DNA from: Owenia fusiformis
Taxonomy: Eukaryota > Annelida > Polychaeta > Sabellida > Oweniidae
Length of the DNA stretch: 64,000 bases
Direction: 5' to 3'
NCBI GenBank assembly: GCA_903813345.2
Contig: CAIIXF020000012.1
Coordinates: 13,438,932-13,502,931 of the forward strand
Each line of letters begins with the position of its first letter. The first letter of the stretch is position 1. Both the position numbers and the translations under genes were made by a program. Positions 1 through 64,000 of this stretch are shown in pieces. A model generated the notes under the pieces. The model made no database searches. It saw nothing but the letters and a program-made list of their open reading frames with translations, and was not told where the DNA came from.

Positions 1-152
1 GTATTTTTCATTACTCCATCAAGTAGGGAGATTAAATACACTAGATTTGAAGTTGATTCTATGAGGATAGATACCGGGCACATTAAGAACCAGTCCATCG
101 CATATTTAAAGGTGGTTACAATGATAAACTGGATATGGAAACAAATCCACTT

Positions 153-2901
153 ATCGAGGAACTTGGACTTGTGCAACTCATTGATGAACCGACTCGTATA
201 ACAAACATCAGCAGATCATGTATAGATTTACTCATCTCAAATAACCCTGACATCATTACAAATACTTATGTCTCTCCTCCAATTGGCAACACAGACCATT
301 GTTCAATAAACACCGAGTGCTTTCTTGGTAATCAAAAAAATCGCCCGTATTCAAGGAAAATATGGAAATATGATGAGGCAGACATTAACTTAGTTAACAA
401 TGCAATCCGTGCGGCAAATTTTGATCATTTAATAGACACTAACAACAACTTTGATGACCTTATCAAAATATTTTCTGGAAGTCTACTTGCAATTTTCACA
501 GACCTCATTCCAAACTCAGAAATTGTTGTAAAATCTACTAACAAGTCATGGTTCACAAGTGACATTAAAACATTAATTAATAAAAGAAATAAATTGCATT
601 TTAAGTATAGAAAAACTCATAATGACATGTACCTTCAAAAATATACAGATCAATGTAAACTGGTAAATGAGGCTATAAGTGAGGCAAAAGAGGCAATGGA
701 ATCAAGATTGTACCAAAAATTAACAACTCATAGATATGGAAGTAAGGGGTACTGGTCAATTATTAGTAGGCTCCTAGGCAAATCAAAAAATAGTAAAATA
801 CCCCTCCTCAACGATGCCAATGGTAATAATTACACTGATAGTTGCGACAAAGCAAATTTATTGTGACAGTTATCACATTTTATTGACAAATACCATAATA
901 ATTATAATCATGGAAATGAACCATTTATTCCAAGAACCGATATAACATTTGACCTGCTCTCTACCAATGGCAGAGAAGTCTATAACATTCTACTCGGCTT
1001 AAATATTAATAAAGCCACTGGCCCTGACATGTTGAGTAATAGAATGCTAAAAATGGCAGCACCATCACTTTCACCTATTTTATCAAAACTGCTTAACAAA
1101 ATGTTTACTTTGAATCAATATCCTCAACTATGGAAGGTCGGTCATATTGTAGCTATTCATAAAAACAAAGATAAAACAGATGTGAAAAATTATCGCCCAA
1201 TAACACTCCTGTCTTGTATTTCTAAAGTCGCAGAGCGCATTATTTTTAAAAGACTCTTTGATCATCTCATTTCTAACAATTTATTTTACAATCTTCAAAG
1301 TGGTTTCCTGCCAGGACATAGCACACAGGCACAACTTCTAAGTATTATTGACCACATAACAAATGAAATTGAAAATGGGGCTAATGTAAGAGGGATATAT
1401 CTTGATATTTCGGCTGCATTTGATTCAATGCCCCATGGGCTACTATTAGGAAAATTGAAAATGTTTGGTTTTGGTCCGAATATCCTGGAATTGATGAAAT
1501 CATATTTACTACACAGACAAGTGAAGGTGGTATTAGATGGTCATGAGTCAAACTTATCTGAAAAGGGTTATATCAATTCCGGAGTTCCTCAAGGCTCAAT
1601 CCTGGGGCCCCTCTTATTTTTGATCTATATCAATGATTTACCTGACAATTTGAATTCAAAATGTTTCATCTACGCAGATGATACCTCAATTTACCAGTCA
1701 TTCACAGCTGAAACAGCAACTGAAATGAACAATGCCCTACAGGAGGATCTCAACCATATTTTTCAATGGTCTGAAGTATGGAAATTAAATTTTAAAGCTT
1801 CTAAAAGCAAAGATTTGACCTTTTGCAATCCAAAGAAACGTGAAATTTTGACCATAGATCTTTCTCTCGGAAACGACATTATACCAAGAGTAAACAGCCA
1901 TAAGCACTTAGGCTTAATCCTAGACAGAAATCTCACTTTTGACCTTCACATAACTGAACTTGGTGCAAGAATAGACAAACTTTTAAATCCACTGAAAGCG
2001 CTCTGTCAGAAAATAAATGGAAAACATCTCGAAACAATCTTTAAATCTTTTATCCTGCCACTTTTTGACTATGGTGATATTTTATATGGGTGTGCAAACA
2101 CAACAAAATTACAGTTATTAGATCGACTTTACTATAAAGCCGCTTGCATTTGTTCAGGTACTCTACATGGGACTTCGACATTTAAAGTGTTGAATAATTT
2201 AAATTGGCCAACATTAACAAAGAGGCGTCAATATCACAGAAGCATTTTCATGTATAGGGCACATAATAATATGCAGCCCTCTTATGTTCTTAACATATTT
2301 GAGCCTCTCAAAAGAAACCATGCTTATGGTCTAAGAAATCAACTGAGCTACACAATTCCTAATAAATCCTCATTTTCTAATAGATCTTGCATATCAAAAA
2401 CACTGACTGAATGGAATAAGCTTTCACCTGAAATAAGAAATTTACCTACCCTTAGTATATTCAAATCCAGACTTAAAATAGATCTATTCAATGACGATGT
2501 TACAAATTCATCAGATCTCTCCGTTTCAAGAAAACAAGAAATAATTTTCAATAGAGTGCGCTGTGATCTCATTTACGCTCACCTTTACGCTCACAATTTC
2601 ACTAAATTATATATATAATTATATAATTATATATATTAATATAAACTCCCCCATTTGCCAGTGTGGAATGGATGGTGAAACAACCAATCACGTAATTTTT
2701 CACTGTAATCTAAGATCAACATTTTGGACAGAATTTGAAAATGAATTAAAAAATATGAACATAGAATATTCTACTAAATATAGATCACAACGAGACAAAC
2801 TCTCCCTTATCCTCAATGGCGATAAAAGGCTACCTAAAGCTGTAAACTTAAATATCCTCAAATGTAGTGCCATCTTTTTTGAACGATGTAAAAATGTCTA
2901 G
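153..2901 (+). pseudogene. Endonuclease/reverse transcriptase ORF of the retrotransposon, broken
   Basis: One reading frame runs from the 5' junction. The first 235 or so codons carry the end of an APE-type endonuclease (SCIDLLISN, then GNTDHCSI). A single in-frame TGA at 864-866 interrupts it, and the same frame stays open through 867-2618. Reverse transcriptase landmarks follow: KATGPD near 1015, a DISAAFDSM block near 1405, SGVPQGSILGPLLF near 1580 and the catalytic YADD near 1672. Near 2600 an AT-rich expansion with TA repeats shifts the frame. The C-terminal zinc-knuckle-like segment (CQCG, then HVIFHC) continues in another frame to 2901. The apparent start Met at 135 belongs to flanking DNA. 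With 5' truncation, one nonsense codon and one frameshift, this copy cannot make an active protein. Confidence 0.92.
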
Positions 2902-3089
2902 GTCACCCCCACCACTGTAACCCTCCACAAATACAACCCCTATTTTAATAATTGATTGAATACTGTTAATTGATTTTCATCATATAACGTGGCTGATAAT
3001 GCTGATGCCCAGCCACAAGCACATGTGCACTTGTTTACTGTATTCTTTGTATAAATATATAAATAAATAAATAAAAAAAAAAATAAAAA
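153..3089 (+). mobile_element. 5'-truncated non-LTR retrotransposon (Jockey/CR1-like) with target-site duplication
   Basis: The element starts in the middle of an endonuclease domain and ends in an A-rich (AAAT)n/poly-A tail at about 3055-3089. A 10-bp direct repeat, AAATCCACTT, flanks it at 143-152 and 3090-3099. The same sequence occurs once, uninterrupted, at 4516-4525 in the second copy of a tandem duplication, so the empty site is visible. The 2947-bp difference between the two copies equals the element plus one target-site copy. 5' truncation, A-rich tail and a short duplication fit target-primed reverse transcription. The exact clade is uncertain without a phylogeny. Confidence 0.93.
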
Positions 3090-3922
3090 AAATCCACTTT
3101 CACTTTCAGTTTAATCTGACCGATAGATTACCATATTCACTTTCAATAGCGCCCAGTAATGCCGTATCATTGTCAGTCTTATTTTGAAATTCAACGTCTT
3201 CCTGTTTCGACTTTCCATACCCCATCAAATGTTAGGTTAATCAAATCACACCACCTTCGTAACTGCATGTACTTGTGTACATTGAAATCTCAGGACGATT
3301 GAAAATAAGATTTATAGTGGTTATTTAGATAAAATTCAGAATTAATAGCAGTGCTTTGAGAATAATGAATATTCCTTCCTTTATTTTAACAGTCAAAATT
3401 AGGTGAACACAAAATTAACTCGACAAAATAATGGCGGGACAGAAATTTTTTTGGCCAGAGTGTCTTTAATGTCTCTGGACAAATTTGGCTACAGCGAAAA
3501 AATCCTTATTTGCCAGACTGAACAAGACAAAGATGATCAAAATAAAAAAAAACACTGAACATATTAAGCTTCTCTGGAGGATATTCAACATACAAATAGA
3601 AATGAAAGGCCTAAATAAAAACTAAATAAACCCCTTTGGCCATACCGCTTGTTTCGATAATTTTCACACATGCGAAGAGTCATTTTGCACAAATGTCATG
3701 TTTTAAACTCAAATGAAAATAAGAAAAATAAGGAAAAAAAATTAAAACAGTTGTATGAAAACAAAAGAGGAACAAACAGACTCACACATGGAATGAACAC
3801 AGTTCTGCATGTTTTAATATACAAACAAGGCACAGGACGTGAACGAGATCACACCATCAAATAGGCAGACACTATGAACCAGGAAAACTGTTCTCCTATT
3901 ATGTTTACAAATTTCAAGAACA

Positions 3923-6045
3923 AGAAAACAAGATGGCCACCACAAAGTTAATCAGCTCTAGTACTTGATATCCTCTATCATTTGTGTAAATTTGAAGGAA
4001 ATCCGATGAGCGGATTTTCTGAAATGGCGATGACAAGATTTTTCGAAAAATCTTCAAAATGGCTGCCAGAAAACAAGATGGCTGCCCAAAAGTTAATCAG
4101 CTCTAGTACTTGATATCCTCTATCATTTGTGTAAATTTGAAGGAAATCCAATGAGCGGTTTTGTTGAAATGGCGATGACAAGATTTTTCGATAAACCTTC
4201 AAAATGGCCACCAGAAAACAAGATGGCCGCTTAAAAGTTAATCAGCTCTAGTACTTGATATCCTCTATCATTTGTGTAAATTTGAAGAAAATCCAATGAG
4301 TGGTTTTTCTGAAATGGCGATGACAAGATTTTTCGAAAAATCTTCAAAATGGCCACCAGAAAACAAGATGGCCGCCCAAAAGTTAATCAGCTCTAGTAGG
4401 GAGATTAAATACACTAGATTTGAAGTTGATCCTATGAGGATAGATACCGGGCACATTAAGAACCAGTCCATCGCATATTTAAAGGTGGTTACAATGATAA
4501 ACTGGATATGGAAACAAATCCACTTTCACTTTCAGTTTAATCTGATCGATAGATTACCATATTCACTTTCAATAGCGCCCAGTAATGCCGTATCGTTGTC
4601 AGTCTTATTTTGAAATTCAACGTCTTCCTGTTTCGACTTTCCATACCCCATCAAATGTTAGGTTAATCAAATAACACCACCTTCGTAACTGCATGTACTT
4701 GTGTACATTGAAATCTCAGGACGATTGAAAATAAGATTTATAGTGGTTATTTAGATAAAATTCAGAATTAATAGCAGTGCTTTGAGAATAATGAATATTC
4801 CTTCCTTTATTTTAACAGTCAAAATTAGGTGAACACAAAATTAACTCGACAAAATAATGGCGGGACAGAAATTTTTTTGGCCAGAGTGTCTTTAATGTCT
4901 CTGGACAAATTTGGCTACAGGGAAAAAATCCTTATTTGCCAGACTGAACAAGACAAAGATGATCAAAATAAAAAAAAACACTGAGCATATTAAGCTTCTC
5001 TGGAGGATATTCAACATACAAATAGAAATGAAAGGCCTAAATAAAAACTAAATAAACCCCTTTGGCCATACCGCTTGTTTCGATAATTTTCACACATGCG
5101 AAGAGTCATTTTGCACAAATGTCATGTTTTAAACTCAAATGAAAATAAGAAAAATAAGGAAAAAAAATTAAAACAGTTGTATGAAAACAAAAGAGGAACA
5201 AACAGACTCACACATGGAATGAACACAGTTCTGCATGTTTTAATATACAAACAAGGCACAGGACGTGAACGAGATCACACTATCAAATAGGCAGACACTA
5301 TGAACCAGGAAAACTGTTCTCCTATTATGTTTACAAATTTCAAGAACAAGAAAACAAGATGGCCACCACAAAGTTAATCAGCTCTAGTACTTGATATCCT
5401 CTATCATTTGTGTAAATTTGAAGGAAATCCGATGAGCGGATTTTCTGAAATGGCGATGACAAGATTTTTCGAAAAATCTTCAAAATGGCTGCCAGAAAAC
5501 AAGATGGCTGCCCAAAAGTTAATCAGCTCTAGTACTTGATATCCTCTATCATTTGTGTAAATTTGAAGGAAATCCAATGAGCGGTTTTCTTGAAATGGCG
5601 ATGACAAGATTTTTCGATAAACCTTCAAAATGGCCACCAGAAAACAAGATGGCCACTTAAAAGTTAATCAGCTCTAGTACTTGCTATCCTCTATCATTTG
5701 TGTAAATTTGAAGAAAATCCAATGAGTGGTTTTTCTGAAATGGCGATGACAAGATTTTTCGAAAAATCTTCAAAATGGCCACCAGAAAACAAGATGGCCG
5801 CCCAAAAGTTAATCAGCTCTAGTACTTGATATCCTCTGTCATTTGTGTAAATTTGAAGAAAATCCAATGAGCGGTTTTCCTGAAATGGCGATGACAAGAT
5901 TTTTCGAAAAACCTTCAAAATGGCCGCCAGAAAACAAGATGGCCACCCAAAAGTTAATCAACTCTAGTACTTCATATGCTCTATCATCTCTGCGAATTTG
6001 GAGAAAATCTGATGAGCAGTTTTCCTTAAACGGCGATGACAAAAA
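3923..6045. repeat. 145-bp minisatellite blocks (3923-4395 and 5349-6045)
   Basis: The GTACTTGATATCCTC landmark recurs at 3961, 4106 and 4251, and again at 5387, 5532, 5677, 5822 and 5967, always 145 bp apart. Units contain paired AAAATGGC/GCCAT-rich motifs. Long open frames on both strands are by-products of the repeat and are not treated as genes. Confidence 0.93.
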
Positions 6046-6046
6046 G

Positions 6047-6100
6047 CGGGACGATCACGACCACGATCACGACCACGATCACGACCACGACCACGACTAG
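6047..6100. repeat. GACCAC/GATCAC microsatellite
   Basis: A 6/12-bp repeat of GACCAC and GATCAC ends the 145-bp array. It gives a His-Asp run in one frame, which is a repeat artefact. Confidence 0.9.
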
Positions 6101-6126
6101 TATGACAACTATATCCCACCGATGGT

Positions 6127-6790
6127 GTGATAAAAAACAGTCCAGTTAATTATATACAATATACGTGAACGTACCCTGCGTGCAGAGTCTAGTTATAAAC
6201 TACCCTCTGCCTAGTATATACCACATATATGTATATTACAGTTTAGCAGCCCCACCCCAAAGATTGGTGCCTGTGACAGCTCGTGTAATTAATCATTTCA
6301 ATTCTATTATGCTGAACCTTTCTCAACCAATCAGCAAAGTGGAAGGAATGCTTGCTAAATATGTGCTCATTAACTATGCTGTGATGTCATAGGAAATTAC
6401 CATATAGATAGTCGTCTGTATTTCGACGAAGAACTCTGATTGGCTCGGTGAGATTAGAGATTTATTGTAAATTGAAAGAGTGAAGACGAAGCTCTTTTTT
6501 AAGAAGAGAAGGAGGAGTTCCGAATGATATTTCTAACTGACTTTTTAGACATAAACACAATAAGACATGAACTTTTGAAATATTTATGTCCAAATTCTAG
6601 AAGTAAAAATGTGATCAAACAATTAGAGATTCAGAATTGCTTATCATTTTTAAAAGTCATAAATTAAACCATTCATTGCTTAGTATCCTAACAATTGTTT
6701 TTGCAATAACTTAAATGCTGGGATATCTATCAGATACTTCAACTATCCTTAGTGACTGTTTTTTAAGATTTTAAATCAAATTGTGAAAAT
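6127..6790. repeat. Cassette-flank repeat, copy 1 (upstream edge of the glycosyltransferase-like array)
   Basis: This block starts at AAACAGTCCAGTTAATTA and includes CTCTGATTGGCTCGG and TTTTTAGACATAAACAC. It ends near CATTCATTGCTTAG and recurs at 9580-10330, 14709-15200 and 18110-18980. It is the spacer duplicated together with each gene. A 20-bp G-rich direct repeat (GATAAGGAGGGGTGGGG) lies at the end, near 6800-6850. Confidence 0.8.
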
Positions 6791-6889
6791 TTAGAAGTTC
6801 TGATAAGGAGGGGTGGGGATGATAAGGAGGGGTGGGGGTGATAAGGAGTCAGAAAGCAGAGGGATACCCCCTCCCCCCATCCAGGAATT

Positions 6890-7726
6890 GAGCTACCAAA
6901 CTTGAGACTTCTGGTCTTTGCAAGGATACTTACAGCTAGATCGTATTTCCATTAGATAAAACTCATGAGCTCAATAAAGTTGTCATAATGGATCTGTATT
7001 CATAAGATTTCAGCCCCATTGTGGTTAACTACACCTTCTCCATCCATGCTCTTCCTGGGGGATGCTATTAGCATCAGAATGGTCATGCACCAATTCTGCT
7101 TCACATAATCCCCTATACCATTCAATAGTTCAATTATCAAAATTAACAAGTTTTAATTGAACAGGTCCTTTTATTGTTAATTTGTCAACCTAATTTTGAT
7201 AGAGGTACATACACGTGTATTTTAATATCCTGTCTATTTAGATGTATCACTGATTTCATTCGGGCACTCACCACATATTTCTGTTTACAAACTATCAATA
7301 AACTAGAAAGGAACTGATAGAAAGCTGTGACCACTAATATCCTGTCATTTGAGATATATTACTATTTTCATTCTCATACTCAACACATCTTTCTGTATCA
7401 ACATGGTGCATAGGAACTGTGGCCTCTCGCAATGATTTTCATTGAAAATTTCAATTTTCAACTGGAGAGTGAAAATTCGTGACAAATTGTATAAACTTTG
7501 GATTAGAGCATTTTGTCAAATCTTTACTTAAATATTTTCTCCACCTTAATATTATTGCAGAATTATTATATACATTTCTGATGAAATGTCGACATTTTGA
7601 ATAAAATTCTCCCTAAACTTTTTAACTTTACACTAAACAGCAAGAAATATGAGTTGACTGACAGTTGTGGTTTGCCTAAATTAATCAAAAATTATCTCTA
7701 TAACATGCCAATGCTATTGAAATACA
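6890..7726. other. No gene seen; short tandem duplication at about 7221-7415
   Basis: Two diverged copies of a roughly 110-bp stretch (AATATCCTGTC...ACATATTTCTGT and AATATCCTGTC...ACATCTTTCTGT) lie here. I see no coding signal or recognisable RNA. Confidence 0.5.
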
Positions 7727-8165
7727 CGATACATCATTTAATTTCCTTCCACCCTATCATATTTCATGACCATCACACTGATATTTACAATGTTACAACA
7801 CTTTGAACAACATGCTTCAGGTTTGGCCATCATCAGGTTGTAGCGAACCTGCACAGTTGTCCGAGCTGGCACAATAAAACCTAATGCATTCCTCGGCAGG
7901 TGTAGCCTGTATGACACGAATTATCTCACTTTTAAGGTCTGCAATTGTCCTGAGGTCATTCTCATACACTCTTAATCTTTCCTGCATCCACAAAGGTAGA
8001 AGTCTGCTGCAACAATGTGACTATCAAATTGGTGGTCATAAATTATAGTAGGCTGGTAAGAAATTGAATGATGTACACATGTGTAAAATATTAGGGAGTT
8101 ATTTCCTAAAATGACAGAGGTATGAGGAAAATAGTGTAAGGGTTTCCAGTTTTTATACCACCCTG
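7727..8165. mobile_element. Mariner-like element, left end missing, right terminus retained
   Basis: The stretch is homologous to the complete element at 10717-11290 and ends in ACCCTG followed by TA, as a mariner right end should. The left inverted repeat is absent. On the minus strand it retains a C-terminal transposase-like remnant, open only in pieces. The first glycosyltransferase-like gene starts 79 bp downstream. Confidence 0.8.
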
Positions 8166-8244
8166 TACAATACAACATATAGTTCAGCATCTGATTTATG
8201 TATTTAAAGGAGATAGCTTACAGAACCACAAGTAAATACAAAAA

Positions 8245-9192
8245 ATGATCATGCAATTCATAAAATGTCTAAAGAGCTATAAGAAAATAATAATGTATTC
8301 AATCATAATTATATTATTTGTTCTGGTTTTGACACGCTACAATGGTTCTCCGATAGATGATTTTCCAGTTGATGAGATATCAACTTTAAAAACAAAATTC
8401 ATGATTTCAGATGTCAAAATTGTAACGGCTGCAGATTGTCGATATTTTTCCGGACTGATTGAATTTGTTGCTTCTATCCATTACTGGGAACCAAACATGA
8501 CTGTTATAGTCTACGATCTTGGATTACAACCAGAACAAAAGAAAGAAGCTGAAAGTTGGTGCAACGTTCAGATTAATGCCTTGCCTGTTAACACACCTGA
8601 CCATATAAAAAAGGAAAGTAGGAAACGATTTTCATGGAAAGCGCTAGTTCTTCAAGACGCTGTCATGAAATATGGTGCTATATTTTATAGTGACGCTGGA
8701 TCTGTAATACGTGCCCCCTTGGAACCGATAAAGAAACTGATTATTGCTGATGGTCATTTTTTCGTTCAGGGTCAGGATGAGGACACAACAACACTATTGC
8801 ACAAAGGAATGTATGCATATTTTGGAGTAAATGTGACACAACTGAAAGGAAAACCTAGCTTTGCAGGGAGCGTCCATGGATACGTACGTGGCGGCCTTGC
8901 TGAAAAACACATACTACGCCCTCTGGTGAAATGTTCTATTTCCCCAGAATGCATCACTCCAATAGGATCCTCTCTTAGGAACCATAGATTTGACCAATCA
9001 GCACTCTCGATAATAATCTACACATCGGGAATAAAGATTCAGCCTCACACTGAATTGTTGATTACTTCACTGAACCAACTGAGCGAAAATCCATTTTTAC
9101 CGAGTTCCAGAATCATTTGGACATCTCGTCAAGCGAGCTACAGTTATAGCAATCAAATTTGCACCAAAAAAACATATTTGGATAAAAAATAA
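8245..9192 (+). CDS. Type II membrane DUF1647-like putative glycosyltransferase, copy 1
   Basis: Single-exon ORF of 315 residues. A short cytoplasmic segment with KCLKSYKK precedes a hydrophobic anchor at about residues 16-30, giving a Golgi-type type II topology. The luminal part starts with DVKIVTAAD (56-64), followed by EPNMTVIVYDLGL (82-94; NMT is a possible N-glycosylation site). Next come WKALVLQDAV (131-140) and YGAIFYSDAGS (143-153), where D150 may be the nucleotide-sugar/metal residue. The order VTAA, VYDLGL, WK, D-x-x-S resembles the DUF1647 family of invertebrate proteins, which have a glycosyltransferase-like fold but no defined reaction that I can name. The ATG in AAAAATGATC is kept because copies 3 and 4 align from the same point. 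An AATAAA lies at 9262. Family assignment is by motif recall only. Confidence 0.72.
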   Translation: MIMQFIKCLKSYKKIIMYSIIIILFVLVLTRYNGSPIDDFPVDEISTLKTKFMISDVKIVTAADCRYFSGLIEFVASIHYWEPNMTVIVYDLGLQPEQKKEAESWCNVQINALPVNTPDHIKKESRKRFSWKALVLQDAVMKYGAIFYSDAGSVIRAPLEPIKKLIIADGHFFVQGQDEDTTTLLHKGMYAYFGVNVTQLKGKPSFAGSVHGYVRGGLAEKHILRPLVKCSISPECITPIGSSLRNHRFDQSALSIIIYTSGIKIQPHTELLITSLNQLSENPFLPSSRIIWTSRQASYSYSNQICTKKTYLDKK

Positions 9193-9261
9193 TATACTCA
9201 GATAAGAATTAATGTTTCTTTTGGAGGACTAACAAAATACCAAGATGTAAGTGATTTAAAT

Positions 9262-9267
9262 AATAAA
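9262..9267 (+). promoter_or_regulatory. Candidate polyadenylation signal for copy 1
   Basis: AATAAA lies 70 bp after the stop codon, inside 3' sequence shared with the paralogues. Confidence 0.5.
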
Positions 9268-9309
9268 AACAATATTAAACATAGACTTGACTATTCTGGC
9301 ATATAACAA

Positions 9310-10330
9310 GACAAATATGATTAAAGTTAAAAAATACTGAACATATTAAGCTTCTCTGGAGGATACTGCATACAAATATAAATGAAGGGCCTAAATAAAA
9401 ACTTAATAAACCCCTTTGGCCATATTTTCACACATGCAAAGAGTTATTTTGCACAAATGTCATGTTTTAAACTCAAATGAAAATAAGAAAAAAATTTAAA
9501 ACAATTGTATGAAAACAAAAGAGAAACAAACAGATTCAACATGAAATGAACACAGCTCTGCCTGTTTTAATATACAAAAAACAGTCCAGTTAATTATATA
9601 CAATATACATGTACATTTAAAACTACCCTCTGCCTAGTATATACTACATATATGTATATTACAGTTTAGCAGCCCCATCCCAAAGTTTGGAGCCTGTGAC
9701 AGCTCGTGTAATTAATCATTTCAATTCTATCATGCTGACCCTTTCTCAACCAATCAGCAAAGTGGAAGGAATGCTTGCTAAATACGTGCTCATTAACTAT
9801 GCGGTGATGTCATAGGAAATGACCATATATATAGCCGTCTGTATTTTGACGACGAACTCTGATTGGCTCGGTGAGATTAGAGATTTATTGTAAATTGAAA
9901 GAGTGAAGACGAAGCACTTTTTTAAGAATTTTTAAGAAGTGAAGTTGAACGAATGCAAAGGGTAATGTGAACGTGGATAAAATTAAAGAAACAGTTTTGA
10001 TAACGTACCCACACCCCTCCCCACAATCCAAGGAGTTCCGAATGAGATTTCTAACTGACTTTTTAGACATGAACACAATAAGGCATGAACTTGAAATATT
10101 TATGACCAAATTCTAGAAGTAAAAATGTGAGCAAACAATTAGAGATTCAGGATTGCTTATCATTGCTAAAAGTCATAAATTAAACCATTCATTGCTAAGA
10201 AGCCTAACAATTGTTTTTGCAATAACTTAAATGCTGGGATATCTATCAGATACTTCAACTATCCTTAGTGACTGTTTTTTTAAGATTTTAAATCAAATTG
10301 TGAAAATATAGAAGTTCTGATAAAATTATC
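9310..10330. repeat. Cassette-flank repeat, copy 2
   Basis: Directly 3' of gene copy 1. It holds the CTTCTCTGGAGGATA block also present at 3570, 5000 and 14480, then the AAACAGTCCAGTTAATTA to TTTTAAGATTTTAAATCA block shared with 6127-6790. This shows the duplicated unit is gene plus spacer. Confidence 0.82.
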
Positions 10331-10716
10331 TATTTTTACCTAACAGATCAAAGCAATAATACACCCCCCCTTGTAGGTACTTGATTCATCCATACTCATT
10401 TCATTCACATATCCATCCATTACATACTTTAAATGGAAAAACTGCAAAAAGTAACTAAACCAGCAAGTTCTTTATTATCGCCTACTGGATTTTTTACGTT
10501 ACGTTCCATACCCCTATATCAAGGACGTTTTAAGACAATATGTTACTCTCCAATGCAAATAAATATGCTTTTATTGAGAATTCAGAATGTGCGATATGGG
10601 ATACGTATGGAACTTCTTGCAATAATGTCATTATGAGGGTGATTTCTAATACAGTTAGAATTAAATGTATGAGCTCCATTGACTCCCATACAAATACAAA
10701 TGCTAGTTTTGTAATA

Positions 10717-11290
10717 CAGGGTGGTTAAAAAATGGAAACCCTCCATTTTCCTCATATCTTTGTCATTTTTGAAATTATTCCCTGAAATTTGACACATTTG
10801 TACATTATTCAATTTCCTTCCACCCCATCATATTTCATGACCATCAGACTGATAGTTGCAATGTTACCACACTTTGACCAACATGCTTCAGGTTTGGCCA
10901 TCATCTTGTTGTAGGGAAACCTGCACAGATGTCAATGACCCAAATGGATTTCTCAACAGGTATGGCCTGAATGGCACGGATGATCTCACTTTTGAGGTCT
11001 GCAATTGTCCTGAGGTCATTCTCATACACTTTAAATCTTTGCTGTATCCTCACAGGCAGATGTCGTGTAGGGACATTTTGGATGATGAGGTTTGCTTACA
11101 ACCACAATAGTGGCCACTGGAGTATTTAAAGTGCTGTAACATTGTGACTATCAGCTTGATGGTCATAAAATATAGTAGGTTGGTACGAAATTGAATGATG
11201 TGCAAATGTGTAAAATATCAGGGAGTTATTTGCTAAAATGATAACAATGAGAGGAAAACAGCATAAGGGTTTCCATTTTTTACTACCCTG
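10717..11290. mobile_element. Mariner-like element with about 105-bp terminal inverted repeats and TA target site
   Basis: The left end CAGGGTGGTTAAAAAATGG and the right end CCATTTTTTACTACCCTG are inverted. The match continues through the CCTCATA/TGAGAGG and CATTCAATTTC regions for about 105 bp. TA dinucleotides flank both ends (10715-10716, 11291-11292). The interior, read on the minus strand, resembles the C-terminal end of a Tc1/mariner transposase (ENDLRTIADLKSEI type motif) without an intact ORF. At 574 bp it is internally deleted and non-autonomous. It sits 67 bp upstream of gene copy 2. Confidence 0.85.
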
Positions 11291-11357
11291 TACAATACAA
11301 TATTGTTCGGCATCTGATTAAAGAGATAGCTTACATAACCACGAGAATATCCAAATA

Positions 11358-11765
11358 ATGATCACAATAAAAAAGAAAATAATAATGTTTGCGATCATAA
11401 TTATAACAGTTGTTCTTGTTTTGACATGCTACAATGGTGCTAGAACAGATGATATTCCAATAGATAAGATATCGACTTTAAAAACAAAATTCATGGTATC
11501 AGATGTCAAAATTGTAACGGCTGCAAATAGTGTATATTTTTCCGGACTCATTGAATTTGTTGCTTCTATTCATTACTGGGAACCAAACATGACTGTTATA
11601 GTCTGAGATCTTGGATTACAACCAGAACAAAAGAAAGAAGCTGAAGGTTGGTGTAACGTTCAGATTAATGCCCTGCCTGTTAACACACCTGATCATATAA
11701 GGTAGGAAAGTAGAAAACGATATTCATGGAAAGCGCTGGTACTACAAGACGCTGTCACAAAATAT
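11358..11765 (+). pseudogene. DUF1647-like glycosyltransferase, copy 2, truncated pseudogene
   Basis: Collinear with copies 1, 3 and 4 from the ATG, with a small deletion near the N-terminus (MITIKKKIIM replaces the longer lead). A TGA at 11604-11606 replaces the Tyr of VYDLGL. A second stop follows where the paralogues read HIRKES. Homology ends abruptly at about 11765, before the DAGS motif, and joins spacer sequence (TCATTGCTTAGAAGCC) normally found 3' of the genes. Two stops plus loss of the C-terminal half make it non-functional. Confidence 0.9.
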
Positions 11766-12624
11766 TCATTGCTTAGAAGCCTACAGTTATCTTTACAATA
11801 AATAAATGCTGGCATATATCTTTCACTATCCTTAATTGTTTTTAAGATTTTAAATCAAATTGTGAAAATTCAATGTTCTGATAAAATGCTCCATTTAGTT
11901 AACCAATCAAAACACTAATACACTCCCCCATGGAGGTATAGATAGTTACTTGATTCATCCATACTCATTTCTTTCATATATCCATCCATCACATACTTTA
12001 CAAACATAGCAAAAATCATACAAGGCATTAACATGTAAAATGTCACCACCCACCATTTGTTACAGACACCTGACACCAACTACCTTAACCCAAACACCAA
12101 CCACAGAACACCAAACACAGAACAGTGGCCACAAAAAAGTTGGGATTACTGGTATAACTGGTGGTGACATGATAAACTGTTAAACTTTTTATTCACTCTT
12201 CTGCAACTTTATCCAGAAGTTTATCACAAATAAATCTATATGTCTAAAGTTTGCATGTTGACATGATCTAAGAGTGGATACACTTGCGTGTACATTGCAT
12301 GTCTCTTACAAATAACACTTAAATCCACTCTTAAAGACTTCACGCTGTGAACGTTAGGGTCTTTAAAAGTTCCGGTAGATGTCTATGGCAACTTAGTTGA
12401 ACCATTGACTCCATACTCCTTTGACCACACAGCATACAACAAGCACTACATCCCATTTTTTAAAGGTTTATTTTTGTTTAGACATTTTGTGAACAATTAT
12501 TTAATTCAATAGACAGCAAAAGAGGGAGGAGATCAAGTCGAGCCTTTAAATTTTAAACATACAGTAACTGTTACCTTCTTTGTTATTTTAAGTCCCCTCA
12601 AGCCCTTCAAATCACTGGAATAAA
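11766..12624. repeat. Cassette spacer, copy with CACCAACCACAGAACAC minisatellite
   Basis: The first part matches 18768-18990. The CCAAACACCAACCACAGAAC repeat at about 12066-12125 recurs at 15287-15347 and 19094-19195. The part from 12185 to 12560 recurs at 19730-20110. Within it ATCTAAGAGTGGAT and ATCCACTCTTAAAG form an inverted pair. Confidence 0.8.
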
Positions 12625-12724
12625 ATCTCAAATGGTCACATTATTTCAACAAATTAAGCAATATGGAGAAAACTCATCGAGAAATAAAGAAAAAATCAAG
12701 CTGAATAAAACAAAAACTCAAAAA

Positions 12725-12770
12725 GATACGAGGAAAACAGCAAAAGGGTTTCCATTTTTTTACTACCCTG
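12725..12770. mobile_element. Mariner right-end stub upstream of gene copy 3
   Basis: Only the last 45 bp or so of the element at 10717-11290 remain (GAGGAAAACAGC, then GGGTTTCCATTTTTT and ACCCTG before TA). It ends 78 bp before the ATG at 12849. Confidence 0.85.
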
Positions 12771-12848
12771 TACAATATAATACAGTTCGGAATCTGATTT
12801 ATTTTTTTAAAAAGAGATAGCTTACAGAACCACAAGAAAATCGAAAAA

Positions 12849-13796
12849 ATGATCACAATATTCATAAAATGTCTTAAGAGCTATAAGAAAATAATAATGT
12901 TTGCGATCATAATTATAACAGTTGTTCTTGTTTTGACAAGCTACAATGGTGCTAGAACAGATGATTTTCCAATAGATAAGATATTGACTTTAAAAACAAA
13001 ATTCATGATATCAGATGTCAAAATTGTAACGGCTGCAAATAGTGTATATTTTTCTGGACTCATTGAATTTGTTGCTTCAATCCATTACTGGGAACCAAAC
13101 ATGACTGTTATAGTCTACGATCTTGGATTACAACCAGAACAAAAGAAAGAAGCTGAAGGTTGGTGTAACGTTCAGATTAATGACTTGCCTCTTAACACAC
13201 CTGACCATATAAGGAAGGAAAGTAGGAAACGATATTCATGGAAAGCACTGGTACTACAAGACGCTGTCACAAAATATGGTGCCATATTTTATAGTGACGC
13301 TGGATCTGTAATACGAGCCCCCTTGGATCCGATAAAGAAACTGATTATTGCTGATGGTCATTTTTTCGTTCAGGGCCAGGATGAGGACATGACAACACTA
13401 TTGCACAAAGGAATGTATGCATACTTCAAAGTAAATGAAACACAATTGAAAGGAAAACGTAACTTTGCAGGAGGGACCCAAGGATACATACGTGGCGGCC
13501 TTGCTGAAAAACACATACTACGCCCTCTGGTGAAATGTTCTATTTCCCCAGAATGCATCACTCCAATAGGATCCTCTCTTCAGAACCATAGATTTGACCA
13601 ATCAGCACTCTCGATAATAATCTACACATCAGGAATAAAGATTCAACCTCACACTGAATTAATGATTACTTCACTGAACCAACTGAGCCGAAATCCATTT
13701 TTACCGAGTTCCAGAATCATTTGGACAGCTCGTCAATCGAGCAACAGTTATAGCAATCTAATTTGCAAAAAACAAACATATTTGGATAAAAAATAA
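12849..13796 (+). CDS. Type II membrane DUF1647-like putative glycosyltransferase, copy 3
   Basis: Uninterrupted 315-residue ORF, collinear with copy 1 and differing by scattered substitutions. The N-terminal anchor (IIMFAIIIITVVLVL) occupies about residues 15-29. DVKIVTAAN, EPNMTVIVYDLGL, WKALVLQDAV and YGAIFYSDAGS are all present, as are the C-terminal cysteines in VKCSISPEC and the NLIC segment. FKVNETQLKG adds a second NxT sequon missing from copy 1. Upstream 78 bp are shared with the other copies up to a mariner terminus. Most substitutions leave the predicted catalytic core unchanged, which suggests the copy is functional; this is inferred. Confidence 0.75.
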   Translation: MITIFIKCLKSYKKIIMFAIIIITVVLVLTSYNGARTDDFPIDKILTLKTKFMISDVKIVTAANSVYFSGLIEFVASIHYWEPNMTVIVYDLGLQPEQKKEAEGWCNVQINDLPLNTPDHIRKESRKRYSWKALVLQDAVTKYGAIFYSDAGSVIRAPLDPIKKLIIADGHFFVQGQDEDMTTLLHKGMYAYFKVNETQLKGKRNFAGGTQGYIRGGLAEKHILRPLVKCSISPECITPIGSSLQNHRFDQSALSIIIYTSGIKIQPHTELMITSLNQLSRNPFLPSSRIIWTARQSSNSYSNLICKKQTYLDKK

Positions 13797-13854
13797 TGTA
13801 CTCAGATAAGAATTAATGTTTCTTTTGAAGGACTAACTAAATACCAAGATGTAC

Positions 13855-14051
13855 ATTAGGCCCATAGCCAGGGGGGGGTTCGAGTGGACCCCCCTCCCTG
13901 GCCAAAAAATCTTTCAAAATCATGCAATTTTTCACTATTCTGAGCACTTTTTAAGTGATTTTGGCCATTTTTGGACCAAAATTGTCACAAGTGAACCCCC
14001 CTTGGAATTTTTCAAAATGTGAACCCCCTTGGCAAATTCTGGCTACAGGCC
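13855..14051. mobile_element. MITE with GGCC-TAGCCAGG ends, inserted 3' of copy 3
   Basis: TAGGCCCATAGCC at the left and GGCTACAGGCC at the right are inverted, each next to C/G-rich tracts (GGGGGGGG and GAACCCCC). Copies 1 and 4 have an uninterrupted GATGTA(C/A)GTGATTTAAAT here, so the insertion is specific to copy 3. Flanking TGTAC (13850) and TGTGC (14052) may be the target duplication. Confidence 0.82.
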
Positions 14052-14439
14052 TGTGCGTGACTTAAATAATTAAAAAACATTAAAACATACCTATGATGAT
14101 GTATAGTGCAAAGTGTACACAAGACAGCGGGCCAATATAAGTTTTGAAAAGCCCGCGTCCGCTAACTTTCTGAATGGTCAAGGCGCTGACGTCATAACCA
14201 ATCAATTGAAGATAAAACTGAGCAAGCCGTTTTTCTAAACTCATTTCAATCATTTTCAAACCATTTGTTTGTCAATTCTATAAGAAAATGGTACTCTCTG
14301 ACCAGTCTACATCATCATAGGTATGTTATAAATCGTTTATGTCACTATCGTGGCACATATACCCTCGGTTCTCAGAGATCAATGTCCCTCCCAAGGTCGG
14401 GCCATATATCACTGAGACCTCGGGCATATTACAAGACAA

Positions 14440-15230
14440 AGATGATCAAAGTAAAAAAAAACACTGAACATATTAAGCCTCTCTGGAGGATACTCAACAT
14501 ACAAATAGAAATGAAGGGCCTAAATAAAAACTTAATAAACCCCTTTGGCCATCTTGTATCAATAATTTTCACACATGAGTAGAGTCATTTTGCACAAATG
14601 CCATGCTTTAAACTCAAATGAGAATAATAAAAAAATTGGAAATAGTTGAATGAAAACAAGAGAGGAACAAATAGACTCACACATGAGTTCTACATGTTTT
14701 AATACACAAAAAACAGTCCAGTTAATTATATACAATATACGTGAAAGTGGTTAGAATTAAAGAAACTCATTTTGATAACCCACCCACACCCCTCCCCACA
14801 ATCCAAGGAGTTCCAAATGAGACTTCTTACTGACTTTTTAGACATAAACACAATAAGACATGAACTTGAAATATTTATGAGCAAATTCTAGAAGTAAAAG
14901 TGTGAGCAAACAATTAGAGATTCAGGATTGCTTATCATTGTTAAAAGTCATAAATTAAACCATTCATTGAGGCCTTGCTAACGGTTGTCATTTACAATAA
15001 CTAAATGCTGGCATATATATATCAGATACTTTCACTATCCTTCTTGAGTGTTTTTAAGATTTTAAATTAAATTGTGAAAATTCAAGGTTCTGATAAAATG
15101 CTCCATTTAGTTAACCAATCAAAACACTTATACACTCCCCCTTGGAGGTATAGATAGTTACTTGATTCATCCATACTCATTTCAATCATATATCCATCCA
15201 TTATATACTATACGAACAAAGCAATGATAA
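14440..15230. repeat. Cassette-flank repeat, copy 3
   Basis: Holds the CTCTGGAGGATACTCAACATAC block, AAACAGTCCAGTTAATTA, TTTTTAGACATAAACAC and CATTCATTGA blocks in the same order as 9340-10330. It lacks the stretch with CTCTGATTGGCTCGG. Confidence 0.78.
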
Positions 15231-15279
15231 TACAAGGCATTAACATGTAAAATGTCACCACCTGTCATTTGTTACTGAT

Positions 15280-15350
15280 GCTGGACACCAACCACCTTAC
15301 ACCAAACATCAACCAGAGAACACCAAACACCAACCACAGAACACCAGCCA
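15280..15350. repeat. ACCAAACACCAACCACAGAA minisatellite inside a dispersed repeat
   Basis: Short tandem copies of CACCAACCACAGAACACCAA, preceded by CATTTGTTACTGATGCTGG and followed by AACTGGTGGTGACATGATAA. The same arrangement occurs at 12045-12175 and 19075-19245. A diverged copy lies at 24868-24985. Confidence 0.75.
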
Positions 15351-15589
15351 CAAAAAATTTGGAGACTATAACTGGTGGTGACATGATAAACAGTTTGAAA
15401 CAATGATCTTAACAATAAATGTAACAACATCTTTGAACCATATATTTTAATATTTAAACCAATGACATATGTAGATGTCAAAATACAGATTCTGAGATTC
15501 TACTACTGATAACATGTTAATTATCAAAATGTAAAGGATGAAATTGGTAACACAACGCACTTATAAACCAGAACAACAGCAGCGCCAAA

Positions 15590-16740
15590 GCGTAGCGTAT
15601 ATCAAATATGAACAAAATCGCTCTGTTACTTTTTGAGTTATAATAAAAAATGTAAAATAACACACATAAAAATGGTGGCCATTTTTCAAAATGGTCCACT
15701 ACTCACCAAAGTTTTATTAGACAATGTACCATGCTTAAAGTATTCACATATCAAATATGAACAAAATCGCTATACTACTTTTCGAGTTATAGTTAAAAAT
15801 GTAAAAATGAGTCATTTTTTAAAATGGCTGCCTACTATCCGAAGTGTCATGAGACAGCGCGCAAGCTAATGAGTATTCACATATCAAATATGAACAAAAT
15901 CACTTCATTACTTTTCAAATTATAGTAAAAAACGTAAAAAGGTGGCCATTTTTCAAAATGGCCGCCAACTACCCAAAGTGTCATTAGACAGTGTGCCATG
16001 CTTATATTATATAAAATATGAACAAAATCGCCCAACTACTTTTGAGTTATAGTAAAATATGTAAAATAACACACGTAAAAATAGCGGACATTTTTCTAAA
16101 TGCCCTTTCTATGACCCAAAAGTCATTAGACATTGTGCCATGCTTAAAGTATTCAAATACCAAATATTTACAAAATCACTTCACTACTTTTTGAGTTACA
16201 GTAAAAAATTTTAAATAACACATGTACATGTAAAAATGGCGGCCATTTTTCAAAATAGCCATCTACTACCCAAAATGTCATTAGACATTGTGCCATGCTT
16301 AAAATATTCACATACCAAATATGAACATCATCACTCCACTATTTTTCAATTTACAGCAAAAATCGTTAAATGGCCTGCAAAGGCAGCCATTTTTCGAGAT
16401 GGCTGCCTTGATTTCTGCTATATTTACATTTCTAGCTTAATCAATGTCCTATATAACCTTTTTACATTTAAAACATATCGCTATTACAGTTTTACATGCA
16501 GTACCTAAATAACTGTAAAATCTGCACTAAAATGGCCGCCATTTTTAAATGAGCAGCCATTTTGGTTAATCGGCTTTCGATGAGAACTTCTACCGCCCTT
16601 GGGTATATGTGTACAAAATATGAACAAAATCGTGCCAACGGTATTTGTGTTATTGCCCGGACAGACAGACGGACGAATGTACGGATGTACTGACGGAGGC
16701 GTTCCCTATATCCCTCCGAACTTCGTTCAATGGGATACTA
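15590..16740. repeat. About 150-bp tandem array (AAATATGAACAAAATCG units) with GACAGACGGAC end
   Basis: AAATATGAACAAAATCG or a close variant recurs near 15604, 15756, 15887, 16015, 16164, 16317 and 16623. Units also share TTTTGAGTTATAGTAAAAA, GCCATTTTTCAAAATGG and GTCATTAGACA. The last unit runs into ACAGACAGACGGACGAATG and CCCTCCGAACTTCG. A similar ending (AGACAGACAAACGAATGAAC, TTCGGTGGGATAA) occurs at 31448-31520. Confidence 0.82.
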
Positions 16741-16780
16741 AAGAAAAAAATCAAGCTGAATAAAATAAAAACTCAAAATG

Positions 16781-16826
16781 ATATGAGGAAAACAGCATAA
16801 GGGTTTCCATTTTTTTTACTACCCTG
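16781..16826. mobile_element. Mariner right-end stub upstream of gene copy 4
   Basis: The same 45-bp terminus as at 12725-12770 (GAGGAAAACAGCATAAGGG to ACCCTG, then TA). It lies 77 bp before the ATG at 16904 and directly follows the tandem array. Confidence 0.83.
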
Positions 16827-16903
16827 TATAATACAATATAGTTCGTCATTGGATTTTTTTTTTTTTAAAGAGATAGCTTACAGAACCATGAGCAAATCCA
16901 AAA

Positions 16904-17842
16904 ATGATCACAATATTCATAAAATGTCTTGAGAGCTATAAGAAAATAATAATGTTTGCGATCATAATTGTAACAGTTGTTCTTGTTTTGACATGCTACA
17001 ATGGTGCAAGAACAGATGATTTTCCAGTGGATAAGATATCGACTTTAAAAACAAAATTCATGATATCAGATGTCAAAATTGTAACGGCTGCAAATAGTCT
17101 ATATTTTTCTGGACTCATTGAATTTGTTGCTTCTATTCATTATTGGGAACCAAACATGACTGTTATAGTCTACGATCTTGGATTACAACCAGAACAAAAG
17201 AAAGAAGCTGAAGGTTGGTGTAATGTTCAGATTAATGACTTGCCTCTTAACACACCTGACCATATAAGGAAGGAAAGTAGAAAACGATATTCATGGAAAG
17301 CGCTGGTACTACAAGATGCTGTCACGAAATATGGTGCCATATTTTATAGTGACGCTGGATCTGTAATACGAGCCCCCTTGGATCCGATAAAGAAACTGAT
17401 TATTGCTGATGGTCATTTTTTCGTTCAGGGCCAGGGTGTGGACATGACAACATTTTTGCACAAAGGAATGTATGCATATTTCAAAGTAAATGAAACACAA
17501 TTGAAAGGAAAACCTAACTTTGCAGGAGGCGTCCAAGGATACGTACGTGGCGGCCTTGCTGAAAAACACATACTACACCCTCTGGTAAAATGTTCTATAT
17601 CCCCAGAATGCATCACTCCAATAGGATCCTCTCTTGAAAACCACAGATTTGACCAATCAGCACTCTCGATAATAATCTACACATCGGAAATAAAGATTCA
17701 GCCTCACACTGAATTGTTGATTACTTCACTGAACCAACTGAGCGAAAATCCATTTTTACCAAGTTCGAGAATCATTTGGACAGCTCGTCAATCAAGCAAC
17801 AGCTATAGCAATCGAATTTGCAAAAAAACAATCGTATCTTGA
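16904..17842 (+). CDS. Type II membrane DUF1647-like putative glycosyltransferase, copy 4
   Basis: A 312-residue ORF collinear with copies 1 and 3. Membrane anchor, DVKIVTAAN, EPNMTVIVYDLGL, WKALVLQDAV and YGAIFYSDAGS are intact. One extra A in a run near 17820 shifts the frame for the last residues. The paralogues' KKTYLDKK-type end becomes KKTIVS, and the new stop is three residues earlier. The change is outside the predicted catalytic part and may be tolerated. The AATGAAACACAATTG stretch with a NET sequon is shared with copy 3, so copies 3 and 4 appear to be the closest pair. Confidence 0.74.
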   Translation: MITIFIKCLESYKKIIMFAIIIVTVVLVLTCYNGARTDDFPVDKISTLKTKFMISDVKIVTAANSLYFSGLIEFVASIHYWEPNMTVIVYDLGLQPEQKKEAEGWCNVQINDLPLNTPDHIRKESRKRYSWKALVLQDAVTKYGAIFYSDAGSVIRAPLDPIKKLIIADGHFFVQGQGVDMTTFLHKGMYAYFKVNETQLKGKPNFAGGVQGYVRGGLAEKHILHPLVKCSISPECITPIGSSLENHRFDQSALSIIIYTSEIKIQPHTELLITSLNQLSENPFLPSSRIIWTARQSSNSYSNRICKKTIVS

Positions 17843-17949
17843 TAAAAAATGATGTACTCGGATAAGAATTAATGTTTCTTTTGGAGGACTTCCAAAATAC
17901 AAAGATGTACGTGATTTAAATAAAAAACAATATTAAACATAGACTTGAC

Positions 17950-19310
17950 TATGACTGACTTGATCATGCCTAGAGTCATTTTGCACAAATCCCATGTTTT
18001 AAAATCAAATGAAAATAGAAACAAATTGAAAAAAGTTGAATGAAAACAAGAGAGGAACGAATAGACTCACACATGAAATGAACACTTTAAAGTACTGCAT
18101 GTTTTAATATACAAAAGAACAGTCCAGTTAATTACTGTATATACAATATACATATATGAGTGAACGTGGATAAAATTAAAGAAACAGATTTTGATAGTGC
18201 ACCCACACCCCTCCCTACAATCTAAAGAGTTCCAAATGAGATTTCTAACTGACTTTTTAGACATAAACACAATAAGACATGAACTTGAAAATTTTATGAG
18301 CAAAGGACGATTCTCGGTTTGGAGAACGAAGTTCATCAATCTAAATGAGCATTATCCCTGCTTCGGACAGATTTGATTTTTTACATAATATAGATTTGAA
18401 TGTCTTCTTTTAAATAGTCATAATTTAATTTGGGTAATATTTCTAGATTTTTTGCAAAAAATTATAAGTGCAGTACACTGATGAACTTCTTTCCCCAAAT
18501 CGAGACTTGTATTTTATTGAATCGGTCTAATTGAGCGTTACCCCTGCTTCAGACCAATTTGTCATTTTTACATCTTGTAGATTTAAATGCCCTCTTTTGA
18601 ATATTCATAGTTTAATTTGGGTAATATTTCTATATTTTTCATGAAAAAATTATTAGCCCAGGAGACTGTTCTCCAAACCGAGAATCGTACTTTCTTGAAG
18701 TAAAAATGTGAGCAAACAATTAGAGATTCATGATTGCTTATCATTGTTAAAAGTCATAAATTAAACCATTCATTGCTTAGAAGCTTACCAGTTGTCATTA
18801 CAATATCTAAATGCTGGCATATATCTATCAGATACTTTCACTATCCTTCTTGAGTGTTTTTTAAGATTTTAAATCAAATTGTGAAAATTCAATGTTCTGA
18901 TAAAATCCTCTATTTAGTTAACCAATCAAAACACTAATACACTCCCCCTTGGAGGTATAGATAGTGACATGTACTTGATTCATCCATACTCATTTCATTC
19001 ATATATCCATTCATTACAAACTCTACAAAGCAATAATCATACAAGGCATTAACATGTAGAATGTCACCACCCACCATTTGTTACAGATGCTGGATACCAA
19101 CCATCTTACACCAAACACCAACAACAGAACACCAAACACCAACCACAGAACACCAAATACCAACCACAGAACACCAACCACAAAGCACCAGCCACAAAAA
19201 ATTTGGAGACTATAACTGGTGGTGACATGATAAACAGTTTAAAACAATGATCTAAACAATAAATGTAACAACATCTTTGAACCATATATTTTAAGGTTTG
19301 TAACAGGGAC
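17950..19310. repeat. Cassette-flank repeat, copy 4, with 18307-18688 insertion
   Basis: Follows gene copy 4 in the same order as after copies 1 and 3: GAGTCATTTTGCACAAAT, AACAGTCCAGTTAATTA, TTTTTAGACATAAACAC, CATTCATTGCTTAGAAGC, ACACTCCCCCTTGGAGG, then the CACCAACCACAGAA minisatellite (19094-19195). Confidence 0.82.
18307..18688. mobile_element. TIR element with an internal tandem repeat
   Basis: ACGATTCTCGGTTTGGAGAAC at the left is inverted at the right (GTTCTCCAAACCGAGAATCGT). The other spacer copies read GAGCAAATTCTAGAAGTAAA with nothing between, which defines the insertion. Inside, a unit of about 190 bp (TGAGC(A/G)TTA(T/C)CCCTGCTTC, then TTTAATTTGGGTAATATTTC) occurs twice in direct order. 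No transposase. Confidence 0.82.
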
Positions 19311-19729
19311 ATACAGATTCAATAAAATACAGATTCAAACTCTCAAAAACAGTTATTAATTATTATCAAAATTGCTGTACATGTAAAATGATGTGAAGGA
19401 TGAAGTTGGTAACACTGTGTCAACATACCAATAAATAAACATATTTCTTCAATTTTCACATCCAGTGTCTCATTACCTGTTAACAAATTAGTTTTTCCAT
19501 TCCATTTTTCTGTTACATTCTTTTGTCATTCCATCCATTTCTCATGTCATTCCTTTTCCATTTTAAAACCTAACTGTTAACAAATTCACATCTAAGTTGT
19601 TGGCAATCTCCTTTACTTAGTTCACTTTTCTTTTCCTTGTCCATTTAAAACATGTGTGTTTTATTTGATATCAATCATGCGAGTGATGCATTAATAAAAC
19701 CCTTGACATCAACCCAGTACTTTTTAAGA
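19311..19729. other. No gene seen
   Basis: AT-rich spacer with no open frame of note, no inverted repeat and no recognisable RNA. Confidence 0.5.
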
Positions 19730-20280
19730 ACTTTCTGCAACCTTTTTATTCACTTTTTATAACTTTTCTGCAACTTTATCCAGAAGTTTATCACAAATAA
19801 ATCTATATGTCTAAAGTTTGCATGTTGACATGATCTAAGAGTGGATACACTGGTGTGTACAATGCATGTCTCTTACAAATAACACTTAAATCCACTCTTA
19901 AAGACTTCATGCTTTGAACGTTGGGGTCTTTAAAAGTTCCCATAGATGTCTATGGCAAATTAGTTGAACCATTGACTCCATACTCCTTTGACCACACAGT
20001 ATACAACAAGCACTAGATCAATTTTTGAAAGGTTTATTTTTATTATGACATTTTGTGAACAATTATTTAATTCAATAGACAGCAAAAGAGGGAGGAGATC
20101 AAGTTGAGCCTTTAAATTTTTAACATACAGTAATTGTTACCTTCTTTGTTATTTTAAGTCTCCTCAAGCCTTTTAAGTCCCATGAATAAAATCTCAAATG
20201 GTCACATTATTTCAACAAATTAAGCAATATGGAGAAAAATCATCAAGAAATAAAGAAAAAAGTAAAGCAGAATAAAAACT
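19730..20280. repeat. Orphan 5' cassette flank without a gene
   Basis: Matches 12185-12720, the sequence upstream of gene copy 3, including AGAAGTTTATCACAAATAAATC, ATCTAAGAGTGGATACAC and CAAATGGTCACATTATTTC. It stops at AGAATAAAAACTCAAAA, where the copy 3 lineage continues into the mariner stub and gene. No fifth gene follows. Confidence 0.78.
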
Positions 20281-21003
20281 CAAAACTGTATGCAAAAATG
20301 CAAAAATCATCATAAATTACATGATTTCAGTGAGAAAGGTGATTAAAGAAGCATGATTTCATTACATTTAAAGCAAGGGTGTCTAAGTATAGCTTACCAG
20401 ATAATTTCAAGGTAGAATTTAATACCCCCTAGCTTATAATTTCAAGTTGAATCTGTGCATGTAATCAAATTAGGGTTTAAGAAACTGCTTCTGTAATCAG
20501 AATTGTTCAAGTGTTTTAATGTTTACTTAAATGCTAAATAGTGAAATAAGCATTTTGTGAAAACATGCTGTACCATTAAACTCTTTTAACTTCAGTCATA
20601 TTTAAATTGATTATAAAACATGATTTACCTTGAATTCAATTTCACAACTGAAAAGTGCCCCGAAAAGAGCTAGGATAAATGTTATTGTAAGGCCATTTTA
20701 AAATGTAGATATAAGCTGGATTATACATTTAATCCAATTTTCTCAACATTCCAAATGGAATTTTTAAACTATTCTTTCCATATTTGGATATACTTCCATT
20801 ACACTGACCTCTTATTTTTCATGTATTGATATTTTCAGATATGGATTTCATATTTTTTAACTTCAAAAAATAGATAGACCATAGTTTTGTGAAAAAATAT
20901 TAAATTCCAAAATAATACGGTTACATTTCATGTAGATTTCCATGTAGCATTTATTCATCTGTAGAAGCTTCAGATAATGCATAGTATTTTACTATTTGTG
21001 TGT
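20281..21003. other. No gene seen
   Basis: AT-rich sequence with no supported ORF or RNA, between the array end and the 42-bp minisatellite. Confidence 0.5.
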
Positions 21004-21905
21004 AAAGTAGTTCTGATTTACTGCTTTCTATTTTCCTATTTCTGATTCACTATTTTGTATTTTCTTTTTTCTGTATAGTAGTTCTGATTTACTGCTTAGC
21101 ATTTTCCTTTTTGAGTACAGTAGTTCGGATTTACTGCAAAGTATTTTCCTCTTTGTGTACAGTAGTTCTGATTCACTGCTTAGTATTTTCCTCTTTGTGT
21201 ACAGTAATTCGGATTTACTACAAAGTATTTTCCTCTTTGTGTACAAAAGTTCAGATTTACTGCAAAGTATTTTCCTCTTTGTGTGCAGTAGTTCTGATTT
21301 ACTGCAAAGTATTTTCCTCTTTGTATACAGTAGTTCTGATTTACTGCAAAGTATTTTCCACTGAGTATAGTAGTTCTGATTTACTACAAAGTATTTTCCT
21401 ATTTGTGTACAGTAGTTCGGATTTACTGCAAAGTATTTTCCTTTTGGTGTACAGTAATTTCGGATTTTATGCAAAGTATTTTCCTCTTTGTGTACAGTAG
21501 TTCGGATTTACTGCTTAGGATTTTCTTCTTTGTACATAGTAGCTCCGATTTACTGCAAAGTATTTTCCTATTTGTGCATAATAGTTCTGATTTACTGCAA
21601 AGTATTTTCCTATTTGTGCATAGTGGTTCTGATTTACTGCAAAGTATTTTCCTATTTGTGCATAGTGGTTCTGATTTACTGCAAAGTATTTTCCTATTTG
21701 TGCATAGTAGCTCTGATTTACTGCAAAGTATTTTCCTATTTGTGCATAGTGGTTCTGATTTACTGCAAAGTATTTTCCTATTTGTGCATAGTGGTTCCGA
21801 TTTACTGCAAAGTATTTTCCTATTTGTGCATAGTGGTTCCGATTTACTGCATACTATTTTCCTATTTGTGTATAGCAGTTCCTATTTACTGTTTGGCACT
21901 TTATT
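21004..21905. repeat. 42-bp minisatellite, about 21 units
   Basis: Units contain GTACAGTAGTTCTGATTTACTG, then CAAAGTATTTTCCT. Starts at 21115, 21157 and 21199 are exactly 42 bp apart. Early units (to about 21110) are degenerate. The later block (21540-21860) is nearly uniform and uses GTGCATAGTGG instead of GTGTACAGTAG, a sign of recent homogenisation. Because 42 is a multiple of 3, stop-free frames of 129-176 codons appear on both strands; they are periodic 14-residue artefacts. Confidence 0.95.
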
Positions 21906-22214
21906 TTTCTAAATGTAGTTCAAGATCTGTGCCATTTTCTACAGTGCATGTTGTAATTCCACATAAAATTCAAATAATGAACCACATGACACTTTCTTCT
22001 AGAAAAAACATTTGGTAGTACCACAAACTACTTTGTTAATTTATCACATATTTGTTAGCAGTTTCAGATTTGTATTTCAAGATGTATGTAAGACTATTAA
22101 ATACCCTTAGTATCATACAAGTGACATCTATCTTTGATGTAGAATCAAAAATCTGCAATTCGTATCATTCCAGAATCCTAAATTCTATCACAGTAAAAGT
22201 TGTATACCCAAAAG

Positions 22215-22435
22215 TCACTATCTCCTTCAAGAAAGGTCACCAATTTATATTCCTTACCTGACTAATCTGGGCCTACGATTTACCAAGAACACTTCAATAG
22301 GGGTCAACAATTTGTCCAGTTCACCTCTGTAGGGTTCAACAATTTATATTTCCTACCTGACTCCTGATATGCGGCATAAAATGTATCCAGTTTACGTCTC
22401 TAGGGGTTAACAATTTGTATTGTTAGTACCTCAGT
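22215..22435. repeat. About 95-bp degenerate repeat carrying copies of a myosin exon end
   Basis: GGGGTCAACAATTT and TTCCTTACCTGACTAA recur near 22250, 22310-22360 and 22400, and again at 23150-23260. The last copy overlaps the real 3' end of the MYO18A-like exon at 23250 (minus strand). The two halves are separated by the Crypton-type ORF and palindrome. Confidence 0.6.
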
Positions 22436-22535
22436 TGAAATACTCGATTTTGATTGGTCAACGAGCGGTGAATAATTTTAACTGTACACCGCGCAATGCA
22501 TTGCCGGTGAATAATATTCCCAGCATTCCGCTAAA

Positions 22536-23111
22536 ATGACGTCATTATCAGACGATAAAATGGCCGCCGCTAGCACTAGCCGTTTCAAAAATGTTGAAGA
22601 TGAGGATATTATTAGTATCTTAGAGAGTAAAGACAGTCAAAATACGAAGAAAAATCTAAAACTTTGTACAAAGCTTTTAGTGGACTTCGCCCAGGAGAGT
22701 AATTTGACTCCATTGAGTGAACTTACTGCCGTGGCAGATGTAGATAATTTTTTGAAAAAGTTTTACGTTGGTATTAGAAAAAAAGACGGTGGACTTTATA
22801 AGTTGAAATCATTTCAGCTTCTTAAATGGGGAGTGGCACGATACATCAGAGAGACACTTAAGATGGACATTACCAAATCTGAATTCAAGGCATCAAACGA
22901 TGTTTTCAAAGCGATGGTTGTGGAACTGCAGAAGTCAGGAAAAGGTAAAACCACCCACAAACCTGTGTTGTGTTCAAGGGTCAGTAAAATCTCAGATATT
23001 CTTCGGACTAACAAAACAATTATAGACCTCTCCATTCGGTTTACTGTCAAAATTATATCCCTCGACTGTAAACCTCGACCTACGGTCTCGGTTTACAGTC
23101 TCGGGATATAA
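22536..23111 (+). pseudogene. Crypton-type (tyrosine recombinase-derived) N-terminal domain, 3'-truncated
   Basis: ORF of 191 codons. Residues 1-145 or so look like the N-terminal domain found before the tyrosine-recombinase core in Crypton-derived animal proteins (KIAA1958/ZMYM type). Landmarks are FLKKFYVGIRKKDGGLY near 67-83, FQLLKWGVARYIRE near 87-100 and FKAMVVELQKSGKGK. The catalytic R..H-R-H/Y core is absent. The ORF runs into a palindrome at 23017, and the last 30 or so residues are encoded by palindrome arm. TTGATTGGTCA at 22450 and TGACGTCA overlapping the start region are promoter-like. It is a fragment of a mobile or domesticated Crypton; family recall only. Confidence 0.6.
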
Positions 23112-23146
23112 TTTTGACAGTAAACCCCTGGAGAGGTCAATAATTG
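23017..23146. repeat. Long imperfect palindrome (foldback)
   Basis: The arms run CAATTATAGACCTCTCC to GAGAGGTCAATAATTG, through GGTTTACTGTCAAAATTATA and its complement, to a centre near CGACCTACGGTCTCGG. Arms are about 60 bp with few mismatches. The left arm overlaps the end of the Crypton-type ORF. Confidence 0.92.
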
Positions 23147-23249
23147 TACATTACTCACCTGACTAAGCCCTAGTTTATAATTGTTCCTTTCAACCCCTTT
23201 GGAATTGAACCTCTTTCTTCCAAAGGGGTCAACAATTCAAATTCCTTAC

Positions 23250-26200
23250 CTGACTAAGCCCTAGTTTATGATTATTCCTTTCAACTTCTAGCAAAGCAAT
23301 CAGTTGTTCTACATTTTCTTTCTCATCTTCTGTGTTCATCTTGGCATCCACCAACACACCAAATCTTCGCACAAATTCGGAGAACTGCATATGTTCAGGG
23401 AAACCTGCAAGTAGCAATATGTCCATATAAGGGATGATGGTCAAATGTTGATAGTTGTCGAAGAATAAGTTGATTTACAAAAAGGAGGGTCCATCTCTAT
23501 TGTTTGAATGAACTACCTGATTTTGTACACCCCTGATATATGCTGTTTCTTATCAGAAACAACATAGAAATCTTATATCACATCTGCATAAGAATAAGAT
23601 TTATCAGATGCCTTCCAGCCTGACCAGATCTATAGGCATACTGATCAGCACACATTGATGACAATAGTGAAAGTGTGATCAAAACAGGGTTTCACAACAA
23701 GGCAATAATATGAAAAAGTATCTGACCACCAAGAAATGTGTAACACTTGTTACAGACACTGATGCCGAACAAGGACCAGAAAATATGATGGCTTAAACAA
23801 AGTGAACAAAACTAACCATAACTTTAAGGAATCATATTAATCCAGTGTTTTACTTTTTGGCAGTCATATTTTACAGATCTTTTATCTCTAACATCAGGAG
23901 ATAAAAAGAGGTCACTGTTTTTAGGACAATTGATTACCTTGTCTGTGTATTCTGATGACATCTAAGATCTGTGATCCCCTAAGCTGGTTTCTAAGAAGGG
24001 GAACATTGAGGACGATATCATCTTCCGTCTTTGCCACTACAGGGGTCTTCAAATCACATAGGCCAGCATTGTGTTGCGGCAGAAGACAATGCACAAAGTG
24101 ACTTGTACTTTTGCGTAGAGTATCCAATAGGGAGTCCTAGAATGAAACACAATGATTAACTTAGTATATTGGGCAATTAGAAATGACTGTAAATGCAATA
24201 AATGACTGTAAATTATTTGCAAGGCTGTAATCAATCATTTTTACAGGAAATATATCAAATAATGAAGGTTACATTTAAATGCATGATTAAAAGAGAAGAC
24301 ACTGAAAATTAATACCTTTATATGTGAGGGATCCAGTAATAAAAGAAATCTATTTTTTCTTTAAAAAAAGATGTCGCTGAAATTCATATTTACAATAGAG
24401 GATCCTATTTAATAATAATAAAAACACCTAATTTCTTTTAAAAAATATGTCACTGAAAAGTTTGATATGGAAAATGTAAAAATATTAACATGATTCTGTA
24501 GTGTTCTCTGATTGATTAAATGCAAAACTTAAATCGGTCTTACCCAGAGGAATGTGTAATAGCCAGTAACAAGGATATGTTTGGCATTCACTCAATTTTA
24601 GGCTCATTATAATAAAGGAGATAAACTTACCACTTGAAACTTCATTTGCAAACAGACTGAGCGACGTTTGAGTCCAGCAGTTCCTGTAGTGTAGGATCGT
24701 CGTAAACTTGATGTACGTCGTAAAGAGGATGTACCATCCATTCCCACCAGTGACCCTGTCATGCTGCTACTTGTTGGCCCTCGCATTGTGCTGAATAACA
24801 AGTTCACATTCTCTCTGAAAAACACATTTCCAATACTTAGTAAGGTATGTAAAACAAGGTATTGACCTGCCATTTGTTACAGATGCCACACGCTGACACC
24901 GAATACCAACTTCAAGACACCATCTGCTGATAACCGGCCACAAAAAAAGTTATATATTTCACAAAGAAATGGTGACATAACATAAATATCCCCTACTTAG
25001 TAATGTGCAAGAAAATATCTGTGGGGGAGGGGGTAAACTTTTATCTGACAGTGGAAAGAAATTAAAGTATAAATAACAAACTCCTCTCCAGAATTTGGCA
25101 ATTCATCAAGAAGACATTTGCAATTGATTTCTCTAAATACTTCATTTCTATGTGACCCTCTATGAATGAATCACATATGGACTTTAAGATTATACACGTC
25201 ATATACTCCTTTCTAAAGTAATCTAAAAGAGTATGAGTCAAAAGTAAATCTAGAAATAAATCTCTTTATGCACCTATAAAGAACAAACATAAAACAAAAT
25301 TGGTCTCTTCGTGCTTTTGGACCAAAAACATTTGTCTTGGTGAATAAATCGTGACTTCATTCATCAAGAGAATTCATGTCAGACTATTCTTTAAAACTGC
25401 ACTATAATATCTCCATAAATGCACTTTTTAATACATGTATCTCCAAAAATGATCAATTTTGGTAACATTAATAAAAAAAGATTGTTATCACCCTCACTGT
25501 GGGTTGCATGCAAGAGATTTTTCTGTGGCATAATTATGCATCCTTATATTATACATGTATATTATAGAGATTGGAGTTCAATAACGTGATTTTCATTTTT
25601 TGTTTTCAATATGAACGATCAAAGTCATGATGCAAGCTCTTACAAAAAGTGAAAAATACACATAGAAAATCAGAATGTAATTGAATCCTTTTGAACCAAC
25701 TTGATTGTGCCAAAGCAAGAATGTGCCTACATACACATATAAAAGTTTTTAACAAAAAAGTATTGAATTTAATGTTTATAGAGCATACAAGTAAAGAGTC
25801 AATGTCACGGTGGCCCAAACATTACGACAATGATGTATGGTTATGTATTTTCTTCGAAATGCCACATGTGACATGCACAATCTACATCTTATAACACAGT
25901 CAAAATACAACAAGGAAGTGTGATCTGGAAAAACAATATCACGATTATGTTAGTGCCATTGTAAAACAGATCCAGGGCTGGTAACATTTTGGAGATGCAC
26001 AAGAGAATGGAAAATTGAGAAATGAGCAAGGAATCCTCCAAATACAAAACAAAATCAAGCTTACAAAATCTGAAAATCTGAAAGTTCTTTAAAGAATGCA
26101 TGAACAAAATTGACAAGGATCACAATTAAGATTGGGGAAACAATTAAAATGGATTGCAAACTTTTCTTCAAACTCAAAAACTGTATGCTACAATCAATGA

Positions 26201-29200
26201 TGATTCTACTATGTATGGAAAACTGTGAGTATAATACAATGTACATTAAATATTAATCTAAAGCTTTTCAAAAAATGGTGTTCAGCAACACTTTTAATCT
26301 TCAGAGAAGAAATAAAAGTTAACCTTTAGTAAATCTTTCATTTTGTTTACCCTGAAATTAAATGTTATGATCAACTTTTATGCATTTAAGAGCATACTTC
26401 GGGTTTTTCTTTATAAACATCAAATGTGCCTATATTCTTCTCCAGTACCATACATACATAGTGAAAAAACTGTGGCAAAAACTGGAGAAGTACTACATGC
26501 ATGCTGCAGAAATGGCATGTTGAAAGTCAACAAAATCACCCGCAATATAACACACAACAAAAAAGCTGCATTCCAATTACCATCAGTGGATTTCTATGGA
26601 GATATTCTAGATGAGCCAAACTTCTTTCAATATCATGTTCCAGCTGTTAATGTAGATGATGATGATAAAGACCAAACAATGGAGGTTGATTATGGCTGTC
26701 TAAATGGTGAGACATTAGCAAGTTTAACTCCACACACCAAGAAATTGATTTTATCATTTTTGTGAGGTTCTTAAATATAAGAATTTGGGTCACAGCTGAA
26801 CAACTTATAAATCATTAAATACGTATTACTTGCAATTTTTAGATATCAACATAATTCGGCTTGGTGAGAATAAGACACTGGAGGGTTATAACCCTTGGTA
26901 CCAAATCCTTAGTCCAGATTATCCAAACGTTACCGTGGCAACAAGCAACATGACCTTCACCTGTGACATCACAGTCAAAGTTGGTACAATAATATTTGTG
27001 AATCTTGTGAGAGCACCACACCCTGGAAACATTCTCCTCAATATGGACATGGGTAAAAGCTATTTCTGTTTCTATTGTATATGAATCTGACCAAGCGATT
27101 GAATAATAAATGGTATTCTATATACAGCCGATCTGCAACAGTACCGTACATTACCGTTTTGTAAATGGAACTGTACAGTACCGTGAAATACGGTACAATG
27201 CAGTACCATAGACTAAAATGGTACTGTACAGTACCGTAAACACTGTATGGCACTATACTCCTACGGTACTGTATGGTACTATCTTAATATACAGTATGGT
27301 ACCGTGATTTTAGAGTGCAGATTGGGGGTGTATTCAGGGATATTCCCTGTATTTACCTCTAAAAGCAAACTTCAAAATGAACTTTTATGCATAATGTCTC
27401 AATAGCACATGTCTCAATGTTAATCGCTTTTTAAGGAAATACAAGTACAATGGTGAATTTCGTGCAGTGGCCTGATAGGCTTATAAAACAGTTTGATATA
27501 TATACCCTCCAAAGACAAAAAGCAACAAACGAAACTGTGTCTCTGAACTTCATAATTCCTGCAAGGAATAAATACATGTTTTGGGCCTCTGTGTCAGGTA
27601 TGTTAAGCCTTATTATCTGTATGTAAGGTCAAATTTGAAAACATGAGCGTTTATTATAAATGATTCAAACATGACCGTGCTCTATTCGAATTTCTCAACC
27701 AATCAGAATGCAGCATAGCCAATATAGAACGTTCTCTAATTCTCCATAGATGCACGGCCATGCTCTATTCAATCTGCAATTTGCATTGTTTTGAGTGACG
27801 TCACATCTCAGCTGCACATCTGGGGCTCTGTCCGGGGATAGCAGTTCTTTTTTACTCCCTCCGTAACTACTACTGTAACTATTTAACTATGGCTGACTTC
27901 CTTGTTTTGTATAAAATCTAAAACGGGGAGTAAAATAGAACAGCCCAAACAAATTCTAAAATTTTTCCGGCCAACTTCAGAATCTTGACAGCATGCGTAT
28001 TCTTCCTTCATGCCCGTTCCACAGACACGGCTTTTACTAATTTTTATGTTTGAATCGGAATACATAATGATAGGCCATTCAATATGGTGAAATTCAGCAC
28101 TCGTTGGACAGAATGTTAGTACAAATGCACTCACCTTCGGTTCGTGCTTTGTACAACATTCTGTCCAACTCGTGCTGAATTTCACCATATTGAATGGCCT
28201 ATCATTATTTATTCCTTAAATCATATGCACAGTTACTTCTGATAATGCATGCTTATGTTACTCACAAGGGTATATAAATAACATTATTTGAGACCTAGTT
28301 CGATGATGTTGACATTTGACCTTGAAAATTTACTTTTTAGACCTCATTTGGCCTTTTTGACCTTCTGACCTTTTGGCCTTGACAAATGTATCTTTTCATA
28401 CCTCATTTGGTCTTTTTGACCTATCTGACCTCAAGGTAAATCTATTTTCAGCTTACCCAATTAAAGAAATTGAATGTAGTCATACAAACTCATCACCCAT
28501 GTCCTACCCTCTCTGCCCAAGTGCACCAGATCCCCCTTCTACGGAAACAGATGAAGACAAAGATCCTGCTTCAACCGAAACAGATGGAGACAATGGAGAT
28601 ACCCAGGACAGAGAAAACAAGAAAGAAAGTACCATTGACAACAAAGAGTTCATTCTCATAATATGTGTCTCCATATTTGTTGCCACTGCACTGATTGCAA
28701 CCGTAGTTGCTGCAATATGTATCTGTAGAAAAAGGTAGGCAGTTGATGACAACCAATCAAAAATAACTGAGCCAAATTAAAGGCTTTTCAAAAACTAAAA
28801 AAACAGCGTGTGATTTTATTCAGCAATCAATCAGATAATTACAAAAACGTAATACTTTGAAAAAGAATTTCTCTAGAGAAGAGAGTATTATAAAATATTA
28901 AGACAATAATTAATATCATTAACGAATTTAATAATTTCCTTTTCAGTGGTAACAAAGCACCGTTACGTCCCAATTTGACAGAGCCTCCCAGTGTAGCAAC
29001 CCTTCAAAGAATGGAACAAACAAGTGATATAGGCCTGATGGATACTAATACAGAAGAAACAAGACCAACAGGTAACTAAACAGAATATTTTCTTCTAATT
29101 ATTTAGAGACGTAAATAAAAAGTAGCGATGGAAATGTGCTCCATATAAGGATTTTCCTATGACAGCACCAAGATAACAGATAATTGTAGTTGGGTTTTCA

Positions 29201-32200
29201 GGTTCTGGTGTTTTCAGGTACTGGCTTATTTGGATTTATCTCTAATGTTTTGAAATTTCCTTCAGTATCTGGATAGCATCCTTACTTTTTTAGGTATTAG
29301 TTTACCAGTGTATATTGTTTTGAAATGGGTTTTAAAATCCAAAAAATGATCCTACCTAAAATCAGAATTTTAGACAGAGTATATACAATCCATTTACTAT
29401 TTATTTGTAAAGGTGAAGTGTCTCAAACAACAGGTCATGACAATAAAGCAAATGTGGCAGATACAGACTCAGATAGCGAAGAAATATATCAGAACATCAT
29501 CGTCATGAGAGAGATGGAAATGATTAATAGTGAGAAGGCTAAATCTACCCAACAGGAGAACAATGTGCTTAAATACCATGGTCATCGAGACAACACTGAA
29601 TTTCATTTTCGAAATGAAGAAGATGAGAGTTTTCCAGATTTGAATGATATTACTCACAAGCAGGAGGGGGTTTACATGAATAATGATAATAACATGAATA
29701 ATGATTTTAACATGAATGATGATATTTATATGAATGCTGGACTTATTGATGATGAGCCACATGCCTACAAGGTTGAGAGAGATGAGATGAGTCCAAGCAT
29801 GGAAAACATCTTTGTTAACACAACAGATGAACTGAAACTTAAACTTCAAGCAAGAAGGATGATAAGTGAAAAAGAATAGTATTAACTCTAATTATCAGTA
29901 TTATGTCCTGTAATGATTTTGTTAGTAAACCAAGTGTTTTGTTTGAAACACAATAAAATCTTGAATCTTGAATCTTTACCATAGAAAACATATTGACATT
30001 TTTTGACACAGAATTTATACCAATGTGTATACTTAAGCAAAAATGTAATATGATGATTAAGTTGATATGTGGTATACATAATTTAGAAATTAACAACCAT
30101 GGTTTACCTAGAGAAAATAGGGAATGTAAGAAATGCAATAATAACTCATTAGAGGATCTTTATCATTTTATTATGGGTTGTGATAATTATGTTGATATCA
30201 GAAATATTATGATTGAGAATTTGATTAAGGAAAATCCTACATTTAAGAAACTTTCATGTGAGATATTATATAACATTATTTTAGGCATGGAGTTTCCAAT
30301 GAAAAATTGGGATAATGTTTTGATTATTTCATGTAAGAGTGTCTCAATTATGTACCAAAGAAGATTTTTTAGCTGATTTACTAATGTATCCATTGTTATT
30401 TTGGGTCTAAATTTTGCCTATGTATACATGACTTGTATAATTCATGATATTGTAATTGTCTAATTAGCATAAGGTATAGTGTAAGATTGTTTTAATTGTC
30501 AAACTATTCTTCAGTATTGGAGGCTAAATAAATAAATAAATAAACATTGTATCTATATAAACCTACAAATTAAGATGACAAAATACAGTATTGATATGGT
30601 GAACTGAATTGAACACATGTTTCTGTTAAACCAGTCATCAACAATTTCTGAAAATGTTACACATCATCAATTTAATGATGACGTTTTGATTGGTAACAAT
30701 TTAATTTGAAAAAAATATATAAACTTTTCTCTATATTATTTTAGAAAACACATCAGATACTTCTTTTGCTCTTGGTATCATATGTTCAAAATGAAATGAA
30801 ACATCTATCCAAACCTCATTGGAACAAAATGACATAAACACAACATGTTTAGGTCTCTCAATATTGTAATTGTTCAAAGGAAAGTTTAGTTGATTTAAAA
30901 AAGTATGTTGCTTAAGAAATAAAAAGTTTAATTTAATTTTCATCTATTTTGGAGAGTTTTGTTTTAATTTTTTGAACACTTTTTGTCAAATCAACTGAAT
31001 TTTCCTTTGTATACCTATTATATTGAGAGGTCTAAGAAAATGTTGTATATACTATTTTGTTCCAACAAGGTTCTGAAAGATATGTTATTTCATTCTCAAG
31101 AACTGGAAGAAAGGAACAAAAAACAATTGCACTAAAAATCAAAAAATGTTAACAAAAACAGTCATAAAAAATATATTAACATAATTTTTGCACTAAATTG
31201 TTGTCAATCAGTGGCCATTACATAAAGGAACATGTTTTTACAGAATGTTTTCAATAAAAGGTTTAAGAGACCAATCCAGATTACCAATCCTTTCAACCAA
31301 AGTGTAATATAATTGGAAAGGTCATATGATGATTTTCATTTTGTAAGTGTTTGGCATTTTTCATTGATATACAAAACTGCTAAAAAGGCAACAATAGAAT
31401 AAAAAATACAGCAACTTAATAGTTATTAACCAACAGATGATCTTACAAACAGACAGACAAACGAATGAACAAATGAACAATTTCTCTACATCCCTTTCAA
31501 GATTACTTCGGTGGGATAACAAAACTTGATCGAATTCGGGAATCTTTGAATATCTTTATAAAATCAAACTAAAAAGTCAAGATGACATCAAATATTCTTA
31601 GGGCAAAAACATTCTGTACATATATGATTCAAACGAAGTATTTGAGAGAATACAAACACTTCACATTTAAAGGAGCATCTCAAAAGTTCGATGTAGGATT
31701 ACTTACTGTATTTAAACAGTTAATCTGTGGCCCCCTCCCTCCTCATAACTGTGTTGAGAAATGTTGACATATGATATATAGCCCCGATGAATTCAGTGTT
31801 TTTCAAACTAGATCAGACCCTATTGACAAAACTTGGACTGAATTGATAGTCTTCAAAAAGCTCATTTTCAGATAATTTTGCCTTATTTTTTTCACATTTT
31901 GTTATTTATCGTACCAAAGTGCATTGAATTAATAAAGCACGCACTTACTTTATGGCTAATGACCCCTTCCCCCTCATTTATTTTTCCGGATGCTCCCTAT
32001 AGACCAGGCCAGGATGATAAACACACATACTAAGAATCATTTATAGCGAGCAACACAAACTCAGATTTAAATCAATCTTTTGAATGCTCCCTAAAATCCA
32101 GACCAGGAAGATAAATACACATACTCTGAATCATTTATGGCGAGCAACACAACACTCTGATTTAAACAGCTGTTTCTAGTTTTGAAGCTGACCATATATT

Positions 32201-35200
32201 AACAAGCTCAAATCAAATGTGGAATTGCCTGGGAGTTTTAAAATGAAATAAGTGTAGTTATACTTCAGGACGAAAACATGATATAACTTTTAGAGTGCAT
32301 ATTCTGATTGGTGAAGGTTAAACAAAAAACGTATACTCTCACATATTTTAAGAGTGTAGATAGTCTTACAAAGAGGACTTTCAAAAGAATTCTTGAAATT
32401 GAGAGGTTTATTGTAAGAAACCAAGAATTCCTTTTTAGTTACACTTAACAAAATCTTTTAGAAAAATATATTCAGAAAATGTTAACAAAGAAAAAGAAAG
32501 TCTTTTTACATTCCAATATTGCCCAAAAGAACATGGTTATAAAATACTGTATTATATGTAGTCTATATGAGGAATTATAGGAAAACGCAAAACAGTAGAT
32601 AAGTTTATCAACATATGCTATATGGCAATATTGTACTGGCCCGACAACATTCTGAAAATGCAAAAGATAATGGAAAATAAAGAAATGAGCAAAAAATGTT
32701 GTTCTTTAAAAATACAACTTATGAACCCATATTGAAAAGGACAATGAGGAAGATTGAGAAAAACGACATCAAAATGTACTCCAACAGTTTCTTAAATCTC
32801 AAAAACTGTATGCTACAATCAGGGATGATTCTACTATATATAGAGAACTGTGAGTATAGCTAAGTTTGGTGTTATTCAACTCTTTTAACATTATGTAAGT
32901 TAAACCCTTCTGTTAATTATGAAACAACTTAATGAGGATCAATTCAGGTATACATGATATTATGCCTAACAAATCAAAAAGCAAGATCGGTGTGAAAATG
33001 TTCATTTTTTATAAAATCGAAGAAAAAAATCTGCTAGTCATCCTACTGAGGTGAAATGCATCTGCATTCAAAACTCTTAACAATTCTTGTAAATAACGGA
33101 GAGAGTTTGGTCAAATATTAATTGGGATGAGCCACAGTAGATACTAACCAGACTCCATGCAGTGTATACTTCCAGAAAAGTCACACAGACAAAGACAGAC
33201 AATACCCGCTCCATCTGCAACTTCACTGCAGCCTGTATCCCTTTTAAAAATGGGCATGTGGTAGGGTAGAGTGTTTTTGACCAAGTGTACTGATTACATG
33301 CTAAATTCTGTTTCAGTTGCATATGCACAAAATTTAACAACTGCTAAGACAGGAGGATTGCTTCAAGCATGCTGTGGAGATGCTATGTTGAAGGCCAACA
33401 TATTCACCCATTTCACAACACATGACAACAAAACATTACCTCAATTGGATTTCTATGGAGACATTCTAGATCAGCCAAACAAACTTCACTATCTTGTTCC
33501 ACCTGTTCGTAGCGATAGCGAGGATGATGATGCTGATGATGATGAATATAAAGAAGAGAATAAAGAACAGATAATGGAGGTTAACTATAACTGCCTAGAT
33601 GGTGAGTCACAAGTATTCAATGAACGACCAATTTCAAATTTCAAACCACTTCCACAACCATAACAATGTGGCGATCATTTATCTTGGTAGTAAGGAAGGT
33701 AACATGAAAACTTCTCTGAAAAAATACAGAGGCCATGTGTGGACATGTGGAGAAATCCCATAACTGTTCATAAAAGACAATGAATAAAACTAAATGCTTG
33801 TTTTGCTGTTGGTTAGGTAATGTGTTATAGGATGTTGCAAATTTATTTAGAATCATCAGTGGCATGTGAGGATTTTAGAGGATATGTTTGTTTAGTTCTT
33901 CATGTGGCATGACGTAATTGGCATCAAAGATGATCAATACTTTTAAATACAAACGTATATGAGACTTAAAAGTCATTCAAAACTTAGATGCTTAATTAAA
34001 AATAATATCATTTGTACTTTCAAGGTGTCAACATTATTCGTCTTGGTGAGAATAAGACATTAAAGGGTGGCCGCCCCTGGTACCAAATCCTTAGTCCTGA
34101 TTATCCCAGGGTCTCAACGGCAAGCTGCAACCTGACCTTTAACTGTGACATCTCAATCAAGATTAATGAAACAATATATGTGGAACTTGTTTGGGTACCA
34201 AATCCTGGAAATGTTACATTTAAATTAGACTTAGGTAGGTAAAACAAGGCAATGCCAAATGTCGCCACCATTTGTTACAAACACCTTATTAACAAAGGAA
34301 TTGTGCCTCTGATTTAAACACAATTATATTTTCAGCTAACAGACTAACATGACTATGAATAATAACATACAGTATATTAATTTTATTTATTTTATCTAGT
34401 ATATTCATTATATTATACACCCCTAAAATGCAATCTGTTTCCGACGCCGTTTCATTGCCAAATTTTGACTGACTAGTCTTGTGGCAAATTTTGGTATCAA
34501 TAGGTTTCGGTGCCAGAACAGTGTCGAAACGGTGCCGGAACAGCGCCGAATTTTTCGATGCCGAAACGGCGACAAATTATATTGGCTGTGTACATCAAGT
34601 ATTAAAGGGTCATTTCTATTTCACAAATTGAACAAAAAAATAAGCATGCATGACCACCACTGTCTCACTAGCGCATGTCTTACATATTTCAGGGAATGAA
34701 AATACAATGAAGAAATTGCTGAAGTATCCAAATGACCTAAAGTGCCAGTTTGAACCATACAAACTCCTGAGTGGGAAAGCCACTTATAAGACTGTGTTAC
34801 TGACCATCAAAATTCCTTATGAAGATGAATACCTATTTTGGGCATCTGTGTCAGGTTAGTTTGGCCTTATAATTGGTATATTTAGACAAATCACAATAAA
34901 AAATGAATTCTTCAGTGGCCTCAGTTTAATGTACTTTATCTTAGTTCAAAACAGAGCTCATCTAGAGCATTGTGTAATTGCCTCTAGCATTGCAACAGTC
35001 TTAGCAATATTAGCAAACAAACATGGATACCTCATGTTCAATTGCTATGACTTTGTGGTAACATAATTTAAAATCGCTCTTAACCTTTCACTATCTTCAA
35101 TTACTCATGTAACCCAATGTATTATGTGATAAAATGATGTCCTAATTTTCATGAGGGTTTTGATGCAATGGAGTCCAAAGTTGGCAAGATAATTAAATTT

Positions 35201-38200
35201 ATTTTTAGCCAACGGGAAAATTGAAGGAATCAAATGCAGTCCGGCAAACTTTCCACCGATGTCATTCTCTCCATGCAACCAAAGTGCAACAAATCCCTCT
35301 TCAAGTAAATCAGATGAAGATGATGAAGATATCTCCTTGCCACCTAAATCATTCCCTCTATGCATGAAAAGACCAACAATGAATGAAGACAAAGTTGAAG
35401 TCCAAAAAAGAGATCATCCAGGGGAAATTCATCTCAGATTCCCAAGGTTTATCATCATAATATGTGTGTCCATAATCGTAGTAATTGTGGTGATTGCAAC
35501 TATAGCTGCTGTTATATTAACCTGTAGGAAGAGGTAACTATTTGACATAATAATCTTGGGCTTTATAAAATGGACTTTATGGCTGTCAGGACAAAATCAT
35601 TACAGGGTGGTCCAAAAAATGGAACATTTGAAAATTTAACTCAAAATCGCAATTCTTCCTCTAAAATGCACCAAGATTTTACTGAGTATTGTTCAGTCAC
35701 TTATATATTTGATGTAAAGTTTACAGGTGCAAACAGCAAAGTTAATGCATTTTGGACCACACTGTATTATTGAAGAACAGTTTCATATTGGTAACCCCTT
35801 ATAATGTTCATAAACAAGTAAAACACACAAGATCTCTTAGAGAGATAGAATATGTTAAATTCTAAGACAATATAATATGTACTTGAAAAATCTATTTTTT
35901 AATTCCAAACAGTTACAAAGTGAAAGTGCCTTCACACCGTTATTTGACCAGACCTCCTGGGATAGCAAGCCTTATGCGAATAGGGAGAACAAATGTTGAA
36001 GCTAATACATACAAGATTGATAATCAAACAAATAAAGACATAAAGACACACCAATAGCGAGATCAATAGTGCAAAAATAGTTTATTCATGGAACGAAGCG
36101 TGAAACTTTCCAGATATCATCAGGACACTATTCCCTTTGATTTAAGAGCCAGAGCCATTTTTGTGGTTCACTAGAATGACCGAAAATTGCAAATACCCCC
36201 TCCCATAAAAATCCTGGGGGAGGGGGAGGGAAGAATTATTTTTTTGTTGAATTTCTTTTTTGAATATGATTTAACTTCATTTTTAGTATGTTATTTTCAG
36301 TGTTTAAAAGCAATTTTCAAGATTGCATCAGTATTTCTCATGGATATTCATTGTTAAAGCCTGACCAAGGGCGACGCCCACTTTATCAACATGTTAAATA
36401 TACAAGTTAATGAGTCTTCTATTTTGAATACAATAATTACCTAATAAGGCTGAATAGTATTGATAAGATTAAGTCAGTTATTTATGTTAAAATGATAGAT
36501 GCTGTAAGTAAGTCAATTTCACTGTTAAAGGCTTGTGAAAGGCCACATCCTCTTGTAGATATAAAGATATGATAATATAGAATTCGCAATTAATGATACA
36601 TTATTTTGGCTTTTAATGAGAGCACTTTGACTAATTGATATAAGTTACCTTATTAAGTATCTTAATTGCAGTTCAAATATCCTATTTTGTGCATTTAAGC
36701 ACTTCAACACTCTATTATCATTATCACTGACTTAGGTGCCAAGTCCACACAAACACAGGGCAGTACATGCAAGATTGGCTTTAAAGCACTTGCATCTTTT
36801 TGTTGAGCATTGTTGTTTGCACCTACATTTTACTAGCATTTGGCATGCATCTGAAACTTGGGGCAATGTGTTCCACACTGGCACCCAAATCATTTTCCCA
36901 GCCTTTGTGGTAATGGATTCCCAACCCAATTGAAGGGAGGACTGACGTAGGTATAATTGGCCCCACAAATAAACTGCCTGGAATAGAACATGTTTGATAT
37001 GCTGTTGTAAAGCATGCAACTTATGTTGGTGGGATGCTCTCAATTTGATTTGTTTTCTTTGTGAACATTTCTTGTCTTGCAGCATTTACAGTCGTTTCAT
37101 TGTTGTCTCTACTGTATAAAATCACAACAAAACGTTCAATAATTGGCATAACTTTGGCTATCTTATTTGGATATTCAGCCAAAGTTTTAAGTGCATTTGT
37201 CAACTCGCATAAGTAATACAATGTTTCAATGCTGTTGTTTTTAATTAACCGTGGAATCCAGATGTAGTGTCTGAACCAGTGTGAGCATGAAATAAGGGGA
37301 GACACATATCCCTACCATGTCCAAGGGCAGCTGCCATTTCATGGGAAGTGAGATATCTTTAATTTTTCACCTTTTCCAAAACTATCTATTTTTGAACTTT
37401 GAGTTCTGATGATATACTGACTGCCAGACAGACAATATCAGTCTACTGTTCTAATCGTCAATGTGTTGTACCCAGACTTTACTGCACGGTGGATGTGCTT
37501 ATTCATGTGTTGATGGGGAAATGTCTTGAATGGGCATTGGGGGATATGATAATACATCTTACAAAACATTGTTTACATCATCTCTAATAAATTCCAATTT
37601 GATGGTAACATTGCATCTACCTTTGGGCACTGAACATGATCATATCCTGCAATTTGATTGGACATCATATACTGATGATCATGATTTTTAAATAAATTAT
37701 AAGTACACGAAAGAATGATAGTATTATGGGAGCTACTCACTTCTTCTGGACTGATATTGAGGATACAATATCTTTGTTTTCTAATGAGTAAATGTCATTT
37801 GATGTCTCCAGAAAGGATTTCTCATCTATTCTATGGTTTCTTATAATAATTTCACATTATCTTTGAATCTTTGTTGTATGCTTATACTTTGTTCATGATT
37901 ATATAGGTCTTCATCTTGATCATTAGTTATATAATTCTCAATTCAGTGATCAGCCTGGCTAATTCAGGGCCCCCAACCATTCACTAGAGTTGTCTGGTTG
38001 TCAAAGAGCCCTACCACTTGATTTATCTAGACTGTTATTCTGCTTGTGAACCTGGTCAGTAGCAATGGCTAAAAAGGTCCATCTTGAATTGGTAACAGTG
38101 AAGTAGTCTTTCGTGAAGGCTTCGTAGACTTCTGGATGTATTTGTTGGAGTTGTAGCATATCCCTTATGTGAACTGGTAATCAGCAACCATATTGACTGG

Positions 38201-41200
38201 AGATAAAGAGGGTAATTGCTCTCTCTGATAGCCCATACTTAGTTAAGGCACAGTATTTCGATTAGAATAATAGGAAACCAAAACTTGAAGACTGGTACAT
38301 TCTGTTGGTCAGCACACCATTCATCAAACTGTTAAATCACTTCATCATATAGATTCTAGACAGCTGTATATTTAGCATAGGCTCTCTTGAGAATTTAGAG
38401 ACTGCAGCCTGTGACTGTGGTGGCCCTTCTGGTTCTGGTTCAATCCATGAAAGATCGTTTAATAGCCTAAATGTTCAGCATATGAAAAGTGGGCGTCGCA
38501 CATGATTAGTCTTTAACAATGATGAAAATTAAAGAGAAACCATCTGGAGATAAAGAGGAAAATTCTCCTGTCATATAACCCTCACATAGTCAAGGCTCAG
38601 TATTTGAATTTGAATAATCAGAAACCAAAGCATGAAGACTGGTACATTCTGTTGGTCAGCACACCATTCATCAAACTGTTTAGGCACTTGGTCAGCACAC
38701 GATTCATCAAACTGTTTAGGCACTTCATCAACTAGATTCTGGACAGTTGTATCTATAGCATAGGCTCTCTTGAGGAGAATATAGAGACTTGACATACATG
38801 TACATAGAATAGTGGATACATGTTGTAGATCTGGGACATCCGTTGCTTGCTTTCTTCTTTCTTCTAAACAGGGGTGTGATATGTTATAAGCCTTTAAGAA
38901 GTCAAATTCTAAGATTAATTATAGCACCTAACATCAAAAAGGTATCTGGTGTTATCCAGAAAGCTGAAGTACATTCATTTGTTCAACTCATGATAAAGAT
39001 TCAATAACCTAAATGTTCAAGATATGAAAAGTGGGCGTCGCCCATGACTAGTCTTTAACAATGATGAAAATCGATGATAAATCATCTTGTTATGTTGCAA
39101 AACTTCTTTGTCATGAAAATGGCACACTGAAACTGCAGTATGACCATATTCAGAGAAATTTTTTTATAAAAAAAATTCCTAACTCTCCCCACCCCCACGG
39201 GATTTGGGGGAGGGGGTACTTACTAATTTTTGATCATTCTAGTGGACCACAAAAATGGCTCTGGCTCTTAAATCAAAGGGAATAGTATTCTGATGATATG
39301 TGGAAAGTTTCACGCTTCGTTCCATGAATGAACTATTTGCTTGTTTTCTTGCACTATTGATCTCGCTACAAGCAGGTAATTACATTAAGAAATACTCTGC
39401 TGTTTAAACAATTGATCTTTGCAGTTAAGCATGAGCTCTAAATAATGAATTTAACAATACAGTATACTGTATGAGAGGTATATACTCAATCCTCATTCAA
39501 TGATAAATCAATTATCATAAAGTGCAACATGTCTAAGTTATGTAATATTAACAGAAAAAAAATCAGTTCACTAAAGTTCACCTTAGGGGTAACTTGTCTT
39601 TCTCTCAATTAAGTCTCTTAGTTGACCACTATATTCTATTTTGACGTAAATTTTCAAATAAAAAAAGAATCTTCTTTCTTAAAAAATTGGCACATAATAT
39701 GGACTTGGTCTTTTGTTTTCTAAACAGGTGAAATATAATTTAATTGTGAACAGGTAGTGACCATAATGATACAATGGATGAAGAATCTAAGACAAGAGGC
39801 GGTGATAATGAATTACACGAGGCAGATGAAGACACAGACAGTGGAGAGTCTTATCAGAACGTCAATGTCATGAGAGAGCTAGAAATCATGAATAATGAAG
39901 AGACAACATTTAATCAACAGGAGAACAATGTGTTCAAATTCCAAAGCCAAGGAGACAACACTGAATTTCAAATTCAAAATGAAGAGAATGAGGATGTTCT
40001 TGAACTTCCCGAATCAAATGATGATATTAATCACCATCATTCAGGGGAGATAAATATCAATGATGAGATTAATAAGAATGAACAGGTTTATATGAGGGAT
40101 GAAGTTATGGATGAAGAGCCACATGCTAACAAGATGGATACTGCTACCAAAACCAGAGAAACATGTCCACCAGGTAATGACAAGGAATATATAAGCACAA
40201 ATGCCAAAAGGGAAAGGTGACTAAAAACTTTAAAGAAACTTTAAATAAGAAACTTTTAATAAGGAAATACTCTGTTGCTCAAACAATTACATGTATTTGC
40301 AGTAGAAAATGAACTAAACATAATGATTTTAGTATTTGGGTGTGTACATGTATAAATTAAATAATCAGTCAATGATAAATCACTTGTTATGATGTGCCAC
40401 ATTTTAAAGTTATTTTTACATCAACAGAGATATCACTTCACTTTAGTCCAGTTAAGGGGTTTGGTCGTAATGGTCCCTTTGGCTTTGTAATTTTCTCAAT
40501 TTACTTTCTTACTTGGTCAGTATGTTCCTTTTAAAATGAGTTTTCAAATCACAACGCCATATTTTAAAATCACATATAACATGAACTTAGTGTTCAGAAA
40601 TTTAAACAGGTTATTTACATTGATATACTATTTCTTTGTTAACAGGGAGCGACTGCAAGAATACAAGGGATGAAAAGTCTAAAACAAGCGGCCATGAAAA
40701 TGAAGCATATGAAACAGGCACAGACTCAGATAGCTATCAGGACACCTGTGTCACGAGAGAGGTGGAAACCATGAATAATGAAGAGGCTATATCTCTCAAA
40801 CAGGAGAACAATGTGCTTAAATATCAAAGCCATCGTGACAATAGTGAATTGCAAAATGAACAGGAAGAGAATGATCCTGCAATTCCAAATTCAATTGGTG
40901 ATATTAACAACCATCATTCAAAGGCTAAAATTAATATGAATGATGATATTTATACAGATACTGAACTTATGGATGCTGAACCGCATGCTCATAATCCTAA
41001 GGCTAGGAGAGATGAGATGATTCCAAGAGGACAAAACACTTTTGCTAACACAACAGATGAACTGAAAATGAAACTCAAAGCAAGAAAAATGCTGATAGAA
41101 AAAGACTAGCACATAAATTATTCATTATATAGAATCTTGCACAGATTCCATCTATAAAACATTGATGTGTAAAAGTTTAAAACGAAGATTACAACTTCCA

Positions 41201-44200
41201 ACCAAAATAAAATATTATTGTGAAGTTCATATAAAATGATTTTCATTTTGCAAGTGTTAAGTAATTTTCATTCATAAATTCAAAATATTTGAACCTTTTG
41301 GCCTTTGTTCCATCTAATGAATAATATACTTTTTAACTTTACAAACTCTTGAATTTCAAACTGTTGGGTACTGATTATCATTTCAAGATTTTAAACACAA
41401 GCAACTGATGTATGATGTACACTTAGATAGTACATGAACATATTAATCAAAAATAAATATTTAATTTAAATGATGTGAATTAAAGCAGAGAGAATGAAAC
41501 ATATGCAAAAGAAATGTTCTTTAATTTGACTGATTTAAGAAGTAAGATCATTCTCATCGTATATATGGAAGCACATATGCCAAAAGAGGAAAGACCAAAG
41601 AGTATTACAAAACACAGCGAAAGACTAGAGAACGACCTGAGTCATACATAACTTGCTTTTCTGCTTTGTGAAAATATCAGGACATTTTAATAGCACCAAA
41701 ATGATTCAATAACATGACTTTGCTCTTGTATTTGAATCAAGCAAGTCACCTTGAATACACATTCAAAGTCATTGTTAGTACTCATTCAACTTAACCTACA
41801 CTTAATAACCATAAACGAGATAATAGTCTATTTAAAAAAGTCTTTTGAAAGAGAGTTTATACTCCACAAGTTTCACATAAACCTTTGATCTAGGCTTTCC
41901 CAATAGCAGAACTGGAATGAGGTGAATCAGAATGCGACTTCCAAATACCCAGAATTTTATGCTATGCTAAGTACCTGTCACTTATTTCATTCAAACTCTT
42001 ATTGAAAGCAGTTTCATTACCAGCATTAAAACTGTATATCTATATGTCTTATTCAGAAAATATAATACCATGGTCCAGGATATAGAGGTTCAGGATATAT
42101 AAGTCATGGGCATCTTAACCTTATATTTTATATGTGCAAACAAATCATTCAATTGTGGTTCAAGACTGAAAATATTAAAGTTTTAAAACACAAATAAATC
42201 TAAAGAGCATAGCATACAATAGATATAAAAAATGTCATGACAAATGAAATAAATGGTTTGTAAAGATCTTTTTAAGTATAAACATTCAGAAATGTGAATA
42301 CCATTAACATTCAAAAGAATAATATTTTAAAAATAAAAAACATAAATCACTCATAAATACAAGGTTAGGAAGAACATATACATTTATGATGCGATTCAAC
42401 AAATCTGGAATTACAAATATAAATACATTAAAGATATGACTCAAAATGTAGCTTTATTACTGATAATATTACAAGTTTATTAACACAGAATAAGGTTGGT
42501 CTGTAGAGAGAGCCAACATTTTTTAAGCCAAAGAAATCAGAATCACACAGAAAGACTTAACAATTTTATAATATATAAATTTTAAACATAACAACAATTA
42601 AACAGAAGCTGTACATACCGAAGACTCATGCTAAAGGTACAAAAGACAAACAGATAAGCAATTAATTAAGAATACAAATTAAACAGACAGTCGCATCCTT
42701 TCACTCTTAGCAACAAGGAAGTTATATCTAAAAATGTTTTTCCTTTACATACAAAACTGTTAACAGTGTGCCCTGGAGATCACGATTTGGAATATACACA
42801 AACGAGTGCATACGATTTACCAAGTAATCCTCTAAAATAAACAAAATACACAAACCTGTATTTATTGTAAACTGTATATGATTAGAGAACTAAAGGAACC
42901 AAAGGTACAACAAGAGTAAATTTTAATCAAAGGAAAAAAATAATTAGGGGATCAAGTCGAGAACAAGATGAAATTGGATTATAAAATTATCTTGGAGCTA
43001 CAGAAGTTTATGCTACACTCAGTGATGATTCTACTTTGTACAGAAAACTGTGAGTATTAAACGATATTAAAAAGATCACATGTTAAAAAATAATTTTTGC
43101 ATGTATAAAATATGGTAGGTATACCACATTGTAAAGAACACATGCTCAAGAATAATGAAATCAATAAATTTGAGATATGTGTATATAAATTTTTACTCGT
43201 GTAACATTGTAAAGTTCACATCCTATAAAGCTGGGTATGAATCATATAACTTATGAGTCAGTTTAATTTTTTATGTTTGCATGTATAAAAACTGTGAGTA
43301 TACCACATTGTAAAGAATACATACTAGTCAAAGTTGGATTTGAATCATATTGAGTTTAATATTTTTTCAACTAACAAACAACCTTTTTTATTTGGGATTG
43401 TCGAGCTGGCAGAGAGGTCTTAAGCCCCAGCACGTTTGAGCTAGGCATATGGGTGCTGTAGTCACGCAGTTGCGAATTCGAGATTGGTGTGCTCCTTATA
43501 TGTTTCTTTTTGATCAGGTGTACTGATTACATACTTAAATTCTGTTCCAGTTCATTATGCAAATACTTTAATAACTGTTGCCAAGACGGGAGGAATGCTA
43601 GAAGCATGCTGTGGAAATGCCATGTTGAAGGTCAACAAATTCACACGCAGTATTACACATGACAACAAACGGGAGCCCAAAGATCAATTAGATTTCTATA
43701 GAGACATTCTAAATAAGCCAAACTACCTTCAATATAGTGTCCCCAGTGTTGCAGTTGATAGTGAAGAAGATGAATATAAAAGCCAGACCATAGAATTGGA
43801 GTATGGCTGTTTAAATGGTGAGTAACATAGCAATATATTCAAACTCAGTGGAACTCCTCTCTAAATGTGGCACTTTTCAAAGTATCCTGATGACTTAATG
43901 TTAATTGAACCTTTATAAAGAAACACCTTTGAAAGTGCAAAACCTTTCACGGTCCATTGACACAATGTCTATCAACCATCTGTAAGTGTAACATATCCCA
44001 TCAATGGAACAGTTTTAGTGGAATCAAAGGCATTTCACATACACAGGTTTATTAACTGAAGATTCCTCTGTGCAATCTTGAAAAGGAAAAGGAAACTAAG
44101 TTTTCATAGCTTTTGTATACGACTGTAGTGACGGACTAATGTTGGACAGCTTTTTTGGTGAAAAATCCAACATTAATGCATCACTGACAAAGGATACAGT

Positions 44201-47200
44201 TGTATTCGAAAACTATGAAAAACTTTTCTCAAGGTTAGAAAGAGGAATATTCAGTTATTATAGTTAGCACTAATCGATAAACTTTTAATATAATTTTAGA
44301 AACCTAAATGTTAATCATGGCTTTAATTTTTAGATATCAACATACTTCGGCTAGGTGAAAATAAGACACTGAAGGGTGGTAACCCCTGGTATCAAATTCT
44401 CAGTCCAGATTATCCTAATGCTACTATGGCAACAAGCAACATGACCTTCACCTGTGACATCAAAGTCAGTGTTGGAAGTTTCCTAGATGTAAATCTTGTT
44501 AGGGCATCAAACCCTGGTAGCATTGTCCTTACTATCGACACAGGTAAATGTTTAAAAAAAAATATTGTCGTATATGACTCAATAAAAAAAAAATAAGGCA
44601 AATTAGGGATGGGTCACTATGTGACATGTGAGTTAGTTGTTTGGCCAGACATTCAATTAATCAATTATTTCTGCATTCCTATAGAAATATATTTATTGTA
44701 CTTCTGACTGTGCACCCTGGAATAACATGTACTGTCATTATTTACAATTTACAGCCAGCACTTGCAAATGCGAGTGTTGGCTGTCGGATTAACCCATTAA
44801 TTTGCATAAATAAAAATGTCATTTTGAAGTTGAAAAAACGTACAACCCATTAGTAGACTAATAGTGATCATGTGACTTTGATGCCAATTTTACAAGTTTT
44901 GCATTGATGCGCATGTGCCACATCATTAACCAGTATAAATTGCTGCTAAAAAGGCAGGATAAACAGTTATTTAGGTTAGCTATTGAGTTTGACTTGATAA
45001 CTTGCAGGTACCAGGATGCATGACAGGTACTATTCATATGTATGTAAATGAGTTGGTCATTAAACTGTAATCAAACTGGTAGCTGGCAGTTGCACTCGTG
45101 AATGCTACCTTAAAGGAATATTCCTTGCCAGACCCTTTCTCTCTTGATATGGTAGCTATAATCATATATATAGTTTCCATATTTAGCAAAACATGGGAAA
45201 ATGTTTTAATATGATCAATATTGATCATTTAAAAATCTAGTAGTGCTTATTTCCAGTGAGCTGCCATCTCTTAAGATTTCTTGCAGGAAGTGATGTCATC
45301 AACTCTCAATTTCTATAACCTTGCCCATAACAGTATAGGAAAGTAGCACAAAATCACTTCTAGACAAGTGATCATTACTTTTTGTGCAAAAATATTTTCA
45401 GGGCTTGTCAACTTAGAATAAAAGAAGAGATTTTCAGAAGGATTAAATAAGATACAAAGTTGAAAAAGAATATTTAGCTAGTTTTGTAATTCTTTATAGC
45501 TCCTCACCTAATACTATATGCAAAGTTGAGTCGATGACATCACTTCCTGTGTGAAATTTTAAAAGATGGCAGCTTACTGGAATTGAGCATCACATTTCTA
45601 AGTGACCAAATTTGACCATATCAAAACATTTTTGCGTGTTTTGCTAAACATGGCAAGCATATATATGGTTATAGCTACGATATGAGGAGAGAGATGGTTT
45701 GGCAAGGAATATTCCTATCCTTTAACCTCTTATATATTACATGTATGCCTTAACATATTCACTGTTACCTAGGAAATAAAAGTACAATGAATTTGAAAGA
45801 ATGGCCTGATTCTCTAGATCTAGTGAGACAGTTCGAAACATCGAATCTACTGAGAGAAAATGCAACAGATGAAACGGTATCTCTGAACTTCGATATTCCT
45901 GCTGGAAAACCATACATATTCTGGGTCGCTGTGGCAGGTATATCCTATTTTGTTTTGCAACAACTCTTTTAATATTCTGCAAGGGATGTAAGGATCAATT
46001 ACACGATGCCCATGTCAAGCAGCGTGCCTAATAGGCACGCAGTTTGAAACTCTGACAAACTGCGCGCATATTTCAAAATGTGAGACGGGGAGGACACGAC
46101 TCCCAAAGAGCCAAAATACGAAAAATACAAGGTTTGTCTCGTTCTAAAGATAGTACCATTCTGTGAAGATGAACTTAATTTACTCATAGTACTCAATGTT
46201 TTTCCCGATGTAAACCTAGTTATCTCAATATAAGGGTCTTAAGTAACTTCTGTGTTCAAAATTTACAGTGTAAAGTTATATCTATGTCTTTTTATCGTCA
46301 TTTGCCGTTTATTCAGCCATTGTGTCTGTGTATGCTAGAATATATAGGATCACTCCATCTGATTAAAACAGCAAAATTTGTGTTCAAAACGATAATACGC
46401 CATAAACGTGATTTAAACATTTTTCTTGTCAAACTGCGCGCCTATATTCACATGTATTTCCCAAACTGCGTGCCTAATATTTAAAAACTGCTTGCCTATC
46501 CAAGCTTGTTTTGTATTATTAGAAAACATAAGCGCCATACAAGGCACATATGTGTCTAATAGTAGAACTCCATAATTGAAACACTATGAGAGTCCATCCA
46601 CCAAGATGGTGATCTGAAAATAAATGTTTTTTTCGTTCCCAACTTAATTGTCACTTCTATTATACATTTTGACTTTCAATATGAAAATCTCATAAAATCT
46701 GACGATAAAGCAAAATTTCCAAAGCTACATCGAAAACACCTACACGTACCTCTGTAGAAATTCCAATGATAATATGTAGTTTTAATAGTGTATGCGCACA
46801 GGTTGTAATTTCTGGCTAAAATAGGCGCGCAGTTTGTGGTTTATTTCTTTTTAATCTCCTGATTATCTGTTTTATCTCGAAATATTTTGAATTAAACATG
46901 ATAAATGTGTAAGGAATTAAATATAAAACGAGTCTAAAGTATTTGTCATTTATGTTTAAAGTGCTAGATCGATTTACGTATAAATTCCCATTAAATCAGT
47001 GACGAAAATGCCATTAATCTGCTTATGTTTTAAAACTAAGATTCATTTGCACACAGTTTTTGCTAGTATTTGCAAGATTTGTATATTCGCCACAGAATGA
47101 ACGCATTGAACAAGAAAACAATGCAGGATAAATGTCTTTAAATAACGTTTCAAAATATAGACTCCAACTTAAATGATCCAATGTTCTTAGGCACGCAGTT

Positions 47201-50200
47201 TGTGATCGAAACAAACTGCGCGCCTAAGTAGCAGCTTGACATGGGCACTGTGAATTATACAAGTGATTTCAAAATGGCATAAGTACATAACAGGTTTACA
47301 AATATTATGAAATTGTATCCAATATGGTAGTTAGAATATTGGGTTCCATCTTTACAAAATTTAATTTTGACAAAATTTATATGAGCATAAATTTGTTATA
47401 TAATTTATGCCATGTAAAAGATGGAACCCTATATTCTACCTTTTTGATGTATTCTTACTATATTTGTAAGATTGAACGAGAAGGGTTTTTATTCCATAAA
47501 AGCAACAATCAAAGAGGTGATTCATGAGATGGGTTAACAAACAATGGGCTCTAAATGCAAAAAAAAATTGATTTTCCATAAAAGCAACGATCGAAGAAGT
47601 GATTCATGCATCCCTATCATATTATTGCATCTTCTGTTTCCAGCTCCCAACATTAGAAGAATCAAATGTAACCCTGTGACAGGAACACCCATGTCATTCT
47701 CCCCCTGCCCTATTGGAATGCAAGTGAACACTCCTACAATTAAAACAAGCAAAGAAGATAAACAATTGACCTCTGACCCCAACATGGTGCTTATTTTTGC
47801 AATAACTGTGACCATATATGGAAGTATTGCAGTGGCTGCAACAATAGCTGCTTTGGTATACATCTTTAGGAAAAGGTAGGGAATTGAAATGAAGGAATTG
47901 AAGTCTAGTTACAACCTACCTTAGACAAAGCTCTCTTAAGAAGCAAAGTTGAACAAATACATTGGGTTGAATTATATCTAAATTGTATCAAGAGAATTGC
48001 AAATATTTTAAAATGCTAGGAAAATGACTTTTACAAGTACATGTACTACATGGTACAATTATTTCCATATTCAATAGACGTTTCCGATAAATCGTGCCAT
48101 CTTTTGATCCATTAGGGAAACTATAAGTTATTGGCTAGATTGATGATGTCATTTGTTGTAGGTAGCAAACTGCCCATTCAAAAATGGTATTAACTTTTTG
48201 CTAATTTGTAAAAGTACAACCTATGACATCATCAATCTAGCCAATATATTGTGGTTTCTCTGATGGATCAAAAGATGGCACGGTTTATCGGAAACGTCTA
48301 TTCCTGTACAGTTTAAGGAAGGCCAGGACGAACAGCTTACCTCCTGGCGTAGAAGACCTCAGTGATACAGAGCAACCCAATGTGACCCAGAATTGTGTTA
48401 GAAACATGGACACAAGTGCTACTTCTCAATGGGACAATGTACATGTTGAAGGCTATTTGCAACCAGTTGATAGTCGTAATGGAAGATCTGGTCGATATGA
48501 TGAATTTGACATAACACAACCTAGGAGTGAGTACTTATATCTATGGGACACATAAGGTGCTAACTTAACCATAGGAAACAGCCTGGTTTTTATTTTGAGA
48601 ATTAGATTTGAACCTGGCATTAATTTTGTAACAATTTTTATGCCTGGCACAAATTTTGTTGCAAATTTATGCCAGGCATAAATTTTGTTCAAATCTAATT
48701 CTGAAAAAGTAGCATCCATATATCCCCACTTTTTGATCTACTCTCAAAACAAAAAACAGGCTGTTAGGACTTTACAAATATGTAAGCATACGTTCCAAAG
48801 GGGAAATCACCGAAACAGTATAAAGACAGTCTGAAAAAGGAAAATCTTTATTGTTCCCCTACCCCACTTAGGAATTATATTTACAATTCAAAACCCAAAT
48901 AGGATTGATCATTTCATTTACAATGAAGTTAAACAAAGATTCATTAAGAATATGAAACAATTTCTGATAAGAGTATAAAGAACCATAATGTAATTAAAAA
49001 TCATTTTAACCATGGAATATTAAATTAATTAACATGAATACGCATTTTTAAATGTTAATAACTATATAATCCACAGTTTTTTTTTGTTTTTTTTTTAAAA
49101 CTATATTTCAAGAATAAAACATATATACAATTATACATTATACATAGGCCTAATTACATTGTTTAATTTCTGTACAGTTTTTCTTTTTCAAAATAAGCAA
49201 GTATATTTCCAATTTTGTCGATATTGAAGATTTGTATTGCCCTCCTAGCTATTAAAACTTCTTTATAATCCACAGGTGATGCCTTTCAAAACAATGGTGT
49301 GTTACAAACAAGTTCACACAATAATGAAGCATTTGAGCCAGATTATTTGAATGAAGATTTCATCAATGATTTGAAGAAGATGAAACCTGAGAATCCTGGA
49401 TCAAACCAGGACAACAGTTTCCACCAACCAAATTCAAATGAGGACAATGTAAGCCTCCATTCATATGTGGACATTGGTGACCCTGCTAATTTGTACCACA
49501 TGCTTGGTGAAGATGATGATGTTGATGTTGATGATGAGCCTAATGCTTACAAACCTAAGGGTAAAAGGAATAGCAAGATGCCAAGTAGTGAAAACAATGT
49601 GGATGCTAGTATATCGGATGAACTAAAATTAAAACTCCAAGCACGAAAGATCATCAGTGAAAAAGAGTAGATATTTATGTGATATAGGAGGAACAATGTT
49701 AATTAAATGTAATTCTGAATGAAGACAAAAATAGGTCTCCTGTCAACTGTGATATTCCAGAGCAAAGTTCAAATGAGATGGTTTTCCTTTCGAGAGAATT
49801 ACAAAATCAGTATTGATCTATTTTAGATCAGGATGTCCATATTTTACTTAGCAACCCCAACATGGAATAGTATTCTATGCTGTCATCCTTGCTGTATATT
49901 ATGTTATACCATCCAGTATCCTTCATCAAGGTTTTCAAAATATACATATCCAAGTGTCATGTATTTACGATTTGCTATATAAGATAAATACACCTGTTTT
50001 TAGTTACTCATGAGTTGACACATGCCAGTAACTTCAAAATTAAAACTTTTATTGCAATATATTTTAAAGATAAAATGTTTCATCACTTAAATGTGTATAC
50101 AAGGCTTACCAACGATTGCCTAAATGGCAACGGTTAATCAGAAATATATTGAATACATTGTCAATAAATATATACAATATGTAAACAAAAAAAAAAATAT

Positions 50201-53200
50201 TCCAGATCACACTAACAAAAAACAGCCTCTTAAAACAAATGTAAATAATGTAAGAAACATTGTGAACAGTTATACTGAATGGCTTGCAAAGCAACTACAT
50301 TTTGGGTGTTAACTTGAAGTAATCTATATTCTAAATTGTCATATAAAATGAATATCTAGAGCTCAATAGTCAGTGTGGAAATGACATTAAAATTATTTCT
50401 TCTGACTACACCCAGCCTGACAGATATTCAATTGTGTGACGAACTTTAAATATCAATAATAAAGACAATTACAATTTATAAAATATGCACTTACTTCTGT
50501 GAGTCAGCTAATACTGTCGCGGCGGCTTTCGTCAATGGATTTTCCCGACACAGTTTCAACCAACCAGTGCAGTCATAAGTCACGGGACAGTTGCCTTGGA
50601 AATGAGCCAAAGTAAACTGGTTTTCATTGTTGGCATGACGTAACATTCCTTGCCCTAAAAAGCATATGCAAGAATGTAAAAAAAATCCCATTGTTTATCT
50701 AAAACAGGATATAAAATTACTATAAATACATGTTCTGGGCCCATGTTGGGTAATTCAGGCCCAATAAATCTGTATACAGTCACATATCAAACATGTTCTG
50801 GGCCTGTTTATCATTTAACTGCGGCCCTATATTCTAGATACCAAACCATCATTACTACTACTGTGAATTAAAAAAATAATTTGATCATTTCTGTATCCTG
50901 AGATATCACAGCCTCTTATCAACTTTCCTCTTTGCAAGGCAGAGTTGGTCTAAGTATCAGAAAGTTTTATATAACATATGTCGTACTTGATTTGTTCTTT
51001 GATGTGATTTCATTTTCCTGTAAATTCTATGTGATATACTAAAGATCAAAGGTTACATCCTGCTGTATATAAAATCACATGGAACTAATGCAATTCTAAA
51101 GATAAATGGAATGTCAGGTTGACCTTAATCCCAGCAACAGTTTTCAAACAATGGATATCATAACTTCCAACAAAAAAAGTGTAAAAATGGATGCAATCTT
51201 TTTCAAAATGGCCAATAGATTTTTAAAGAAATGAGAAATACGTATCGAATAGAATAATATTTGCACTGAAACCAGAATAACATTATAAACAGATTGTCAA
51301 CAATAAAAAAGCTGCCATTAGACTATGGCCCACTCTGATAATTGTAACATCTTCCTTCATGGGAGGTTACACATTCCATTTTGAAACAAACAGCCATTTT
51401 GAGAAGCCAACTGACACATGCATATTTGGATTAGACATACAAACATACAGACAGAGGCCTTTTTCTATATTCCACTAAGTGTCATTTGATGGAATAACTA
51501 GTCCATAATTGACTAAACTTGTATATTCGCGAATGCAACTAACGCCTGTCAGCTACCGGATTAACCTACTATTTTATGGGTAACTCATTTAAATATGAAT
51601 AGTACCTGCCACCATTCCATTCATATTTAAATGAGTTGGTCATAAAACAGTAAGTTAATCCACTAGCCAACAGGCGTAAGTTGCATTCGCGAATACACCC
51701 TATGCAGACAGAGCCTGTGGGAAATATTGGGTGCGGCGCAAATGAGCGGAGGGTGCGGAGCTAACGGTCATTTTTGAATTTAAAATTGGGATATTTCTGA
51801 AACTAAGCCGTTTTGGGACTTCAAATATACCAAGATATGTGTTTTTGACACCAAATATCAATAAAATTGTGAAAATAGTAGTGCAATTCATTTTATAGCG
51901 ACGCAGTATGCCTTAAACATTTCCCAGACCTATATAGTTTGAGACTATCCTTTTTAATACTGCGTCCCCAGCATTCATAAAAAATGGTGTTCAAGATACA
52001 CTACCCATGCAAATTATTTTTGCATCTTGGAAGCCAGGCAGTATCTGTGTGATTTTATAAAAATTTGGAAATGTTCTTCAGATATGAGCCCCCTCTAAAT
52101 ATTGGGTGCGGAGGTACGTTTATGGAGCTCCTCCGCAGGGTGGAATAGGGTGGAATACAAGCTTAATCTTATAGACTGTAATGTTGTGTGATCCAAGTAC
52201 ACTCAGGCTGTGCTTTATGGAATGACTTTAAATAGACATAAGCAGAGTTAACAAGAGATATTACACATACAAACAATTGAAGCTTTTGACATGACAGGTA
52301 CGCTAATTGCTGAAGGAATATCCTGAAATGTAGACTGACTGGGATTTAGTTTCATTGATGGACGGATTTTCTTCATACTATAATGTTAATTCTAATATGA
52401 TACGTGATGCACAATAGCTAGGACAATTGATTTACTGGTCTATATTGGAGTATGTATGACCGCTAAAATTCATAAATGCGTATAGTTGTGTTTCTTGTCT
52501 ATTTATCATATTAGAATCGTAACAAAGACCTCGATTTAATAATTTATGTCATATCACTCAATCACTACGCGATTTCGGTCTTTTAACAATGAACAGAATA
52601 ACATTTTCAGTCATTTATTACACCACAAATTATAAAATCTCGGTCATTATTCCTTAAATAATGTATCACTGTGTTTTGAATTTCATCGAAGATTTGTTCA
52701 CACTGGAAACAGTGAAATTAGAGCACAGTGAATATTTCCACCTATACAGTATTCAATTCAAAGAAAGAGGGACACATGCTCAGCTGCACTATCTAAGCAG
52801 TATTTTGGAGCATTCTAAAATATGCAGGCCAAAGTAAAAGAGATGTAGAAGACTCTGAAAAGAAATGGCAACTCCAAAGAGCAGTAAATCCAATGATTAA
52901 AACATGAAGAACAGATAGATTAATATAATATGTTCATCAACCTGTCATATTCAGGGACAACAAATAATTCACATTAATTTCTTGACACAGTACCACTATG
53001 TAGATTTCTATGACGCAGTACAGACCCATGCACCCTACAGTGATAGCATATAGAATATACCATTCTAGGCTAGCCTAGCATGATACTGTGAGCACAAGTC
53101 TATCAATATTGCCGTGGCCCCTATTGCTCGACACTCATGATATTGCTATTTTCTCAACATCAACAGCATATAGGATACACTTCTAGCCTAGCAGGATACT

Positions 53201-56200
53201 GCGAGCAAGATTCTATCAATGTTGCCATGGCGCCTATTGGTCATCACTCGTGCTATTTCTATTTTCTCAACATCAATAGCATATAGGATGCAATTCGAGC
53301 CTAGCAGGATACTGCGAGCAAGATTCTATCAATGTTGTCCTGGCGCCTATTTCTCAACATCGATAGCATATAAGATACAATTCTAGCCTAACATGATGCT
53401 GCGAGCAAGATTCTATATTCTATCTATGTTGTCCTGGCGCCTATTGTTCAAGTCATGCTATTGCTATTTTCCCTAAAGCACAAAGCTACATATACTCTAT
53501 ACCAAGCAGTTACCTTGACGCCGTTCACGTGCCTTTCGCTTAGGACTTAGTACTAAACAAATACATATACAAAAAAATACAATAAACATACACAATACAA
53601 GAAACATAGGACTATACAGTTAGTAAACATTTACACAATACAATAAAGACATACAAATACAATAAGATGCTGGCAAATAATGTATTAATATATATTGTTC
53701 AAATGTCCATTTTTCCTATAATGCCCTCGGGAGATTGGAAATATGTATTTGACCCCCTTGAATGAATAAATTCTAATAAAAAAAGGCACTCAAAAAAAAT
53801 TGTAGAAGTATTGCCTGAAATATCATGTCCAGAAAAAATATTACATGAAATTTTACAAATTTCAAAATTATGTCATTTAGGTCATGTATATTCATCACAA
53901 TTTCTCTACAATATCTGAATAAAGTGCATGATTGTCTCACATTCTATACAACTTAAATTGTTGACCACATACTACTACTACTATTGTGCATTGTATAACG
54001 TGACCCACATGACAGGAATCTTTTTATGAGAACTTACGCTTATCGGCAGGGCTACCATGATGCATGAAGAGTCGCTCCATAAAAGAGGACTCTGAGGATC
54101 CTGGGAAAATGGCTTCTTCATCTAGTAGCCATAGCAACCCTCTTTGTTCCTTGTCACTGATGTTACCAGATCTCACCTGAAGAAAAAGAGAGATGTTAGA
54201 AAGAGGGATCTAGATGAAATTCCTAAATTATTTAACAAAACATATCTCTTGATACAATGTTGAAAAGGTTAATGTTATGTTGTTATCTTTTCAATTAAAT
54301 ATTACTATATTACATTTCATTATCACAACAGTTATTCAAATGTAACAAAGTAGTTGAAATTGAATTAAAAAAATTAAAAAAATCATTATCTAAGAAATAA
54401 CTAAACAGGAATGTCTTACCATGGCCTGCTGTGAAGCTTTGTCTAAAAGGCTGACCATTGCCTCTGGACTTCCTTGCACCTCCTCTAGATCAAGGTCAAG
54501 GTTTTCCTACAACGTAATGGGAATCGTGGGTAAACCACAAAGGGAATCATGGGTAAACCACAATGGGAATCATTGGTAATATGACACATGAATAAAAGTG
54601 TAAATACAATGGTAATCAAGAGTAAATACAAGGACATCTATGAATATCTTCACATCGCAGGTAAAAAAATGGCTGTTAATCATATTCATTTCCTCTATAC
54701 TAAATAATAAGGATGCAATTTGACTTCAAAGTGACAGTTTGAGGCTGAGAGAATAAAATATGACATATCCCATAATGCAACATAAGTAAGCAGACACTTA
54801 ACTTTTACAAATAAATCAAATAATTGAGATGTAAAAGTCAAAAGTAAAATTGAGTATAAAATGTAAGATATCCCATTATGCAATTCAACTCAACAGTTGA
54901 TGCATGTACAAAGATGTCATGGGATGTGATGGTCAGGAGATAATATAATTGATATCCCATAATGCAATTAAACAAGCAGACGTTACTCACCTGTGCATAA
55001 ACGTCTAACTGGGATGTTAGAGTCAGGTCATGGTTCAACAATTGGAGACGTTCTTGCAAGTAATTGTGACCCAAGTCATCAAAGGTGGCACCACCAGTCC
55101 TGCCACATAACGCAGGAGCTTGGAATCCTGGGACATCTACCACAATGATTGAGTTGTTACTACGATGATTCGACAACAATGCTCTGCATAAAAACAAAGT
55201 TCAAGTTCATGGGGTATCTTTACTTTTTTCCTTGGAGTAGTTTTCACTGACTTATAGTTTACATAGTTTCTGAGTAACGCTTTGTAATTCATTACTTAGT
55301 AATTTAGTAATCATTCAAAAGAATATGTGGCATAATGCATCTTGAATTAACCAAGAGCCGCAAATATCCAGTAATTCATTGGATTATATCAAACATCAAA
55401 AAATACCTGTTAATAAGACTAATAAGGGCATCAAAGACTGAAGAATAGAGGCCTGTAACAAATCCTTCCAGGGCTTCAATACCATTGGACACCTCGGCAA
55501 AATCCATTTTTCCAAGAGGAGATGGACTTCTGAAATATAAAATCAGGTTAACACCCCTCTAATGTTGTCTGATGAACTAGTGGATTGGTCTACTTTGATT
55601 GAATTGATTAGTCCATGAAGACATCAAGGGAGGTAACATTAAAACAAGAATTCATCACTAACAGGATTATGAGCAACAAAATAATAAACATGTAATACAA
55701 CATTTATTAATTTATCTGTGTAAAAGGAGAGATCGGGAGATCCCATAATGCAATGAAACATAGCAGACGACACTAACCTGAAGGACTGAGAAGGTCTAGG
55801 GAGAGAGGCTGTTGGGGCTGGGGAGAAAATGTTCCGTGCAAGATCCTCAGGGGTTGTCCCAAGGGCACTAGCAGCCTTCTGAGCTGCAGCTGGTCGTGCA
55901 AATTGGTATTTCCCACTGTTCCCTGTAAAACACATTGTGTTTATTCATTAATTGTACAGGGTGATCATTAAGTTCTGGGAATTGGTCTGCCATTTCAAGA
56001 TTTCTCAACCATTTGAGTTGAAATTTTCAGCAGGTGAACATCGTATAATTCTGAATTGACAAGCAATGTTTCAAATACATATCACATCTATAATTTATTT
56101 TATTGTAATTACAAAAAAAGTAAAAGTGGATCGCGGATCAGCAAATTTTGACTGATGTTAATCTTAAAGTTTCCTGCAAAACATATTTATCTTGCCTAGA

Positions 56201-59200
56201 TGGTTGCTTCAAACTACTTGTACTAGAGGTAGAACAGTTCTCTTAAAGTCATTTATTCAGAAATATTCTTCATTGCTGAGAGGATCATTTCCTTTATGAT
56301 TGTTTCCATTAGCCTGGACGCACATGCGTTGTTGACAAACTTAGTCCATAAATATGTGTTCCAGTCATCCCTGTAGTATCCCTTGAAGATTTTCTCAAGC
56401 CGTTGAAATCAGTCCCTTATCGGAATCAAACTTATGACCTCTCATATAATGCTTTAGTACCCAGAATGTAGTGAAGCCTAATGCTGCTTCATCTGGTGAA
56501 TATTGTCTAGTGAATATGGGGCAGTAATAACTTGTGTGAACCATAGTTCTTCAAGAGTAGTAAGGGCAGCTTGAGTAATGGGAAGGAGCATAGTCATAAT
56601 GGAAGATAAATAACTCCCCGCTATTTTGAGTCATGGCTGTGACTTTGGGATGCTGATGAATGATACAAAAATAGAGCAAAGTACACTCTTATATAACAAT
56701 AAAGGTGTTACTTTAGAAACTAAAGTTAGAAGTATTTGAAAACATAAATAATCACATCAATATGTCAACAAAATAGGTATTTAATAACCATACTTTTGGA
56801 TCAAGCAAAATCTGAATTCATTTTTATTTTACTTGACCCGCTACGCCATTTATCATGTTGCTATAGTAACAATAATTATCCATTGTGACATCAGATGACA
56901 ATGAGAATGTTTTATCCAACCCAAAATTACATTCCCCATTTACCTTGAAAATTTCAAGTAAATTGGTTGAAAAATAATGAAATGACAGATAAATTCCCAG
57001 AACTTAGTGATCACGCTGTATTTCTGGTTAAAACCATTTCATCATTAACAGCAAATGTTAATTTTGAAATCAATAGTTATAATAGACCGCTACAGTAAAT
57101 CATGCACCTATTGAACATGATGTCATTCCGACAATTTTTTTTAATTTTCAAAAACTTTTTACATTTTCAATCAAGCCTGCATTAAACACATTTTTGTGTC
57201 ATGATAAAAAAAAGTTCAAAAACATACCTTTTACAGCGGCTGCTGTCCCCAAATGGTAAATTGCTGCCAAGACAGAGAGTAATGCGATCTTTTCATCATC
57301 CCGTATACCTAATATGGTCATAGAATGCTGGATCTTCGCCCAGGACTGGCAAGCTTTCTGACGATCTTCAGCCTAAGGGTTAAAACACAGATTTAAAAAT
57401 TCGAACTGGAATCAATATCTCAAATTGAAGCCCTATGCTTTCAAGCAAGGAATGAACTCCTCAATATTATTTTGAATAAATAATCTCAAAAAGAACAATA
57501 AAGTTTCTATCTAATCATGAGACACAACAAATCATATTTTAACAAAATCTCCTAACTTTAAATATTTCAATTATAATATGCAATAAAAAACATAACAAAA
57601 ACAAGCCTTTATAGCAATATGTCACCTCTTCTCTGTGGTTACACAATAAAATTAAGTAAAAATGATTGGGAAATCCTAATATCATTGTAAAGTTTTATTT
57701 CACTTACACGTTGTAGTGGTGTCATATACAGGTTGGGCTCATTCAGTGTATTCAGCTGCAATTGGTTACGCAACTCTGAGCTTAAACCCGCTAACATCTG
57801 ATAGAAAATATGAAAAGTTGGCTCTCCCTCTGGTCGCCTAGCAACCCGTGATTTCTCCAACATAAGCACCTGAATAAAAGTCAAATCAAAAGTTAATGAC
57901 ACACACATCGGAATTAAATCCATCAGATCGGAAAAGAAAAATAATGTAATTTTTTACTTTTGGTAACGTATCACATGAATGTTTGCTAGTTATTGGCAGA
58001 TGATGCAACAAGATTTTCTAAAGTAATCTTATGATTGAATATAGAATCTAGCTGAGGATACGTTCAATCTTTAAGAGTGAAAATGAAGTTCAACTCCTGC
58101 AGAGTTAATCATCTTGTGATTGGATATAAACTTTCAGAAAAATCTCAAATCTAAAGAGTGAAAATGAAATTGAACTCTTGCAAATAATAATGATCACCTG
58201 TATGGAAGCACCGGCAATTTGACCCGAATGGTCAAAATCAAGGCTTGTAATCTGGGAGAACCTTGAAGCGTTTGTGTTCATTATAGTCCGACTATTCCCA
58301 AAAGCGTCTAAAAGCACCCCTGTAGCGTTGAGCTTGTCAACTGAAGCAAAAAAAAGCAACATTTATATTTTTCCCAATTTTTTTTTTAAATTAAAGAATA
58401 GGGCTTCTGCTAAACCATTATTGGCCCTATAAGAATTATGCAATAATATTTCTAGCAATCTTCATTGGACTTATTTTGATTTATAGCAATAATCAATTTT
58501 ATGAACTAGTTAGAGGACAACTTACTATTTAAAAATCTCATTATGTTGAAAAAGTCTTGAGAAGTATAAGTTATGCTAGATATGTAAATTCTGCTTGGGA
58601 TACAGGGTCTGTTCCTAAAAAACATCAATATCTCCCCTGGGTCCTTCAGGCGGTATACTTTGTAGATACGTCCCTCGGGATAATCCCCATATCCAAAACT
58701 TCCCAGTACACAACTCACATGTATCCCATAATGCAATGCTATACAGCAGATGTGAATTACCTGTAACAAAATTATTGACTGATCCTGCAGCTGCCGTCAG
58801 ATAATGCATGACATGTTTCGCATTTGCCGTTTTCCCACTTCCACTTCGACCAAGAAAGACGATGGATTGATCACGACGTGTTGCTAGCATGGATCTGTAG
58901 GCAACTTGCGCTGTGGCATAAATATGAGGTGGCATATCTTCTTGTTTGCAGCCTCTAAACATCTGGATCACCTGCAAGTATCCCATAATGCAACAAATGG
59001 TAGCAGACGACAAATGTGTATTAATCAATAAACTTAATTGTTATAAGCCTCACAATCTTCTGGTATCAAAGGTTTTCTAAAACAAGTTTAGATTTGTCAA
59101 ATTTTGTTTCTATCAAATATTTTCTGCATTTACTGTGAAAAACAAAATTTAAGCAACACTGTGCCTAAGTTGCAAAACAAAATCCATTACACTGTCAATT

Positions 59201-59909
59201 TAAAGATTTCTTGAAAAACGACTTACCTTGTCCGAGTAAATGGACAGAGGATGCATGGGGTTAAAAACGACCAATGAGGGACCAGCGTATGTATGGATCA
59301 GGTTACTTCCATAGCGCTGACGTAAAGTATGCAACATACTGCTCTCATTCAAGTATCGAAGTGATGCCAAGTCTTCACATCTGTCAAACTTTGGTGGATT
59401 TGCCTGAAGTGAAAAAATGTCATAGAATGTAAAATTTTTTGAAATATTTTATCATAAGGTTAAAAACAATTTCTTTCTTTATTTCAATATATTCATCAAT
59501 ACTGTTATACTGATTTTACTTAATGAAGGTGATAGCGAAATAATTAAACTTTTCAAACTGCCCAATTTACTAAGAACTAAAAAAAACTGGAATATGCCAG
59601 TTGAATGTTGATAACAGAATTATATGGTTCAATTACAAGTTCACAGTAAAGAAAGGTAAGGTAAGATGAATAGCAGCCATTACGATGACAATTAGGACTT
59701 TTACAGTAAAAATGACATACCTTGTGAACATCTTCCTCATCGACTTCAAGAATCGCCTCCCCATGGTCCAACTGAATCTTAACGTGTCCATCCTTCTCAG
59801 GTGCCTCTTTGAGTAGTTTGCCTCCCGCAAAGCCTCCTTTGTGTACCAGCCATACGTGATTGCCATCAGACCACGCCTTCGTCTCTGCAAGCTGCACATC
59901 TGATCTGGC
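23250..59909 (-). CDS. MYO18A: Unconventional myosin XVIIIa-like, motor domain exons (partial gene)
   Basis: Fifteen exons, 5' to 3': 59909-59721, 59403-59227, 58971-58761, 58340-58198, 57869-57708, 57372-57228, 55922-55778, 55529-55407, 55183-54991, 54506-54420, 54176-54038, 50654-50495, 24814-24631, 24136-23938, 23404-23250. All have GT/AG borders and all phases match, giving 804 codons. Order of features: SH3-like [30 protein letters not shown]-loop GRSGSGKT, switch [16 protein letters not shown], switch [25 protein letters not shown], then HFVHCLLP and [15 protein letters not shown], and converter [10 protein letters not shown]. Gly-Phe-Gln instead of Gly-Phe-Glu in switch II is typical of class XVIII, known for very weak ATPase and actin/Golgi or scaffold roles. 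The N-terminal KE/PDZ part and the coiled-coil tail are not in the window. The intron 50494-24815 is 25.7 kb and holds three genes on the other strand. Confidence 0.95.
24868..24985. repeat. Diverged copy of the CATTTGTTACAGATGC dispersed repeat
   Basis: CCATTTGTTACAGATGCCAC, then ACACCGAATACCAAC and GGCCACAAAAAAAGTT, in the order seen at 12050, 15265 and 19073. Further partial copies lie at 23735-23790 and 34255-34285. Confidence 0.6.
24986..25977. other. No gene seen (5' part of the large myosin intron)
   Basis: AT-rich intron sequence with no supported exon on either strand. Confidence 0.5.
25978..26040 (+). promoter_or_regulatory. 5' block conserved between receptor genes 1 and 2
   Basis: AACATTTTGGAGATGCA, then AGAATGGAAAATTGAGAAATG and AGCAA here match AACATTCTGAAAATGCA, then TAATGGAAAATAAAGAAATG at 32645-32695. 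They lie about 170 and 130 bp before the respective ATGs. This is either shared promoter/5' UTR or duplicated sequence not yet diverged. Confidence 0.55.
26149..29879 (+). CDS. Receptor-like single-pass membrane protein, gene 1 of 3 (unrecognised family)
   Basis: Seven exons with consensus borders: 26149-26224, 26446-26706, 26843-27052, 27436-27597, 28452-28734, 28947-29071, 29413-29879. They total 1584 nt, a 527-residue protein. Exon 1 gives a signal peptide (about 1-25, [10 protein letters not shown]). Exon 2 has HACCRNGML and [11 protein letters not shown], then an acidic linker. Exon 3 has [17 protein letters not shown] and MTFTCDI, faintly CUB-like. Exon 4 ends YMFWASVSG. Exon 5 has IECSH...YPLCPS, an acidic T/D/E stalk and a membrane helix (about 302-326) ending CICRKR. 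The tail (331-527) is acidic, has EEIYQNI (Y398, a YxN site) and ends [19 protein letters not shown]. Extracellular junctions are all phase 1. It is encoded antisense inside a MYO18A-like intron. Receptor or adhesion function is inferred from topology only. Confidence 0.8.
27126..27305. repeat. GTACCGTA/TACGGTAC-rich repeat
   Basis: Many copies of GTACCGTA, TACGGTAC and ATGGTAC in both orientations, ending in GGTACCGTGATTTTAGAGTGC. The same ending appears at 62525-62560 (GGTACCGTGATTTTAAAGTGC). It lies in intron 3 of receptor gene 1. Confidence 0.75.
28057..28217. repeat. Long near-perfect palindrome in receptor gene 1 intron 4
   Basis: Arms of about 70 bp: AATGATAGGCCATTCAATAT, GGTGAAATTCAGCAC and TTGGACAGAATGTT recur as exact complements on the right. 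The centre is near CACTCACCTTCGGTTCGTG. Upstream (27670-27810) lie CTCAACCAATCAGAATGC and GTGACGTCACATC, similar in kind to the sequence before the palindrome at 23017. Confidence 0.93.
29952..29957 (+). promoter_or_regulatory. Candidate polyadenylation signal of receptor gene 1
   Basis: AATAAA 73 bp after the stop, followed by TTGAATC repeats. Such a repeat can also end CR1-type elements, so this 3' end might itself be retroelement-derived. Confidence 0.5.
29978..30546 (+). mobile_element. 3' fragment of a second non-LTR retrotransposon
   Basis: An open stretch of about 120 codons (29993-30376) carries [11 protein letters not shown], then CKKCNNN and [16 protein letters not shown]. That is the C-terminal zinc-knuckle-like pattern of non-LTR ORF2 proteins. 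It is followed by a 3' UTR and a (TAAA)n tail at 30527-30546. The reverse transcriptase part is absent. It differs from the element at 153-3089. Confidence 0.75.
30771..31115. repeat. Foldback element with about 130-bp arms
   Basis: Left TTGGAACAAAATGACATA, AGGTCTCTCAATAT and AGTTGATTT are mirrored by right AAATCAACTGAATTTTCC, ATATTGAGAGGTCT and TATTTTGTTCCAACAAGG. The match extends outward through ATGAAATGAAACAT/ATGTTATTTCATT. The spacer is short and AT-rich, with no ORF. Confidence 0.82.
31116..32635. other. Intergenic between receptor genes 1 and 2; 110-bp tandem duplication at about 31990-32165
   Basis: GAATCATTTATAGCGAGCAAC and GAATCATTTATGGCGAGCAAC, each preceded by GATGCTCCCT/GAATGCTCCCT and CAGGA, show a diverged two-copy repeat. 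No exon recognised. Confidence 0.6.
32774..41109 (+). CDS. Receptor-like single-pass membrane protein, gene 2 of 3, interrupted in exon 6
   Basis: Exons: 32774-32849, 33317-33601, 34025-34234, 34693-34854, 35209-35533, 35913 to about 36055 (interrupted), 39754-40173, 40646-41109. The ectodomain matches gene 1 exon for exon: [62 protein letters not shown]. The membrane helix at about 325-348 ends LTCRKR. Exon 6 runs into a 3.3-kb inverted-repeat element at 36056. The first two element bases complete a TAG (36055-36057), giving a predicted 400-residue protein with a 48-residue tail. Exons 7 and 8 remain open and are duplicates of one tail exon. Skipping exon 6 would break phase (2 to 1), so normal use of exons 7-8 needs excision or another splice path. 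It may be a decoy receptor or a pseudogene in formation. Confidence 0.72.
34441..34577. repeat. Locally GC-rich CGGTGCCGGAACAG/GCCGAAACGGC repeat
   Basis: Several interleaved copies of GCCGAAACGG, GTGCCGGAACAG and the inverse GACGCCGTTTC, in intron 3 of receptor gene 2. It contrasts sharply with its AT-rich surroundings. Confidence 0.6.
35603..35764. mobile_element. 162-bp mariner-type MITE with TA target duplication
   Basis: Left CAGGGTGGTCCAAAAAATGG and right GCATTTTGGACCACACTG are inverted, each flanked by TA (35601-35602, 35765-35766). No ORF. It lies in intron 5 of receptor gene 2. Confidence 0.9.
36056..39367. mobile_element. 3.3-kb DNA element with about 175-bp terminal inverted repeats, inside receptor gene 2 exon 6
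   Basis: Left end AGCGAGATCAATAGTGCAA is the exact complement of right end TTGCACTATTGATCTCGCT. The match continues through ATGGAACGAAGCGTGAAACT, TCATCAG, CCTTTGATTTAAGAGCCAGAG and the C/G-rich CCCCCTCCC tract. Subterminal GGGCGACGCCCACTTT (36376) is inverted at 39030 and 38495. Between 38195 and 39060 a unit of about 340 bp is duplicated (GAAGACTGGTACATTCTGTT). No clear target duplication is visible. The only coding trace is a broken minus-strand gene at 36732-37305. Superfamily not assigned. Confidence 0.88.
36732..37305 (-). pseudogene. Broken Cys-rich transposon protein, C-terminal part
   Basis: Two overlapping minus-strand frames make one protein with a frameshift near 37030. The first part ends [19 protein letters not shown]. 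The second continues with [34 protein letters not shown] and a cysteine cluster, [16 protein letters not shown]...CTALCLCG. I know this IPPT...LLQH...W..LP...CKC pattern from repetitive proteins of invertebrate transposons but cannot name the superfamily with certainty. Confidence 0.6.
39754..41109 (+). repeat. Duplicated cytoplasmic-tail exon of receptor gene 2 (39754-40173 and 40646-41109)
   Basis: Both exons begin in phase 1 after CAG acceptors and align along their length: [19 protein letters not shown] with [37 protein letters not shown] with [29 protein letters not shown] with [18 protein letters not shown] with DAEPHAH. Only the second has the C-terminal [19 protein letters not shown]. 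The intron between them also shares sequence with the one before the first copy (GGAAATACTCTG, TCAATGATAAATCA), so the duplication includes intron. Confidence 0.88.
41206..41211 (+). promoter_or_regulatory. Candidate polyadenylation signal of receptor gene 2
   Basis: AATAAA about 97 bp after the stop codon. Confidence 0.5.
41212..42967. other. Intergenic between receptor genes 2 and 3, no gene seen
   Basis: AT-rich sequence without supported exons, RNA genes or clear inverted repeats. Confidence 0.5.
42968..49670 (+). CDS. Receptor-like single-pass membrane protein, gene 3 of 3 (unrecognised family)
   Basis: Seven exons: 42968-43049, 43551-43817, 44334-44543, 45773-45937, 47644-47875, 48312-48526, 49276-49670. 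Total 1566 nt, 521 residues, all phases consistent. The signal peptide exon resembles those of genes 1 and 2 ([14 protein letters not shown]). Ectodomain landmarks are [45 protein letters not shown] and MSFSPC. The membrane helix at about 288-314 ends YIFRKR. Exon 6 is longer than in gene 1 (215 against 125 nt) and adds GYLQPV and GRYDEFDI. Exon 7 has DYLNED (YxN), HSYVDIG and NLYHML, and ends [19 protein letters not shown] like the other two. Introns hold four foldback/TIR elements and a tRNA-like stretch. Its tail is the most diverged of the three, which suggests different signalling partners; this is inferred. Confidence 0.82.
43400..43494 (+). other. tRNA-derived sequence (type II tRNA pseudogene or SINE head)
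   Basis: GTCGAGCTGGCAGAGAGGTC resembles a tRNA 5' half with an A box (TGGCAGAGAGG). GCGAATTCGAGATTGG about 50 bp later resembles a B box, and the spacing suits a long-variable-arm tRNA (Leu/Ser). The acceptor ends do not pair convincingly, so it is not called as a working tRNA. It lies in intron 1 of receptor gene 3. Confidence 0.5.
44762..45105. mobile_element. Diverged inverted-repeat element of the GCGAATGCAAC family
   Basis: TTGCAAATGCGAGTGTTGGC with GGATTAACCC at the left is roughly mirrored by GTAGCTGGCAGTTGCACTCG at the right. The inner TAAATGAGTTGGTCATTAAAC matches TAAATGAGTTGGTCATAAAAC of the element at 51520-51698, so both belong to one family. Confidence 0.55.
45110..45725. mobile_element. 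Foldback element with about 190-bp arms in receptor gene 3 intron 3
   Basis: AAAGGAATATTCCTTGCCAG, TTTAGCAAAACATG and GGAAGTGATGTCATC on the left are mirrored by GATGACATCACTTCC, TTTTGCTAAACATGG and TTGGCAAGGAATATTCC on the right. Arms are about 80 percent identical by eye. No ORF. Confidence 0.87.
45998..47256. mobile_element. 1.26-kb TIR element with repeated AAACTGCGCGCCTA motif
   Basis: Left GCCCATGTCAAGCAGC is mirrored by right GCTTGACATGGGC. AAACTGCG(C/T)GCCTA or its complement occurs at about 46020-46075 (three), 46434, 46473, 46490 (degenerate), 46823 and 47190-47225 (two), clustered towards both ends as subterminal repeats often are. No transposase. It occupies most of intron 4 of receptor gene 3. 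Confidence 0.85.
48073..48302. mobile_element. 230-bp foldback MITE ending 9 bp before receptor gene 3 exon 6
   Basis: AATAGACGTTTCCGATAAA, CCATCTTTTGATCCAT and TGGCTAGATTGATGATGTCAT at the left are exact or near-exact complements of the right arm ending in CGGAAACGTCTATT. The exon 6 acceptor CCTGTACAG follows at once, so the element supplies the region where branch point and pyrimidine tract normally lie. Confidence 0.92.
49671..50494. other. 3' flank of receptor gene 3, no gene seen
   Basis: No clear AATAAA close to the stop. An open frame at 50124-50312 is AT-rich and has no recognisable features, so it is not called. Confidence 0.45.
51520..51698. mobile_element. 179-bp foldback MITE (ATTCGCGAATGCAAC ends)
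   Basis: TGTATATTCGCGAATGCAAC at the left and GTTGCATTCGCGAATACAC (bar one base) at the right are inverted. The arms continue through CGCCTGTCAGCTA/TAGCCAACAGGCG and ACTCATTTAAATATGAAT/ATTCATATTTAAATGAGT. It is in a MYO18A-like intron. Confidence 0.9.
51699..53040. other. Intronic, no gene seen
   Basis: A short direct repeat ATATTGGGTGCGG at 51725 and 52096 brackets a stretch of about 370 bp. Nothing else stands out. Confidence 0.45.
53043..53470. repeat. About 117-bp tandem repeat, four copies
   Basis: ATAGCATATAGGATACAATTC, TAGCAGGATACTGCGAGCAAG and TGTTGCCATGGCGCCTATT recur from 53045, 53165, 53279 and 53366. The third unit is shortened by about 30 bp. In a MYO18A-like intron. Confidence 0.88.
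53471..54037. other. Intronic, no gene seen
   Basis: AT-rich intron sequence up to the donor of the exon at 54038. No supported feature. Confidence 0.45.
54991..55183 (-). CDS. MYO18A: MYO18A-like exon with switch II and relay region
   Basis: Encodes [13 protein letters not shown], then [16 protein letters not shown]. Switch II reads D-V-P-G-F-Q. The glutamate of ordinary myosins (DxxGFE) is replaced by glutamine, as in vertebrate MYO18A. Confidence 0.95.
55957..57018. mobile_element. Mariner-like element with about 75-bp TIRs in a myosin intron
   Basis: Left CAGGGTGATCATTAAGTTCT and right AGAACTTAGTGATCACGCTG are inverted, continuing through GGGAAT, CATTTCA and TTGAAATTTTC. TA dinucleotides flank both ends (55955-55956, 57019-57020). 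On the minus strand a short open stretch, 56402-56253, has [14 protein letters not shown] and ends in a stop. I cannot match it firmly to a transposase, so the call rests on termini and target site. Confidence 0.85.
58761..58971 (-). CDS. MYO18A: MYO18A-like exon with the P-loop
   Basis: Encodes [18 protein letters not shown], then [18 protein letters not shown]. The nucleotide-binding P-loop fits G-x-x-x-x-G-K-T. Introns on both sides carry a TATCCCATAATGCAA motif, 22 bp from the donor and 7 bp from the acceptor. Confidence 0.95.
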
Positions 59910-62520
59910 CTAGAAATACACATAGTGCAAAGGTTAATAGAAATAATAAGACATTAGTTAATGTTTTGAAGTAATTCAACAATAAGATATAGTAAAAGTT
60001 TACTCTATTTTTGCCATTAATTCTTAAACTCTTGAATACCAGAGCATTTTTCAGATTTTGCTTGCTTGCCATATTTCTACCTAAATACACTATGTTTGAT
60101 GTTCATTTTGGTAACTGAACAGAAAATTACACAAATTCTAATACAGATTTTGTGGAAATTGAACAATGACCCATTTTATTCATTCTTTGAGATATATCCA
60201 CCACTCTGAGTTATCAAGGTGAGGAAATTTTAAAATAAATTGAAAAAAATGAAAAAAATGTTCAACTAAAGTGAAAAGAGACTGAGCTGATTGGTTCGAC
60301 TGTTATCAATGAGGCTCTTTCAAATCAATATCAGTTTAGTGGTTCCTTTTTGGTCAAAACAAAATCTTTTGGTACAGTGTAATATGAAACAAGAAATTAA
60401 CATGGCAATAGGTTGCAATTACAAAGTGAAAGCATTAATGTTACAGACGACAACACTGAATGCCAATTACAGTCGCAAAGGAAACAACATGTCACCACTT
60501 TATGGTGGTCAAATAAAACTTAGAGTCAATGTGGTTATTTTTAAAAATGAAAATCTCACTAAAACAGACAATTAACATTTATGGCCTAACTCTTGAACAT
60601 ATTGTATTTAAAGATAGAACATCTTTATTTTCTCATTGAGGTTAAATTCCATATCAGATTTACTGGGCAACCCTATTGTCAAACATTTTTTAAATCTTAG
60701 ATATTATCAAGAATTCAAGTTTGTGATCAGAGTAACAATGGAATTTTAGAATGCAACATTCCTAGAATGAAAATATCACGGGCTTAAATTTAAAATCTGA
60801 AAAACAGAAGATACTCAAAAAATTATCAAGGAATAAAATCAGCAGGAATGATTGGCAAGACATTAATTTGTATAGAAATGGCAGAAAATTAAGCATTTCA
60901 TTCAATTTAAGAGAGAAATTGAGTGGAAAAGCATGAACAGATGGACATTTAGGCAAAGTACAAATCAGCTCTGTGAAAGCATTGGTCAACACACTTGAGA
61001 TAATCTCCATGTAACAAATAAGTTGTGCCCAAAATGTACTTCTTATCATGTTTATTCCATACAATTTCTCTCTACAAATTGAATGAACTGCCAAAATTTG
61101 GATATTTCTATGCAATTTTAAGTTAACATTTTACGCTCAGTACTTCATTTTTGTTGGAGTTCTTTCTGTTTTACTGTACTTTGTATTTCAAAATAAATGT
61201 AATCTTATTCCAGGCAATCAGAGTCTTAAGCTAGGTATAGACATTAAACCTGGGAAGTTTTAATACAGATTTACCTATTTACTTATTTACTATATTTGAT
61301 GTGTTGTGTATTTTAGTGTTCAAAATGAGATGAGGAAATTCATTCTTAGATAAAAAAAAAGATTCAAAATTGCATTTCCAAAGAACTGGACCTTCCGTAT
61401 TATTTAAATGTATCTCAAGATGCTCTTATTTTAAAAGGTTTGGGCAGTTATTAAGAGCACACAAAATGAATAAGTCGTAACGACTTTATGGATCTCTTAT
61501 TTTTGACTTTGGCAAAGTTTTCTCTATCAAATTAGATTTGATCAATTTATCACCGTGTCCCGTGGAGAATTACACTCTCGCAGTGACAATATGCACTTAT
61601 CTATATTTTTCTATTATTTTCTTAACTTGATCTCTGCCAAAAAATGACTATAAAACATTCATATTTTATCAATTATATCTTTAGAATATGTTTAAAATCT
61701 AACATGTTCTTTCTGGAGGTTTGCCTAAAAATCAAATGATGAATATGCATGAGAAAATCCAAATTTTTACAATTAGTTTTAGTTTTCATTGTTTCATTAT
61801 TTTAATTTGCAAAATCAGCATAAATAAATAACAGGGGCGAGACTGAATTCAGCAGTATTGGAAAAAGTATAACAAACCAACAAAATGTTACATTTCACAG
61901 CTAGGTTTGCAGTATGTTAAATAAACTACAAGGACCCCATGAAGTTACAAAAATACATTTGGCATATTCATTTAATTGAGTGAATTAAGCTAGGGCAATA
62001 ATAAATGAAACAGTTTAACTTAAAATTAGATTGTTTTGTTAGATTTCTACGGTTGAACATTTTTTAAGTATACCCTTTCAAACTTTGAAGGGGAAATGTG
62101 TCAAGCACTTAAATCTGCCAATTAGACATTTTTTTCTTAATACGAAACCATGTTTTTGGATGAATCATAACTTACAAATACACAAACAGAATATTAAAGA
62201 ATTCATGAACCTTTAGAAACCTTGGTATCCATACACAGTGTTTAACAATTACCAAACAAGAAAAATAAAATAGTTGACATAGAGAAGCCAATAGGAATTT
62301 AAAAGATGCAATATAAGATAGAGACAAGCTGCGGCTATTTATTTAAAGATCTCAAGATCTTTTTTCCTTACAGTATTCTTGTTCTGTTTATTTGCAATGA
62401 ATGCCAAGGTTTATTTTATTTCATGAAAATGTTTAGCAGAATGTCTACTGAATTTGGACATTTCTGCATTAAATATTCAATATTAGTTCCATATTTTATG
62501 AAATATTAATGTAATCATAA
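59910..62520. other. 5' of the first visible myosin exon, no gene seen
   Basis: Open frames here (60291-60575, 60762-61115) lack recognisable features, splice context or codon structure and are not called. The remaining N-terminal MYO18A-like exons are presumably beyond the right edge. Confidence 0.5.
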
Positions 62521-62756
62521 TGTACCGTACGGTACCGTGATTTTAAAGTGCACATTGGTTGTGTAATTTCCGTTTCATATACATGGCAAGCTGGCACCCA
62601 AAGAACTTAGATAAGAGGCCCTAACCTTTCCCATTTTAATATAGAAACAGTCACAAATTCCTTTTAAACAGGCAATTTTGGTACGATCAACCTGCTGAGA
62701 AAATGATCATTGCATGCCAGGTTGATTCTGACAATGAGCTGGAATTAACCTTACAG

Positions 62757-63260
62757 TGTCACACCGGAATAGCCTGACAACAGTAAAGACAGATACCGTT
62801 GTCACAAATGGCGGACATAACCATCGCTTCAATTAGATTTTCATGAACTGTATGTTTAACAGAGCACCTAAACTAAATTCCTTTGGAACGACAATCTGAA
62901 TCAAAGTGTCTAAAAACTCATTGTACAGTTAACAATGTTCTACCATCAAAATAAAGTCTTTAATTCAACCGATCAAAATGAGATATGGGACAACGGACAC
63001 TGTAATTACCATATGCCGTTGTCTTTCTAAATTACTCAAATTCAGATTCCATTGTCATTGACGATGTCAAAGACGCTATATTGTGGCGATTCACGATCCA
63101 ATTTGATCGAAATTGGGATTTCATATGATACATCAGCACAAGAGCTTAATACATGCACAGAATTAGTGATTAAGTGATTAAACAGTTGAAGCGACGGTTA
63201 TGTCCGCCATTTGTGACAGCGGTATCTGACTTTACCGTTGTCAGGCTATTCCAGTGTGAG
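62757..63260. mobile_element. About 500-bp element with about 75-bp inverted repeats
   Basis: GGAATAGCCTGACAACAGTA, GATACCGTTGTCACAAATGG and CGGACATAACCATCGCTTCAA at the left are mirrored by TTGAAGCGACGGTTATGTCC, GCCATTTGTGACAGCGGTATC and CGTTGTCAGGCTATTCC at the right. The interior has no ORF. Just upstream, at 62522-62560, is a second copy of the GTACCGTGATTTTA repeat. Confidence 0.88.
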
Positions 63261-64000
63261 TATGGCATCATGTTAGTTGAATACATCTCAACTCATTTGT
63301 TAGGTAACAGTGCCAGTCTCAAATCCATTCAAGACAAGAAAATGTATCTGGTTCATTGTTTGGTTTGATTTGGTTAAGCACTTATATCTTTATACACCTG
63401 AATCATTGTACACCGTTTATGTAATCAAATAATAGACATATTACTGTCATTGAAGACCTGTATGCAATAAAATTATACTATTTGTCACTGATAAGAAAAT
63501 GTGTTTTTGGTTTCGTTTTGATATTGAGTTGAAGATCTTGTCTTAAAAAACTGGCTATCAACTGAGCATACCTATAACTGGAGTTGGAGGAATACACTAA
63601 CTTAACTAGCCCGCTGAAGGAAAAAAAAGAGAAAATGTTGATTTATAACTTTCCACACAACTTCTTGTATATTAAACAATTAGACACAATATGGCCTCTG
63701 CTCTTTCTTGGACTGAATTGTGTTATATCAAAGCATCAAGGTAATTTTTACATATCACATTGGGGTTTTATGGAGAAATTGATGTAAATATAATCATTGG
63801 AAGGTCTCTCGCTTTCTCATTGGCTAAGAACAGATCACATTATTAAAATTAGTATGACTGTCAAGTCTTCATGCAGCCTAGTTTTCAATTGTATATTCCA
63901 CAGGCTGCAGGAAATATACTAGAATCATGTGGTACTAACTTCAACCGTTAATTTGAATTTTTGACCTACTAGATGTTTGAAAATCTTTAACGAGTCTCAT
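63261..64000. other. No gene seen
   Basis: AT-rich. Short open frames at 63174-63368 and 63584-63787 have no features that support them. Confidence 0.45.

Follow-up and report, generated by a model that had tools for sequence, protein, structure and literature searches.

Three tandem receptor genes with SUEL-CUB-like ectodomains nested antisense in a MYO18A-like intron of Owenia fusiformis

Gene content of the locus

The window, by which we mean the whole stretch of 64,000 nt that was analyzed, comprises positions 13,438,932-13,502,931 of the forward strand of Owenia fusiformis contig CAIIXF020000012.1 (assembly GCA_903813345.2). A PDZ-myosin (MYO18A-like) gene on the minus strand has an intron of 25.7 kb here, and this intron holds three receptor genes that together span 26149-49670 on the plus strand, antisense to their host (Table 1). 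The host exons on either side of the intron have AG/GT flanks and form one open frame when joined, which confirms the nested antisense arrangement proposed in an earlier note made from the sequence alone. The identification of the host is based on separate matches and ORFs, namely a same-strand PDZ match, myosin-head matches, and coiled-coil-like ORFs that were picked by a composition filter.

The three genes have 22 exons in total (7, 8, and 7, respectively). All internal junctions are AG/GT, save for the transposon cut in gene 2, and the splice sites and phases are conserved among the paralogs, with exons 2-7 starting in phases 1, 1, 1, 1, 2, and 1. The blocks shared between the genes in BLASTN comparisons correspond to the exons plus flanking bases, and neither gene 1 nor gene 3 has a stop or frameshift in any of its seven exons. 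Along with the dN/dS values described below, these features bear out the earlier proposal of three paralogous genes in tandem. A search of the genome found no further copy, so that within the limits of that search the copy number is three.

Table 1. Features of the receptor trio and its host gene (window positions).
Feature	Position	Strand	Basis
Host MYO18A-like exon, downstream side of host intron	24631-24814	-	AG/GT flanks; in-frame join with 50654-50495
Receptor gene 1, 7 exons, 527 aa	26149-29879	+	Splice model; paralogy; dN/dS
Gene 1 exons	26149-26224, 26446-26706, 26843-27052, 27436-27597, 28452-28734, 28947-29071, 29413-29879	+	Splice model
Gene 1 exon 2, putative degenerate SUEL/rhamnose-binding-lectin domain	26446-26706	+	Model, fold search, profile comparison, donor position
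Gene 1 exons 3-4, putative degenerate CUB domain	26843-27052 + 27436-27597	+	Profile comparison, marginal by itself; closing-intron position
Gene 1 exon 5, stalk and membrane helix	28452-28734	+	Hydropathy maximum 2.9
Gene 1 exons 6-7, cytoplasmic tail, three YxN sites	28947-29879	+	Splice model; tail motif analysis
Receptor gene 2, 8 exons, cut in exon 6	32774-41109	+	Splice model
Gene 2 exons	32774-32849, 33317-33601, 34025-34234, 34693-34854, 35209-35533, 35913-36054 (transposon next), 39754-40173, 40646-41109	+	Splice model
Gene 2 exon 2, putative degenerate SUEL domain	33317-33601	+	Row of alignment used for model and profile comparison
Gene 2 exons 3-4, putative degenerate CUB domain	34025-34854	+	Profile comparison; closing-intron position
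DNA transposon with terminal inverted repeats, inserted in exon 6 of gene 2, with CAA as likely target duplication (3 bp)	36055-39368	+	Inverted repeats; empty-site frame; genome copies
Gene 2 tandem tail exons, both open	39754-40173, 40646-41109	+	Splice model
Receptor gene 3, 7 exons, 521 aa, ITAM-like motif in tail	42968-49670	+	Splice model; tail motifs
Gene 3 exons	42968-43049, 43551-43817, 44334-44543, 45773-45937, 47644-47875, 48312-48526, 49276-49670	+	Splice model
Gene 3 exon 2, putative degenerate SUEL domain	43551-43817	+	Row of alignment used for model and profile comparison
Gene 3 exons 3-4, putative degenerate CUB domain	44334-45937	+	Profile comparison; closing-intron position
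Host MYO18A-like exon, upstream side of host intron	50495-50654	-	AG/GT flanks; in-frame join with 24814-24631

Each gene encodes a single membrane helix and a tyrosine-bearing tail, as had been noted previously. The signal peptide attributed to each product is plausible; however, it is short and weakly hydrophobic (best N-terminal 19-residue mean of 1.0-1.6). The pattern Yxx[LI]-x6-12-Yxx[LI] occurs once in the gene 3 tail (shuffle P of 0.0065 among 27 uncorrected tests) and is absent from the tails of genes 1 and 2. This ITAM-like motif and the YxN sites of gene 1, the two results obtained from those tests, are leads to possible signaling outputs. The gene 3 motif reads YVDI-x6-YHML, and YQNI and YMNx are among the sites in the gene 1 tail.

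The element in exon 6 of gene 2 is a very recent insertion. A target duplication of 2 bp (TA) would leave the restored exon ending in phase 0 and was therefore rejected, whereas one of 3 bp (CAA) yields the conserved phase 1. As it stands in this assembly, gene 2 could at most encode a short-tailed receptor without the tyrosine exons.

Similarity of the ectodomain to SUEL and CUB domains

Searches of Pfam, NCBIfam, and PDB sequences assigned no family to the trio. Among the weak names returned, COBRA, PTPS, NB glycoprotein, and Carot_N were discarded as they were below cut-off and inconsistent between the paralogs. The SUEL profile PF02140, which has 33 matches genome-wide, has none in the window, and the CUB profile PF00431 did not match the trio and has no match in the window among the genome matches listed.

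Structure prediction of the translated models, which the earlier note had recommended together with HMM searches, was informative for exon 2 and uninformative for exon 3, whose model had a pLDDT of 37 and no fold. The exon 2 model has moderate confidence (pLDDT 66.6, with three of five models at 33-43) and is SUEL-like. In a Foldseek search, its first four hits were latrophilin lectin domains, with probabilities of 0.95-0.99, a best E-value of 0.12, and none below 0.001. In the VIA comparison, in which 997 PDB chains were aligned to the same model, ranks 1-9 and 11 were latrophilin or rhamnose-binding lectins with Z-scores of 7.1-6.1, although values below 8 can reflect a common arrangement. 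We consider that these results support, short of proof, a SUEL fold for exon 2.

The lectin domain of mouse latrophilin-1 has eight cysteines in four disulphides, and requires Glu42 and Lys120 for sugar binding (PMC2430599). Exon 2 of the trio has only three of the eight canonical SUEL cysteines, which is probably why Pfam does not detect it. When aligned to latrophilin-1, the trio appears to keep the two cysteines that correspond to the core bridge Cys50-Cys128 and to have lost the other three bridges. The trio also lacks counterparts of both residues on which sugar binding is known to depend: the first cysteine, which the glutamate follows, is absent, and the lysine position, eight before the last cysteine, is glutamine in all three genes. 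For this reason we did not retain a role as a sugar-binding lectin, and a protein ligand is more likely.

Relationship to the SUEL-CUB genes of the same genome

Canonical SUEL-CUB genes (L047, L048, L049, L050, and L052) are present on another chromosome of this genome, contig C11. Pfam identifies SUEL in all five (E-values of 1e-5 or better, two above cut-off) and CUB in four (three above cut-off). A profile of exons 2-4 of the trio, compared with a profile built from all five SUEL-CUB ectodomains, scored 35.3 over 116 columns (E of 1.2e-4 for one comparison), with the SUEL then CUB order kept and similarity that runs across the domain border. Control scores were lower, at best 22.4 in 100 column shuffles and 27.6 in 200 block shuffles, with 14.9 for the reversed profile and 23.9 for swapped domains. 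Scores against the wrong domain were also low (8.7 and 11.3, and 11.1 and 9.5 in a second comparison). The score drops to 23.7 without L047, gene 1 alone (26.8) and gene 3 alone (26.0) both fall below the block-shuffle maximum, and a search started from a canonical relative did not retrieve the trio. The similarity appears to be weak but specific. The CUB part by itself was marginal in the profile-profile comparison (19.2 versus 18.9 for the best of 100 shuffles) and barely above its controls in a second one (24.05 versus 23.4 for the best of 150), and the CUB assignment of exons 3-4 is supported more weakly than the SUEL fold and falls short of proof.

The trio and its relatives also have intron positions in common. 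A SUEL donor 7 nt past the last cysteine codon (phase 1) is found in all three nested genes and in six of seven SUEL domains of the relatives (four of five assembled), versus 4 of 15 other SUELs. The intron that closes the CUB domain lies four codons and one base after a tryptophan in all three nested genes and in all six relative CUBs that were read. In L049 and L052, as in the trio, the membrane exon ends in phase 2. There are differences, however. The relatives have eight SUEL cysteines rather than three, their CUB contains a CxC motif whose second cysteine alone is retained in the trio, and L047 and L048 have single-exon CUBs without the inner phase-1 intron of the trio. A membrane helix was located in only some of the relatives, and the end of L048 resembles, by eye, a GPI signal.

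It could be argued that the trio represents a novel family of receptors whose ectodomain has a separate fold, its SUEL and CUB likeness being due to chance or convergence. Consistent with this are the failure of the curated models to detect either domain, the moderate confidence of the exon 2 model, the lack of a fold for exon 3, and the dependence of the profile score on a single row, L047. However, the fold match, the domain order, the intron positions, and the specific cross-scores concur, and we regard a separate fold as rather unlikely. The statement in the earlier note that no named family could be recognized consequently no longer holds, as the structure of the genes and the comparisons of folds and profiles all point to SUEL-lectin/CUB receptors. 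We consider it probable that the trio are tandem SUEL-CUB single-pass receptors and divergent kin of the contig C11 family, with a head that likely binds protein.

Selection on the paralogs

Over exons 2-5, pairwise dN/dS values (NG86) were 0.50 for genes 1 and 3, 0.58 for genes 1 and 2, and 0.51 for genes 2 and 3. Of the 20 values obtained exon by exon, 19 were below 1 (exon 6 of genes 1 and 3 was saturated), the lone exception being the signal exon of genes 1 and 2 (1.30), which has just 25 codons. The lowest values were those of exon 3 in genes 1 and 3 (0.35) and in genes 1 and 2 (0.49) and of exon 2 in genes 2 and 3 (0.38), and the highest were those of the signal exon, of exons 5 and 6, and, for genes 1 and 2, of exon 4 in the ectodomain (0.81). 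The trio has thus been under purifying selection, and this comparison of three paralogs from one assembly gave no sign of diversifying selection.

These values bear on the suggestion that the genes are fast-diverging members of a lineage-specific immune or allorecognition cluster, with ectodomains diversified by selection. The trio does resemble known allorecognition loci: the Alr receptors of Hydractinia and similar allorecognition receptors are likewise clustered and single-pass, with ITAM-like or ITIM-like motifs in their tails, and the trio has tandem single-pass receptors, tyrosine tails, and one ITAM-like motif. Those receptors differ, however, in their Ig-like ectodomains and extreme polymorphism. 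Against a diversified cluster are the predominance of dN/dS values below 1 (in paralogs, not alleles), the fact that ectodomain exon 3 or exon 2 is the lowest in each pair, and the finding of only three copies. We therefore found no positive support for the suggestion, which we consider improbable.

The interruption of gene 2 and the loss of most SUEL cysteines could also be expected if the genes, while real, were largely silent and decaying relics of the C11 family trapped in the intron. This is very unlikely given the intact frames of genes 1 and 3, the constraint on exons 2-5, and the fact that the tail exons of gene 2 remain open.

Proposed function and significance

The three genes are tandem duplicates of a single-pass receptor gene and lie antisense in the MYO18A-like intron. 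As divergent SUEL-CUB receptors, their products would have, in order, a likely signal peptide, degenerate SUEL and CUB domains, a stalk, a single membrane helix, and a tail with tyrosines. Ligand binding by the SUEL-CUB head, with protein rather than sugar as the most likely ligand, might lead to phosphorylation of the tail, and SH2 proteins could then be recruited via the YxN sites of gene 1 and the ITAM-like pair of gene 3. Expression, ligand, phosphorylation, signaling, and role are all inferred for the trio. A more elaborate possibility, which we consider highly improbable, is that the trio is a lineage-specific recognition set, in which one duplicated SUEL-CUB head has acquired differing outputs (a YxN adaptor tail in gene 1, a truncated one in gene 2, and an ITAM-like one in gene 3), and that its transcription, opposing that of the host PDZ-myosin, makes it a receptor switch coupled to the host gene.

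Two types of known SUEL receptor can be compared with the trio. Latrophilin (ADGRL), whose lectin domain is the best fold match of exon 2, is unlike the trio a GPCR, with seven helices and an olfactomedin domain, and in mouse latrophilin-1 all four disulphides, Glu42, and Lys120 are kept (PMC2430599). EVA-1/EVA1C, a Slit co-receptor in C. elegans, is like the trio a single-pass receptor whose SUEL domains partly lack the sugar-binding residues; it differs in having two SUEL domains, and the passages on it in PMC2430599 do not mention a CUB domain. Our literature search, mostly outside subscription journals, covered MYO18A and nested genes, nested tandem arrays, allorecognition receptors, and SUEL/CUB receptors; it found no description of this locus, and its SUEL/CUB part none of a SUEL-CUB single-pass receptor with a tyrosine-bearing tail.

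As the probable kin of the C11 genes, the trio would add a type of SUEL-CUB single-pass receptor that bears tyrosine tails. It is an orphan to curated profiles, yet with three of eight SUEL cysteines its origin appears traceable by fold, domain order, and intron positions. The locus also offers a natural test case for interference between a myosin gene and the receptor genes nested antisense within it.

Gene Models of the Trio and the Host Myosin

Gene models of the trio, three plus-strand receptor paralogs, were rebuilt via splice sites and homology. Genes 1 and 3 have seven exons each, open from ATG to stop, and encode 527 and 521 amino acids, respectively, while gene 2 has eight exons, including two tandem tail exons, with exon 6 broken. 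Internal junctions are AG/GT, exons 2–7 start in phases 1, 1, 1, 1, 2, and 1, and BLASTN comparison of gene against gene shows similarity at the exons and their flanking bases. Together with the NG86 dN/dS values for exons 2–5 (0.50, 0.58, and 0.51 for the three gene pairs), these features support the claim of an earlier note that the three paralogous genes are real and in frame except in gene 2. The trio are protein-coding genes under purifying selection, and chance ORFs are excluded. A polyadenylation-like hexamer 32–97 bases beyond the stop of each gene is weak evidence in A+T-rich DNA. A whole-genome protein search with the trio, in which weak matches can be missed, yielded 17 exon matches, every one of them at C12:13465080-13488598 within the window (C12 is contig CAIIXF020000012.1).

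The same note had the flanking exons of the host, a minus-strand MYO18A-like PDZ-myosin gene, joining in phase, and they do: both have AG/GT flanks and together give a single open frame across an intron of 25,680 bases. The order PDZ, head, coiled coil is the MYO18A arrangement. A second tandem array, of single-exon DUF1647-like proteins that are 89% alike and reach 22.5 bits in Pfam, short of the 25.7 cut-off, has the myosin motor exons on one side and the coiled-coil-like ORFs on the other and is therefore probably also within host-gene introns. Between the motor and coiled-coil parts there is also a low-complexity open frame of ~700 codons on the host strand, with many N, D, and S residues. 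On C9, about ten similar myosin-head exon matches (profile positions about 18–84) stand in a row, as in genes with mutually exclusive exons.

Features of the window and related loci (window positions unless a contig is named)
Feature	Position	Strand	Remark
Nested gene 1	26149-29879	+	
Nested gene 2	32774-41109	+	
Nested gene 3	42968-49670	+	
Element with terminal inverted repeats	36055-39368		3.3 kb; within gene 2 exon 6
CXC-type cysteine-rich ORF	36732-37085	-	within gene 2 transposon
Minisatellite	21057-21891		
Reverse-transcriptase ORF	87-2618	+	LINE-like
Reverse-transcriptase ORF	29972-30376	+	LINE-like
Host exon	50654-50495	-	AG/GT flanks
Host exon	24814-24631	-	AG/GT flanks
Myosin-head matches	58192-59376		host
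PDZ match	C12:13509757-13510026	as host	outside window
Coiled-coil-like ORFs	C12:13420295-13425632		composition filter
DUF1647-like array	8236-9192, 12798-13796, 16892-17842	+	
DUF1647-like plus-strand array, continued	C12:13437387-13438170		
Low-complexity open frame	C12:13429502-13431595	-	
Myosin-head exon row	C9:37986009-37994334	-	
SUEL-CUB genes, examples	C11:12554490, 21764700, 22093461, 27106391, 29495560		dispersed over C11

Probable Relationship to SUEL-CUB Genes

In Pfam, NCBIfam, and PDB sequence searches the trio had no usable match, even at E 10. The earlier note recognized no named family; this did not hold, as the exon 2 fold, a joint profile score for exons 2–4, and intron positions and phases point to SUEL-CUB genes, with exon 2 the putative SUEL domain and exons 3–4 the putative CUB.

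Structure prediction was run on contiguous exons, the exon 2 input being one exon plus two paralogs. Exon 2 was predicted to form a five-strand beta sandwich with a mean pLDDT of 66.6 (five models: 66.6, 62.5, 42.5, 39.2, and 33.3); exon 3 by itself gave no fold. The top four Foldseek matches in the PDB were latrophilin lectin domains (probability 0.95–0.99, E 0.12–0.14; none at E 0.001 or better). Among 997 chains aligned with VIA, latrophilin or rhamnose-binding lectins held ranks 1–9 and 11 (Z 7.1 to 6.1), the best value being under the Z of 8 below which the tool warns that a match may reflect a common arrangement. Ranks 10, 12, and 13 presumably contain SUEL-like domains too, and rank 14 is a plant histone deacetylase domain (Z 5.3).

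For profile comparison, SUEL and CUB domains were drawn from the same genome. Exon 2 scored 18.4 against the SUEL profile, over 13 columns only (best of 200 column shuffles 14.5; cross score against CUB 8.7), and exons 3–4 scored 19.2 over 27 columns against the CUB profile (best of 100 shuffles 18.9; cross score against SUEL 11.3). We also assembled five genes from C11, another chromosome, each with a SUEL domain and then a CUB domain (L047, L048, L049, L050, and L052). Pfam SUEL was found in all five at E 1e-5 or better, above cut-off in L047 and L049, and Pfam CUB in four, three of them above cut-off (L049, 21.3 vs. 21.4 bits; L052, none). Against these genes exon 2 scored 22.9 across 68 columns (maximum of 150 shuffles 15.9), exons 3–4 scored 24.05 over 30 columns (best shuffle 23.4), and exons 2–4 jointly scored 35.3, with 116 aligned columns spanning the domain border (probability 56%, E 1.2e-4 as a single comparison). 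Controls for the joint score reached 22.4 (best of 100 shuffles), 27.6 (best of 200 block shuffles), 14.9 (reversed), 23.9 (domains swapped), and 12.1, 9.3, and 17.8 (decoys). The joint score is of limited robustness: taken singly, genes 1, 2, and 3 gave 26.8, 31.2, and 26.0, and with one family row dropped it ranged from 23.7 (without L047) to 37.8. When the L050 SUEL-CUB protein was the query of a tblastn-like search, 44 matches were listed at E 10, all of them outside the window.

Intron positions provide a comparison independent of alignment scores. The SUEL donor lies 7 nt past the last-cysteine codon in all three nested genes and in four of the five assembled genes. GT at +7 occurs in 10 of 22 other SUEL loci with a readable end: in six of seven in a C11 group at 12.55–29.5 Mb (L031, L035, L039, L041, L042, and L044; the exception, L046, has its donor at +13), a count that takes in L042, where a CUB was sought and not found, and L044, outside the CUB search; and in four of the 15 outside this group, two canonical loci at C11:5.17 Mb being among these. 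In each nested gene and in all six CUBs read, the CUB-closing intron follows a tryptophan or its equivalent by four codons and one base. The exon with the membrane helix has a phase-2 end in all three nested genes, as it does in three relatives (L049, L051, and L052), membrane helices having been found for some C11 relatives only. In contrast to the C11 relatives, the trio has an additional phase-1 intron inside the CUB, and of the CxC motif present in the relatives' CUBs it retains the second cysteine.

Lost SUEL Features and Likely Ligand

PMC2430599 gives the disulphides of mouse latrophilin-1 as a core bridge, Cys50-Cys128, plus 41-71, 83-115, and 96-102. The SUEL domain has eight cysteines in the five assembled relatives, nine in L051, and three in each nested gene; the pair kept in the latter aligns with the core bridge, and by alignment the other three bridges have no counterpart. 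Sugar binding by mouse latrophilin-1 needs a Glu after the first cysteine and Lys120, according to the same paper, and neither is at the aligned place in the three nested genes or six C11 relatives aligned. All members read of the family dispersed over C11 are without this Glu and Lys at the aligned places. Since these residues are absent, and since the authors favor noncarbohydrate ligands for SUEL domains of membrane receptors, a protein would be a better guess than a sugar as ligand of the trio.

The Gene 2 Transposon

The first codon of the element in gene 2 is an in-frame stop, and therefore the protein would end ~50 residues past the membrane helix. If the target duplication is CAA, exon 6 without the insertion has a phase-1 end matching its sisters, and the restored frame runs on into the downstream tail exons, themselves still open. 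Among 40 scored of 204 candidate genome matches to the element's first 246 bases, at least three are full-length with identical score, including the gene 2 copy, and a fourth is nearly identical in score, which suggests a very recent insertion that may be polymorphic. Other repeats in the window are a minisatellite of ~20 copies of a 42-bp unit, with several frames open on both strands, and two reverse-transcriptase ORFs named by eye, the second a short fragment just beyond gene 1.

Tails, Selection, and Function

The gene 1 tail has three YxN sites (YQNI, YMNN, and YMNA; shuffle P 0.011) and the gene 3 tail a single ITAM-like motif of 14 residues (shuffle P 0.0065); none of the tails showed an ITIM. 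We regard these motifs as leads only, because theirs are the two lowest P-values among 27 uncorrected tests. By eye, the best-conserved tail element is the C-terminus, a 15-residue stretch in genes 1 and 3 with a near match in gene 2.

Nineteen of 20 single-exon dN/dS values are <1. The lowest are for exon 3 in genes 1/3 (0.35) and 1/2 (0.49) and exon 2 in genes 2/3 (0.38); high values are those of exon 6 (0.91 and 0.82), exon 5 (0.57–0.68), and, in genes 1/2, ectodomain exon 4 (0.81) and the short signal exon (1.30). The outer domains thus show no evidence of diversifying selection in dN/dS between paralogs, which is not a measure of allelic diversity.

In the best working account, the trio would be cell-surface receptors for a protein, with phosphotyrosine output. 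Full-text literature searches returned no description of the trio or its nested position. Because its domains are known and canonical relatives are present in the same genome, the trio does not represent a new type of system; it is probably a strongly degenerate SUEL-CUB variant, and its position is unusual.
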